DNA of 64,000 nucleotides from the NCBI GenBank assembly GCA_024734495.1, contig JALMQS010000828.1, positions 5,319,603 to 5,383,602 on the forward strand, written 5' to 3'. This document shows positions 1 to 64,000 of the stretch, one piece after another. Origin of the DNA: Forficula auricularia. Taxonomy: Eukaryota; Arthropoda; Insecta; Dermaptera; Forficulidae. The position numbers and the translations under genes are program-made. Position 1 is the first letter of the stretch. Every line of letters starts with the position of its first letter. The notes beneath the pieces are model-generated. The model searched no databases and was not told where the DNA came from. It worked only from the letters and a program-made list of their open reading frames with translations.

Positions 1-239
1 TGGTATGGGAGCAACTTACTAACTAACAACAAAATAAATTTTTCTATTCTTTCAACATCAAGTCAATAAAATTATTTCCATGGTATTTTTAGAAACAATA
101 TCCATATATGTTTCTGTTTTTTTCTAAACTCATTCTCAGGGGTGATATTTTACTATATCAAAATGCTATTTCCCGATAATAATAGAGCTAAGATTGCTAA
201 AGAAAATCTCGAGTGTCAAATTATAGTGAGTTTGAAGTT

Positions 240-942
240 GTTTTTTTACAGTAAGGAAAAATGAATAAAAATAAATTTAGTTAAAAATATATAGTTAAAT
301 ATCATGATAGATTTCGGGAAATTAGTTTGAAATATATCGAGAAATTTATCTATATGTATATATAGGGTGGGGCATAAAGATCTACCAGATTTTGAAGAGG
401 TATAAAAAAAATGAAAAAATTTAACTAGAAAAAAAACTGAATATATTTTTGAAAAGAACATAAAATAATTTTTTTTAATGTATTTTAAACATTATATCAG
501 ACAAAAAAAGAAGGGGGATCAAAAATGAAAATTCTAGCTGTTTAGACCAAACTATTTATACAAAATTTGGTGAGTTTAATCGAAAGGGCTAGAATTTTGA
601 TTTTTTGACCCCCCCCCCTCCTCCCCTTCCATTTTGTGTGACTAGTTTTTGCATTTCTAGGCTTCGGGGAGTCCACAGAATATGTATTGAAAATTTGGTT
701 GAGTTTAGTCGAAAGGGCTAGAATTTTCATTTTTGACTTCCTCCCCCTTTTTTTGTCTGATATAATGTTTAAAACAGATTTAAAAAAATATTTGTTTTAT
801 GTTCTTTTCGAAAATATATTCAGTTTTTTTCTAGTTAAATTTTTTCATTTTTTTATGTCTCTTCAAAATCCAGTAGATCTTTATGCCTCACCCTGTATTT
901 TAACTCAATTTATTGTTATTCATTTTTCCTTACTGTGAAAAC
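240..942. repeat. Inverted repeat with central tandem unit
   Basis: Arms at about 240-520 and 740-942 are reverse complements (for example cagtaaggaaaaatgaataa against its complement near 918-938). The centre, 530-740, holds two opposed pieces of the unit seen in tandem at 8460-9140. It is probably a mobile element of unknown class. Nothing in it codes for a recognisable protein. Confidence 0.7.
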
Positions 943-1093
943 CCCATTAACTTCAAACTCTCCATAATTTAAATATACAAATTGAGCCTTAATAGATTTT
1001 GAATTCCTATCTCCTTAGGAGTAGTATAATATAATTTGAATTAGACTATCTTAAAAAGATTACTAATTTTTTGTTTCTCTCTTGTTTAAATAG

Positions 1094-1366
1094 GAATCAG
1101 TGAGCAGCGAGACCAACCATAACGAGCATCCCCCGTCATCAAGTAAAGAGAAAAAGCGCAAGCATAAAAAGAAGAAGAAGAAAGAGGCCGACGATGAAAT
1201 CACCGAATGCGAATTGCAGAGGAATGGGGCTGGAACTGAAGCTTTGGTCGTGTCCGTAGCCAACGACAACGGCAACAGTCCCACGCCGAACACCACCAAC
1301 ACCACCACGTCGACGACGTTAAACACCTCCCCCGGGCACGAGACCCAGGCAAAAAAGCCTGTGCAA
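1094..1366 (+). CDS. Tyramine receptor TAR1-like, internal exon (third cytoplasmic loop)
   Basis: This exon encodes about 91 residues of low-complexity, charged sequence: a lysine-rich block (KEKKRKHKKKKKK), an acidic patch, then a Thr/Asn-rich stretch. That composition fits the long third intracellular loop of an aminergic GPCR and shows no membrane segment. It is bounded by an acceptor (tttaaatag at 1085-1093) and a good donor (GTAAGC from 1367), and ends on a codon boundary. The exon at 14004 also begins on a codon boundary, so the join keeps frame and leads from this loop into the conserved [13 protein letters not shown] segment. The loop itself is poorly conserved, so membership rests on frame, strand, splice sites and position. 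Transmembrane segments 1-5 must be upstream of the window. Confidence 0.7.
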
Positions 1367-1559
1367 GTAAGCGAACTAACGGGTTGATTGATGCCCCCAA
1401 GGTATTCCCATGTAATTCAGACTAAAATCCATCACGAGGGGGGATGATACAAATTTGTTTGAACAACTTCTAGATACAGGGGAACTCAGAACAAGCTCTC
1501 AATTCGAAATTATATTACTTAGAAAACAGAAAATGGATATTCCATCATCTCAAAACAAG

Positions 1560-1925
1560 TCTGTACCCAGAAAAAGTTTCGGGGGGGGGAGGTTATACTT
1601 ACTCCTAGGAGTAGGAAACATGACCTCCCAGATGCTTTTAGGTAGATTTCTTCGAAATGGTTGCAAATGGCTAATATTCTACTAAGTAACCTCTATAACG
1701 TGTCTCCGAAAAGTTTTGATAGGAGCAGTCTAAAGGAGATTAGAGCCCCTTCGAAATCTTCCTCTTCCTACTGCCGCATGGATTTTTTTATCAGAGTATT
1801 TTTTTATTAAATTTTTATTTGTATCCTGTAAAACTTCGATTTTACCACAACATTTCGAGCTGAAAGTAATTGAATGCTCAGAAACTTTTACAAAATTTGT
1901 TATAAATGCCGTGGTCAAATTCTAA
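1560..1925. repeat. Dispersed repeat, copy 1
   Basis: The stretch around 1775-1850 (including tttttatcagagtatttttt) matches the reverse complement of 31855-31935, and the neighbouring actcctaggagta piece also recurs near 31950. Function is unknown. From 1397 to 1560 I see nothing else. Confidence 0.55.
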
Positions 1926-2173
1926 ATTCAGATATTCAATTGAGTAAAGAAATAAACCTATATTGATAAGTTATGATTAATAAAGAGAAATCAATGAGGT
2001 TGTCCCCGCCTGATGCAAATAAACATATTATAAATATGTTTATGTATAATATGTACCATATATTCGTTAGAGACTATAATTTCGAAAGTTTGACCTGCAC
2101 CATTAGTCTTTTTAATTAGAATTAGTTCTTTAATTCGTTTGTTAAGTGACCTCCTCTCTATTACGAGAAAGGA

Positions 2174-2776
2174 GTAGTCCAAGAGCTGGTGACACATTTT
2201 GACTACGGATTTGACCCAACTAGAAATAATGCGTAATAGTACCGTCTATGATAGTTGTACAGGGAATGGCCAGTCTGGCTGACTGTAGCAGGTGGACAAG
2301 GTACTGCGCATGGTGTGAGTGCGGTAAAAAATAATGAAATTATAAAAATTATAATTTATAGTCAATTATAAACATAATATATTCACCCCAGACCATTTGA
2401 GTGGTGGAACGTGGAACCAGACCACCCCAATGTGTAGTTTTACAACATGAAAAAAATACCATCAAATATTTTTTTTCATGTTGTAAAACTACACTTTGGG
2501 GTGGTCTGGTTCCACGTTCCACCACTCAAATGGTCTGGGGTAAATATATTATGTTTATAATTGACTATAAATTATAATTTCATTGTGGGTCATAAATATT
2601 TTTTAACACATATGTATTTTTTACCGCACTCACTCCATGCGCAGTACTTGGTTCACCTGCTACAGACAGCCAGACTGGCATTCCCTGTACAACTATCATA
2701 GACGGTACTATGACGCATTATAACTATCTAGTTGGGTCAAATCCGTAGTCAAAATGTGTCACCAGCTCTTGGACTA
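2174..2776. repeat. Long palindrome, about 280-base arms
   Basis: The left arm begins gtccaagagctggtgacaca and the right arm ends with its complement. Arms are well matched around a short centre near 2465. Hammerhead-like family I remnants flank it on both sides (about 2057-2125 on minus, 2846-2892 on plus). Confidence 0.85.
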
Positions 2777-5134
2777 GAGTTTAATACCTACATCCAATCG
2801 GATATTTGACCCCTTGAGAAATAACAGATAAAATATTTATAATTAAAAAGATTGATGATGAAGATCAAACCTTCGTAATTATAGTCTTTAATTTGCTTTA
2901 ACCGGTGTACATTCTCAGTGACTTCTCTTTATGAATCAAAACTCTGCTCCGATCGGCAAAACAAAATATTTTCAATTAAATCCAGCAATGATTCGGACTA
3001 TTAGCAATATAGCTAATTAGATTATCTATCAATTAGACATATTTCGTGGGGTTATCAGAAAAAATACAAGTTGAGCATTTCGATTAAAAAATTATCAAAG
3101 TTGAAAGGTCTTCATTCGGAATAATTAAAAATAAATATGGTATAATATAAAATAAACAAAGAATAAATAGCCAAGAAAGAATTAGACCATCACAACAAAC
3201 TATTATACTTTTATCAATCGGTCTCAAAAGATATTTTAATCATTATTATTTAAATAACTCACATAAAATAGCTTCGTTTTGAGTGATCCTTCATCTCTTA
3301 AAAGTAAGTAAAAGGAATAAACTTAGTCTAGATTCTATTAAGAGATATTAATGTCGGTGGAGAAATTAATAGGGTGAACAATTTATCTCTTTACCTTGAA
3401 ACCTAGCCTCCCTAAATACAGTCGAATCTGACTAAATAAGTTCTAAAACAGTTAAACAGTGGAAAAATCTCTGTAAATGAAATTTCAGTCTGAGAATTTT
3501 CTAAAGCAGTGTTTCTCAAATAGGGTGCCCGGGCTTCTCCCAAATTATGAATTAAAAATAAACTGATGTGGCCATCCATATAAATTTACCATACACCTGC
3601 CTCTTATATTTAATAAAATAATCTATTATCATTTACGAAAGAAACCTTTTAATTTTGGGCCCATTAGTAATTAATCATAACCCCTTTTAAATTTTGTTCA
3701 GGAAGAAATATGACGAAGTTTAATACCGTACTCTATTAATTTGAGTTTAATGTCTGAACCTGGTACGCATCTGTATGACAACAAGGTCTAATTTAAAACT
3801 ATCCTCCAGAGAATGCAGTGTTGCGTTTAAATACCTTTTGCTATTACAACTATTCCATTCATCTATTGTTATTGAGAAACGCATACCAGATTGAGTAAAC
3901 TTAAAATAATCGAACATTGAAACAAACTTTCACTTTTATATGATATAACATAAAATAAAATAAATAGAAATACTCCTCTATATTAGATGTCAAATGATTA
4001 ATATTGAATGAATAAACAAGAATCTCTAGATGGTAAATGCGCCCACCTTGCAATTTTCCTTTTGTCATGTTGATCAGGGTGTTAAATTGGCTGTTGTAGT
4101 TAGACAGTGAATTCGAACGGCGTTGTTCATGATGCCGCCTCGATGTTGTTGTGTTGTAGGATAGAAATGTCGCAAGATGTTTTTTCCGACCTGGAAGCCG
4201 TTAAAAGGACATGAGAAGTCACTGGTTATGGAAATTCAGGCAAATTCACCTCTAAACTCTTCCCCACCATCATCATTGAGACTGACTTGAAATGAAATAA
4301 ATTTACAGAAATTTTGCAATTAAATTATTTGCAATTGTTAAAATATCAAAAATGAAACAGTCAAATCACGAGGAGAGAGAAAGAGTCATGAGGTTTTTAT
4401 TACAATTGTTTAATTTAATGCCAATTCATTGACCAAGTGAATTTTTTGAGATTATAGAACACCCACGGTGAGATTATATAATACATTTTTAAGATTCTTA
4501 AATCTTATTTCTATACCTTTTTGAATCTTCAAATTGGGATTAATTAATTTCAAAATTGAAATAATCAATTTTTAATTGAATTTATAAAGTGGAGTTATTT
4601 AATTCCATCTGTCTTAAATTAAAAAGATGGCTAAATTGCCAACCCCAATAGGTTCTAATCTAGAATTTGGAAGATGATGATCTATCAGAATCTTTATGAT
4701 GAAAATAAATTATAGTATAAAAATAAAAATAATTCTCAATTCGAAATTTTCCTTTATTTATAAAATAAAAACGTATATGTATATTTACCATGTAGAAACT
4801 CGGTATCCCTAGCGTAGAGAATTCTTAAGTTGGTGGCCATCCAAAATAGAGCAAGCTGAAGAGACATTCTGAGATCTAAGACATAGCTCAAAAAATATTA
4901 GTTTACACTTCCATTTACAAAGAAAATTCCTTGTAAATAGAAGTAGACAACCAAGAGCCAACAAATGTATATAAATAATATATTTTTGCCTCTATGCTGA
5001 TCCAAATGGCATAATTGCTTTGAATCAAATATCTCATCATTTGATTACAAAGAAATCTGGTTTGGATTTGTTCTTAAATAAAATCGCGAAGTCCAAGGGT
5101 CAATCGTTTCAAATGAAATTCTGATAATTTCAAT
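2777..5134. other. Intronic stretch without recognised features
   Basis: Apart from the family I remnant near 2846-2892, I see no coding potential, RNA gene or repeat boundary here. The sequence is AT-rich. Confidence 0.5.
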
Positions 5135-6005
5135 TTAAAAACGAAAGATTTGGACTTTATGAGTCGGAAGCCGCGCACCACGAGAACCGGCCAGTGAAGA
5201 AGAAGTTTGATTCTTTAGACCCCAGTAAATGAACCCAGGGCTCCTGAAAGAGATCCTACCTAGCCTGTACCTGTATAGGTATAAGAGAAGAAAGGGGCAC
5301 TTTAATTGTGAGGCGACCGAAACCAAGGTGGGTAACGCATCGCACAGTCCCTAGCAACAGGAGAGCCTCTTCGGGGAATACCCACAGTAGACGATCTCAT
5401 GATCTTATGTTGTTTGTCTGTCTGGATATTCCGACCCTAGATCCGAAAGCGCAGCAGCAGTGATTGTCAGAGAGATGTACAAAGGAGTTTACAAAGGTAG
5501 AGGATCCTTCTGTCAGTCATCGCCCAAAAATTTCCTGAAGTCTAAGCACGTGTTCCGGGCAGATCCGGAAATGAGAGGCCCTCCTCCTGGAGTCATTCAC
5601 CGGGCAAAATCTAGCATCGAACCCTTGTTCACTGGCTATATTGTGTGAGATCAAATTTATCTCCCGAAATCGCAACGCATCTTAAGATTAGAGGAGACCT
5701 GGACCTCAACCGATGATTCCGGTCTGGCCGACTCCCCTCGTGGTTCGTTCGTGGCGAGAACAAGACAGTGACTTCGATATTAGCTCTCTGCTGGACTCTA
5801 CAGCTAACACATGCACCATTAAGGGCCTAACCAGAGCGAACTAGCTAAGATTAGATTAGTGGGCAACCTGAGAGATAAACTTAAAATTTAAAATATCCAG
5901 CAGAGGCCTAAGATGGTAAACACTGACCATGATCTCCCCTCTAATGGACCCACGAGGAAAGCCTGCAGGTTCCGAGCGACAGACTTCATCCAATCCACGC
6001 GATAA
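5135..6005. other. GC-richer island of unknown nature
   Basis: Roughly 870 bases of clearly higher GC than the flanks. A short plus ORF (5460-5648) includes FRADPEMRGPPPGVIHRAKS, which I do not recognise. The island has abrupt edges and no visible terminal repeats. It could be an inserted element, a non-coding exon or transferred sequence. Confidence 0.4.
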
Positions 6006-6579
6006 TGAATCCTCAAAGCAATTATATCGTTAGTAATTTATCAATAGTGAATATTTACTTTATATTTAAATTTATTATTTAAAATTACCCTTTTATATAA
6101 TTAAAATAAGAAATGTTTGATTTAAACATTTGAAATTTAATATTTAAATTTTTTAATTAATTATCAAAGATATAATATTATTTTATAAGTATATGTATAC
6201 AATATACCATTACCTATATATCCACATATTACTTATTATATTTTATATTTAATTTTTAAGAATATTTGAAAGGACAAGAAATTTTTTTGTTGCTCAATCA
6301 AAGTTTTTATAAACAAAATTCATAAAAAGGTTTAAATTTGAATTTGAAAGTATTGACAGAATTTTAGAATGTAAAATATTTTATTTTTAATAAATAACTA
6401 TTTATTTTTTTAATTTTTGATTAAAAAAATAATATATATATGATTAATATGCAGAAAGGTAGAAACATTTTTTAATTTTATTTAATGATTTTCGTATTCT
6501 CATTTATGTATTATTATTAATTAGGTATCTTTAATATTTGATTTAATTTATATGTGGAGATTTGTTACTTGCTCTGAGA

Positions 6580-7080
6580 AATCAAAACGTTGAATCGGTC
6601 TGTCAGAGGTGTCTTAAATATATTTAGTTGTATTTTTATTTCTTTTTTCTTATTGTTCTATTATTATTATGTATTATTGATATTTTTGTTTTCAATCGTT
6701 GGCATTGGCGCATACCCCCCATGTCCTTTAACTATGTATGAATTTAACAAGCAATCTAGTCTACTAAGTAAGAGATGTACGTGCCTTTTTAGACTATTTT
6801 TGATAAGACGGACCGAAAGAGAGTCCCTTAAATCCGGGACAAATACGCACATCTCAGCCCTAATCATCTGAATAGCTAAGGTACCAAGTTGATGATGAAT
6901 CCCACGGTGGTCGAGGGCTGCGTCTCTGAAAGAAAATCTCTGCAGCACATTAAATGCAACACCTAAGTGAGACATTCTAACAACGAGCCCTAATCACTCT
7001 TACTTTGTGAAGCGAAGACCAACCAACCCTCAGTCTCGGAGAGCCTCGGAGAACCTAAATGATGATGGGACTCTGAAAAT
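6580..7080. other. Second GC-richer island of unknown nature
   Basis: Similar in base composition to 5135-6005 and separated from it by about 550 bases of very AT-rich DNA. Overlapping open frames lie on both strands (6590-6871 plus, 6667-6975 minus), neither of which I recognise. Confidence 0.35.
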
Positions 7081-8227
7081 CCTATTTACATTTCTATCTA
7101 TTAAATTCTCAAAAGGAGAATTTAAAATTTTGAAAAGAGAATTGTATTTCATTTTAATATTCAAAGGAGGAAGGGTTGTTTTTTATTTAGAAGTAAGTAG
7201 GGGTGAATATTAAAACTTAAATACATTCTATATAGATTTAGCCGAAATAAATTCAACTGACCTAAAATTCTAAATTTTCTATAAAATTTAAATTTATTAC
7301 TTTATTTTTTTCAATTGGAAAAATATAATTTTATTTCAATATTTGAATAAACAGAAGAGGTATTTGAGTTTTTATAATTGTTTTATTATACATTTTATAC
7401 CTGTGGAGAGAAAGATTATTAATAGGGTAATATTGAAATAAATTATATTTTTATTTTTATAAATACTTTATGAAAATTATTTGAAGAATTATAAAATTTA
7501 GGAAAATTTAATAAAAATTATTGAATTATTATTTAAAAAATTTAACTCTTTAACAAATTCTTTAAGAGTATTCTAACTGTAATTTTAATTTTTTTATTAC
7601 TTAATTAATAGTTAAATATCTATAAATTTGCTCAAGTATGATTTATATGAAATCTATTAAGAGAAAAAGGGGGCAAGGCAAAAAAAAAATCTGAAAGAGA
7701 AACAAAACATCCTCTGCATCCTAAACCTGCGTGACTAAACTGAATAAAAAATCAAACAAGTCCGAAAGAGTTTGTTTTTATAAGAACTAAATTTGGAAAT
7801 TGACACCCCAGAAACTAGTGCGCCAATGCATAAGTAAATACCTTGTTTATTTGGTCCATTCTGGGTGACTTGATGCTCAGGGGTTGAAGCGGTGCTCGAT
7901 GCTTTGTAGATACAGCATGACGTTGCTGAAGAAATTAGAAGTTCTCTTTGAAGATCTTAGCAGGTAATCTCGCCGGTGTATTGAAGCTATATTGAGAAAT
8001 GATTTGATCAAGATTAAAAAGAATAAAAGGCATTTTAGGATATGATAAAATACATTTTTTTCTAATAAAATGGATATATTGAAAGGATTTGTTAAAATGA
8101 AAAATATATTGAAATTTTATTCTATGTATAATTAAATTGTATCGCCAAAAAAGTTCAAATTTATTATCTTCTCTTCAAAGATAATAAAAGAGCTAAGATA
8201 TATATTAAAACATGCAAAATTCCTATA
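7081..8227. other. AT-rich intronic stretch
   Basis: Very AT-rich, with no gene, RNA gene or clear repeat boundary that I can support. Confidence 0.4.
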
Positions 8228-9240
8228 CATATTACTTTACCATACAGGGCATGGTCAAGTATTGTAATCGTGCATGAAAAAAAGTGTTTTTTCCTTCCTT
8301 TTTCGAAATATCTCAAAAACGGCTGAAACTATTTTGATTAAAAAAATTGAGCGAAACCATGGTATTTCGCTCTACAAAAAAGCCCTAATAAGTGAACATC
8401 GAAAAAATTATATTTTTCGAGATTAAAATTAAGGGGATGGAGGGGGGGGGGGGGGGGTTATCAATCAAATTTTGTATACATAATCAATGGGACCCCAGAA
8501 GTCTAAAAATCCAAAAACTAACCGCTCAAAATGGGTGGGGTGGGGGTGTAGGGTCAAAAAATGAAAATCTATGCCATTTACCAAACTCAGCCAAATTTTG
8601 TATACATAATCAGTGGGACCCCAGAAGTCTAAAAATGCAAAAACTAACCACTCAAAATGGGGGGGGGGGGGTGTAGGTCAAAAAATGAAAATCTTGGCCA
8701 TTTACCAAACTCAACCAAATTTTGTATACATAATCAGTGGGACCCCAGAAGTCTAAAAATCCAAAAACTAACCACTCAAAATGGGGGGGGGGGTGTAGGT
8801 CAAAAAATGAAAATATTGGCCATTTACCAAACTCAACCAAATTTTGTATACATAATCAATGGGACCCCAGAAGTCTAAAAATCCAAAAACTAACCGCTCA
8901 AAATGGGTGGGGGTGTAGGTCAAAAAATGAAAATCTTGGCCATTTACCAAACTCAACCACATTTTGTATACATAATCAGTGGGAACCCAGAAGTCTAAAA
9001 ATGCAAAAACTAACCGCCCAAAATGGGGGGTGGGGGCGTAGGGTCAAAAAATAAAAATCTTGGGCATTTACCAAACTCAACCACATTTTGTATACATAAT
9101 CAGTGGGACACCAGAAGTATAAAAATCCTAAAACTAACCCCCCTTCCTACATGATTATAAATAATTTTAGGGGCCAGGTTGTATGGTAAAGTCAAGTGGA
9201 TGGGCACATCAGAACACGTCAGCTTATTATTATCCAAATA
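8228..9240 (+). repeat. Dispersed repeat L with six tandem ~120-base units
   Basis: It starts near accatacagggcatggtcaag and ends near acacgtcagcttatt. The middle (8460-9140) is a tandem array of six units of 120-127 bases, each containing gtatacataatcagtgggac and a G-run of variable length. Other copies are at 13058-13790, 26180-26752, 41395-42010 and 42060-42660. Short ORFs here are products of the tandem unit, not genes. Class unknown. Confidence 0.85.
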
Positions 9241-9843
9241 GTCAAGTAAAAAAATAATTTTATATTAATACAGCAAATATATAATGAACAATTTCAAAAT
9301 TTAAATTTTGAATGACAACATTTTTAATGATATATTCTCATCAAGACACAATGCACATGAATATGAATTCGTTTTCAAATGAGGGAGAACATTTGAATTC
9401 AGATAGAGACTTCCATGAATTCAAGCAACTTGAAAACGATTAAAAAAGGTGTCGAATCGTTGTGCATTCCAATCAGAATATACCTTACGAAAAATGTATC
9501 ACTTTCATTCAAAACATGTTTAATGATATAAAATATAGATAATAGATTGAAACTCACATCGAAGAGAAGTCGGTCCATGCCATTACGAAGATTACACTAT
9601 GATACGACTTCCGCGGCTCATATGCTCACGGATCAGCTGATCGCTGAAAAATAAAATCAAGATTAATAACTCAAATTAATAATGAATATATATTTTCTGC
9701 CTTCAGAGCAGGTGGGTTGAATACCAAGCTCAAACTGAATATTATATAACTGAATGTAATGGAATGCAGCTCAGGGGTAGTGAGGAAAGAAAAATTAACA
9801 CATATCAAATAAGGTGTAATTTATTGGAATCCTTCCTCCTTTC

Positions 9844-9895
9844 CTTTCAAACCGACGTATTGGAGGATTTTCCCTCCTTCTTCAGGGTTTCAAAG
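9844..9895 (-). ncRNA. Hammerhead ribozyme motif A1, left arm (core mutated)
   Basis: CUGAAGA, stem II GGAGG/CCUCC and CGUC are present, and stem I pairs over about ten positions, but the GAAA box reads AATA. Probably inactive. Confidence 0.6.
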
Positions 9896-10066
9896 GGTCA
9901 ATGAAGGAAACAAATAAAATGTTTCCTTCTTCTCTCCACAGTAGTGTTCTAATTAAGAAAAGGAAGGAAAAAGAAATTGTTTTTCTATGCCTTTGCTAAA
10001 AAAGAAGAAAGTTTTGAACACTACTGTGGAGAGAAGGAAACATTTTATTTGTTTCATTCATTGACC

Positions 10067-10118
10067 CTTTGAAACCCTGAAGAAGGAGGGAAAATCCTCC
10101 GAAAAGTCGGTTTGAAAG
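10067..10118 (+). ncRNA. Hammerhead ribozyme motif A1, right arm
   Basis: CUGAAGA at 10077-10083, stem II GGAGG/CCUCC (10085-10100), GAAA at 10101, triplet GUC ending 10108. Stem I pairs CUUUGAAACC with GGUUUGAAAG, broken only by one G-G. The minimal stem III reads AAGU rather than ACGU. Confidence 0.75.
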
Positions 10119-10309
10119 GAAAGGAGGAAGGATTCCAATTAATTACACCTTATTTGATATGTGTTAATTTTTTCTTTCCACACTACCTCTGGGCTGCCTT
10201 CCATTACATTCAATTAAAATTTCTACCAGTCCGTCTCTCTCCAGAGGAAATATCGTTGTAAAAAAATATAATATAACATTTACATCAATTTACTTAATTG
10301 TTGTCTAGC

Positions 10310-10590
10310 ACTAGGCTAAAATTGAGATAGAGACTTGAAACTTGGGGGATTTTTTTTTATTTCGAACCCTATGAGCCTCTGTCAGCTTAAAAATTAGAAA
10401 ATAACACAAATAAGAAGCACACGAGGGGTGAACCGCGATTGGAATTAGGTGTACACCTCTTTGGAATTATATGGAATTATTTTGTAATTCATTAGATAAT
10501 CTATTGTCTTCTACTTTTAAATGGAAGTGGAAGTAGGTGTACACGATATTAGCTCGCGGTTCACCCCTCGGGAGCACACTATGATGTATG
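10310..10590 (+). repeat. Fragment of MITE M interrupted by MITE K
   Basis: 10310-10428 matches the inner end of element M at 15960-16065 (gagatagagacttgaaactt). It is interrupted by the K element at 10429-10568, so K inserted into M. Confidence 0.6.
10429..10568. mobile_element. MITE K copy 1
   Basis: Terminal inverted repeats GAGGGGTGAACCGCGA, with AGCACAC repeated on both sides. Other copies are at 18590-18726, 26760-26906 and 37519-37600. The duplications look like 8-10 bases. Superfamily undetermined. Confidence 0.8.
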
Positions 10591-10989
10591 GAATTCGCTC
10601 AATATTTTTTTATTTTTTGGATTTTCGACCTGATGAAATCTGACCCCTACACTAATTTGAACACATTCAAACTCACACATAAATATATAAATAAATAAAA
10701 AATAATAATCATAAAGAATATGTCTAAATGAGTCTTGTTAGCGAAGTAATAAAAAAACTGCATTTAAAAAATTAAATCAAAATAACGAAATCTCTTAAAA
10801 TATGAGGTTAGATTTTCAGGCAAATTGGTGGCGTCGAAGATCCCCTGATTTTGCATGAAAATGCACAAATATTGGAATATTTTGAAAATATAAATTGAAA
10901 ATATCATTATAAATATTTCTCTACATAACATAATAGATATGTATATTGTAACTCGAGTATAGTATCTTAAGATATCTGAAGTACTGCTA

Positions 10990-11665
10990 TCCAAGTATAG
11001 GTTCGCTTCACGAAATAGCCAACGCCATAGAATTTATAAGCCTCTAGATAGTGATGGAGATAGTTTTGAAAAATATGTCAATATTTTAAACTCACAATGG
11101 ATTATTAAATGTAGAGGAGAACTTTTATTCCTCAATAAATATAGATACGATGAAAGTAGCGAATTGTGCTCTCTTAGTAATCTGGGTCTCCCAGAGGATG
11201 TCTACCACTTTGTAGCGGTCTGTCCCGTTCTGAGAGAATTCAGAATCACTCACCTTAAAAAAAGAATTTAAAATTTTGATGAGCTTATAGGAATTCTGAG
11301 TGGGGTGGATTGGATTTTGTAGGGAGACCTCGAAATATAGATATACCCTAATTGACGAATTTAATTTTTAAATTAAATGTCAACTTATAATGTAAATAAT
11401 GTCTATATATAGAAATTTGTTTGGGAGAATATTGTATATAGTATATATATATGTATGTATAATTGGTGAAAAAAAGAAAAAAGAAAAAATAATTTATTAT
11501 AGAAGAATGTGAATATTCATGTATTTGTATTGTGTTCAAATCGGAATCTTTCCAGACGGTCCAAGGACCAAGGGAATAAATTTCTGAACAAATTATATAA
11601 AAATGTATATAAATGTAAAAAGGGTCTTCAAATAAAGACACTATTATTATTATTATTATATTGTA
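10990..11665 (+). pseudogene. LINE 3' end (C-terminal Cys/His region of reverse transcriptase ORF)
   Basis: An open stretch to TAA near 11270 reads LCSLSNLGLPEDVYHFVAVC PVLREFR, with the C-x2-C...H-x4-C zinc-knuckle pattern of insect LINE polyproteins (one cysteine replaced by Ser). Downstream are AATAAA and a (TAT)n tail ending about 11662. Truncated at its 5' end. Confidence 0.65.
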
Positions 11666-11879
11666 ACTCACCTGTATTTGGGATTATAAATATGATAAAT
11701 CGTCATTCAGATGCAAATATTCCATCAGATAATTTGAAGGAGTACCGAGCTACAGATGCTACTGAACTGGGAGCTGATTGGCGGGCGCTAAGGGCCCCTC
11801 GACAAGTTCAGACTCGAATCAGAAGCTTGTGACGTCATCACCTAATAGTGAATCAAATAATATAATATCAGAAATATAT

Positions 11880-11905
11880 TTAATTCACACACACACACAC
11901 ACACG
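11880..11905. repeat. (CA)n microsatellite
   Basis: A run of about ten CA dinucleotides. Confidence 0.9.
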
Positions 11906-13057
11906 CTTATGCAGATTTCTACTGAGAGAGAAAGAGAGCGAGATAGAAGTTCTTACCCTCTCACTGCAAGCTAAAACTAGAAATCATGTTCATACTTATT
12001 TATTTATATTCAAGGGGCACAAAATCACCAGAGAAATGTTATATTTATCAAATCATATTAATATTTATAAAACATTTTCGTTAATATTAACAGACAGGAA
12101 ATTAAAATTGAAATGTAAAATCAAATGGATTTAATCGTTTACTTACAATTAACTTTCATCCAATTTTTAATTCAAGAGGCTTTCGATTCATTATATTATT
12201 TGAGCTGTGTGGTGGTTTAAATCTAAAGATAATCCTTATTTGATGGATTCTTAATAAAGCCATTTGTAATTTATAAAATAAAATTTATTTCAAAATAAGT
12301 CCAAATGCCTGGCGAAAATATGAATTCATTTTAGAGATAAATGGTCTCTTTGTTAGAGGCATTGTTGCAGAGGCGCCACCCGCGACTCCCAATTGTTTAT
12401 CGATTTCAAATTCGAATTTGAATCTTGTTGCCAAAGATGCATATCTACTATACAGTATGACCATGGATGTCCGCAGGAATTTTCCCAGGGGGGCGCAGTA
12501 AAACCTCAATATATTGTATATAATTTATAAGTTAAAATTTAATTAATTGCATTTTTTCAAAATTTCAACCTCATTGCGACACGGGTTACCATTATCCAAT
12601 TAATATGAAACTTTGTTTAAATTGTAGCAAATTTAATCTAGTTTTAAAATGTATAGAGTGGTCTTTGTCGAAAACGTAGCTCCTTCATGGTCAAAATGGG
12701 AAAAAAATTGAGAAAAAAGCGCGAGTTTTAGGGATATTCAAAAGTGATCCTGGGGGATGTTTTTTGGATCCCCATTAAAAATTGAATTACTAAACTAATT
12801 TTGGATTTCTTTTTTTTTAATCAACGCGAAAATTTGTCTTCTTTAATTTACTATAGAAAATTTCGAGGGTTTTCGGCCACCAAAAGTTGTCCCCCCAGAC
12901 TTTCGAAGTCGGAAACTTAGATTTGGCGTACCCACACCATACCAAACGATCCTAAAAAAACCTTTTCCCGCAATTAATATAAAATGAAATCCCCCTATTT
13001 ACTGGGCTATATGGGAAGATAATTATTTGGAGATCTACATTTTTCAATCTGTATTGA
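11906..13057. other. Intronic stretch, no recognised gene
   Basis: I see no gene. A G-run near 12486 (caggggggcgcag) looks like the end of a transposon but its partner was not found. Confidence 0.4.
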
Positions 13058-13790
13058 TTTTTACTTTACCATACAGGATATGGTCAGGTATTGTAATCGT
13101 GCATGAAAAAAGTGTTTTTTTTCCTTCTTTTTTTCGAAATATCTCAAAAATGACTGAAAATATTTTGATTAAAAAAATTGAGCGAAACTATGGTATTTCG
13201 GTCTACAAAAAAGCGCTAATAAGTGAACATCGAAAAAATTATATTTTTCGAGATAATAATTGTTTTGTCAAAATGTCTGTTAGTATGTCTGGTTGTCTGG
13301 TTGTCTGTTAGTCTGTGCGTTACCAAATTTTTGTGGACGAGCTAGATCAAAAACTAGTGTAAATATCGAAACCAAATTTCACACGTACTTTTGGTCCATT
13401 AAGAGCTGATTAGATTTTGGTGCATAACGACCCAAAATTAAGGGGGGTGGAAGGGGTTAAAAATTAAAAATCTAGGCCATTTGAGCAAACTCGACCAAAT
13501 TTTGTATAGATGATCAGTGGACCCCAGAAGTCTAAAAATGCAAAAACTAACCACCCGAAATGGGGGGAGGGGGGTCAAAAAATGAAAATCTAGTCTCTTG
13601 TACCAAACTCAACCAAATTTTGTATACATAATCAGTGGGCCCCCAGGAGTCTAAAAATGCAAAAACCCCCTACATGAATATAAATAATTTTATTAAATTT
13701 TAAATATAAGTGAGGGGCCAGGTTGTAGGTAAAATCAAGTGGATGGCCTCATCAGAGGACGTCAGCTTATTTAAGAATAAAATTAATCTC
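13058..13790 (+). repeat. Dispersed repeat L, copy 2
   Basis: It matches the L copy at 8228 from accatacaggatatggtcagg to gacgtcagcttattt, with two to three internal units instead of six. Confidence 0.8.
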
Positions 13791-14003
13791 ATAGAATAAA
13801 TAGTTATTGAGATATTGGCTCGATTTTCTAAAGGGGGGCAGTGCTGCCCCTTGCCCCCCCCCTCTTAACTACGCACATGCATATAATTATAATTATAAAC
13901 ATATAAGAAATATGTTTAATTATTTTCAATATTATAAAAATAGTTTTAAGATTGTTTCAATGTTCTTGAACAGTAGTTGAGTAAATGAATTGATGTGTTT
14001 CAG

Positions 14004-14288
14004 GTTTATCAGTTCATCGAGGAGAAGCAACGCATTTCCTTGAGCAAAGAGCGACGAGCTGCCCGAACCCTTGGCATCATTATGGGCGTTTTCGTCGTCT
14101 GCTGGTTGCCCTTTTTCCTTATGTACGTGATTCTGCCCTTCTGTCCGATCTGCTGTCCAAGTGAAAAATTTATCAACTTCATCACCTGGCTTGGCTATAT
14201 CAACTCTGCCCTCAATCCTATTATTTATACCATCTTCAATTTGGACTTTCGACGAGCCTTCAAAAAACTTCTCCATATTAAATTTTAA
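14004..14288 (+). CDS. Oct-TyrR: Tyramine receptor TAR1 (Oct-TyrR type), last exon
   Basis: This exon encodes the C-terminal part of a rhodopsin-family biogenic amine receptor. It reads [20 protein letters not shown] at the end of loop 3, then TM6 with the CWLP motif, extracellular loop 3 with closely spaced cysteines (FCPICC), TM7 with NPIIY (the NPxxY motif), and a short helix 8 ([11 protein letters not shown]) ending in HIKF and TAA at 14286. The short tail and TM6-TM7 wording match insect type 1 tyramine receptors, which couple mainly to Gi and lower cAMP in neurons. Dopamine and octopamine receptors share the general pattern but differ in this wording. The exon starts after a tgtgtttcag acceptor at 14003, in phase 0. 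Confidence 0.92.
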
Positions 14289-14350
14289 TAGATAGCATCA
14301 ACTTAAACTCGCAATTCTTCTTATAAATATTTATTTATACCTATTTATAT

Positions 14351-15412
14351 TAGGATGGCCCTTATTTTTGGTATTTTTATGCTCCCAGAGGCTCATATGG
14401 TTAGAAATAAATAAAAAAATATCCCCCAAGTGTCAAATCTCTATCTCAATTTAAACCTGGGCCGAACAGTTTCCCATCTAAATAACGTGGTGTTTTTGGC
14501 ATTGAACGATCAATTTTTTATTCCGGCCAAAGTAATGTTTCAAAAAATGTGAAACTATGTAAACTTTATCCTTATAATAGAGGCTATCCCTTGGAATTTT
14601 TGCAGATTTTTAGCTAATATAATTTTGGAGTATATACCTAAGATATAGCAGCAGGGCCCGATTTAGGATCTAGGCTGGACCTGTGGTGCGCTCCCTACAG
14701 GGGGAAATATTTTTTTTTTAAATTAACCTACAAAAACAGCATTTTCAGCAATTATCCAATTCAAAATTTGGTAACGCACAGACTAACCAACATTTTGACA
14801 AAACAGTTATTATCTCAAAAAATATAATTTTATCGATGTTCACTTATTAGGACTTTTTTGTAGACTGAAATGCCATGGTCTCGCACAATTCTTTTAATCA
14901 AAATAGTTTCAGCCATTTTTGAGATATTTAGAAAAAACGAAGCAAAAAAAACACTTTTTTCATCTACGATTACAATACATTACCATATGGTAAAGTTAAA
15001 ATAAATGTGCATGATTCTTTATTGAAACCTTGTTAAATATATTTTTTTTAAAAGTGACCCTTTGTGGTGCGGGCCCATAGGCTGCATGTGATTAAATCCG
15101 GCCCTGTATAGCATTAGTTTATCTAGCTGTAACTCCAAAATTATAATAGCTAAAAATCTCTAAAAATTCTGAAGGATAGCTTATATTATGAGTAAAGTCT
15201 ACATAGTTTCAAATTTTTTGAGCTATTACTTTGGCAAGAATAAAAAATTGATCGTTCAATGCCTAAAATAGGAAAATTATATCGCTATTCGGCAGAGTTT
15301 AAAATTGAGATATAGACTTGAAACTTGGGGGATATTATGTTTTATTTATATCAAGCCATGTAAGTCTCTGGAAGCATAAAAATTCGAAAATACCCAAAAT
15401 AAGCCCCACCCT
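14351..15412. mobile_element. Palindromic MITE M copy 1, carrying a hAT-type insertion
   Basis: Ends are TTAGGRTGGYCCTTATTTT on the left and the complement on the right. Arms are inverted repeats containing cattgaacgatcaatttttt. Its centre is split by the 14652-15106 insertion; without it the element is about 607 bases. Confidence 0.75.
14652..15106. mobile_element. hAT-type MITE nested in M
   Basis: Ends CAGGGCCCGATTTA and TAAATCCGGCCCTG. The flanking 8-base duplication is TATAGCAG / TATAGCAT (7 of 8). Its body is a minus-strand piece of repeat L (about 14755-15010). Confidence 0.8.
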
Positions 15413-15426
15413 AATATATGTACAAT

Positions 15427-16071
15427 TAGGGTGGTCCTTATTTTGGGGTTTTCGAATTTTTACGCTGACAGAAAATCATATGGTTCGAAATAAATAAAAA
15501 AAATATCCACCAAGTTTCAAGTCTCTACCTCAATGTTATAACCTGTGCCGCATAGCGATGAAAGTTTCCCATCTAAATAACATGGGGTTTTTGGCATTGA
15601 AAGATCAATTTTTTATTCCGGCCAAAGTAATATTTCAAAAAATTTAAAACTCTGTAGACTTTACCTTTATAATACTAGCTACCCTTCAGAGTTTTTTCAG
15701 ATTTTTTGTTTGTATAATTTTGGAGTTACAGCTAGAAAAACACTGCCATATCTTAGTGTTAGTAAGTTATAGACTCTAAAATTATATTAGCTACAAATCT
15801 GTAAAAATTCTGAAGGGTAGCTACTATTATAAGGATAAAGTCTACATAGTTTCAAATTTTTTGAACCATTGCTTTGGCCCGAATAAAAGATTGATCGTTC
15901 AATGCCAAAAACCCCATGTTATTTAGATGGGAAACTTACATCGCTTTGAGACACGGGTTAAAATTGAGATAGGGGGTTGAAACTTGGGGGATATTTTTTT
16001 ATTTATTTCGAACCATATGAGCTCCTGCGAGCGTAAAAATTCGAAACTACCCAAAATAAGGACCACCCTAA
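15427..16071. mobile_element. Palindromic MITE M copy 2
   Basis: It starts TTAGGGTGGTCCTTATTTTG and ends with the complement, CAAAATAAGGACCACCCTAA. Arms of about 300 bases flank a short centre near 15745. The adjoining 16073-16540 shows nothing that I can name. Confidence 0.8.
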
Positions 16072-16555
16072 TGTATATCGTTCTGCTGTTCAACATTTTT
16101 CTTAGCTTCAGTTCGTTGTTTTTTCTTTTTTTCTTTTACAAATGTGCTTTAAGGATTAGATTAATATTTTTAACAGATATTACTCAAATATAAGACTGAT
16201 CTAATCCTTGATTAATAAAAACTCTCTGGAGTGATACTAAAGGTGAAATTACATTCTAGAAAGCTAAATGAACTGATATTAATTAATGCCAAATTTTCAA
16301 AAAATGATTTTTTTTTCAATGCAAATTATTAACACTAGAATTTGATAGATGTTTGAATGGATTCATATTAGAAAGAGGAACTTTTATAGTCCGTCCATGC
16401 TTCTTGGCTCATGGTATCTCTCTTTTTTTTTCTTGGGGAGGGAGAAAGACTGGCGGTTGTGATATTCAGATAACGATTTAATGAGAGAGACAAATCAAAA
16501 TTTCCATATCGACATGAGACTCGATTCTTTGGATGGACTATATATAATTAAATAA

Positions 16556-18166
16556 CATTGTTCGACAAAAAATTTCTCCCCGTAAATCTAACAATGGATT
16601 CCGGTAGAGTTTTGTATGCTGATTATCATGCAATTTCCCAATTTTTTACAACAGGTCAGAGTTTTGAGATATTATCGGTCAAAATGACGAGGAAGGCCAT
16701 TTTGACCTATTTTCGACTCCCATTAGATATTAAACAGCAATATTTGAAATCAAAATGTTTTGTTGACGTAATAGAAAAGCAGCTTCCTCTTTCATTTCCA
16801 AATTACCACTTGTTTTCAGCTCAATTAGAACTCGAGTTATAACTAAAAAACTAAAACTACGTTATTTTAAAGGCTAATCTATATATATAAAATTCTTTGC
16901 CCGATACACTCACTCACTCACTCATCATCAAAACAGCCAGAACCACTGGACATAGAAACATGAAATTTGGAGAGGATATTACATCTATGACATAGGGGCT
17001 TACTAAGAAAGGATTTTTCGAAATTCGACCCCTAAGGGGGTCAAAGGGGGCAAAGTGTGTTTTCACTGATTATGCGATATCTCTTAAGGACGATAAAATA
17101 TCTACTTGCTTTTTACTTATAAAAATACTAAATTAAAATATCTAAAAACCAATTTCAGGATTTTTTGAAATTCGACCCCTAAAGAGGTCAAAAGGGGCAA
17201 AATATCTTTGCAATGTTTTTACACTAATTATGCATTTTATAATTAAGAATGATAAGATATCTACTTGATTTTTACTTAATAAAATTCTAAATACAAATAT
17301 CTAAAAACTAATTTCAGGATTTTTTTGAAATTCGACTCCCAACTATCCAAAACGTGAGTGGGGGCAAAAATTAAAACTCTCTCCTATCTTGATCAAGTTG
17401 TGTAGAGTTATTCTTTATTACTTTAAGAAACTATTCCTGTAAAAATCAACTATCAAAATTGACTGTATGGGGGCGAAAGGGGGGGGGCAAAATATAGAAT
17501 TTTTTAGCTTTTTTGTACATTTACTCTTTAGAAAACTGAGATTTATTTATTTTCAAATATCTAAAAAATAATTTCAACCTCCCAAAATGTGAGTGGGGGC
17601 AAAAAATTAATACTCTCTCCGATAAAGATCAAATTTTGTAATGTTAGTTTTTAAGACTATATCAAATGTATGCTGTAAAAATCAATAGCCAAAATGAGTG
17701 CGTGGGGGTAAAATATTACAAATATATATTACAGACCTAATAATCACATGGCGAGACGCTGCCCGCCAGGGCCACCTGCCCGGAGGGCCGAGCTGTAGAG
17801 GGCGTACCGAAGGCACGCCTGGAGCAGCTCGTAAATATAGATAAAAACATAAGTTTTTAGGCTTTTAGCTATAACTCGAGTTCTAATTGAGCGAAAAACA
17901 AGGGGTAATTTGAAAATCAAAGAGGAGGCTGTTTTCTATTACGGCAACAAAATAATTTGATTTCAAATATTGCTGTTTAATATCTAATATGACTCGAAAA
18001 TAGGTCAAAATGGCCTTTTTCGTCATTTTGATCGATAATATCTCAAAACTCTGATGTATTGTAAAAAATCGGAAAATTGAATGGTAATCAGCGTATGGAA
18101 CTCTACTGAAATCCATTGTTAGGTTTACGCGGAGAAATTTTTGTTTAATTTTTGTCGAGCAGTGTA
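16556..18166. mobile_element. DNA-transposon-like element with ~300-base inverted ends
   Basis: The end arms (16556-16850 and 17870-18166) are reverse complements and both keep an open frame reading YADYH...FEILS.KMT.KAILTYF. The outermost part contains TTCGACAAAAAATTTCTCC. The middle has several copies of a gggggcaaa motif and a GC-rich stretch at 17755-17830. No transposase was found, so the conserved ORF in the ends may only reflect similarity of the arms. Confidence 0.65.
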
Positions 18167-18589
18167 ATATATAGATGCGTGAAGCCAGAATTAGAATTTT
18201 TTAAAAATTAATCAAAATGTGTACTTTTTTTATAAAATAAAATAAAAAACAAAAAAACTTTTTAGGATATATAACGTCCACTTTTTTTCAATAACTAAAC
18301 ATTTTCTTGCCGAACCATAATTTTGCTCTAAGATCAAACATTGTGATATTGTACATGTTTACCTATTATAAATATTTAGATTGGAAATAGATGAAAATAT
18401 AAATTGAACATTTGTTATTGTAAATATTAAGAATGTTTATTACATATTCATGTATTCATGTAGATGATATAACAATGTCTAGAATAAGTATGTGACCGAT
18501 GTTTGATTCAGAATTCCTGTACATTCCAGCGCGGTGAATCGCTTTATGCATGCTGTAAAAACCACTTTGTATAGTAAAACCCGAGGGGT

Positions 18590-18726
18590 GGACTGCGATT
18601 GGAATTAGGTGTACACCGTCTTTGGAATTACTTTGGAATTCATTAGATAATCTATTGTCTTCTATTTGGAAATGAAAGTGGAAGTGGAAGTAGGTGTACA
18701 CGATTATAGATCGCGCTTCACCCCTC
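18590..18726. mobile_element. MITE K copy 2
   Basis: Ends GAGGGGTGGACTGCGA and GCTTCACCCCTC, with TAAAACCC on both sides as a target duplication. Confidence 0.85.
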
Positions 18727-18729
18727 GGT

Positions 18730-19240
18730 AAAACCCATCGAGTCTCTCAGGAGCATGAAGTCAATTTTTCTGAGCCCTTTATTGACTTGATGCTCCCGAA
18801 GTCTTTGATTTGTTGTTTGTTCTCCTTTATCTATAGAATATTATCTCCTATTTACCTCCCTAGAGCCACCTTCGGAAACACCGAAACGTCACCATTGAAT
18901 TGAGTTGTTTAGCAATAAAAAAAACTATTTTATCTTAGTATTAAGTCAATCAAGAAAAAGTGTTTTTCTTTCAATTCTAAAAGTTTTAATGTAAAATTGT
19001 AAATATACTTTAAAAAATACCTATTAAAATCAAGCTTGATTACAATGTAAATAAATATATATATATATACTTTAATTAGAATAATGCAATGTTTTGATTT
19101 TTCTTAATGAATTTTAAATGTTTTTCTTTTCTTTATTCCTTAAACCCATCCCAATTAATGAATTCATGAAAGATGAAATAGGAAGATTCCATGTTATAGA
19201 GATTTCAATTATGATGTAAATTGAGTAGAATTTTACTTAG
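18730..19240. other. No recognised gene
   Basis: A stretch near 18860-18900 reads CUUCGGAAACACCGAAACGUC, which resembles the 3' half of a hammerhead without the CUGANGA part. The rest is plain AT-rich DNA. Confidence 0.35.
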
Positions 19241-19342
19241 ATAAAGTGGTGTAGGTTTTAGGTGAAACATGATATTAATTAATAAAGTAAAGGGTGTGTA
19301 GTGTCACAGTGAATGATATAAAACTCAAAAGAGGTTTATACA

Positions 19343-19386
19343 GACTCAATATATTTCGAATTATTAGTTCATCATCAGGAGTTTAC
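19343..19386 (-). ncRNA. Hammerhead ribozyme motif F1, left arm
   Basis: CUGAUGA, stem II GAA/UUC, GAAA, minimal AU-rich stem III, triplet AUU. Stem I pairs ACUC with GAGU. Confidence 0.65.
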
Positions 19387-19410
19387 AGGTTAAAACTATT
19401 TAAACCTTGT

Positions 19411-19458
19411 AAACTCCTGATGATGGACTAATAATCCGAAATATATAGTATTGAGTTT
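19411..19458 (+). ncRNA. Hammerhead ribozyme motif F1, right arm
   Basis: CUGAUGA at 19417-19423, stem II GGA/UCC (changed in both strands relative to the left arm's GAA/UUC), GAAA at 19438, triplet AUU. Stem I is AAACUC/GAGUUU, six pairs. Confidence 0.7.
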
Positions 19459-20395
19459 GTATAAACCTCTCTTTTGAGTTTTATTTCATTCACTGTGAAA
19501 CTACACACCCTTTACTTTATTAATTAATTGAGTAGAATTGTTCAATTTTTTTCTAATTTAATCAAGAAGTTGTGCACATTATTTATAAATCCTATCCTAT
19601 GCTTCGCAAAAATCAAACACTAAAGTTGGATTAATTAAACAGGCAAAAGAAATTGATGCCCATATAAATATAAATATATTTCAAATTATAAGCATTAGTC
19701 TCCTATCGACTCACTCACCTCTGATAAACTGATTAAAAAAATTATTTTATAATGAGTTAATCCTTAGGTCGTGGAATTGGGGTAAATTATACTAAGTAGA
19801 GTAAGAATAAAAATCTTGGGGGTTGGTGAAGGATCAATAAACATATTAATTAAATTGCCTTAAAAAACTTTATTATTTAATAAAGGGAAAGAGAGTCTTG
19901 ATCAACTGGTGTGTTCACCACACAACTTTCACATTTTCAAGGCTCTGCTACTTTCCGAAGACGAGATATTAACGATTAAAAATATTTAATTTACCACACT
20001 CCTAATTTACCCCCTCTTCCTTTATTAAAAATTTGACACAACTAATAGCTCATGACAATTGATAAATATACTAAATTTTTAAAAAATGGTTGAGCCATTT
20101 TTGAGAAAAACAAAAAAAACGAAAAATCTTTAATGTAAATGTCCACTTCCGGTTTTCCGATTTCAACCAAAAGCTTGCTGTACGCCTAGCCTATATCGAG
20201 CTTAAGTTTCGAATTTCGTAGCTCTGAGACTTATGCACAGGGGGCCGAACATACTATATATATTTGTCTAGATTATTAGTTGAATAAAAGATTTCACTGT
20301 CGATGGTAACAGAATTGTTTTTATTTTAGGTTAAAAATAAAATAAAATGAGAGAGTCTTCTGTTTTTTAAATAAAATAATTTTTAATTATTTCTA

Positions 20396-20436
20396 GAGAG
20401 TATAGTTTCAAAGGCATTGCCTTCATCATCAGTCTA
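20396..20436 (-). ncRNA. Hammerhead-like motif, family H relative
   Basis: CUGAUGA, stem II GAAGGC/GCCUUU with loop AAU, then GAAAC. No good cleavage triplet or stem I, so probably degenerate. No second arm seen. Confidence 0.5.
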
Positions 20437-20439
20437 TCA

Positions 20440-22150
20440 CAAATATTTCAAATTAGTTACAAATTAAGATTTATACATTGAAAATTTTGAAAAATATATA
20501 ATGTCTTTTTCTTCATGTTTCCTCTTGGGAGATTAGAATATAACTGTCTAGATTAATTTGCCGCAACGCTGACGTAATGCTGCCGAGAGAGAGTGCCATC
20601 TGTATATTTGCGGCAAATTTGAAATATAACCGTAATTTGGACTCAAATTTCGAAATGAAAGACTCAAATTGATTTTAAATTAAGAAACATTAAATATATT
20701 GATAATTATTACCCCCCCCCCCCTTCACCACTCAAAAATTAAATATTCAATTCGCTTTTCTTTGCGCACAGAAAAAGAAATCAATCACATCTTATTTGAT
20801 TCAATTTTTTTAAAAAATCTAAATTTTGTTATTCTTATTTTTTGATTTTTACAAAATTAAACGACTTAAGACACGCATGCCCATATGAGTTTCTCATTGC
20901 AATACTGGATGGAGCAGCCTGTCATACAAACAACACCTGATCTCTTTAAATATTTGGAGCCTTATATCGATTATCGATCCCAAATTTTAAAAAAATGATA
21001 TAATATATTTCTCCTCCTCACACGATACCACTTATTTAAATAAATCTATTTCTACACAAAAAATATCACAATGCTGTAGATTATAGAAGAAAAAATACTT
21101 CCAGATTCATATCTAGAGCCTCATTTCTGTAGCTGTGTCAGGACGAAAATGAGGCGAAACTTTTTAAGAAACTATGTATTTTCGGGAGTTTACAGGTATT
21201 CATTTGGAGTGTAGTTTTTTAAGAGGAATAAAAATTTTGGACCGAGACGCCGCCCGCCAGGGCACCAGCCCGATATACATAAGCACTGACAAATGGATTT
21301 TTTTACCCATTTTTGACCTCTGGGGATCACAATTTCCGGTTTTATCCGCTAAATCCGGTTTCCAACTATTAAGGGCATCGATTCCTTCCACCTAGAAATT
21401 ACAAAATCAAATTAACTTTTTTCATCTCTGAGATACAAGCTCTCAAAGAGTCAGGAATAAGTCAGGGCATCGCAATACTTCCCCATTATATTCTATGGAA
21501 TATAAATGTGAAAGTAAAAATCAGAAATTTCTGAAGACATTACATATACGAATTACTCTGAAAGTTTAAATTTTGATGTACATTCAGTAGAATTAAAAAT
21601 TTTATTTGATTAATACTCAAAAAATAAATTTCCGAAAACAAAGAGCCGAATATATTAACTTAATCAGTGGTTAAAAATAAAAAAAGTAAACTTAATAAAT
21701 AAATAGATATCTTGACTATCTTGGAGCTATACTGATCTAAAGGCAGAAAGAATCATTAAAATCGGTTCATAAACAAAGAAGTTATGCCTGAACAAACATA
21801 ACAAAAAAGGTCCAATACTAATGAAAAAAAACCGAACCAATCGGAAACTATACTGAACCCAATGCAAAAAAATCATCAAAATCGGTACACAATTGGCGAA
21901 GATATCAGGTAACATAGATACAAAAAAAAAATTCAGTCGAATTGAGAACCTCCTCCTTTTTTGAAGTCGGTTAAAAACCAAACTTTATTTTTAGTAGTGT
22001 TCTCCCAGAAATTAGGATTGCAACTTTAAGGTAGTCCATGGCATCGGCGAGACTGGTCTCTTGCTTACACATATAGGATAAAATTGAATAAAAGATATTT
22101 CAATACTACTACTACTAATACTACTACTACTAAAACTTGTGAATAATGTG
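20440..22150. other. Intergenic stretch, no recognised gene
   Basis: Only short unconvincing ORFs. A GC-rich patch near 21240-21275 (gccgcccgccagggcacc) resembles part of 17755-17800. Confidence 0.4.
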
Positions 22151-23997
22151 TAGATACCGTCCGATGTATCTCATGACTCATTACAATTGAAGGCCGAAAG
22201 CGAAAATTCTCCTCTAAAAATATTCAAATAAAAGAAAATCATTTTTCATATCATATAAATTAAATTTTAATTAATTTAATAAAAAATTATTTATTAAATA
22301 TTAATAATATAAATAATGATTTGTGGTGCTGTGGCTTGGGTCCGAGTCGTTGTCAACAGCCAGGCTCATTGCTTTTAGTAGATATATAAATAATATAATC
22401 ATTTTATTTATTTATTATATTAAATTATATAATATATTAAATTTGAATATGTGAAATGATATATTATAAATAAGATTGTAATTGAAAAAAATCCATAAAA
22501 AATATGTCTCCGATCAGTCTCTCGTGGCGAGAAGCTTGAGTCGCAGCCGCTCGATAAAACATACTACAAAGAATTATAAATAAGAAAGAAAGCGAACTTA
22601 TTTTATCAATTTCATCTATCTGGATGTTCACAGTACTATTCTAATATAAGAAAATAGCATTTCAATTAAGAATTTCTGTAGTTTAAATGAAATTTTATGA
22701 AAACATTCACTTTCTTGTCTCCGGAGCGAGTCGACTAGAAATACCAGAAGGTATTATTTTTTCCTAATCACATATTCAATTAAATGTATTGAAATTTCAT
22801 ATTTGTGTGTTATTTACTGTTATCTTTTATATCAAATTATCTTTATTAGGATATTTTCATTTTATAGGGTAGTTTATTTGAAGTCTAACTTTAAAAACGC
22901 CAATAACTAATATTTAATTAATTTTTAAAAATATGAAATTAATAGATATTATAAAACAATTAATTATTAATAATTTAATTCAATTTTAAACGAAATCGAT
23001 TAAGTACTTTTTGAGAAAATGGTCAAAAACACCGAAAAACGCCATGAAAGTCCGTTTTAGAAACATTTTTAAAAATCCACATCCATGTCACAAGTCAATG
23101 TTTCGTTTCATATGACTTTTTGAACTTTTTCAAAGGCATCTCTTGCCTTCCAAAAACGGCGTTTTCATAGAAGGTTTTCGGTGTTTTTTGACCATTTCTC
23201 AAAAAGTACTTAATCGATTACGTACAAAATTGAATTAAATTATTAATAATTAATTGTTTTATAATATCTATTAATTTCAAATTTTTAAAAAAATTTCAAC
23301 GTAGTTATTATCATTTTTTCAAAGTGGAGTTCAAATAAACTATCCTTTAAAATGCAAATTTCGTAATAATAATTAATTGATATAATAGATAAATGAAATA
23401 TAACACACAGATATGGAATTTCAAAAGATTTGAGTAAATATCTAATGAGAAAAAAATAAAACTTTTTGCTATTTCTAGTTGATTTGCTCCCGGAGAGAAG
23501 AAATTGAATCTTTTCATACAATTTATTTTAAACTAAAAAATTTTTAATCAAAATGATATTTTCTTATATTAGAATGATACTGTGAACCTTAAGATAGATG
23601 AAATTGATAAAATAAGTTCGCTTTTTTTCTTATTTATAATTCTTTTGTATCTTTCATCGAGCGGCTGGCACTCAAGCTTTTCGCCACGAGAGACTGTCGG
23701 AGAGAATCGTACACATGTTTTATGGATTTTTTTCAATTACAATCTTATACAACATATAATAATATATCATTTCACATATTCAAATTTAATATATTATATA
23801 ACTTAATATAATAAATAAATAAGGAGTCGCGCTTACGGGCACAGCACATTAATATTGAATAAATAATTTTTTATTAAATAATTAAAAGTTAATTCAATAT
23901 GATATGAAATGTGAAAGATTGTTTTATTTGATATTTTCAGAGGAGAATTCCGGCTTTCGTACTTCTCTGTCATGAGAAACAATCAGACGGTATATCT
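22150..23997. repeat. 1.85-kb palindrome with ~800-base arms
   Basis: Arms run from about 22150-22990 and 23170-23997 around a centre that itself folds (tcaaaaacaccgaaaaacgcc against its complement). Matches include ctcgtggcgagaagctt against its complement near 23680. It has foldback-element form. No transposase is visible. Confidence 0.8.
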
Positions 23998-24042
23998 CAC
24001 AAATTCACCAAGTTTCAGTCTATAGCAGGGGTAACTTTTAAG

Positions 24043-24195
24043 GAGTTCGGTGTTGGTTCTAGGTGAAACATTTTTTTTTTTTACAATATATAATCAGTTT
24101 TCTTAGACTCCTGATGATGGGCTAACCCCCGAAATATATCGAATTCAAAACTCAATTTTGTTTTATTTCTTTTTTGTGAAACCTACCGAGTATCT
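24043..24195 (+). mobile_element. Family F element, single copy
   Basis: It has the leader motif (gttcggtgttggttctaggt), a hammerhead motif and an end matching gtgaaacctacc...gtatcttactcaag, which also ends the element at 59540. Confidence 0.7.
24106..24146 (+). ncRNA. Hammerhead ribozyme motif F2
   Basis: CUGAUGA at 24111-24117, stem II GGG/CCC with loop CUAA, GAAA at 24131, triplet AUC. Stem I is short and imperfect. Confidence 0.65.
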
Positions 24196-24214
24196 TACTC
24201 AAGTTATACACAAC

Positions 24215-24900
24215 GTGGTCTCGCGAGCCGCATGCGGCTCATCAGTCAATCTCGTGCGGCTCTTGAACCCTCTTGAATAATACTGATCTTAAAAAGTATA
24301 ATAATTAAATTAAAAATTGAATAATGACGAGCTTCCTGATGATGTATCTTGGTACTGTTTAGTGAGATGGCTATTGGTAAGCAATGTTCAATTACTTGAT
24401 CCAATTAAACAGTTTATGAAAGAAAAAGAATTTTTTTTCCCTGAATTTGATGACCCCCAATGGTTGTTAGATATGGCTTTTTTATTTACCGATGTGGTTC
24501 AGCATTTACAAACTCTAAACGTACCATTACAAGGAAGAGAAAAACTTATTTCTGATTTAGCGCAGAGTGTATTTAGCTTTCATAGCAAATTAAGACTCTT
24601 TCGAAAAGACCTTGAAGCTAAGACATTCGCTCACTTCAAATGATTGAAGAAAATTATTGAAAGCCACCCTGATGTTCAGGTGAAAACTGAAGATTATTTG
24701 TGCAAAATATCTGGTCTTGCTTAAGAAATAAATGACAGATTTAATGATTTGAGAACACTTAAACCATCATTTTATAAAATAAAAAATGTGTCTTTTTTTA
24801 ATAAACCATTATTTAATCTCCAAATAATGTGGCTCGCTTTGAAACAGTTTTATAAATTTGTGGCTCCCAATGTTAAGGTTAGTGGCCACCCCCGGTCTAT
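24215..24900 (+). pseudogene. hAT-family transposase fragment (GTF2IRD2-like)
   Basis: An ORF at 24317-24643 reads FDDPQWLLDMAFL and NVPLQGREKLISDL, a block shared by hAT transposases and their domesticated GTF2IRD2-type relatives. After stops it resumes with FNDLRTLKPSF. The left end has a GCCGCATGCGGCTC hairpin typical of such elements. It lacks the N-terminal BED finger and the C-terminal dimerisation region. Confidence 0.65.
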
Positions 24901-25965
24901 AGTAATGAAATACCTATCTTTTATTCAATTTCAATATATTTAAATTTTTTGAGAAACCTTGGTAAAAAAATACAAAAGAAAAAAAATGTAAATTAATTTT
25001 TTTCTAAATTTGAATCCTAAAAGTAACTGTCGATTTCCATTATGAATATATATATACAATACATCCTGTATATTAAATCTTATTTTCATTTTTCTCTATA
25101 TGATTTTAAATTGAAAATTTAACTCTCTAAGGCCCACAAAATCCTTTTGTATGAGATCAATTGGTTTTTGAAACCTATTATGGGAAATCTATTAGAATTG
25201 CTGCCAGAGATCTCGCTTTGTGTCACGTAACTCTCAATATTTTTAAATTGCAGATTCAGGAATTTCATTAAAAATTGCATAACTGAATTCTTAAAATAAA
25301 TGTTGGAAATAAATAGATTTTTTTAAATAAAGTACTTTCTTTTTTTAGATTTTTTTTTAATTTTTACGTGAACTCAACACTAGGCACCCCGGCAGGCAGG
25401 CTCACTTGCTCTCCGGACGGACCGAGTAATATTTTCGGCCTCTTTTTAGCTCTATCGCCTGGGGCCCGCAAACATCGAAATCTGCCACTGCCCTTCTACT
25501 CCTAATAGGCCGGAGCCTAGGGCCCCCGGCATCTACTAAACCCACACCTAATGAGTTGCCGATAAAAACTTTCAATAATTAGCCGTAAGCCCCCAAAAAC
25601 CTTCAGAACCCCATACGCAGCGAGAGATCTTATGAAATTTAGCAACCGACCATAAACTCTAAACCCATCTACCCCACACACATACATACACACACAGAGA
25701 GTGACTAATAAAATTGACTAGTGCAGAGCTAGTTTTACTAGGGGTCTCATCGATACATGGGCCTAGGCCTCATACCTCATAAAGACGGCCCTAGGGGGAG
25801 AGTACTCTTTCATGAGGTTAGGGTAATACAAAATTGGTGAGGGTTACTTTTCATGAAACTGGGGGATGGGGGTGAGTCGTGAAGCCAAGGGGATGGGCAC
25901 CCCTGCCTCTTCGTTAAAAAGAAAATTAAACAGAAAAAATTACATTTATTCAATTTTAACATTTT
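24901..25965. other. No recognised gene
   Basis: AT-rich to 25370, then a GC-richer patch (25380-25560) with no recognised coding sequence, and a short GT/CA run near 25676-25700. Confidence 0.4.
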
Positions 25966-25969
25966 CTTT

Positions 25970-26178
25970 TAAGGTTTTTCTTTTCGCGACAATCCACATA
26001 AAAAGATTTAGCCTTGTAACCACTCTATACATATGAAAGGTGCTAAAATTTTAGGTTATGTTTTTTAAAATGACTTTACTTCTCACACTACTATATCCTC
26101 TATATGAATGGATCGTTTCCAAGCCATTGAACTTATATCCCCTCTACTAAAAAATAATCGCCCAAATATGTTTTTTTT
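25970..26178 (+). mobile_element. TTAAGG-type element O, truncated copy
   Basis: It matches the first 200 bases of the copy at 40199 (ggatcgtttccaagccattg) and is cut off by repeat L. Confidence 0.7.
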
Positions 26179-26179
26179 T

Positions 26180-26752
26180 ACTTTACCATATAGGGTATGG
26201 TCAAGTATTGTAATCGTGCATGAAAAAGTGGGTTTTTTGCTTATTTTTTTTGAAATATCTTAAAAACGGCTGAAACTACTTTGATTAAAAAAATTGAGTG
26301 AAATCATGGCATTTCGGTTTACGAAAAAACCCTAATAATGGAACATCGAATAAATTATATTTTTCCAGATAATAACTGTTTTGTCAAAATGTCTGTTAGT
26401 CTGGTTGTTAGTATGGTTGTTAGTCTGTGCGTTATCAAATTTATGTGGACGAGCTAGCTCTAAAACAAGTGTGAATATCAAAACCAAATTTCACACGTAG
26501 TTTTGGTGCATTGAGATTAAGAGCTGATTAGATGTTGGTTCATATCGACCCAAAATTAAGGGGGGGTGGGGTTAAACATTAAAAAACTAGGCCATTTGAG
26601 AAAACTCAACCAAATTTTGTATACATAATCAGTGGGTCCCCAGAAGTTTAAAAATTCAAAAACTAACCCCCCACCTACATGATTATAAATAATTTTATTA
26701 AATATTAAATATAAGTGAGGGGCCAGGTTGTATGGGAAAGTCAAGTGGAGGG
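26180..26752 (+). repeat. Dispersed repeat L, copy 3
   Basis: It runs from accatatagggtatggtcaag to ggtcaagtgga-like sequence with only one internal unit, followed directly by MITE K copy 3. Confidence 0.75.
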
Positions 26753-26759
26753 CGCCGGG

Positions 26760-26906
26760 GGAGTGAACCGCGACCTAAAATCGTGTACACCTACTTCCAC
26801 TTTCATTTCCAATTGGAAGACAATAGATTATAATGAATTCCAAAGTAATTCCAAATAATTCCAAAGACGGTGTATACCTAATTCCACTTGTGTAGTTCAC
26901 CCCTCG
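26760..26906. mobile_element. MITE K copy 3
   Basis: It lies in reverse orientation to copies 1 and 2, with ends GGAGTGAACCGCGA and AGTTCACCCCTC. Flanking duplications are less clear. Confidence 0.7.
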
Positions 26907-27008
26907 GCGTACACCGTGTACGGCCAAGCTAATGCTGGAACTTGTCCGGCGCACGCTGTGCGCTTTGATTTAATTCTCTATTATTAAAATTATAAATAGA
27001 AAAAAAAA

Positions 27009-27333
27009 TTGAGATCTAATGCTATAGAATTTTCTCAGATGATAAGTTCAAATTTGGCGGAAATCGTATTACGCAATGCCCCCTCCGCCCCTCTTCTGCC
27101 AAAGTCTATTCAAGGAAGTGAAAAATTCTCGACACTTGACGAGACGGATCTAGCCAAGTCCGAGTCCGATGGAGAAAAGAGCCAACCCTTTCGATTTGGA
27201 ACACATTTAGAATCGCCAAAGGCCTATAAGCCTTCCACGAAAACCGAATTCAAAATTAATTCTAATTCCCTGAATGAAACTCGGACTTACCAATCATTCC
27301 TAAACTTTGGATTATATCATTTCTTATTATTAA
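27009..27333 (+). other. Probable 5' leader exon of prel with an open reading frame
   Basis: A 300-base stretch of higher GC than its surroundings stays open in one plus frame and reads like protein (for example NAPSAPLLPKSIQGSEKF). It ends at a strong donor (GTGAGT from 27334). An acceptor (tttttcttttag, ending 27404) lies 70 bases on, and the exon from 27405 contains the prel ATG. If spliced, this frame would stop just after the prel start codon and out of frame with it. It could be a long upstream ORF, a separate small protein or plain leader. The first exon's start is unknown. Confidence 0.4.
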
Positions 27334-27458
27334 GTGAGTTTCTACATTATTATTATTACTATTTTAATTATTGATTTATAATAATGATTCGATTTTTCTT
27401 TTAGATATAATAATCCAATTTTTGATCAAGTATAAATTCTTAGTATACCTAATCCACA

Positions 27459-27550
27459 ATGGCTAAATATTTTGAGTCCAAAGTGGTATTTTATTTCCAT
27501 TGGGATCAAGTTGCTCAAGCATTCTGGCAGAGATACCCTAATCCACACAG
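27459..27550 (+). CDS. prel: PRELI-like protein, coding exon 1 (gene spans 27459-37135)
   Basis: The three exons join in frame to a 217-residue protein of the PRELI/MSF1 family (human PRELID1 is about 219). These proteins sit in the mitochondrial intermembrane space with a TRIAP1-type partner and shuttle phosphatidic acid to the inner membrane for cardiolipin synthesis. Exon 1 starts at ATG 27459 (MAKYFES) and holds the family hallmark FWQRYPNPH, ending in phase 2 at a GTATTA donor. Splicing to 32507 gives [15 protein letters not shown]. As usual in the family, the N-terminal strand doubles as an import region and there is no classical presequence. The start is supported by length and by a near-Kozak context (cacaATGg). 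Confidence 0.93.
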
Positions 27551-27826
27551 GTATTAACATTTTATCAGTCTGATTACATTTTTCATTGTCAATTTATCCT
27601 TGAAAAGTTACTTAACATTTACTTTTTGAGGTTAGAAATATCATTTTTCCCATGAAAAGAATATATAATTAGAAAAAACAAATATTTGAATAATAAAAAT
27701 CTTATCAAAATCACTATCATAATTTGGGTAAATTATTTATTATTTTGATTATTAATGTCCATCGATTAAATTAATAAAGTTGTAGGGAAATAAAGACAAT
27801 AGCTTATGCAAATAATTTTTATTATT

Positions 27827-27866
27827 TGCCAACGTTTCTTCAACTTTGTTGACTTCCTCAGGGCTC
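27827..27866 (-). ncRNA. Hammerhead ribozyme motif C1, left arm
   Basis: CUGAGGA, stem II GUCAAC/GUUGAA with one changed closing pair, GAAAC, stem III ACGU, triplet GUU, stem I GCC/GGC. Confidence 0.65.
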
Positions 27867-28052
27867 ATATAAATTAACTCCTTTGCATATTTGTCAATTT
27901 ATTAATATTCCTTCTTAGCAAACATATCAGGCTAGTCATCACACAGATTGAATAGGAAACTATTTTCAATCTGTGTGATGACTGGCCTTATGTGTTTGCT
28001 AAGAATGAATATTGATAAAATGACAAATATGCAAAGAAGTTAATTTATATGA

Positions 28053-28090
28053 GCCCTGAGGAAGTCAATAAAGTTGAAGAAACGTTGGCA
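28053..28090 (+). ncRNA. Hammerhead ribozyme motif C1, right arm
   Basis: CUGAGGA at 28056-28062, stem II around UCAA/UUGA, GAAACGUU. Like the left arm it has an A in place of the closing C. Confidence 0.6.
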
Positions 28091-28269
28091 AAGAATACAA
28101 ATTATTTGCATAAGCTATTGTCCTTAATTCCCTACAACTACTTATTAATTTAATCGATGAACATAAATAATCAAAATAATATAATTAATTGTTTAATTAA
28201 TGAATCAAGGCCTACGCTGCGAAAAATGAACGATGAGAGGATTAAAAAAAAGAAATTCCAAAGGTATTA

Positions 28270-28375
28270 GTTTGGGTTCGGGGATCAGTAGCTTAGTGGA
28301 TATAGGAGGTAAACCTCTTATGACAAAGCATTGCAGTACATATGCAAAGAGCCCCGGCTGATCCTTTTGTCTGTA
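28270..28375 (+). repeat. tRNA-like or SINE-like fragment
   Basis: ggatcagtagcttagtggat resembles a tRNA D-arm/A box, but no good B box or acceptor stem follows. Degenerate at best. Confidence 0.3.
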
Positions 28376-28429
28376 ATAAAAATAATCTTTTCTTCGTTCC
28401 CTAAATTTGAATATAATTAATGTATACCT

Positions 28430-28536
28430 GAATAAGTCTTACAAATTGAAGAAAAAAATGTCGCTAGAATAACTGAAAAGGCCAATAACCTAAATAATTA
28501 AATCTCATTAAGGGCTATAATTTCCTATAACTAATG
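28430..28536 (+). repeat. Family E fragment (empty site for the 39117 MITE)
   Basis: It matches the reverse complement of 39095-39720 across the point where a 494-base MITE sits in that copy. It has a hammerhead-like CUGAAUAAGUC start with a damaged core. Confidence 0.6.
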
Positions 28537-28551
28537 GGGCGGGCCTATGGT

Positions 28552-28590
28552 TTCGAAGGTTCGACTTTAATCATCAGTCTTTTTTAATTA
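28552..28590 (-). ncRNA. Hammerhead-like motif, family I
   Basis: CUGAUGA and CGAAAC surround a short AAGU..ACCUU stem. Relatives at 2057, 2846, 31621, 32086 and 39866 vary in core and are degraded or truncated. Confidence 0.45.
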
Positions 28591-28631
28591 TAATTATTCT
28601 ATGTAGCTTATGCAAATAATTTTAATTTTTT

Positions 28632-28670
28632 ACCAACGTTTCGTCAACTTTGTTGACTTCCTCAGGACTC
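28632..28670 (-). ncRNA. Hammerhead ribozyme motif C2, left arm
   Basis: CUGAGGA, perfect stem II GUCAAC/GUUGAC, GAAAC, stem III ACGU, triplet GUU. Core intact. Confidence 0.72.
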
Positions 28671-28896
28671 AAACAAATTAACTTCATTGCATATTTATCA
28701 TTTTATTAATATTCTTAGCAAACACATAAAGCCAGTCATCGAACAGATTGAAAATACTTTCCTTTAAATCTTAAAATAAATCATATATAAAAGATATTTT
28801 GAGATTTAAATAGGAAAGTATTGTGTGATGACTGGCCTTATGTGTTTGCTAAGAATATTAATAAAATGATAAATATGCAAAGAAGTTAATTTGTTT

Positions 28897-28936
28897 GAGC
28901 CCTGAGGAAGTCAACAAACTTGACGAAACGTTGGCA
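28897..28936 (+). ncRNA. Hammerhead ribozyme motif C2, right arm
   Basis: CUGAGGA, stem II GUCAA/UUGAC, GAAAC, ACGU, GUU, stem I GCC/GGC. Core intact. Confidence 0.72.
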
Positions 28937-29032
28937 AAAATTAAAAATTATTTGCATAAGCTATTGTCCTTATTTCCCTACAACAACTTTATTAATTATT
29001 TATTATATAAATTATAAATATTAGCAAAATTA

Positions 29033-29510
29033 AAAATAAGATAGAATGGGGTCAAAATCCATATTCCAAATCTTAAAAAGATCTAGAAAGCTGAATCACT
29101 GAGATAAAGCCATATATAAAAGGATTTGTAAATTAATGTTAACGAGAAATTTATATTTTCTAATTGAAAGTAATGGAAGGAAGACCAGGGGTTGTGAGGA
29201 AAGAAAAAAATTAACACATATCCAAATAAGGTGTAATTTATTGAATTCTTTCCTCCTTTCCTTTCAAACTGACGTTTCAGAGGATTCTTCCCTCCTTCTT
29301 CAGGGTTTCAAGGGGTCAATGAAGGAAACAAATAAAATGCTTCCTTCCTCTCTCCACAGCAGTGTTTAAAAGTTTTAAAAATAAGATAGAATGGGTTCAA
29401 AATCCATATTCCAAATCTTAAAAAGATCTAGATAGCTGAATCACTGAGATAAAGCCATACGTATAAAAGGATTTGTAAATTAATGGCAACGATAAATTTA
29501 TATTTTCTAT
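29033..29510 (+). repeat. ~130-base direct repeats around a family A insertion
   Basis: 29033-29163 and 29374-29510 are near-identical (for example tccatattccaaatcttaaa in both). Between them is a single-arm family A element. This is either a tandem duplication or an unusually long target-site duplication. Confidence 0.8.
29261..29313 (-). ncRNA. Hammerhead ribozyme motif A2 (single copy)
   Basis: CUGAAGA, stem II GGAGG/CCUCU (one G-U), GAAAC, ACGU, triplet GUC. Stem I pairs well after one C-A mismatch. The best-kept family A core in the window. Confidence 0.75.
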
Positions 29511-29844
29511 TTTATTTAAATTAGGGGTGTCCACAGGGGAGCGGGGTTGAAAATTGTTGCAAAATTACCATTACCTATATGTTAAAAATAAAAATGGTCA
29601 ACGTTATAACTTAAACAAAAGGCAATTAAAAACTATTATTATCATTTCCGTCCATAATTTGTATTAATTTGAAAGTTTATAATAATTAGTAGAGATTGTG
29701 GTGTTGGTGCAAGGTGAAACATCTTTAATAAAGATAAGAGTAAATAAATATTATATTTAATATGGATTTACTATGAGTTAAGGATACTAGGTCACTTATT
29801 TCACATTAAAATTAAAAAATTAAAAGATATAAATTTTTTTCTTT

Positions 29845-29888
29845 TTCAATATATATATTTCGGGCTGTCAACCCATCTTCAGGAAGTA
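29845..29888 (-). ncRNA. Hammerhead ribozyme motif F3, left arm
   Basis: CUGAAGA, stem II GGG/CCC with a GGGUUGACAGCCC hairpin, GAAA, (AU)n stem III, triplet AUU. Confidence 0.68.
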
Positions 29889-29918
29889 CAGAAAGTAACA
29901 TGATCAGTTACTTTCTGT

Positions 29919-29961
29919 ACTTCCTGAAGATGGGTTGACAGCCCGAAATATATATATTGAA
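29919..29961 (+). ncRNA. Hammerhead ribozyme motif F3, right arm
   Basis: Same core as the left arm: CUGAAGA 29924-29930, stem II 29932-29944, GAAA 29945. Stem I is about three pairs. Confidence 0.68.
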
Positions 29962-30070
29962 AAAAAAAAAATTATATCTTTTAATTTTTAATGTGAAATA
30001 AGTGACCTAGTATCCTTAACTCATAGTAAATCCATATTAAATATAATATTTATTTACTCTTATCTTTTAA

Positions 30071-30241
30071 GTTTATAATAGAAAAATAAGGACAAGTTTT
30101 TATGTGTGACTTTTATATCAGGGCTTCAAATAGTCATGCCTATTTGAAGCCCTGAAGAAAGTCGGCAAAGTCGACGAAACGTTGGCTGATAAATAAAAAA
30201 GTCACGCATAAAAAACTTGTCCTTATTTTCCTATTATAAAC
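30071..30241. mobile_element. Family B hammerhead element 1
   Basis: A short palindrome; arms share ataaggacaagtttttatgt. The left arm lacks the ribozyme segment. Confidence 0.75.
30148..30187 (+). ncRNA. Hammerhead ribozyme motif B1
   Basis: CUGAAGA, stem II GUCG/CGAC, GAAAC, ACGU, triplet GUU, stem I AGCC/GGCU. Confidence 0.72.
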
Positions 30242-30359
30242 TTTCAACAAAAAGCAATTAAAAACCTCTTCTAATTCTTTAGAAGTGAATGAAATATAAT
30301 ATACGAAGGGGGGTTACTTTTCATAAAACTGGGGGGGGGCACCCTTGTCTAAATTATAC

Positions 30360-31400
30360 TTACTTACTTCCTGTGGCCAAACAACATTTCCAATGTTTTA
30401 GCCTCCTCTATAATGCCTCGCCATTTTGTCCTATCCCGTGCTATAGAGTTCCAATTTCCTTGAGCACCCAACTCTTCAAGATCTCTGGCTATATTGTCCA
30501 TCCATCTTTGCCGTGGTCTACCTGGTGGCCTTCTTCCTATCGGTTTTGCTTCGGAGATCCTGCTGATAGCTCGATCTTCATCAGCACGCACCACATGTCC
30601 CACCCAAGCCAGTCTTCGTGATCTTATACAGCTCGTGATGTAAGGCTGCCCTGTTAATTCTCTCACTTCCCTTACACTTCTAAACCTCCATTCGCCGGTA
30701 ACACTATCTCTAATCATTCCGCTTATTCTCTTCAAGGTCCTGTTTTCAAAGGACATTAGATTTTTCTGATCAGATAGGGTCATGGTCCATGTCTCACACC
30801 CATAGATCACCACCGGTCGAATAATAATGTGGCGTTGTAGATTTTAATTTTAAGTTTTCTTGAGAGAATTTTTGAGCAGGCTATTTACAATGGTTTCCTT
30901 TCATTATTCGAGTCTGAATTTCCTTGCCTACTTCATTCTTTGTTCTTATAAGACTCCCCAAATAAGCAAAATTATCAGCATACTTGTAACTGTGGCATCC
31001 TCACATCTCAAGCTATTGTTGTTGTTATGTCTTGACACTTTCATTGCTTTGGTCTTTTCAGCATTTATTTTAAGACCAACTCTTAGGTCCATGCATTTGA
31101 TTTTATCATGCATGTCCACCAAACCTTCTTCTCTATTAGCTACTATGGCAATATCATCGGCATATGCAAATACTTTATTCATACCATTCAGTGGTATTCT
31201 TTCTCTCCCTTCATCTAAAATTCTTATAATTTTTTTCCAGAATAAGGTTGAAAAGCAGGGGTGATATTGCATCTCCTTGTCGTAGTCCTGTTTTGATGTT
31301 AAATGGCTCCGAATACCTAACCTCTACCTTAATATAGGCTCTTGAGTTTTCCACCAACTTTATTAGTTTATCAGGGAATCCAAACTCGTTCATAAATTAT
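30360..31400 (-). pseudogene. LINE reverse-transcriptase fragment
   Basis: Pieces in different frames give LRQGDAISPLLFNLILE (RT core), FAYADDIAIVAN (catalytic YADD) and a C-terminal part with RLAWVGHVVRADEDRA and GRRPPGRPRQRWMDNI. The last is typical of RTE/CR1-like insect LINEs. Frameshifts at about 31215 and 30900 make it dead. It lies in the first prel intron, antisense to it. Confidence 0.8.
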
Positions 31401-31479
31401 TTAAATCATAGGGTAAATAATCAGCTCTAAGACTGATTTGATGTAATCCATCACCTATATGTCACTTTCACATTTCATT

Positions 31480-32140
31480 AAAAAGATTTTGTTTTGCCGA
31501 GAATAGCAGAGTTGTTAATTCATAAAGAGAAATCATTGAGGTTGTCCTCTGCATTATCAAAATAAACATATACCTACATATATATAAAGGATATATATAT
31601 ATATAATTTATTTGTTTGAAATTATAGTTTCAAAGGTATTGACCTTAATTAGAAATATTTTATCTGTTATTTCTCATGGGTTCAATTACCAAATTGTATT
31701 TAGATAAATTGCTTTGTTGTTATAGTAAGCTGGCCACACAACAAACGATTGAGGCTAGCTTGCTATAACAACAAAAGGTATTTATCTAAACCTAATCGCA
31801 AGGCCGTAGACATCGGAGGGGTGTTTAGACCCCTCACAGGAAACGTTGAGGTAAAAATCCAAGTTTTGCAGGATAAAGAAACGTTCATTAAAAATATAAT
31901 AATAAAAAAAAAATACTCTGATAAAAAAACAATCTGATAAGACATGTATCCTACTCCTAGGAGTATATCCATACTCCTCTAACCCCTCACTAGGTAACCA
32001 ATCAACCCTCCCCCTACGAGAAAATTTTCTGGCTACGGCCTTGTCCAATTGGGTAAATGAACCCATGAGAAATAACAGATAAAATATTTCTAATTAAGGT
32101 CAAACCTTCGAAACAATATTCTCTAACAAATAGATTTTAT
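31480..32140. repeat. Family I palindrome with a second dispersed repeat at its centre
   Basis: Arms 31600-31700 and 32045-32130 pair (taacagataaaatatttcta against its complement). The centre (31740-32045) is the copy of the repeat at 1560-1925, inverted relative to it. Confidence 0.65.
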
Positions 32141-32506
32141 ATTCTGTAAATCTATTGATGATTTGTGATTACAATAATAGTTTTGTACAGTTCAAGATTA
32201 TTTTATAATAATATGAGTAGAATTACAATAAAATTTTGATAAAAAATATCCACTTTATTCTCAATTATTATAAAATATAAACTTTTTTCAAAACATTCAT
32301 TTAAAAATCCGCAAATTTCACGCATCCTGATTTTTAAGAGATGAAAATAATCACATATTACGCGAAAAAATTACGTATAAGTATGGTATATAAAGATATA
32401 TATTTCCTTTTTTTAATTATAATTGTTACTTAATAAGATGAGTATATCTGAAATAATAGTTTGTTTGTTTTTGTTTTACCTTATATAATTCTCTTTCTTT
32501 TTTTAG

Positions 32507-32720
32507 CGGACATGTGCTATCCGAAGATATCGTTATGCGAGAAGTTCGTGGAAATAAACTTTTTTCAAAACGACTTCTTACAAAGACAAACCGAGTTCCT
32601 AAATGGGGTGAACGTCTTATAAGTTCCCGGACTGTTAAGATTGTTGAAGAATCAATTTTAGATCCAAAAGAAAAAATTCTTACGACTTATACAAGAAATT
32701 TGGGTTATGCAAAAGTAATG
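32507..32720 (+). CDS. prel: PRELI-like protein, coding exon 2
   Basis: It follows a pyrimidine-rich acceptor (tctttctttttttag). It encodes the central PRELI domain: [14 protein letters not shown], then [19 protein letters not shown], a V-EESILDP strand and [13 protein letters not shown], all recognisable family blocks. It ends at a GTTAGT donor on a codon boundary. Codon use is AT-rich like the surroundings and there is no break in frame. Confidence 0.93.
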
Positions 32721-32816
32721 GTTAGTATAAATTTGGAAATGAAAGTTTTTATTAAATTGGGAAGATGGAAAAAATTAATTCAACTAAGTATGTATATACA
32801 TTTTAAAAAATCTAAA

Positions 32817-33780
32817 AATAAATAAATAAATCTTTATTCCTCGACCTGCTTAGAGGCACAAGTCCTCGGTGGCTAGGTCCTCCAAACATCAATACAATCT
32901 AGCTACAATACATCAAAATACAAATTAACTATAACAATTTAACAAATAATAAAAAAGTACAAAAAAAAAAGAAAAAAAATAGAAATGTATGCTCATTAAC
33001 AAATAATATGATCATAGATTTCCATCAAAAGACAAAAAGTAATTTACAAATTCCACGAAAAACCCGATACCAGGAGCAAGCGACGCATTAGCCATCCCGG
33101 CATTTGCCATAAGTTGTTAAGGAAACCTGGTCAAAACCTTAACAAGGATGGTATGACCTCTCTACCTCAGCTAATCTCTGCTTGTGAGAACTAAATAAAA
33201 TTTTGTACAACTCTAGGACTTTAGGACTTGACAAACTTCATAATTGATTTAATCATACTATAATTTCAAGTAGTATAAATAGACTGCTCCATAAATCAAT
33301 GCCAGATCCTACAAATGAATGCAAACCTACATATTAATATCTGAATTAACTAACTTCTAGGAACCAGACCAATTTAAATTAATACCATTCTTCCCTAAAT
33401 CCTTATAATCTAAATAACCATCTGAATCATCATCATAACAAAACCACCACTGGTTTTAACACCTATATACTTCTAGTCCCAACCCTGTATTGACTACCTC
33501 TTTCAACCATATCTATTATCTAAAAAAAAAAATTATTTTAAAAATAAACAAAATATTTACCTTAGCAACGCAGAGATTTCCTTATTCCAGCCTAATTTCA
33601 AAACCAACCCTTTCCTTTCCTATCTCTAAATGGTAAGAAGACTTAACAAACCCCACTCCCCAAAAGAGACGAAAAAAGAACTAATAAAAACCTACCAAAA
33701 AGCTTCAAATTTCTAAGACAGCTTTTTGTTTACCCACCAGACTTCAAAGAGACTTCCAAAAAAATAAAATAAAATAAAAT
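32817..33780. other. Intronic stretch, possible reversed retroelement 3' end
   Basis: It begins with aaataaataaatctttattc, which on the minus strand would be a polyadenylation region. No coding sequence is recognised. Confidence 0.35.
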
Positions 33781-33834
33781 TTGAATTACAATCCATCAAG
33801 GAGTGTACATATAATACATGTTTTATATCTTATT

Positions 33835-34130
33835 TTATTTATTTTTTTATTGAATAATTCCTTGTTTCGGACACGTTGGTGTCGATTCTCAGCATAATAT
33901 TAATTTTGAGAATTATCTGTTGTCGGAGATTAAATGTCGATTCATTAAAAATACAATAAAACAAGTAAAATTGTGTTTTTTATCATATATAGGCTAAATG
34001 AACTTTATGATTAATCGATAGGTAAATACCTATCTATAAATTAATATTGTGCTGAGGATGGAGACTTGAACAAGTCAGAAACGTCCAAGTAATCAACAAA
34101 AAAAATAAAAAAAAAGTTTAATTAATATCT
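33835..34130. mobile_element. Family P hammerhead element, inverted dimer
   Basis: Arms contain opposed motifs around a centre near 33990. Sequence match between arms is weaker than in other families. Confidence 0.55.
34046..34092 (+). ncRNA. Hammerhead ribozyme motif P1, right arm
   Basis: CUGAGGA at 34052, stem II GACUUG/CAAGUC, GAAACGUC. Three extra bases lie before stem II. The left-arm version (about 33860-33897, minus) has stem II GACAC/GUGUC but CUGAGAA. Confidence 0.55.
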
Positions 34131-34554
34131 TCCATTTTCCCCATTTAAATAATTAAATGTACCTATCTATAAAAATCCTATTAAAATTTTTAAAAAAGTC
34201 ATTTTATCTTATAAAGTGAGTGCATAAGCAGTTTTTTTAAGTGGTATAAGTTCATTTATTTATTATTGTATTTATATTTCTTATGACGAATCTATGAGGA
34301 TATTGTAACACCATTCATTGACACTGTGTTATCAGAAATGTGAAAAGAATACATATGTCTAATTATCATAAAACTGGCATTAACTCATTTTTTTTAATTG
34401 ACTTAGACCACTTTCAAAAGATTATATTCATTTTAAGAAATTTGTTACAGCTTTTATAGTTAAATTGTTTATTACAATTTCGCTCTTTTTTAATATAAAT
34501 TAGCTGTAGTAAAAAGAAATCCATTATTTTTACATGAAATTGAAGGTTTTATTT

Positions 34555-35376
34555 AACATATTTAGAATGATCCGATTTAGGTCACATATGCGCCGTTTTT
34601 TTCGATAACTTGTTACTATTTTAAAGGTAATTTCATTATGCCTCTTTCATAGAAGCACTTGTCCCTATTGGCAAAAAACTGGGAGAGTTGATTTTCACAA
34701 TCCTCTCTTGAGGCCAGTTTTGTACCATCAAGAAAATTTTGCAAATGCTTGAAAAGGTTTTTAAGGAATTTGGTGTTGGTACTTGGTGAAACATTTTATC
34801 CAATAAGCTTGAAAATGTGATAATCGCTTGGTGCCAGGTCTGGGCTATACGGTGGGTGCGATATAACCTCCCATCCAAGCTCTCAGAGCTTCTGGCGCGT
34901 CGTTATAGATGTGTGCGGCCTGGCGTTGTCTTGATGGAACATAACAAACACCCTTCCTATTGGCCAATTCTGGCCGCTTCACGTCGATCGCCTGCTTCAA
35001 TCTGGTCAGTTGTTGACAGTATAGGTCCGAATTGAGTGATTGGCCTGATGGGAGCACCTCATAGTGGATGATTCCTTTCCAATCCCACCAAACACACAGT
35101 TAATGCACGCCAAGATCGTTTGGGCCGCCTCACCGAGCTTGGACCAGTATCTTTTTTGCCTGTTGTTCTTATATATGACCAATTTTTCATCGCCATCGCT
35201 TCAGCAAAGAATCGCAGGCATCAATTCGAAATCAAATCGACTGTCCCAGTTTTTTGCCAATAGGGACAAGGGCTTCTATGAGAGAGGCATAATGGAATTA
35301 CCTTCAAAATGGCAACAAGTTATCGAGCAAAACGGCACATATTTGATCTAAATCGGATTATTCTAAGTATGTTAAA
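34555..35376 (-). pseudogene. Mariner transposase remnant with inverted C-terminal end
   Basis: The minus strand reads LYCQQLTRLKQAIDVKRPEL, then in another frame HPPYSPDLAPSDYHIFK (catalytic region), then the C-terminus down to 34560. The plus strand at 35222-35351 also encodes the C-terminal FFANRDKGFYERGIMELP, so both ends carry the same terminus facing inward. A 52-base family F fragment interrupts the ORF at 34756-34807. Confidence 0.8.
34756..34807 (+). mobile_element. Family F leader fragment inserted in mariner
   Basis: It contains ggtgttggtacttggtgaaa. It is flanked by CTTGAAAA at 34748-34755 and 34808-34815, an 8-base target duplication, and its removal restores the mariner sequence. 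Confidence 0.8.
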
Positions 35377-35379
35377 TAC

Positions 35380-36210
35380 AACCTTCAATTTCATGCAAAA
35401 ATAATGAATTTGTTTTTACTACACCTATTATTTTTTAATAAAAAGCAAAGCTATTTAAGAAAAAATCACAATGATTCGATCATTAACTGTGAAAATTTTA
35501 ATACATACAATTTCATTATAATAAATTGAAAATCTTTATTTTTCTAACAACTAGTTTTTCCTAATTCACTTAAATAAGCCAAAATTCTTTTCACAATTAA
35601 TCATTTCTTTAAATGTTAATTTTTATTTATTTTTACAAAAATGTATTAATAATCGCTACTGACTAGTATTATTTATAATCAATTATGTAAGAAACAAATC
35701 GTCATTTCTTCCAAGAGTTCATTCTCGTGATGTTCATAAAAATATTTTGCTTTGTCATTTTCTTTAAAGCAATTATATTTTACAATTTTTCATTGACAAA
35801 AGGGAGAATCTCTCCCAAAACATTTGAATTATTAATAAACTTTTTATAAATCTTTTAAGGACGTTCCCTAATAAATCGATTTTCTTGCAATCCTTTTAAA
35901 ACTTTGAATACACATATTTATAAGTGTTCTTTATACGTATAATTTTTTTCAAAAGTCCTTGCGGCACTAAATTTGTAAATATTGACCATTGAAATGTGCA
36001 TATTTAACACGCAAACCCTATCCCGATTGATGTTAAAGCGACTGTTTCATTAAATAACAATCGTAATTTTCTTGAAATCATTTTGAAAACTGAGAATCAT
36101 TAACTGAAAATATAACAAATATTTTCCTGTTAAAATAATTGTATCAAGCGGTATTCGTTTTGTATGAAAAATGTTAAAAGTTAGGTACTTTTGATGGTTT
36201 TCATTTTTTC
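35380..36210. other. Intronic stretch, nothing recognised
   Basis: AT-rich; no gene or repeat that I can support. Confidence 0.4.
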
Positions 36211-36425
36211 TCTCATGGCATGGCTAGTGAGAGATGGCGACTTGGCAACATCGCACTAAAATCACTCAATTTTTCCATATCTAAAAAACTTCTGCAGCTG
36301 GTGCATTTGAGATTTTGACCTGGCATGAAAGAGATGGCGACTTGACAACGTTTCACTAAAATCACTCAATTTTTTCCATATCTTAAAAAACTTCTGGAGC
36401 TGGTGCATTTGAGATTTTTAGCTAA
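36211..36425 (+). repeat. Two tandem ~112-base units
   Basis: Both units run from gagatggcgacttg through ttctgSagctggtgcatttg. It lies 360 bases before the last prel exon. Confidence 0.85.
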
Positions 36426-36787
36426 TTCTCTCAACCTAACTTAACTGTTCTCATCTAGAATTTTACATTGAGCTGTTTCATTAAATGTTTTTTTTTTATT
36501 CTTTGTCTTTTATCGTCAGTAAGAATGCAATGTTGCCAGATCCGACAAACGACGCAGTGAAAATATTTTTGCCTTTCTGCGCATGTGAGAGTAGGGGAAA
36601 GAGCGAACTGCCTTTGAGCTATATTAGGGAACGTCCTTAATATAATTTTGTGCTTCTAATTTATATTTTATATCTATTATATACATTATAATTATAGATT
36701 TTTTTCTATTTTATTTAAAATTGCTTCTCCTGGTCATATTAGAAAAATTATTAATATTTATTTCCAATGTGTATTTTTATTTTTTAG

Positions 36788-37135
36788 TCCGTCATTGAAA
36801 AAGTTGTCTATAAAGTTAGCGAAGATAATGCTAATTGGACCGTTGCACACCGTTCTGCCTGGATTGATTCTCAACTATATGGATTTGCAAGAGCCATAAG
36901 AGCATTTGGGTTAGATCGATTTAAAAAAAATTGTCACCAAATGATCGGCGGTTTTAATTATGTACTTCATTCGATGTTTCCAAAAGGAGATGCCAAATCT
37001 CCAGAAACGATTTCGCAACATTCTACAGGTGTCGCCCAAAAGAAAGAAGCTTTGAAAGACGCCGCTAAAAGAGCCACTGATTTGGCAAAAGCGAAAGCGG
37101 GACCAATTTATGCTTCGTTCCAGCCACAAACATAA
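36788..37135 (+). CDS. prel: PRELI-like protein, last coding exon
   Basis: It follows a tttttag acceptor at 36787, in phase 0. It encodes SVIEKVVYKVSEDNANWTVA, the WIDS-LYGFARAIRAFGLDRF block and a C-terminal Lys/Ala-rich helix (KEALKDAAKRATDLAKAKAG) typical of PRELID1, where it takes the place of a LEA-like repeat. The stop is TAA at 37133. A polyadenylation signal AATAAA lies at 37183-37188, about 50 bases downstream. The gene is convergent with the DDX56 helicase. Confidence 0.93.
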   Translation, partial: SVIEKVVYKVSEDNANWTVAHRSAWIDSQLYGFARAIRAFGLDRFKKNCHQMIGGFNYVLHSMFPKGDAKSPETISQHSTGVAQKKEALKDAAKRATDLAKAKAGPIYASFQPQT

Positions 37136-37244
37136 TACTTTTATGCAATTTATATATATTTATAAAAAAAAAAAAATACGTTAATAAAAATGAGACTGAT
37201 TTGTAGTTATCTAAATGTTCTCAAGCAAAAATATATAAATTGAA

Positions 37245-37395
37245 AGTTTCTTTTTGCCGAGAGTAGCAGAATTTTTATAAATTGAAGGAGAAAATAAAAG
37301 AGTGTGTCTTCTGATGGAAAATAATATATAGTTTCGCTATAAATAAATTAAAAATTTATTTTCCAGCAGAAGACACACTCTTTTATTGTCACCTT
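37245..37395. repeat. Repeat J, copy 1 (inverted)
   Basis: gccgagagtagcagaattt and gcagaagacacactctttta recur at 62475-62560 and, in part, at 57675-57715. Confidence 0.65.
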
Positions 37396-37518
37396 TAAAA
37401 ATATATAATTAAATACTACAATAAATACCTCGATCATCACCGTATTATTGCCACGCAAATTACGGCAATAATCGATAATCGCTACAAGAACAACACTTGA
37501 GGAGTGTCGACTCGAACT

Positions 37519-37600
37519 GAGGGAGTGAACTGCGATTGATATTAGGTGTACATCGTCTTTGGAATTCATTAGACACGTTTTTAGGTCGCGGTTCACCCCT
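37519..37600. mobile_element. MITE K copy 4, internally deleted
   Basis: Ends GAGGGAGTGAACTGCGA and GGTTCACCCCTC, flanked by GACTCGAACT / GACTCAAACT. Confidence 0.8.
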
Positions 37601-37841
37601 CGACTCAAACTAAATGTAATTTTGGTTGAATGTAGAGGGCTAAATCCCACGGCCGCATTTACTCCAATTTAGAGCGTAATAATTGGAATTTTGATATCAA
37701 ATTATAACTGCGATGATCGAGATATTCCTGTATAAATAAATTTACATTAGTATTTCATAGAATAACATTCCAAAAAGTTTCAATAGAAACTTTTTGAAAA
37801 TTATAATATATAAAGGTATATATGTACTTGGATTCTATATA

Positions 37842-38522
37842 TACGCAGATAAGTCAAAATTACCTACACTTTTCGTTCTACAACTTTATTAAACTAAGAT
37901 AGGTGTACAACAGATACATTATTTTTCGATATAGTCTCCACCTTTAGCAATGCACTTGGTCCAGCTTCCGGATGCCTTCTTGGTAGAAGGTTTTCGGTTG
38001 GTCATGAAGCCACTTTTGCACCGCATCCCGAACTTCCATTGAGTTCGTCATGGATAATGTGATAGGCAGAACCGTGACTAATATTTAAAGAAGATGCTAC
38101 CTTATCTATGGTAACTCGCCTATCTGCTGTAATCATCTCTTGAGCTTGCTGAATGTTGTCGTCAGTGGTCGAAGTTGACGGTCCCCCAGCTCCCTCTTTT
38201 TGTGTTACGCTCGTTCGGCCACTTATAAACATTTCGATCCATAAAAAACGCTTTTACGAGATAAAGCACTTTCCCCGTATTGTGACAAAAGTGTCCGGTG
38301 AATTTCAGCACCTTTCACACCCTCTGACCACTCCCCGTTGCTCCTCTTTCGTGCAATCTGACATGCTTATGCTGTTGTAGCTAGACTACAACTGACGCGA
38401 TCGTGAATAAATTCCCCACCACAGACGCGCCAACTCAACGCATGCGCATGCGACCGCCTCCTATCTTAGTTTAATAAAGTTGTAGAACGAAAAGTGTAGG
38501 TAATTTTTGACTTATCCTCGTA
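37842..38522 (-). mobile_element. Internally deleted mariner with ~60-base TIRs
   Basis: TIRs 37842-37902 and 38461-38522 pair over about 60 bases (cctacacttttcgttctaca). TA flanks both ends. The interior encodes the transposase N-terminal HTH (VTIDKVASSLNISHGSAYHI) and, directly after, the C-terminal KWLHDQPKTFYQEG and GGDYIEK end. The DD34D catalytic middle is gone. Confidence 0.88.
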
Positions 38523-38982
38523 TATATTATATAATATACCATAATTGAATTAGCTATTCAAAAGGAATTCTCTAAAATTTGCTTTAAAAATTTCCAAATT
38601 AAATAAAATTGCATTGCTTTTTTTGTTATAATATATATATCTAGTCAAAATTTATATTAAATGCATTTCTAGACATTTCGTATTATTAAATATCTACAGA
38701 AATATAAATTTCTTGTTAAATGTTAAGTAGAGTGTGACATGTAAACTTGAATATTTTGGTAGAAGTTTAACTTGTCGTATTATTCATATACATCACTTTA
38801 TATACTATATATATTTATTATGTACCATACTATTATTTAAATAAAACAAATCATAGAAGTGATTTGAATATTTATTCGTAATAAATATACATTTTTTTTT
38901 TTTTTAATTTAAATTAAAATTGAAAATTTACAAATAAAATTAAAACAATAAAAATAATAAAAACATTTATAAAAATTTATAT
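38523..38982. other. Region between the prel and DDX56 3' ends
   Basis: AT-rich, apart from the DDX56 polyadenylation candidate at 38871. Confidence 0.4.
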
Positions 38983-39057
38983 TTATTTCAATTTCCGTTT
39001 TTTTCCTTTATTTTTATTCATTAGATCCATACACAAAAGCGGATTATTTGATTTTGC
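38983..39057 (-). CDS. DDX56: DDX56 exon 10, C-terminus
   Basis: It encodes 24 residues (AKSNNPLLCMDLMNKNKGKK) and a basic end KRKLK, with TAA at 38983-38985. It aligns with the RAKSQNPLRSF tail of human DDX56, likely part of the nucleolar targeting signal. A minus-strand AATAAA candidate is at 38871-38876. Confidence 0.9.
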   Translation of the reverse strand, partial: AKSNNPLLCMDLMNKNKGKKRKLK

Positions 39058-39116
39058 CTGTAAAAAAAAAAAGAACAAATTAATCATTTTTATTATAAGA
39101 AATTATAGCCCTTAAT

Positions 39117-39610
39117 CAGGTCTATTCTCTAAGCAAAAACGTTAACTTTTAACACCAGACTTCAGCGTTAATTCATTTTAACCCTTGCCTACTAAAATTG
39201 CTATTTTGTAAGCAAAAACGTTAACTCCAAAGCGTTAATATTTAGCCAAAAGTGTTTAAAATTAAAGCCATGTGAGGGTGCAGTTAAAATTTTAACATAG
39301 CATAGGTATTTTGGTGAATTTTATTGTTTTAGCTGTTCTTTTTTTATTAAAAATAGATGAGATACTAGATTGAGAATAACAAATCAAACTATCGCGCGCT
39401 ATCGAGGAGTGTAAAAACTGGAACAAGCAGAAAACGTAGCTATCTTCATAATGGATTTTTAACACCTAGTGTTTAAAAGTAAAATGTTAACTTTGCTGTT
39501 AAAACTTGGTTTAGAGAATAGCATTTTTTAACGCTAGTGTTATTACTTTACTTTTTAACGCCCAATTTAAGATGTTAAATTTTAACTTCTGTTTCTAGAG
39601 AATAGACCTG
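39117..39610. mobile_element. MITE with CAGGTCTATTCTCTA ends
   Basis: TIRs of 15 bases and flanking AAT on each side. The interior is rich in repeated gttaac. The unoccupied site is present at about 28510. It is in the last DDX56 intron. Confidence 0.85.
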
Positions 39611-40198
39611 AATGAGATTTAATTATTTAGGTTATTGGCCATTTAGTTATTCTAGCGACAATTTTTTCTTCAATTTGTAAGACTTCTTCAGGCTTACATT
39701 AATTATATTATGTATTCAGTTATTTTATGTATGCACATAATGAACACACGCTTGTATTGTAAAAACCTAATTTAAATAATTAATTGTTTAGAAACAGCTT
39801 AGTAACAAAACGAATTTATTTACATTCTATCGGTATTTGAACCAAACAATAGATAGAATAATTCTAATTAAAAAGTCTAATGATTAAAGTTAAACCTTCG
39901 AAACCATAGTCTCTAACAAATAAACTATGTTGCAGTCCTTTTGAGAAATTAGCCATTTACAAAAAGTAGCCTTTATGCAAAACGATGTCCAATTGGAAAA
40001 ACATTTATAATTACTCAATTAGGCGAATTGATCGTTATGAATTAAGGCTAACATATAGTGTAGTATAGTAAAGAAATACCAGCCGTGTTGGTGTAAAGCC
40101 TAATCTAAGTAGTTCATTTACCATAATATTGTTTCAGGAAAAAAACCACGAAATAAATACAAATGCATAATATTCAAAATCAAATTTTATTTTATGCT

Positions 40199-40725
40199 AT
40201 TAAGGAGGTTTTTTCGCGTCAATCCACACAAAAAGTTTTACCCTCGTAACCATTATAAATATGAACGGTGCTAAAATTTTAGGTTATGTTTTTTTAACGT
40301 GACTGTACTTTTTACTCTATTATATTCTCTTTATGAATGGATCGTTTCCAAGCGATTGATCTTATATCCCCTCCACTAAAAATAATCGCCCAAATATGTT
40401 TTTTTTATTTTTTATCAAAACTACGATGTAAATAATTTCAATTTCTTTTTTTGAAGTTACTCCGAATATATTATTCTAATAAATAATATTTTTTCATCAA
40501 GATGGTGAAAGTCCTTCAATGAAAAAAAAATAAAATAATGATCATTTTCCCATCCTTTCCCAATCTACCATATGTAAAAAATTTCATTTTTTATTGCAAT
40601 TATTTCATGTTTGGAGTGGTAAATCGTATTCAAATTTTAACAGTGTGTTTATTATGCTTTTAATGACTTATATTCCAAGTTTCGAACACTTCTTGAATTT
40701 TTGCATTTGTGAAAGAACTACTAGA
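40199..40725 (+). mobile_element. TTAAGG-type element O, copy 2
   Basis: It starts ttaaggaggttttttcgcgt and ends tttgtgaaagaactact. The same element lies at 50188-50690 and, inverted, at 49199-49620. Ends resemble those of element N. Confidence 0.75.
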
Positions 40726-40745
40726 ATAATAGAAGAATAAATTAC

Positions 40746-40949
40746 CTGAAATTTTCCTTTAGCAGTCCCTTTACTATTTAAAATAGGTTGTTTTCTTTTA
40801 CGGCCTGTTTTAATGCCTGCCAATTGTTTTAATGTTGAAGGAACAATGTATTCCGGTACATGTTTCAAGTGGCTGTCTAGTTTTACAGTATGGAGTGCTT
40901 TATCATGTCTAAGAGTAGCAAGATCTTTTGGATTTTCTTCAAAATAAGT
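40746..40949 (-). CDS. DDX56: DDX56 exon 9
   Basis: This exon has 68 codons: TYFEENPKDLATLRHDKALH, the HLKHVPEYIVPSTLK block and a basic tail (GRKRKQP), as in DDX56. The donor GTAATT lies only about 20 bases from the end of a TTAAGG-type repeat at 40199-40725. Confidence 0.95.
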
Positions 40950-41394
40950 CTGCAAAGAAATATATCAAAATAGTTACTCATAAAATAATAATATTTGATT
41001 AAGATAATTTTTTTATTTTATTTATAGATGTTAAATAAAACTGGGACGAATTATGTTGGTGTAATATAATTTTATTTACCCTTCCGCCGACTTCGCAGAA
41101 GAAGGATTCCGTTTTGGATCTGTAACGTCGGTTGAAGGCTAAATGAAATTATATTATTTTTCAAACTCCTCTCAAGCGATCAAATACACCCAAGAACTCA
41201 AAAAATATTTTTCCATCACGCTTAGCTTTTGTCTAAAGAGTCAATTTTTATTTTGAATTAGAAATACAGTATAAGGAAAAAGCTTATTTCAGACAAAAGA
41301 ATCGTCGCTCAAACCAATGACCTTGTCTGTAATAATATTTTTTCTTATTCCCTAATTTAAATTCAAAATAGAACTCAGCGTGATTGCCTCCATG

Positions 41395-42660
41395 TGAGAT
41401 GAAAATAAATTGACACGTTCTTATGTGGCCATCCACTTCTGGTTGAGTTTGGTACAAGGGCCTAGATTTTAATTTTTTGACCCTAAACCTCTGCATTTTT
41501 AGTCTTCTGGTAGCCCACTGATTATGTATACAAAATTTGTTTGAGTTTGGTCCAAGGGCCTAGATTTTCATTTTTTGTGCCCTTCCAACCCATTTTGGGC
41601 AGTTTGTTTTTGCATTTTTAAGGTACTGGGGGCCCACTGATTATGTATACAAAATTTGGTTGAGTTTGCTCAAATGGCCTAGATTTTAATTATTTGACCC
41701 CCTCCCCCTAATTTTGGCGCCAGAAAAAAAATATTTTCGTTATTATTGGTTCATTTTATAGTATATTTCATTTTTCTTGTTTTTTTAGTTTGAAAATATT
41801 ATAATTTTAAATTTTAACTCCCCCCTTAATTTTGGGTCGATATGCACCAGAATATAATCAGCTCTTAATCTCAATGCACCAAAACTACGTGTGAAATTTG
41901 GTTTTGATATTTACACTAGTTTTTGAGCTAGCCCGTCCTCAAAATTTGGTAACGCACAAACTATCAGACATTTTGACAAAACAATTATTATCTCGGAAAA
42001 TATAATTTTTTGGATGTTCAGTTATTAGAGCTTTTTGTGGACCGAGATGCCATGGATTCGCCCAATTTTTTTAATCAAAATTTTGTGGACGAGGTAGCTC
42101 AAAAACTAGTGTGAATTTTACAGGTAGTTTTTGTCCCTTGAGTTTAAGAGCTGATTAGATTTTGGTGCATATCGACCCAAAATTAAGGGGGTGGAGAGGG
42201 TTAAAAATTAAAAAGACCATTTGACCAAACTCAACCAAATTTTGTATACATAATCAGTGGGACCCCAGAAGTCTAAAAATGCAAAAACTAACCGCCCAAA
42301 ATGGGGTGGGGGTGGGGTCAAAAAATTAATATCTAGGCCATTTTACCAAACTCAACCAAATTTCGTATACATAATCAGTGGACCCCCAGAAGTCTAAAAA
42401 TGCAAAAACTAACCTCCCAAAATGGGGGGGGGGGTGTTCATGGTTAAAAAATTAAAATCTTCGCCATTTGACCAAACTCAACCAAATTTTGTATACATAA
42501 TCAGTGGGATCCCAGCCAGTCTAAAAAGCAAAAACTAACCCCCCTCCCCTACATGATTATAAATAATTTTATTAAATATTAAATATAAGTGAGGGGCCAG
42601 GTTGTATGGTAAAGTCAAGTGGATGGCCACATCAGAACACGTCAGCTTATTTAACATTGG
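41395..42660. repeat. Two opposed repeat L copies
   Basis: 41395-42010 is on the minus strand and 42060-42660 on the plus strand, both with internal tandem units. It lies in the DDX56 intron 8. Confidence 0.8.
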
Positions 42661-42782
42661 AAACATGCGACCCCCAAATAGTTACAAAATAGATCATGTG
42701 GCCCGTAATATCATATGAGTTTGACATGCCTGGTTTAAAGAAACATCTTATAGCTTATAAGTCAGAATATATCGTATAATAC

Positions 42783-42924
42783 CTTTAGTTTTTTAGAATT
42801 CAACATTTCTTCTTTTAATTCCTTAAGTCGGGCTTCTCGAATCGCAATTCTTGTTACAGCCCTCCAAGCATCATTAGCTCTATAGCGAAAACCTTCTAAT
42901 TGTTCCATTTTAAATTGATATAAT
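42783..42924 (-). CDS. DDX56: DDX56 exon 8
   Basis: This exon has 47 codons reading [20 protein letters not shown] and [20 protein letters not shown], the DDX56/Dbp9-specific region that follows the helicase core. The donor is GTATTA. Confidence 0.95.
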
Positions 42925-42994
42925 CTAAAAAAATCGTACTAAGTATATATTTTTTCGACAAATTAATTTATCTATGTGAGAACAAAATATTTAC

Positions 42995-43237
42995 TTAAAA
43001 ATTTCTTCATCTTCGTCATAACCGTGCCGAAGGGTTTGCTCTACTTGTTCCTTTAAAATTAATTCATGAGTTGACACAAACGATAAAGCTGTGCCAGAAT
43101 TGTTCCCCCTTGCTGTTCTTCCTACTCGATGAATATAAGCACTTACATCCAGTGGAAAATCAAAGTTAATCACATTGGAGACATTATGGAAATCAATCCC
43201 TCTTGAAACGCCGGATTCTTTATCCTTTTTTCGTTTT
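42995..43237 (-). CDS. DDX56: DDX56 exon 7: motifs V and VI
   Basis: A lysine-rich insert (KRKKDKESG) is followed by [19 protein letters not shown] (motif V) and [15 protein letters not shown] (motif VI, with both arginine fingers). It ends with an acidic YDEDEEIFK. The DDX56 family also has a basic insert at this point. Confidence 0.95.
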
Positions 43238-43539
43238 CTAAAAAATAAATTTTAACTATTAGAACGAGATAATTATATCAAATAAGATTATTTTTTTATT
43301 TTAATAGATGAAATTAATTAAACTATATATACATCAGTGGCGGTCCGTGACATTTCAACCAGAAGATGCGTCCAACAGAGAACCCTTCAATTTTTAAAAT
43401 GTTATTTTATTTTTCGATCCTTTTTATAAAATTCATTGATAAACGCAGAATTTTTCGTAATTTTTCAAATTTTAGGGATGTGCGGCATCCATGGACCGCA
43501 CGCCACTATATATGTATATATCTTCTTCTTCTTCTTGTT

Positions 43540-45450
43540 TTTAAACCTATAGGTTTGTATCTTCCAGATCGTCATACCATCTCTTCTTGGGACGATCTTT
43601 ACTTCTTATTTCGACAGGGTTGTTTCTCATCACTTTCTTTACCAGTCGGTCTTCTGGCATTCTTCCCACATGCGCTTACCATTCTGTTCTTCTCTTGATC
43701 CATTCTCCCACCTTTTGTATTCCACATTTTTCTCTAATATCTTCACTCTTCATTATATCGAGCCTGGTCACGTTCATTATCCTTCGCAATCATTTCAGTT
43801 GTTTCTAATAATTAAGAAGTTTTTGCAGTGTCGGGTCTTGTCTCAGCTGCGTATGTTAATATTGGGCGTACTACGGTTTTGTAGACTCGTACCTTGGCCT
43901 CCGTTCTTAAATATTGATTTGACCAGATTGCACTGTTAAGGCAACCGGATATTTTCGAGGCCTTTATTGCTTGATGTTTTATCTCTGATTCTAGGTCTCG
44001 ATGAGAGGTCACTTGGATTCCAAGGTACGTGAAGGACATGACTTGTTCGACAATCGTATCGTATAGATGTAGTTTACATCGGAGTGGTATTTTAGAGATT
44101 GTGAGAGTTTTGGTCTTCTTGGTTGACAGGGTGAGACCGAATTTATGTGCAACACAACTAAATTTATAAAGGATGCGCTGGAGGGAATCTTCATCTTCTG
44201 CAACGAGTGCTGCGTCGTCTGCATAGCAAACGCATGTTAAATTCTCGTCCTCTAGGGAATATCCTTTTAGGTTTTATATTTCTCCAATGATTTCATTCAT
44301 TACTGTGGGATTTTATTCTTCGCTCCTTTCGTTGTAAAGTGCTTTTGAAAATAGGGATTCATTTTCGCCTTGAGAAAGAGGTTTGTTGTTTGCCCGTCAA
44401 AATCTTTCGATGGAATGACAGGTGAGCAGCAGGGACACGCCCCTTTTAGAAAGAAGCCAGCCCGCGAAAAATTATACATACGTCACCTAAAACGAGGGAA
44501 TAATTAACCAATCAGCTTAATTGCTAATTAGAGTAAGGGTTATAAAAGAAGCCAGCTCCTCGAAGCGAATTTAGTTGTTGTCATTCAGTTGTCATGTGTG
44601 GGTTGTCACTTGTTGAAACTCATTGAATGAGGCAGCTCTCTGGGGTGACTGCGATCATCTTGGAACGATTTGGAACGAAACGGCTTGTGTCTAAGAAGTA
44701 ATTTGTATACACGTTCTGTAACGAAGAAGCAATAAATGCGGGCCTTGTGCCGTTATTTCATAAAAAGCATATTTTCAACTGCCTAGTGTGAATTCTTATT
44801 TAAAATAGCATTTTTTCTGGCTTTAACGCCGCCAATAGAGATTCTAATCTCTGAAGATTATCTCCCATCCAAGCCCGGCTCATATCTTTCCTACTAACCC
44901 TTCGAGCCAAACATAATAAAAATCATCCATCATCTTAATCATTTCCTATATTACTATATTAAAAAGCAGAGGGCTAAGAGAGTCTCCCTGCCTAATGCCC
45001 TGGTTCAGTGAGATGCTTCGGGACAGTCTTCCTTCGGTTTTTATTCTGGCGGTGTTGTTGGAATAAATATCTTGTTTTAGGTTTATGAGATTGTCTGGGA
45101 TTTTAAACTTTTCCAAGATTTTTATGACGTGCTTCAGTTGTACTTTATCGAACGCTTTTTCGATATCGATAAAACAGAAAAACGCCGGCTTATTAAATTC
45201 ATAGGCCTTTTCGCATAGCTGTCTTATGTCGACACAGGATCGACCTTTCCTGAAACCTTGTTGTTCGTCATGTAAGTTTTGTTTAGCAGATTAATTCCAC
45301 GGTAGTTGTTGGGGTTAAGTTTTTCGCCCTTCTTGAATACTATATTCGTTTTCCACTCTTCTGGGATTGTCAATATTCTGAATATTTGATCAATTAGTAC
45401 ATATATTTGCTCCCAGAGATGTGGTCCTCCGTATTTTAACATTTTATTAG
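43540..45450 (-). pseudogene. LINE reverse-transcriptase fragment with an insertion
   Basis: The minus strand gives GGPHLWEQIYVLIDQIFRIL, NNYRGINLL, FIDIEKAFDKV and GIRQGDSLSPLLFNI, then after about 490 foreign bases CYADDAALVAEDEDSLQRIL and SFTYLGIQVTSHRDLESEI. This is the RT domain of an insect LINE with several frame breaks. It lies in DDX56 intron 6, in the same orientation as that gene. Confidence 0.8.
44345..44840 (+). mobile_element. LTR-like insertion in the LINE
   Basis: It has a TATAAAAG box at 44541 and AATAAA at 44731 about 190 bases downstream, the arrangement of a retrotransposon LTR, and it splits the LINE's RT. Exact ends and duplications were not resolved. Confidence 0.45.
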
Positions 45451-45974
45451 TAATGTATATATAATAATAATAAATATAAAAGTAATTGTATCTCTAACAG
45501 TAAATTATAAAAATTGATATTGACCTTAGGAGAGACACTTGAATGTGACCGAAACAGTCAATTAATCTTTTAAAAAATTAAAAAAGGATACAAAAAATAT
45601 AGTTTAATTAATTTTTTCATTTTCCCGATTTTTTATAAATAAATGTGTCTATAGAAATTTCTATAAAAATTCATGAAAAGGATAAAATAAATCAATTGAA
45701 TACAGATACAATTGAAGGGTTTATTGTAATAACATGACAAGCAACATGATTTTTATTCAAACATTTTTTTTGTAAAAATATACTTCAATATTTGCCTTTT
45801 ATCCAACCATCGTTGCTTTGAATATAAAAAAGCATCGATTAAAAATAGTTGCTACTAAAATCGCTAGTATTTAATTTCATAGATTTTTTAGAACTTAAAA
45901 GACTATTATCTTAGGTTTTCAGTTTTGTTGCTTATTATGTTATTGTAATAAGCCCTTGAATTAATAAAAAGTCT

Positions 45975-46022
45975 ATGTACTCGTGAAGATCGGTTAACAA
46001 CCCGAAATATATTGAGGTTTAT
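45975..46022 (+). ncRNA. Degenerate family F hammerhead motif
   Basis: GUGAAGA, a GGUU..AACC hairpin, GAAAUAUAUUGAG. The first core base is changed. Confidence 0.4.
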
Positions 46023-46029
46023 TATAACT

Positions 46030-46778
46030 TTTTAAGGTAGTTGTTCCGCCAAATGGGTTTTTCTTAGGATTTTTTGAAATTTAGAGAGATTATTATTTAA
46101 ATACTTCTGCATCGAATGGTGGCAAAACGAAATTTATGAACAATATAGTTCCGGAGATATTAAATTTCAAAAATAGAGTTTTTCAGACTCTTATACATTG
46201 CACTATACGGATATCGGAAAATTTACATACATATTTAATTATAATTAAGAAACCCTTCTTACCATTTTTATAAAAAACTAAACCAACATTAAACAATAGC
46301 CAATACATATTTTAAGACAATTTTGATTCATAGTTACAACACAGTTTCTGAGATAATAATGAATAAATAATGAAAAATGTATAAAAAAAATCTACACTAA
46401 AAACAATTTGGCAACAGCGCATTTATTTAACCAGCGAAAAATGTTTAAAGCGCGCATGCGCTAGATTTTTTCAAAATTATCATTTTCATAAGGTGTAACG
46501 TAGGCGTCGATTACATTTGTTAAAAAATAACAAAACGATTTTATAGAAATAAATCGACCTTTAAAATGTATTTTATCTGTCATTTTAATATAAAGATATT
46601 CAATATCCTACAATGGTGCCAGATTTGTCAAAAGTGCACGGGATTGGCTAGAATTGGTACATAAAGAGCAAAAAGTTTTGGGCTTATGAATTATGAATCC
46701 TTATTGTCTGTTCTATATATATATACTCTGGCATTAACTTTTTGCTAGTATTGTCGCGAAACAACTACCTTAAATCTT
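46030..46778. mobile_element. TTAAGG-type element N, copy 1
   Basis: It is bounded by TTAAGGTAGTTGTTCCGC and GCGAAACAACTACCTTAA. Related copies are at 51296-51998 and, inverted, 57802-58537. No transposase. Confidence 0.8.
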
Positions 46779-46912
46779 TCATTTCTGTGAAATGCCATAA
46801 AAACATCACTGAATTTTAATTTAGATAATGTTTCCCATAAACTAACACCATATTCTCTTAATTTACTTGAATTAATAGCTTATTTCCTAGGAGAAAGTGA
46901 AATCTAACATAC

Positions 46913-47080
46913 GATTTGGATAATCCCTCTGGTTTCTCCAATGCTTTTTCATCTGAGGCAATAATAATATCATAGAGTCCTTTATTAAACTGTGAGACGG
47001 TGTGACATCGAATTGAACTGGGCAATTCCGAATTCAAAGCGCAGGAAGGGATTCCAAATTGTTCCAAAAATATCCTTAAT
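46913..47080 (-). CDS. DDX56: DDX56 exon 6
   Basis: It encodes [20 protein letters not shown] and [20 protein letters not shown], the RecA-2 core of the family. The acceptor is ttgttaacag. The donor GTATGT splits a serine codon completed by exon 7. Confidence 0.94.
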
Positions 47081-47330
47081 CTGTTAACAAATGTACAAAA
47101 CAATAAATAATTTTACAAACGCTGATAAAGGAAAGATAGCTGTCCAAAAATTTATAAATTAGGAAGGAGAGGAATTCAGTCAGTAAAGGAAGCCTCTGTC
47201 GAATAAAAACTCCAAATTATGTATAGAAAACAGTTTCTGCTTTAAATAAATAATGCCATCTTCAGGTTCTAATAAGCTGTAATGACCTTAAAATGTAAGA
47301 ATATCAATTCAAAACAAAATAAATTATTTT

Positions 47331-48218
47331 GAAAGTTTATAACGGGAAAATAAGGACAAGTTTTTATGTGTGACTTTTTTATTTATCAGCCAACGTTTCG
47401 TCGACTTTGCCGACTTCTTCAGGGCTTCTACAATTATAAGAACATTATTAATATCAAGTTACAAAATTACAATTACAATTCCAGAACAAACATGTATTAA
47501 TAGTTTACCCACCAAATAGTCATGCCACACATTCGTCTAAATTTTCTTGTAATTTAATTACCGAACGTTGAAAATTTGTTAGGATTCTATCTGCCTGTCT
47601 CTTGAAAGGATGACTGCCCAGTTGCAGAGGAAAAATGTTTTTAAGTTATAATTTAAAAAACATTTTTGAAGTGAATACTTCTATAGGCTCGCCAGGTACA
47701 CATTTTTCCCGAGGAGTGAATCGAGAAAAAACCGACCGAACGAACGAACGAAAAAGCGACCGTAACGAAATCGAGGCAGATCATCTCTCTCTCTCTCTCC
47801 CCTCCACTGCGCTCTCCTCGCCGCGCAAGGCATCACATCTCTCTCTCTCCCCCCTCCACTACAAATTCCACAACACCTATTTCAGTATTCACTTCTATCA
47901 GATGTCCCCGAGACAGCCAAATATTTTTTCCTCTGCAACTGGGCAGTCATCCTTTCAAGGCAGATAGAATCCTAACAAATTTTCAACGTTCGGTAATTAA
48001 ACTACAAGAAAATTTAGATGAATGTGTGGCATGACTATTTGGTGGGTAAACTATTAATACATGTTTGTTCTGGAATTGTAATTGTACTTTTGTAACTTGA
48101 TATTAATAATGTTCTTATAATTGTAGAAGCCCTGAAGAAGTCGTAAAGTCACGACGTTGGCTGATAAATAAAAAGTCACACATAAAAACGTGTCCTTATT
48201 TTTCTGTTATAAATTTTC
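47331..48218. mobile_element. Family B hammerhead element 2, long inverted dimer
   Basis: ~300-base arms around a unique centre (47640-47925) with (CT)n and gaacgaacgaac runs. A ribozyme motif is in the left arm and its damaged partner (48124-48162, core deleted) in the right. Confidence 0.85.
47388..47426 (-). ncRNA. Hammerhead ribozyme motif B2
   Basis: CUGAAGA, stem II GUCG/CGAC, GAAAC, ACGU, GUU, stem I AGCC/GGCU. Core intact. Confidence 0.72.
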
Positions 48219-48363
48219 AAATTAATACAAATTATGGACGGAAATTATAATAATAAAATAAAATAATAATAATTGGTTCTTACAATATTTGCAAACTCAA
48301 TACATTGAGTGCAGGCAGAGTTGTTATGTATTATTAAACACAAAATTATAAAAAACATATAAA

Positions 48364-48570
48364 AGGCCAGTTGTATGTCGGTTGGTAAAGTCTTTGTAAA
48401 AGTTGACAAAAGGTAAAACCTTAGAATTCACCTTGTGCCTGGCCGGATGACCAATCAGATGAAAGTGCGTGTCATCTGATTGGCCATCCCGCCGGGCACA
48501 AGGTGAATTCTAAGGTTTTACCCTTTGTCAACTTTTACAAAGACTTTACCAACCGACATTCAACTGGCCC
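48364..48570. mobile_element. Palindromic MITE
   Basis: ~95-base arms; the left starts aggccagttgtatgtcggtt. The centre is gtgcgtg near 48467. Single copy in the window. Confidence 0.8.
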
Positions 48571-48725
48571 TTAGTAGACTAGAATTAATGTGTAATCTAA
48601 GTGGTTTCATCTTTTCTAGAAAATAACTCAACCACCGAAGCATCAAATCTTCAAATGGGTATAAGATGGCCTATATTTATTAACTGAGTTTCATAAATTA
48701 TAATTTATTTTAAATTAAAACTTAC

Positions 48726-48986
48726 TTGTAAGATTTATCAACTGTATTTGTAAATATGATAGATTTTCCTCTTATAAGATGTAACTTCAATAAGGCATAT
48801 AAAATTGCAGCCTTTTCATTTTCTTCTATCATTAAATGGTAATGTTGTAATTGAGTAGCAGGTGCAATATCTGGTTCTTCTAATTTCAAAATTACAGCAT
48901 TGTGAAGTACTAATTTTTTTAATGAAGCCACATCTGTTGATAATGTGGCACTTGCTAGCACAGCTTGATAGACTTTGGGCAAATGA
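48726..48986 (-). CDS. DDX56: DDX56 exon 5: SAT motif, start of second RecA domain
   Basis: It encodes HLPKVYQAVLASATLSTDVA with motif III (SAT), then the domain linker and KLHLIRGKSIIFTNTVDKSY at the start of RecA domain 2 (motif IV). The 261 bases carry split codons at both ends that match exons 4 and 6. Confidence 0.95.
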
Positions 48987-49198
48987 CTGGAAAAGAAAAT
49001 ATATTTAAAATAGAAAAAAAAATTACAGTAATCCTTTAAGAATTATCGCTTAAAAGTAAATGATTAACTAATGAGAATCGCCTGAGCGTGTGAATTAAGT
49101 AATTAGTCGGATTCGTAATATAATATCTTAATTATTAAGAGATCTTAATCTCTTTGTGCTTCTTAAAAGAATGCTGAGGTTAAGTGAATAATTACCTA

Positions 49199-49620
49199 TT
49201 TTAAGGTAGGTTTCACAAATGCAAAAATTGAAGAAGTCTTCGAAACTTTGAATAAATTTTGAAGATGATTTACCACACCAAACATTAAATAATTAAGATT
49301 AAAAATGACATTTTTTACTTATGGTAGATTGGGAAAGGGTGGGGAAATGATCATTATTTTATTTTTTTCATTGAAGGATTTCACCATCTTGATGAAAAAC
49401 TAATATTTGTTAGAATAATATATTCGGAGTAACTTAAAAAAAAAAAATTGAAATTATTTACCACGTAGTTTTGATAAAAAAAAACATATTTGGGCAATTA
49501 TTTTTAGTGGAGGATATAAGCACAATGGCTTGGAAACGTATCTGTGTATCCATATAGAGATTTCGTAGTGTGAGTGTACAGTCACGTTAAAAAAACATAA
49601 CCTAAAATTTTCCGACTAAG
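49199..49620 (-). mobile_element. TTAAGG-type element O, copy 3
   Basis: It begins ttaaggtaggtttcacaaat. It matches the reverse complement of 40199-40725. Confidence 0.7.
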
Positions 49621-50187
49621 CTTGAATGAATATACGGTGAATTAGATTTTGTGATTACTCCTTCACGTCTTAAAAGAGAAGAGTATCCTTCATTAAATAT
49701 GTCATTTAACTAGATGGTTCATATATGTGCCCATAATTATGAAAATGGACAAAGTCAAAAAATTAAAGAATTTGTTTTTTCATATTTTATTTTTTCATCC
49801 ATTTAAAAATTACCGTAATAAGATGTCGATTTTTAAAAATCGCTTAAAATTGAACCGTTAAGCGGATTTCTGGTTGTCTCATTATGAATTCGAATCTTGT
49901 TTATTTTATAGAGCTTTAAATATCTCTGAAACTAACAATCAATGACTTAGACACTTTCATAATTATAGGCACATATGTCAATTCTAAATCACTAAATACA
50001 AATCTAGTCTGAATAAATTATTGTGATTACTCCTTCAGTTTCAAAAAGGAATAACTACCCTTAATTTAAGATTTGACTTAAAAGGAAGGGTTGTAGTTTC
50101 CAAGTCAATCCCGAAAATGCAAGAGGGAATTAATTTTTGTGTTCATTCCTTTGAAATTAGCGACTACACTTAATTAATAATTTTACT

Positions 50188-50690
50188 TAAGGAGGTTCTT
50201 TCGCGACAATCCACACAAAAAGTTTTAACCTCGTAACCACTCTATAAATATGAACGGTGTTAAAATTTTAGGTTATGTTTTTTAACGTGACTGTACATTT
50301 TATGTTACTATATTCTATTTATGAATGGATCGTTTCCAAGCCATTGATATTTTATCCCTTCCATTAAAAATAATCGCCCAAATATAGTTTTTTTTTTTAT
50401 CAAAACTACGTGGTAAATAATTTCATTTTTTTAAGATACTCCGAATATATTATTCTAGAAAATATTAATTTTTCATCAAGATGATGAAATTCCTTCAATG
50501 AAAATAAAATAAAATAATGATCATTTCCCCACCCCTTTCCTTATCTACCATATGTAAAATATCATTTTTAATTGCAATTATTTCATGTTTGGTGTGGTAA
50601 ATCGTCTTCAAATTTGAACAGTGTGTATTATGCTTTTAATGACTAATGTTCCTTCTAGAATTTTTGCATTTGTGAAAGAACTACCTGCAC
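50188..50690 (+). mobile_element. TTAAGG-type element O, copy 4
   Basis: It matches 40199-40725 in direct orientation, about 110 bases from DDX56 exon 4. Confidence 0.75.
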
Positions 50691-50801
50691 TTAGCACCCT
50701 CTATAAATATTTTTTCGATTAGTTCCTTTTATTTTTAAATTAATTAAATATTTATTCAATTTTTAAAAATCGACTAAAATAAATATAGATCAAAAACTTA
50801 C

Positions 50802-50992
50802 GTTAAAACTTCTTTAATGTCATCTTCATAACCAAAAGAAAAAACCAAATCAGCTTCATCGATCACAAGCATTTCCAACGAATTTTTTAAATTTAAAGTA
50901 TGAGCTTTAAGATGAGCTAAAGCACGAGTTGGAGTTGCTACTACAATATCTGGTTTCTCAATTAATAATGGTTTTTGTGCCGATATAGATTC
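50802..50992 (-). CDS. DDX56: DDX56 exon 4: motifs Ib and DEAD
   Basis: It encodes KPDIVVATPTRALAHL (motif Ib, TPTR) and LVIDEADLVFSFGYEDDIKE, the Walker B DEAD box followed by the DDX56-characteristic LVFSFGYE. It ends two bases into a codon at a GTAAGT donor and joins exon 5 as LTHLPKVYQ. Confidence 0.95.
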
Positions 50993-51070
50993 CTTAAAAT
51001 AAAAATGGATTTAATATCGAAGGGAATTAAATTAATTTCAATTAATCAAAATTAAAGAAAAAATATTTAC

Positions 51071-51205
51071 CATTGCGGAGATATCAACAATCCGTACATC
51101 TCTCGAACATTTAATTGATAAATCTAAGAAATTGGAATAAATTTGATTACATAATTCTTTACTTGGAGCTAAAATAAGAGCTTTAGTTTGTTGTTCTGAG
51201 GAAAT
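51071..51205 (-). CDS. DDX56: DDX56 exon 3: motif Ia
   Basis: This exon has 45 codons in phase 0. It contains LILAPSKELCNQIY (motif Ia, normally PTxEL, here PSKEL) and CSRDVRIVDISAM, matching the DDX56 segment CARDVRVANVSA in position. RNA contact is the known role of motif Ia. Confidence 0.93.
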
Positions 51206-51295
51206 CTGAAAAAGAAAAATTGAAAATGATGTATTAAACTGCAGAGCCATTTTATCTATAATTAAAATTAAATAAGAGGAAAAAAATTTTCTATT

Positions 51296-51998
51296 AAAGG
51301 TAGTTGTTTCCCCATATGGGTTTTCTTAGGATTTTTTGAAAATTTAAACACATTATTATTTAAATACTTCTGCATCGATTGGGGGCAAAACGAAATTTAT
51401 AAACAATATAGTTCCGGAGATATTAAATTCCAAAGAGAGTTTTTCAGACTCTTATACATTGCATTATACGGGATATCGGAAAGTTTACATACACATTCAA
51501 ATATAATTAAGAAACTCTTCTTACCATTGTTATAAAAAACTAAACCAACATTAAACAATAACTAATCCATTTTTTAAGACCATTTTAATTCATAGTTACA
51601 ACACAGTTTCTGAGATAATAATGAAAAAATAATGAAAAATTTACACTAAAAACAAGCTGGCAACAACGCATGTATTTAACCTAAAAATTGAGTTAACTTT
51701 GATATTTTTTTGACGTTTTTTCGCTTCAGCTATTGTCGCAACAGCTTTCAATCGCTTATTAAAAACTTTTTGTTTTATAAATCTCCCTTTATAATGTACT
51801 TTATCTGAAATTTCTATGATAAAATATATATACAAGCTCGGTCAGTGTTGTCGATTTGTCAAACAAGCACGGGATTGGCTACAAGTGGTACATAAACAGG
51901 AAAAACTTTTGGGCTTATATATTATGAATCCTTATTGTCTGTTCTATATACTCTAACATTAACTTTTTGCTAGTATTGTCGCGAAACAACTACCTTAA
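51296..51998. mobile_element. TTAAGG-type element N, copy 2
   Basis: It runs from aaaggtagttgtttcccca to cgcgaaacaactacctta, matching 46030-46778. Confidence 0.8.
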
Positions 51999-52013
51999 TG
52001 CTTCTGTTCAAAC

Positions 52014-52255
52014 ACTGCAGGAAGAGAGAAGAAGGAAGCATCTTGTTTCCTTCCTTCATTGACCCTTTGAAGTAAGTGAATTGTTATTTCTTTTGATAAT
52101 CTGGCTATATGTTGTGTATATGTATTTATAAATGTATTATTATGATTGAAGTGAATGAGGAACAACCCCGTTTATTTATAATTATGTTATATTGATTTAT
52201 AGACTCTGAAGGAGGAAAGAATCCTCCGAAACGTTGGTTTTTAAAGGAAAGAGAA
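52014..52255 (+). mobile_element. Family A hammerhead remnant split by an intron-like insert
   Basis: Family A sequence to tgaccctttgaa (52071) resumes at actctgaaggagg (52203). The 131 bases between start GTAAGT and end TTATAG. The ribozyme core has lost two bases (CUGAAGG), so it is probably inactive. Confidence 0.65.
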
Positions 52256-52274
52256 AAAAGATGACAGTAATCTG

Positions 52275-53632
52275 ATCTGTAAATATGAAACCGGAATTTT
52301 TTATAGAAAATGGTAAAAAATATTTTATTCAAAGTATTTCCCATCACTAGCTCTACATTTTTTCCATCTCTCTGACAATTTGTGGATCCTTAGCAAATAA
52401 AACTGTTGCTCTTTTGAGGCAAGCCAGACATCGAGCCATTTTCGTACATTTTCATAAGAAGTGAAGCGCTGCTAAGCAAGTGCGTTTCCCATCGATGCAA
52501 ATAAGTAGTAATCGGATGGAGCCAAGTCTGGTGAGTAAGCCGCATGCGAAAGTATTTGCAAACTAAACACCTCAATCGTTTTCTTGAGCGGTTTAGCTAT
52601 GTGGGATGGTGCATTATCATGAAGCAAAATCACTTTGTGTTTCCTCTTTTGATATTTTTTTTTCAAACGCGTTGTTTGGTTCAAATCCATCATTTGTTGT
52701 CGGTAGCGTTCAGTATTAAAGGTTTCTCCAGGTTTTGATAGCTCATAATAGATAACACACGTCTGATCCCACCAAATACAGACTATTTATTGACTTCCGG
52801 CCATAGCGATTTGGCCTTTCAGTCTTCTTCTTCTATCGTGTCGATGGCAACAGTTAAATTCTTCTTTTAAGGTGGACAGCGAGTTGGACAGCTTCTGAGG
52901 TGGCTCCAGCTTTGCAGTCGATGTCGCTGGTTTGCTTGGAGTTACCCATGATCTATTATGAATCTTCTTCAACGTCGTAATCCTCTTTACAGAGGAGTCG
53001 TGACCCTACGAATAGGATTCTCATCGCCAATCACAATTCGATGGAGAAATGATTTTCTTTTGTACCTGCTGAGCAGCATTTGCAAGTGTTTTTTCGGTTT
53101 TCCTGCTGTCTTTCATTCAGTTCATGTGGAACACATTTCCACCATGGCTTTCAAACGTATGGAGACGGCTTCTCGTGTAACATTTAATTGATCCGCGAGT
53201 TGTTATTGCTTTTGAGCGTCATCATCATCCAACAATGCTTGTAATTCGGTGTCTTCAAGGCTTTTCGATGATTTTCCACGTTCTTCTTTTCTCACGTCAA
53301 AATAGCTACTTTTGATTTTTTTAAGCAACTCAAAGAAGTGTGGTTTACCAGGAGTATGCTCACTGTATGCTTCGACAAGCATTCTGCAGCAGTTTTCTTC
53401 AAATGGTAACAGAAAATGAATGCTGTCGGCAAATCATAGTTTTTAGGCACGAAATCCCACATGTTCAAGGCTATGAAAAAATATGTATTTATATTAAACT
53501 TGTATGGTTTTGAGTTAAAATTATTTAGTAAATGTATAAACAAGAAAATGCCACCAATGACGCAGTTTCACAGTCACTCTATTGACAACTAGAGCCATCA
53601 ATAAGCAAATTCCCGTTTCATATTTACAGACC
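52275..53632 (-). pseudogene. Mariner transposase, near full length, broken
   Basis: TIRs near ctgtaaatatgaaaccgga (left) and its complement (right). The minus strand reads EDTELQALLDDDDAQKQ, REAVSIRLKAM, HRIVIGDENPIR, KVILLHDNAPSH (catalytic Asp) and AAYSPDLAPSDYYLF (third catalytic Asp), ending near GKYFE. Multiple frameshifts and stops. Confidence 0.88.
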
Positions 53633-53797
53633 TAGTACATTCAAGGATCGCGAGTTAGATCAAGTTTGTCTAATCCAAAAAAATCTTCAAGATCAATAAC
53701 CTGACCAGCAAAGTCTCAACATAAAAATCAAGAACATGAATTACAAAATGTAGAACATGTAATAAAAATAGAATTATTATATCTGATTGTGATTTAC

Positions 53798-53959
53798 CTT
53801 TTTTGAATTAATGATTTTTTGAATGACAGGAATAGCGAAAGCTCCGGTTTTTCCTGATCCTGTTCTCGCTTTACACATAACATCTTTCCCTTCGAGTAAT
53901 AAAGGAATAGCCTTTTCTTGTATAAGGGTAGGTTCACACCAACCTAATTTTGCTATAGC
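53798..53959 (-). CDS. DDX56: DDX56 exon 2: Q motif and Walker A
   Basis: This exon has 54 codons in phase 0 at both ends. It holds [20 protein letters not shown], the Q motif that senses adenine, and ARTGSGKT (motif I), which binds ATP phosphates. The donor is GTAAAT and the acceptor tttttcag. Confidence 0.95.
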
Positions 53960-54039
53960 CTGAAAAATACACATTTTATTTAATTATTTATTCAAGATAT
54001 ACTTTAACAATTTACAATAAAATAAATGAAGGGTTTGTA

Positions 54040-54110
54040 TTAGATGAAGGAGGAGATTGGATGCGCCGGGTTCAATAAAACAACCTGAATAAATGATAGT
54101 TAGGTGTAAA
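54040..54110. repeat. Family D end fragment
   Basis: ttcaataaaacaacctgaat recurs at 55430-55450. No ribozyme part. Confidence 0.55.
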
Positions 54111-54654
54111 CATGAAATTGTATAATTTGATGGAATAATGAGATTGAAGATGACCTCTCATAAGGTCAAATATTTAATTATATAGAATAAAATGTGTACA
54201 AACTCATTACATTTATCTCTGAACCTTTGGCGCAAGCACAGTATAAATTTATATGAAGTTACAATTCTTATTTTTGACTGGGCTGCCTTCCATCAATCAC
54301 TTATGGGTACCGCAATGTGTGTATAACCAACTTGGTCAACTTGAAATATTATAATAAGTACCTGGCCACCGAGCGATGCTCAGTAACTTTTGCTTCAGTT
54401 AAAAGCTATATATTAATCCCCGAACCACTTCACCCCTCCACCCCACATCCACCTACACCCCCTCCCGACCACTTCCTCCCCCTCACCCGCACCCCTCCAC
54501 CCCCGCCCCCTCCACCCAGTTTTTGCATTTCAAGCCTTGTAGTGAGCCACAGATTATGTGTATATAAATAAATACCGTATAATAATTTGTTTTAATTAAG
54601 TAAATAACAATTTTTGAGTTCATTATTAAAAAAACAATTAATTTTTTTTGCAAC

Positions 54655-54770
54655 GAAATTTTCTCTGGAGAGAGACGGACTGGTAGAACCTTATTTGATC
54701 TGGTTACACCTTATTTGATATGTGTTAATTTTTCTTTCCTGGGCTGCCTTCCATTACATTCAATTAAAAC
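54655..54770 (+). repeat. Family A end fragment
   Basis: gagagacggactggtagaa followed by the outer end ending gggctgccttccattacatt. No core. Confidence 0.65.
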
Positions 54771-55329
54771 AATTAATAATTAAAAGGAAATTTAATAAAA
54801 ATTTAAATATACATTTTTATCGAGACAACCACCTGTGAATAATTATTTCAATTAACAAAAAACCCATCAAAAACAATTTAGTCGAAGATGAGACCGTGAC
54901 AGATCGAATCGCCAACACAAAACCCTCCTAAACCGTGAATTTCATCCAAATCGTTAGAGACGTTTTCCGAAAACCCGATTGGATTTATATATATACAAGA
55001 TTTGGTCATTTAATAACATGAGATAAGAATACACATATATTAATGTTAACATTTGAAAGTAATGGAAGGCATCCCAGGGGTGAGTTAGAGTGTAAACCTG
55101 CTAAATCCATTTTCATATTCATATTCATGAGCATATATTAATACCGTTTGAAAGAAAAAGAGATGCAGCATCGTCCAAGTAAAACTGCTACTTAAAATTA
55201 CGATCGTAAGTTGTAGAAAAAAAATGTGAAAAGTAGTTTCTTTCCATAACAACAATATTAAATTTTGTTTGTTTTCTCTCTCCTGTAAAATTGTCTTGTG
55301 AGTTAGCAGGTTTACTCTCTAAGTCACGA

Positions 55330-56143
55330 TATGTTTTATTAAAACTCATGTATCTTATCATTTTATTACAATCAACCTCCGATTGAACTATATTAGATGA
55401 AGGAGAAGGTATCAGCCAAGTTGGATTCAATAAAACAACCTGAATAAAATGTTTCGGCCTGAATTTATTTGGCCATCTTCAGTTGATTGGGCTACCAAAT
55501 TTACAAATAGTTAACATCAATTTCCACGAAATTTTCTCTGGAGAGAGACGGACTGGTAGAAATTTTAATTACATGTAATGGAAGGCAGCCCAAAGGTAGT
55601 GAGAAAGAAAAAATTGACACATATCTAAATAAGGTGTAATTTAATTAATTCCTTCCTACTTTCCTTTGAAACCGACGTTTCTATCCTTCCTTCTTCAGGA
55701 TTTCAAGGGGTCAATGAAGGAAACAAATAAAATGCTTCCTTCCTCTCTCCACAGCAAGGGTTTAAAAGGAAAAGAAGAAGGGAAGAATCCTCCGAAACTG
55801 ATGTTGAAATGAAAGGAGGAAGGATTCCAATAAATTACACCTTATTTGATATGTGTTAATTTTTTCTTTCTTCACTAACCCTGAGCTGCCTTCCATTACT
55901 TTCAATTAAAAGTTCTACCAGTCCGTCTCTTCCCAGAAAATTTTGTCGAAATTAATGATAACTATTTGTAAATTTTGTAGCCCAATTAACATGAAGATGG
56001 CCAAATTCAGGCTCGAAACGTTTTATTCAGGGTGTTTTATTGAATCCAACTTGGCTGATACCTCCTCCTTTATCTAATACAGTTCAATTAGAGGTTTATT
56101 CTAATAAAATGATAAGATACATGTGTTTTAATAAAACATTTTT
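55330..56143. mobile_element. Nested family D + family A palindrome
   Basis: Outer arms are family D (ccaagttggattcaataaaa and complement). The inner 55533-55942 is a family A palindrome exactly at the centre of symmetry. Both A motifs here are damaged (stem II deleted at 55664-55707; CUGANGA lost near 55775). Confidence 0.8.
55443..55495 (-). ncRNA. Hammerhead ribozyme motif D1
   Basis: CUGAAGA, stem II GGCC/GGCC, GAAAC, then AUUUUAUU. The right-arm partner (55986-56030, plus) has AUGAAGA in place of CUGAAGA. Confidence 0.55.
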
Positions 56144-56217
56144 TTGTAAACATATATATAATTAACAGGAATAGCAGGAATTGGACAAAAATTAAAAACA
56201 GAGTTTTTATTGAATGT

Positions 56218-56257
56218 GCCAGACGTTTCGTCGATTAATTTCGACTTCCTCAGTGGC
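56218..56257 (-). ncRNA. Hammerhead ribozyme motif G, left arm
   Basis: CUGAGGA, stem II GUCGA/UCGAC, GAAAC, stem III ACGU, triplet GUC, stem I GCCA/UGGC. Every expected element is present. Confidence 0.8.
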
Positions 56258-56337
56258 TCATTATCACTATCACTCTTTGTCAAAGACAATTCCACGTCGC
56301 GTAGTGGAATTGTCTTTTGACAAAGATGATAGAATGA

Positions 56338-56377
56338 GCCACTGAGGAAGTCGAAATTAACCGACGAAACATCTGGC
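56338..56377 (+). ncRNA. Hammerhead ribozyme motif G, right arm
   Basis: As the left arm but stem II has one changed pair (GUCGA/CCGAC) and the triplet is AUC. Confidence 0.75.
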
Positions 56378-56478
56378 CCATTCAATAAAAACTCTGTTTT
56401 TAATTTTTTGTCCAATTCCGTATTTCTGTTAATTAAATGCTTATTATGGATACGAGTGATTTACCATATATATAATAA

Positions 56479-56929
56479 TTTGAAAGTTTATATTGGGAAA
56501 ATAAGGACAAGTTTTTTATGTGTGACTTTTTTATTTATCCACCAACGTTTCGTCGACTTTGCCGACTTCTTCAGGGCTTCAAATAGTCATGTCACACATT
56601 CGTCTAAATTTTCTTATTCTTTTCGTTACCATTGAAGGCCATCAGAATACAATTTTCAAAAAATATTTGGCACATTCACAAAAAAACACAATTTTTCTCT
56701 TTATAATAACAATTTCATTAATACAACAGAACAGAAATCACATATATACAAAATAAGGCAACCCTGTTTTTTTAAACTAGAATAGAATATTTTTTCTTCT
56801 CCGTTTTATCCCTACATACAGAAATCTCAACTTCGAAATTCTCAACGGCAAAGTCGACGAAACGTTGGTGGATAAATAAAAAAGTCACACATAAAAAACT
56901 TGTCCTATTTTCCCAATATAAACTTTCAA
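56479..56929. mobile_element. Family B hammerhead element 3
   Basis: Arms share ggacaagttttttatgtgtg. The right arm keeps only the 3' half of the motif (56846-56872). Confidence 0.8.
56541..56577 (-). ncRNA. Hammerhead ribozyme motif B3
   Basis: CUGAAGA, stem II GUCG/CGAC, GAAAC, ACGU, GUU, stem I GCC/GGU. Confidence 0.7.
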
Positions 56930-57255
56930 ATTATAAATTAAATTATGGACGGAAATGATAATACATATATATAATCTTCATTCTTTGCCTTTTATCCAAC
57001 TATAGCTACAATGAATCTAGAAATAAAAGTTGCTACCACAAATTTGTAGTATTTAATTTTTTAAAAACTTAGAAGGCTCCTATCTTAGGTTATCAGTTGC
57101 TGTAACATAATTAAATGTCAAGATTTTGTTAAATGTTGCATTTAGTTCTATACATAAAAGGGAATAAGCTTCTAATATAAAATCAATTAATTATGTAAAT
57201 ATATATTAAAAAATTAAATTAAAAATATAATTAATAAATAAATTAAATTATAAAC

Positions 57256-57317
57256 CTTAAGTAATCGATCATCCAATTCCATTTCATGGAAAAATTTGGT
57301 TTTTCATCGTCACTCAT
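57256..57317 (-). CDS. DDX56: DDX56/Dbp9-type DEAD-box helicase, exon 1, with apparent frameshift (gene spans 38983-57317)
   Basis: Ten exons on the minus strand encode about 548 residues, the length of human DDX56 (547). DDX56/Dbp9 is a nucleolar ATP-dependent RNA helicase needed for assembly of the large ribosomal subunit. This exon starts at ATG 57315-57317 (MSDDEKPNF). The expected continuation HEMELDDRLLK is present but in another frame: a run of five T (minus sense) needs a sixth. The exon ends at a GTTTAT donor after LLK. The break may be an assembly error in the homopolymer, a real mutation, or irrelevant if translation starts at the in-frame downstream Met of MELDDRLLK. Confidence 0.75.
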
Positions 57318-57545
57318 TTTAAATTCTATTATATAGAACTATAATAAATAAGATATTATTTAAAAAAAGAATAAATACGAAATTATATATATAATTGATA
57401 AAATAAATAAGATTTAATAAATTATTGAATGCACGTTGTTTTGGAAAATTGAATTGGTTCTAAAATGACAACTACCCAGTACCAACCTTAAAAATAAAAT
57501 GTTACCACGTGGAAAAATTATGTCGTGGAAAATTGAAACTTTTTA
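57318..57545 (-). promoter_or_regulatory. DDX56: Upstream region of DDX56
   Basis: This is the immediate upstream region of the helicase start. Its outer part (57440-57540) recurs at 58567-58650, beyond a 736-base TTAAGG-type element, so the promoter-side sequence has been duplicated. I do not see a clear TATA box at a useful distance. Confidence 0.35.
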
Positions 57546-57801
57546 CATGCTTTGTATTAGCTTTACTTGTATCTATCTATCTATTTATCAATGTGCTTTT
57601 GTTCTGTTAAATCCCGCAAACATTTATTTCTCTCTAGATTAATATCACGTTATAAATAAATAAAATGTATAATTCTAGCAGGAGACACACTCTTTTATTG
57701 TCCCTTCAATTTATTTCTTTAGTAAAAATAATTGTTTATATCTACTCAATTTAAATGAAATTATATAAAAATAATAAAGATAAATACATTTAATTCTGAT
57801 A

Positions 57802-58537
57802 AGGTAGTTGTTTCGCGACAACACTAGCAAAAAGTTAATGCCAGAGTATATATATAGAACAGATAATAAGGATTCATAATTCATAAGGCCAAAACTTTTT
57901 GCTGTTTATGTACCGATTCTAGCCAATCCCGTGCTCGTTTGACAAATCTGGCACCATTGTTAAGAGATTGAATATTTTTATATTAAAAATGCCAGATAAA
58001 ATACATTTTAAAGGTCGATTTATTTCTATAAATATCGTTTTGTTATTTTTTAACAAATGTAATCAACGCCTACGTTACAACTTATGAAAATTATAATTTT
58101 GAAAAAATCTAGCGCGTGCATCTTTTCGCTGGTTAAATAAATGCGCTGTTGCCAAATTGTATTTAGTGTAAAAAAAATTATACATTTTTATTATTTATTC
58201 ATTATTATCTCAGAAACTGTGTTGTAATTATGAATCAAAATTGTCTTAAAATATGTATTGGTTATTGTTTAATGTTGGTTTAGTTTTTTATAAAAATGGT
58301 AAGAAGGGTTTCTTAATTATAATTAAATATGTATGTAAATTTTCCGATATCCCGTATAGTGCAATGTATAAGAGTCTGCAAAGACTATTTTTGAAATTGA
58401 ATATCTCCGGAACTATATTATTCATAAATTTCGTTTTGCCACCAATCGATGCAGAGTATTTAAATAATAATCGGTCAAATTTCTAAAAATCCTAAGAAAA
58501 CCCATTTGGTGGAACAATATCTCACCTTAATGTAAAT
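57802..58537. mobile_element. TTAAGG-type element N, copy 3
   Basis: It is in reverse orientation to copies 1 and 2, upstream of the DDX56 start, between two copies of a ~100-base flank (57440-57540; 58567-58650). Confidence 0.8.
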
Positions 58538-58779
58538 AATTTTGTACTCTCTTGGTTGAATTTGAAAATTGAATTGGTTCTAGGACCAACCTTAAAAAAT
58601 AAAATATTTACCAGCATGGAAAAAAATTATGCGGGAAAATTGAAACTTTGTTTTCATCATAACTGAGAACACAATCCCAAGACTGCTTTGACACAACTAC
58701 TCGGCTCTATCCCATGCCAGCTTTTTGACCTTATCAGTTATTATTTAAATGTTAAATGTAAATAATTTTATACTCTCTT

Positions 58780-59150
58780 GGTTGAATCTTCGAAAGCAGA
58801 TATTGAATGTAATATAATTTGTATCTTTTATGCTCCAGGAGAATATCATTCTCAGAGCAATAATAAAAAAATCTATCTATCACTCAAATCTGAACATTTC
58901 ATTGTTTCTGTTTTATCTTTTAATTTAGTATATACTTGGCAAATAGTTTTGATGTTGTAGAAAGCAGGTCTTATAGGTGTTCTTTTAAAACATATAGAAA
59001 TAGCTTCTGACAAGCCCTTTATATATGGGAATTTAAAATACCTTAAATATTCTTCATTTCTATTGGCCATGATATTAACCACGTACTTCTGGGCTGTGTG
59101 ACACACAGTCAAAAAATTGATCGTTTATACCTGAATATGAAAGGAAGAAA
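58780..59150 (-). pseudogene. Penelope-like element fragment, linker between RT and endonuclease
   Basis: An ORF at 58873-59112 reads YFKFPYIKGLSEAISICFKR and NIKTICQVYTKLKDKTE, the conserved region after the reverse transcriptase and before the GIY-YIG endonuclease of PLEs. The endonuclease is not visible. Confidence 0.7.
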
Positions 59151-59504
59151 TGATTTACCCACATGTGCAGAGATCCTGTCTAGCATCTCTAGACCAAGGA
59201 GGGCCAACTGCAGACTCCTTTATTAAACATTTAGTTTCCATTGGTTTCCAACTATAATCCAATGACTTTAGTTATTTGTTTTTGTTAGTTTATTTTGTTT
59301 TAATTAGTTTTGTTTTATTTAGTTTTATTTTATTTGTTTATACACCTATTCGACGTGAATCTGTGACGACTGGCTAAATGGGCATCAAGTTCCCGAGGCC
59401 AAGGGTAGAGAAAAAAAAAAAAAAAATATTCTTCATTCTCAACTTTTTTAGTTTTATCGATTCCGTTAAATTTTTCAATGCACTTGAGATGAAGCTTTAA
59501 GGAT

Positions 59505-60420
59505 AATTTTTTTTTTTAATGATAATGATGAGAAAAGGAATAACTTTTAAGGAGTTCGGTGTTGGTTCTAGGTGAAACATTTTAATATAATAATAAAACT
59601 TGAGTAAGATACGAGGTAGGTTTCGTGTTGGTGGTGCAGGTTGTGAAACCTACCTCGTATCTTACTCAAGTTTTATTATTATATGAGAAAAGGAGTTAAA
59701 CCAAAAAGGTGCATCCCCTAAAGGCCTGGGTTGGCCCCTCGATCGTGAAAAGAAGAAGGCAAGGAATTTTATAGGATGGGTAGGGGTCGAAGGTATCTGT
59801 GGATGCGGGTCTTGAAGAGCTGAAGGTTATAAGTCGCGGGGAAGACGGTGGCTGGGAGCGAGTTCCAGTCTCTGGAGGTCATAGGGATAAAAGAGTTGGC
59901 GAAAGCGCTTGTTCGATTTTTATCCAATTTGACAGCGAAGGGGTGTTGAGGGTTTGAAAACAGCGTGTTTTCTCTTAAAGAGGGCTTTAGGGGGGATAAT
60001 TGAGTGAGTTAGTTAGGGCCGGGTCTCCTATTAGTTTAATTGCTCGCTTCTGAATCGCATCCAGTGTGACAAGAGAATGCTTGGAGGCCCCTCTCCACAG
60101 ATGAGAGCCATATTCGAGACAGGAACGAATTTGAGCCTTATACAGTGTAAGACGTTGACTGGGAGTATAATAGCGTCTAGACCTAAATAGGAGACCAAGC
60201 TTGCGCGCTGCAGCTCTAGCAGTGGTTGAGATATGGTCATTCCAAGAAAGGTCAGACCCTAGAGTTACGGCTAGCATTGAAATTTTATCCCTGAATTCCA
60301 ATGAGTTTGAATCGAATGATATGTTTGGGAGGTTTCTGTCGACGCGCCTAGAAATAAGACAACACTGAGTTTTCACTGCATTGAAGTTAACTAAGTTTTG
60401 GGATCCCCAGTTTTTAAGTT
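59505..60420 (-). pseudogene. LINE C-terminal RT fragment
   Basis: The minus strand reads SDLSWNDHISTTARAAARKL, LYKAQIRSCLEYGSHLWRGA and LDAIQKRAIKLIGDPALT, then after a deletion a NTLFSNPQHPFAVKLDKNRT block, all typical of jockey-like insect LINEs. It ends in an A-tract (plus T-run near 59510) and is 5' truncated, inserted in PLE sequence. Confidence 0.8.
59540..59682 (+). mobile_element. Family F element as a hairpin, with 12-base target duplication
   Basis: Leader motif, then a ~38-base inverted pair (acttgagtaagatacgaggt and complement) around gtgttggtggtgcaggtt. It is flanked by ATGAGAAAAGGA at 59528-59539 and 59683-59694, inside the LINE. Confidence 0.85.
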
Positions 60421-60424
60421 AAAT

Positions 60425-60700
60425 TATTTATTTTCAATAACTCTCTTACTTTCTTTAGATTCTCTTCTGAAAATCTTCGTGACTTGATTTAATAGCTCAA
60501 TGTAGTAAACCTAGCACAACACTAGATTTTTGTGTTGTCGGGTGGCTAGAAATATTCTGTCTGAATTCCCCTGTTTCATGTACCAGTTTGTCCTCATCAC
60601 CATTTTGCCTTCTCTGCATATAATTGGAAAGACAATTCATCCATCTTCATTTTCCATAGTAAATTGTATTTTCTTATGGAAACAATTAAAATATTCCATT
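60425..60700 (-). pseudogene. Penelope-like reverse transcriptase fragment 1
   Basis: The minus strand gives TNWYMKQ, then in another frame ISSHPTTQKSSVVLGLLH and ENLKKVRELLK, the end of the PLE RT core. One stop and frameshifts. Confidence 0.7.
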
Positions 60701-60886
60701 TATTATTACAGTATAACAAAATTGTAGTAAACTGATAAGGACTCATTATTAAATATTGATGAAGCACTATAATACTTGAGGTATATGAGTCAAACCATTG
60801 ACTAGGATGTATATCGGTTGGCACAGGGTACTTCTCCCTTAAGAAATGAAAGAAATTTTTCTGTTTTTGGTTCTTATATATTTTCC

Positions 60887-60931
60887 AGGAGTAGACGTTT
60901 CGACAAGTATGCCTTGTCATCATCAGTCTAT
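60887..60931 (-). ncRNA. Hammerhead ribozyme motif H, left arm
   Basis: CUGAUGA, stem II GACAAG/CUUGUC (six perfect pairs), GAAAC, ACGU, triplet GUC. Stem I is weak. Confidence 0.68.
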
Positions 60932-61124
60932 AAAGTAAATACAAAACATAGGAACTTGAATATAAATTTAAGTCATGAAGAGAAACCATGCAAGGTCATA
61001 TTAATTGAACATTAGAAACAATAACAGTAAAATTAATATATTTACTGTTAATGTTCAATTAATATGACCTTGCATGGTTTCTTCATGACAAGTTTATATT
61101 CAAGTTCCTTGTTTTGTATTTACT

Positions 61125-61170
61125 TTATAGACTGATCGATGACAAGGCATACTTGTCGAAACGTCCACTC
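61125..61170 (+). ncRNA. Hammerhead motif H, right arm (insertion in core)
   Basis: Identical stem II and GAAACGUC, but one extra C in CUGAU(C)GA. Confidence 0.6.
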
Positions 61171-61424
61171 ACATTGGAAAAATAACAGCGAACTTCAAAA
61201 ACAGTAAAATTCTTTCATTTCTTATGCAAGAAGTACCCTGTGCCAGCCGACTTAACTACATCCTAGTCAATGGCTTGACTCCATATACCTCAGACTATTA
61301 TAGGTTTCATCAATATAAAATATTCCAGTAAACCATTCATCACCTTTGGTATACAAACGTCAACATCGAATGTTTTAATTGTTCAATTGTTCCTATTTTC
61401 CTGATTTGTCAAATCTAATTATCA

Positions 61425-61645
61425 TCATCATCATCATCAGCCCGTCGCTAAAGGACAATCCACTCCTGAATATAGGCCTCTTCAAATGGAAGGGGTTGGC
61501 ATTAAGTGACCACGCTTGGCCAGACGGATTGGTGACTAGGAATCAGATTTTATAGCTTGTCGTAACATCAATGCAGGACTCGGACTCGAACCCGGGTCTC
61601 CTGCTTAGAAGGTTAGTGTCTTTAAGCTCCTTGTCAATCCTGATT
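61425..61645 (-). mobile_element. tRNA-derived SINE
   Basis: The minus strand has a B box GGTTCGAGTCC (61582-61592) in a T-arm-like context and a (GAT)n tail at its 3' end. The tail region (cactcctgaatataggcctc on plus) resembles tails common in insect RTE-linked SINEs. Confidence 0.65.
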
Positions 61646-61939
61646 CCCCGAAATCTAATATACATTATAATATTTAATCTAAAATTAACATCTAAAATTA
61701 AACTCATTTAAGTATATGGATTCAGCAGAATATATCAAATTCAAATCAACATCTTATTAGGCTATTTCAAAAACTTTTTATTTTATTTTTATTTGACAAT
61801 CACCTGTTTCTCTAAACCCCACCCTTCCAACTTTTTTTATTATTTTTATGTGATCTTGTAGTATTTATTTAACAAATTATTATATATATATACAACTCAA
61901 ATTATTTTTAAATAAGTTTCCTGAATATGAATCATGAAG

Positions 61940-62105
61940 GGTAATTATTCATTTTCAATAACTCTCTCACTTTCTTTAGATTCTCTTTATGAAATTCTTC
62001 ATGGCTCAATTTAATGGCTCTATGCTGCAGTAAACCTAACACTACACTAGATTTTTGTTTTTTCGGGTGGTTACAATTATTAACACGGTGTTTAAGTGTT
62101 TCCTT
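61940..62105 (-). pseudogene. Penelope-like reverse transcriptase fragment 2
   Basis: The minus strand reads CNHPKKQKSSVVLGLLQHRA and HKENLKKVRELLKMNNYP without interruption, the same RT region as 60425-60550 and about 80% alike, so it is a second copy. Confidence 0.72.
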
Positions 62106-62132
62106 TTTTCCTCTGATATGTTAGATCTAATA

Positions 62133-62308
62133 AAGTAAGTGGTATTTAAAAAGTGGACTATACCCCTTAAAGCATTTGTGTTTAAAATAAGAGCAAATTA
62201 AAAACATTTGTGTTTAAAATAAGAGCCTATTTGCCTTTATTTTAAACACAAATGTTTTAAGGTGTCGGCTTTAAGTGGCATGTCCACTTTTGGGTCACTT
62301 ACTTTACT
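62133..62308. mobile_element. Palindromic MITE
   Basis: ~75-base arms starting taaagtaagtggtatttaaa. The inner part repeats acatttgtgtttaaaataag. Confidence 0.75.
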
Positions 62309-62474
62309 GATTATGGAACTGAACAGTATTAATGTTATTAACAACCTTCTGATTTAAATTTTTTTTAATTCGCAATATTGTTCATTGTCTTCAATGGGTG
62401 CTAGGGGCCTTTATTTCCACGGGGCCTTGGGCTACAGCCCAAAAAACCCATATATAGATCCGTATATAGAAATT

Positions 62475-62560
62475 TATAATTCAAGCAGAAGACACACTCT
62501 TTTATTGCCTCCTTCAATTTATAAAAATTCTGCTACTCTCGGCAAAAAACTTTCAATTTA
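62475..62560 (+). repeat. Repeat J, copy 2
   Basis: gcagaagacacactctttta to tctgctactctcggcaaaaa, as at 37245-37395. Confidence 0.7.
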
Positions 62561-62589
62561 AAATTAGATCTGTAGAAGTATGCATTTTC

Positions 62590-62845
62590 GGTACTTACGT
62601 ATTAACGCCACCGCAGCTAGATTTGGCGGTTTTTAAATTTCGCCAATCTACACCTAAAGTTTGTTTGGGAACGCATTTTTTATCTAATCAAACCGAGATC
62701 ATAAACCGAACCTATTCAAGTTGTTTTTTGACAGAGGGGAACTGATTTATTCTATTTTATGATTTATCTCAAAAAGTTTAGGTGTAGATTGGCGAAATTT
62801 AAAAACCGCCAAATCTAGCTGCGGTGGCGTTAATACGTAAGTACC
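62590..62845. mobile_element. MITE with ~70-base TIRs and 8-base duplication
   Basis: The TIR starts GGTACTTACGTATTAACGCC. GCATTTTC flanks both sides (62582-62589, 62846-62853), so hAT-like target size. It ends about 145 bases downstream of the CDK7 stop. Confidence 0.88.
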
Positions 62846-62991
62846 GCATTTTCGTTCAAGTTAAATAAATAATATTGCTACAAATATAACATTAGAAAAA
62901 TATATTTTAATTAAAACATATTATACACGAATGAATTGATTTACAAAAGTATTATTCTAGTTTTTAATTAATTTATTTTTTATTCACTTTT

Positions 62992-63987
62992 TTATAGATT
63001 ATATCCATCGTCTAGTTCACTTAATTTTCTTTTAATGGATCTAGAGGTAGTGAGTTTTGTAACACTTGTTGGCATAGGCAAATTATGGCCAGGGGTTGGA
63101 TTAGGCTTATTACTAAAATAGGGTAACTGAAGAGCTTGTTCACAAGTACATCTATCCAAAGGATTAATTGCAAGTAATTGTTCTAATAATTGCAAAAGAT
63201 CATTTCCAGCAGCAGTAAAAATATCTCTTATCGGAGTACCCGGAAATGGTTTAAATCGAATATAATCTGCAAGCCCTGTCATTCCAGGCCAAGATTGTTC
63301 TGTTGGGGTCCCGAGAACTTGAAATATCCTCATAAGTTGATCAAGATCCGAATCTCCGGGAAAAAAAGGAACACGAAGTAGAAGTTCAGCTAATATACAA
63401 CCAACTGCCCACATATCGACCCCTTGGCCGTAATTTCTAGCACCATAGAGCAGCTCAGGGCAACGATACCAACGAGTGACCACTTGATGAGTATATATTC
63501 GATTGGGAGATCCAAAAAATTTCGCTAAACCAAAATCTCCAATTTTCAAAACACCACTAGAGGTAACCAAAAGATTATTAGGCTTCAAATCACGATGGAG
63601 AATCCAGTTATTGTGTAAATATTCAAGTCCTTGTAAAGTCATAAGCATGTAGGACTTAACATTTCCTGGAGTTAAAACAATGTTAATGTCTTTAATGATC
63701 ACTTCCAAGTCAGTATCCATGAAATCAAATACTAAGGAAATATCCGATTTCTGTCCAAAAACATCCATAAGATTGATGACGTTTGGGTGTTTAAGTTCCC
63801 TTAATAATTTAATTTCTCTTAAAGCCGTTCTATTTATGCCATCTTTAAGTTCTTCTTTATTACCAATTTTAATTTTTTTCACAGCCACAATGGTATCCGT
63901 TTCTACATCACAAGCCTTGTATACGGTAGCAAATTGTCCTTCGCCGAGAAACTCGATTTTCTTATAACGTAAAGATTTATTCTCCAT
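62992..63987 (-). CDS. Cdk7: Cyclin-dependent kinase 7 (CDK-activating kinase, TFIIH)
   Basis: This is an intact, intronless 331-residue kinase. With cyclin H and MAT1 it forms the CAK module of TFIIH, which phosphorylates the RNA polymerase II CTD and the T-loops of cell-cycle CDKs. Visible motifs: glycine loop GEGQFATV (about residues 15-22), VAVKK lysine, the CDK7 signature [11 protein letters not shown] in place of [18 protein letters not shown], and T-loop [16 protein letters not shown] with the activating Thr. The usual APE triad reads CPE, a departure from human APE. The C-terminus has the basic [14 protein letters not shown] end. Start ATG at 63985-63987 fits the family's length. AATAAA candidates overlap the region just past the stop (62972-62984). 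Confidence 0.97.
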
Positions 63988-64000
63988 TTCTGTAATTTAA

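Follow-up and report, generated by a model that had tools for sequence, protein, structure and literature searches.

Hammerhead ribozymes that keep the type I order but have a reduced stem III, or none, reportedly occur dispersed by the thousand in animal genomes, in the sets of Lunse et al. 2017. The cores described here share that order and that stem III, and carry an extra A or U after A9. The CChMVd plus-strand hammerhead of de la Pena and Flores 2001 is said to contain an extra A, located between A9 and G10.1. It resembles our cores in having one extra core nucleotide, but belongs to a viroid and has A only, whereas A or U is found here. Hammerhead insertions of one or two nucleotides after A9 are already known from the excerpted text of PMC10085705.

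A minimal hammerhead has also been published for Penelope-like elements (PLEs). In the excerpts of PMC3846280, PLEs have inverted pseudo-LTRs (pLTRs), target-site duplications (TSDs) of 8-10 bp and an optional tail of 31 bp that extends the 3' end of one of the inverted pLTRs. Portions of PMC11167929 describe an Anolis PLE protein that can extend both strands. It has two neighboring internal start sites, separated by the 'tail', in an AC-rich stem-loop that lies 111-118 nt inside the ORF.

We analyzed one 64-kb stretch of Forficula auricularia DNA, called the window below. Its insertions resemble Adineta vaga Penelope, for which the excerpts of PMC3846280 give head-to-head inverted pLTRs, junction palindromes, short TSDs, a tail on one pLTR, an AT-rich target preference and a small number of unrelated sequences inserted between solo pLTRs and flanked by TSDs. 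Unlike in Adineta, no insertion here was found to carry an RT/EN ORF, several short families lie within 64 kb, TSDs measure 11-19 bp and the tail is on exactly one side in 7/7 TSD-bearing insertions. The Anolis Poseidon PLE also has a hammerhead with stems I and II adjoining the start codon, according to portions of PMC11167929. Its start region is AC-rich; here, judged by coordinates, an AC-rich motif lies ~100 nt (19k) or ~155 nt (29k) past the AUG-like codon. Poseidon is autonomous, unlike the insertions here, and the extra core nucleotide is not mentioned in those portions of PMC11167929.

Hammerhead-like motifs in the window

Hammerhead-like motifs in the 64-kb window are real. On both strands there were 10 descriptor matches, against a mean of 0.1 and a maximum of 1 in 100 first-order shuffles. 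The match at 51193-51239 is probably chance and, unlike the other nine, is without the extra core nucleotide. A strict descriptor without that nucleotide was tried and rejected: it matched 51193-51239 only, at about chance level, and the rest were found when one extra nucleotide was allowed.

A covariance model trained on 9 sequences from three families recovered five held-out A-family copies (10073, 55670, 52202, 9850 and 29267) with E values of 1.3e-5 to 2.8e-3. It also recovered 48128 (E 1.3e-5), the decayed partner of a training copy, the truncated core 56844 (E 0.05) and the 60k core at 60890 (E 0.054); remaining matches had E of at least 0.68. The 19k/24k/29k type, whose stem III differs, was not recovered by this three-family model, and the 55482 core was likewise missed.

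For the core table, we hand-picked the 18 most complete cores and omitted nine further or decayed ones. The CUGANGA core, GAAA, A15.1-U16.1 and H17 were in type I order, with GAA intact in 17/18; H17 was U in 11/18 and C in 7/18. Stem II was paired in all 18 cores at position 2 (TA 9, GC 7, AT 2) and position 3 (CG 10, AT 5, GC 3). Stem I was paired at positions 1-3 in 17/18, 17/18 and 16/18 cores. Paired changes in both stems, as in type I hammerheads, were found in this table and in a covariation test on 9 sequences. In that test, paired cells and the covariation score went beyond 500 shuffles; the counts of doubly changed pairs (86/500) and of pair types (274/500) did not. The first-pass annotation had described the order CUGANGA - hairpin - GAAA - short stem III - NUH with a list of stem II pairings, and every one of these is present in the sequence. 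The 34k/45k pair, stem I of 24k and of 60k, and 55k are degenerate and were not counted as support.

The same annotation had tied its hammerhead claim to significant covariance-model hits, and with the Rfam models the outcome went against it. No Rfam hammerhead model matched at the gathering score (whole window), at E up to 1 (whole window) or at E up to 10 (two sub-regions). The output of the four settings was mostly microRNA-precursor matches, which we read as due to the long hairpins present. Rfam hammerhead models can thus miss this animal form. The commonest core, searched as a DNA pattern, was absent from the viral and prokaryote contigs searched, which says little on insects.

The lack of Rfam matches would also fit a reading, compatible with a PLE origin, in which the hammerhead resemblance is inherited sequence without catalysis and the RNA never cleaves. 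After insertion, ribozyme and flanks diverged alike (26/278 versus 129/1098, p 0.29), so no excess conservation of the motif was found between arms. Predicted folds of whole-palindrome transcripts buried the motif in 15/15 cases, and in portions of PMC11167929 cleavage by the Anolis PLE needs protein and is dispensable for insertion in vitro. Against this stand the shared core residues and, in stems I and II, paired changes seen from family to family, in cores that were hand-picked. We consider absence of catalysis unlikely. The pairing patterns and shared residues suggest past selection on the hammerhead fold in the source lineages.

Anatomy of the insertions

As listed in Table 1, most insertions are two copies of one unit of ~125 to >300 nt joined head to head. 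Seventeen of the 18 tabulated cores lay in such inverted pairs and read outward. Head-to-head inverted pLTR copies are the PLE arrangement; A-solo, 52k, 20k and 34k were exceptions. Each intact arm contained a minimal type I hammerhead ~65-160 nt ahead of the arm end, and the 5' ends of units varied. The insertions are short, apparently dead copies of a mobile element. Further inverted repeats in the window had no hammerhead. The first-pass annotation had mentioned neither this layout, nor the TSDs, nor the extra nucleotide after A9.

Table 1. Insertions and hammerhead-like features of the window, with their cores and ends.
Feature	Positions	Strand	Layout and hammerheads	Ends and flanks
Insertion A1	9747..10262	.	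inverted pair; 9850-9889 (-; GAAA mutated), 10073-10112 (+), outward	right-only extension ~10217-10262; imperfect TSD GAATATTATATAAC / AAATATAATATAAC, 12/14, by hand
Insertion 19k	19233..19525	.	inverted pair; 19344-19382 (-), 19413-19456 (+)	left-only extension 19233-19273 (41 nt); exact 14-bp TSD AATTGAGTAGAATT 19219-19232 / 19526-19539
Degenerate U10 core, single copy (20k)	20390..20440	-	C3 at 20432; weak stem I	
Insertion 24k	24048..24144	+	U10 hammerhead 24107-24144 (+)	left partner apparently 5'-truncated to its extension, motif on - from 24071; no TSD established
Insertion 27k	27731..28186	.	inverted pair; 27827-27865 (-), 28052-28090 (+)	no convincing TSD
Insertion 28k (27k family)	28604..28997	.	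28631-28669 (-), 28898-28936 (+)	left arm shortened; no convincing TSD
A-family single, non-inverted copy (A-solo)	29163..29374	-	29267-29307 (-)	direct repeats of ~135 bp, 29030-29162 / 29375-29509 (95%)
Insertion 30k, interrupted by 29k	29634..30246	.	30148-30187 (+); left-arm hammerhead lost	left-only extension 29634-29669 (36 nt, by hand); TSD 29615-29633 / 30247-30265 (18/19)
Insertion 29k, within 30k tail	29685..30068	.	29844-29886 (-), 29920-29962 (+)	left-only extension 29685-29729 (45 nt); exact 12-bp TSD AAGTTTATAATA 29673-29684 / 30069-30080
Insertion 47k	47323..48260	.	arms 47323-47635, 47925-48226; 289-nt unpaired centre; 47388-47426 (-), decayed partner 48128-48162 (+)	right-only extension; TSD unclear
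A-family hammerhead, mutated core (52k)	52202..52239	+		
809-bp palindrome (55k)	55331..56139	.	degenerate cores 55482 (-), ~55988 (+); concentric inner A-family pair, decayed core 55670-55702 (-)	A extension on both sides of inner pair
Insertion 56k	56163..56464	.	56218-56257 (-), 56338-56377 (+)	right-only extension 56439-56464 (26 nt); exact 12-bp TSD CATATATATAAT 56151-56162 / 56465-56476
Insertion 56.5k	56477..56963	.	56540-56578 (-); right arm 5'-truncated inside stem II (56844-56866 +)	right-only extension 56935-56963 (29 nt); exact 12-bp TSD 56465-56476 / 56964-56975
Insertion 59.5k	59540..59682	.	inverted pair without hammerhead, read as 5'-truncated past hammerhead	left-only extension 59540-59584 (45 nt) with ATGTTTCACCT..ACACC; exact 12-bp TSD ATGAGAAAAGGA 59528-59539 / 59683-59694
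Insertion 60k	60699..61316	.	U10 core 60890-60930 (-); mutated partner near 61130 (+); weak stem I	left-only extension 60699-60746 (48 nt); exact 11-bp TSD AAAATATTCCA 60688-60698 / 61317-61327; alternative TSD candidate AGTAAAC, 7 bp, shorter

Seven pairs had TSDs of 11-19 bp, six of them exact, which agrees with the short TSDs of PLEs. The TSD was imperfect in A1 and absent or doubtful in 24k, 27k, 28k, 47k and 55k. By chance, flanks of this kind would match exactly over 12 or more positions with a probability of 0.0088; such a match was present in 4/10 palindromes examined. In every TSD-bearing insertion, exactly one arm carried an extension of 26-48 nt before the TSD, like the one-sided tail of PLEs. 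The tail-less arm touched the TSD, or overlapped it by up to 7 nt as judged by BLAST arm ends; those of 19k, 56k, 56.5k and 60k were trimmed to the TSD. The extension and TSD layout of 30k were read by hand. No one-sided extension was recognized in 27k or 28k, and the A-family copy inside 55k, extended on both sides, is a counter-example.

An inverted-repeat layout would also be expected of palindromic DNA transposons (foldback elements or MITEs), with a hammerhead present by chance in terminal inverted repeats that are moved by transposase and inherited as palindromes. Fragments matching Pfam Transposase_1 are indeed present in the window. However, TSD length is not fixed (11, 12, 14 and 19 bp), the ends are asymmetric rather than matching in 7/7 TSD-bearing insertions, 5' ends are variable, and arms of the same insertion cluster in two of three testable families. 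We find this origin very unlikely.

The first-pass annotation had also brought in retrozymes, whose tandem hammerheads release a monomer that is circularized and reverse transcribed. Like the insertions here, metazoan retrozymes are small and non-autonomous, without an ORF, and have a type I hammerhead in the excerpts of PMC7229834 and PMC7761336; retrozyme-like repeats are reported from insects in PMC7229834. The same excerpts describe tandem direct copies and a more stable stem III in invertebrates, whereas we found inverted pairs and a minimal stem III. No head-to-tail monomer array bounded by hammerheads was found among the direct repeats, in the 20 of 54 families covered. The nearest same-direction neighbors, 27k and 28k, are two whole pairs ~850 nt apart. 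A retrozyme origin is not supported and appears very unlikely.

Comparison of families and arms

The families had been called unrelated by the first-pass annotation. This is partly right, but tails and extensions are common to several of them. The tail sequence TTGTCCTTA is common to the 27k/28k and 30k/47k/56.5k families, and the extension ATGTTTCACCT...ACACC to the 19k, 24k, 29k and 59.5k insertions. Extensions are also common to 30k, 47k and 56.5k, and to A1 and the 55k A copy. Because they are common to separate insertions, the extensions are family sequence, not flank.

The inverted pair was probably made at insertion, because arms of one insertion share variants more with each other than with other insertions in two of three testable families. 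Informative sites for same-element arms were 5/0/0 (47k, 56.5k), 4/0/1 (27k, 28k), 7/1/1 (A1 versus A-solo and A55L) and 5/0/1 (56.5k versus 30R and 47L). An insert of ~85 nt is common to both 47k arms and absent from 30R and 56.5L. The A1/A55 quartet (0/1/2 sites) and the comparison of 47L/47R with 30R/56.5L (1/1/1) do not support arms made together, and 28L resembles 28R (0.874) no more than it does 27R (0.884).

A variant that can hold alongside the PLE reading is that the mirror image was made by self-priming, through snap-back and copying of the first cDNA or of an antisense template, and not by both-strand target priming. In the excerpts of PMC3846280, self-priming is the origin that Arkhipova and colleagues favor for PLE palindromes arranged head to head, and the centers of 27k and 29k are hairpin-like. 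On the other side, in 30k and 56.5k the ends of the tail-less arm agree to within ~4 nt, as from a defined start. Long unpaired centers, and therefore unequal arms, are found in 47k, 56.5k and A1. Both observations are compatible with self-priming, which we regard as somewhat less likely than not.

Coding potential and origin

We scanned 20 selected ORFs (of 169) against Pfam. None contained a GIY-YIG domain, and no ORF joined a PLE reverse transcriptase to a GIY-YIG endonuclease as in an autonomous PLE. Three RVT_1 fragments scored over the cut-off and one below; these are LINE-like by eye only. A protein search with the N-terminal reading at 60k gave no candidate homologue. No PLE ORF was found among the 20 scanned, and therefore the insertions are classed as non-autonomous derivatives only.

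With good confidence, we take the insertions to be non-autonomous PLE derivatives reduced to a pseudo-LTR and moved in trans, because inverted pairs, short TSDs, the one-sided tail and 5' truncation match published PLE anatomy. The first-pass link to PLEs with non-autonomous copies is well supported by these same features. Points against a PLE origin are the lack of PLE coding sequence in the scanned ORFs, the insertions with no convincing TSD, the 55k copy extended on both sides and the position of A-solo between ~135-bp repeats. This is a known kind of element, with new members and an informative anatomy. No report of short ORF-less hammerhead palindromes was found among the titles and abstracts listed in searches of open-license PMC text.

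In the proposed route, a PLE reverse transcriptase/endonuclease supplied in trans would nick AT-rich DNA. Two internal sites of the unit RNA, separated by tens of nucleotides, would serve as alternative starts for cDNA synthesis. A start at the distal site would give the arm with the extension and a start at the proximal site the arm without it. The two cDNAs would then meet at their 5'-template ends and leave a mirror-image insertion. The hammerhead would belong to the unit RNA; having scarcely any stem III, it would work either as a dimer or helped by protein. After insertion, a long RNA hairpin is predicted to enclose each ribozyme, which decays like its surroundings. The route to head-to-head inverted PLE insertions is left open in the excerpts of PMC3846280 and PMC11167929. 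Short ORF-less pairs with clear TSDs make PLE insertion countable genome-wide: whether there is always exactly one tail, where each arm starts and how the center forms.

The extra nucleotide after A9

In all 18 tabulated cores, an extra A or U lay between A9 and stem II, so that stem II never followed A9 directly as in a type I hammerhead. Core 30152 had two extra As. In the U-type families (19k, 24k, 29k, 55k, 60k and 20k), A9-U10-G10.1 reads AUG. The A-type families have AAG at the equivalent site. A meaning in position 10 being never C or G was considered and rejected: it is true for about eight families, and is weak (~0.05 by hand) given AT-rich DNA.

A joint reading, which we hold to be doubtful, is that the extra nucleotide is no accident, that start codon and catalytic core are one in the U-type families, that A-type families are codon-less parasites, and that the start sites of the two cDNAs always differ. 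If so, a ribosome starting at the core AUG would unfold the ribozyme, and cleavage would strip the message of its start codon, so that making protein and processing RNA would be built-in alternatives. The AAG families would have lost the codon and retained the processing signal only, as parasites. Exactly one tail per insertion would mean such differing starts, and so halves made by coordinated, unequal subunits. The overlap of core and start codon in some families would offer a testable role for a ribozyme that the excerpted literature leaves without a known one. The AUG of the U-type families sits about where the Anolis PLE reading frame reportedly begins.

Hammerhead motifs

The descriptor required CTGANGA, three or more pairs in stem II, GAAA, two or more pairs in stem III, H17 and three or more pairs in stem I, with 0 or 1 extra nucleotide tolerated after A9. 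It gave 10 matches in the window, where 100 shuffles averaged 0.1 and never exceeded 1. The type I order CUGANGA - hairpin - GAAA - stem III - H17 described in the first-pass annotation is upheld. Nine of the 10 matches required the extra nucleotide. The scan without it left a single match, probably due to chance.

We tabulated 18 cores, hand-chosen for completeness. Insertions are named by position, with L and R for left and right arms. Outside this set are A55L (left A-family arm inside 55k), 47R, 55L, 55R, 60R, 56.5R and the cores at 52206, 20432 and 34052. Among the 18 chosen cores, stems I and II differed between families in both halves of the stem. For nine sequences of three families, paired cells reached 87.8% versus 75.7% in shuffles and the covariation score was 0.394 versus 0.194, each with 0/500 shuffles as high. 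For the same nine sequences, double-change pairs (4) and the pair-type count were not above shuffles (86/500 and 274/500, respectively).

Covariance models, proposed earlier as a check, gave a split result. Rfam hammerhead models matched none of the cores, whereas a model of the nine sequences recovered five held-out A-family copies with E from 1.3e-5 to 2.8e-3, and scored the 60k core at E 0.054. The type found in 19k, 24k and 29k, which has an AUAUAU-like stem III and not ACGU, was not recovered by the nine-sequence model. Two related stretches resemble a very degenerate hammerhead; the one at the higher coordinates has E 0.68.

The extra base after A9 in the 18 chosen cores is A in 11, AA in one and U in six. 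U as the extra core nucleotide reportedly speeds cleavage, and C or G is said to harm it. That the core of the CChMVd viroid carries an extra A is stated in a figure legend, and passages on hammerhead alignments describe one- or two-nucleotide insertions adjoining CUGAnGA (PMC10085705).

In the families with the extra U, A9-U10-G10.1 reads ATG (19R, 19L, 24k, 29R, 29L, 20k, 60L and 55L), as it does in the weaker cores 34052 and 47265. The same positions read AAG in the A families; the exceptions are 30152, with AAA, and the mutated 52206, with GAG. We infer that the U10 AUG is a candidate start codon of a Penelope-like element (PLE). Most readings from it hit a stop within a few codons; that of 60L stays open for 107 codons, but that of its partner arm does not.

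Inverted pairs and target sites

BLAST of the window against itself placed the motif-bearing units in inverted pairs, with the ribozymes pointing outward. A1, 19k, 27k, 28k, 29k, 47k, 55k, 56k and 60k show up directly as palindromes or paired arms. The remaining pairs, 24k, 30k, 56.5k and the A-family pair nested in 55k, each have one decayed or truncated partner. The only unpaired member of the 18 is a single A-family copy (A-solo); among weaker cores, those at 52k, 20k and 34k are single. For 14 other inverted repeats the ends were inspected; none of these repeats contains a core that satisfies the descriptor or scores under E 0.68 with the covariance model. One of these, 59.5k, turned out to be a further insertion, which we read as 5'-truncated past the ribozyme. 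Foldbacks of several kinds abound in the window, among them four long palindromes without a detected hammerhead, none with a direct repeat of more than 5 bp at its BLAST ends.

Seven insertions bear target-site duplications (TSDs). Exact flank matches of at least 12 occurred in 4 of 10 palindromes examined, 56k and 56.5k not being independent, and in 0.88% of 4000 random flank pairs. The insertions 56k and 56.5k are adjacent, as if one had inserted into the other's target duplication.

Features of the window, with TSD sequences
Feature	Positions	Strand	Sequence or remark
TSD of 19k			AATTGAGTAGAATT
TSD of 29k			AAGTTTATAATA
TSD of 56k and 56.5k	56151-56975		CATATATATAAT, three copies bracketing both; middle copy common
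TSD of 59.5k			ATGAGAAAAGGA
TSD of 60k			AAAATATTCCA; 7-bp alternative exists
TSD of 30k			ACAAAA(G/A)GCAATTAAAAAC
A-solo	29163-29374		
Degenerate hammerhead-like stretches	28428-28470; 39653-39695		CTGAATAAGTCTTACAAATTGAAG..; CTGAAGAAGTCTTACAAATTGAAG..
Palindromes without detected hammerhead	2067-2891; 15107-16072; 22404-23822; 48362-48572		
A-family tail, apparently truncated	54650-54769	minus	with its extension
CDK7	62992-63987	minus	331 codons
Tandem repeat, ~118-124 bp	8461-9139; 13453-13666; 42217-42544; 41492-41717	both	GTATACATAATCAGTGGGACCCCAGAAGTC...
DEAD-box helicase gene pieces	42991-54000	minus	over ~11 kb, repeats in between
Pfam Helicase_C	42991-43251	minus	
Pfam DEAD	53777-53983	minus	
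RVT_1 and Transposase_1 fragments	30946-31396; 43812-45290; 34845-35099; 52472-52786		

In all seven, one arm abuts the TSD and the other lies 26-48 nt away. Measured from the arm ends that BLAST itself set, the gap between tail-less arm and TSD runs from +1 to -7 nt (30k by hand); for one comparison, tail-less ends were trimmed to the TSD in four insertions. Since the extensions recur within a family on either side (left in 30k, right in 47k and 56.5k), they are template sequence, not flank. If arms chose independently and evenly, exactly one extension in 7/7 has a probability of 0.008 (by hand). A1 conforms, with an imperfect TSD (12/14). A counter-example is the A copy inside 55k, where each side is extended. 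Neither 27k nor 28k has a recognisable extension or TSD. The extensions of 19k, 24k, 29k and 59.5k have in common the AC-rich motif ATGTTTCACCT(3 nt)ACC(A/T)ACACC. A further A-family tail, apparently truncated, is also present with its extension.

Origin of the arm pairs

Copying of whole palindromes would be expected to make left arms match left arms. In the quartet 47L/47R/56.5L/56.5R, five informative sites united same-insertion arms and none supported other groupings. An insert of ~85 nt is common to 47L and 47R and missing from 30R and 56.5L. Informative sites numbered 4, 0 and 1 for the 27k/28k arms, 7, 1 and 1 for A1L + A1R against A-solo and A55L, and 5, 0 and 1 for 56.5L + 56.5R against 30R and 47L. 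On the contrary side, A1 against A55 gave 0, 1 and 2, 47L + 47R against 30R and 56.5L gave 1, 1 and 1, and 28L was no nearer to 28R than to 27R. Each pair was thus probably formed at insertion, from one source RNA. The same likeness might also be produced by gene conversion between the arms.

Priming on both target strands would yield the two arms. We prefer this route because the tail-less arms of 30k and 56.5k end at nearly the same place. Formation of the mirror image by self-priming seems to us the somewhat less probable course; what Arkhipova and colleagues write on this point favours it for PLEs without settling the matter (PMC3846280).

Comparison with Penelope-like elements

According to Frangieh and colleagues, the PLE protein of Anolis cuts both strands and extends them, with a preference for AT-rich DNA (PMC11167929). 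In their account, initiation takes place within an AC-rich stem-loop at two adjacent internal sites, and the sequence between these sites forms the tail. They also describe the hammerhead of this element as needing protein and as dispensable for insertion in vitro. Our confidence in a PLE reading comes from the ends, tails and AC-rich motif, which fit published PLEs. The GIY-YIG domain was absent from 20 selected ORFs of 169. Since the insertions behave like PLE insertions, yet this coding feature of an autonomous PLE was not found in those 20 ORFs, we file them as non-autonomous PLE derivatives. Retrozymes are unlikely, as no typical tandem unit was seen, including among the 20 of 54 direct-repeat families listed. 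Variable TSDs and asymmetric ends disfavour a MITE.

Fate of the ribozyme after insertion

Folds were predicted for 15 of the 18 cores. The criterion was a probability of 0.6 or more, averaged over two pairs per stem, for stem I as well as stem II. This was seen for 8/15 cores in the local stretch, 6/15 in the single arm and 0/15 in the whole palindrome, where no value exceeded 0.03. Between the arms of seven insertions, 26 of 278 ribozyme columns and 129 of 1098 other columns differed (p 0.29). From these values, a finished insertion is predicted to bury its ribozymes in a hairpin, and selection on the ribozymes is not apparent in finished insertions. If selection took place at all, it worked on source copies.

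Other features of the window

The GC content of the window is 28 to 35%. CDK7 is the only start-codon ORF of at least 150 aa and forms one unbroken reading frame. Among named relatives, insects show the highest identity (Anabrus simplex, 77%; Periplaneta, 76%), and two further sequences reach 98% and 96%. Third by score is a 555-aa protein of the nematode Meloidogyne incognita, with two stretches at 59% and 65%. The tandem repeat has common flanks and resembles an array lying within a repeated element. A DEAD-box helicase gene is present in pieces. The RVT_1 reverse transcriptase fragments are LINE-like by eye, and those of Transposase_1 are of the mariner type.
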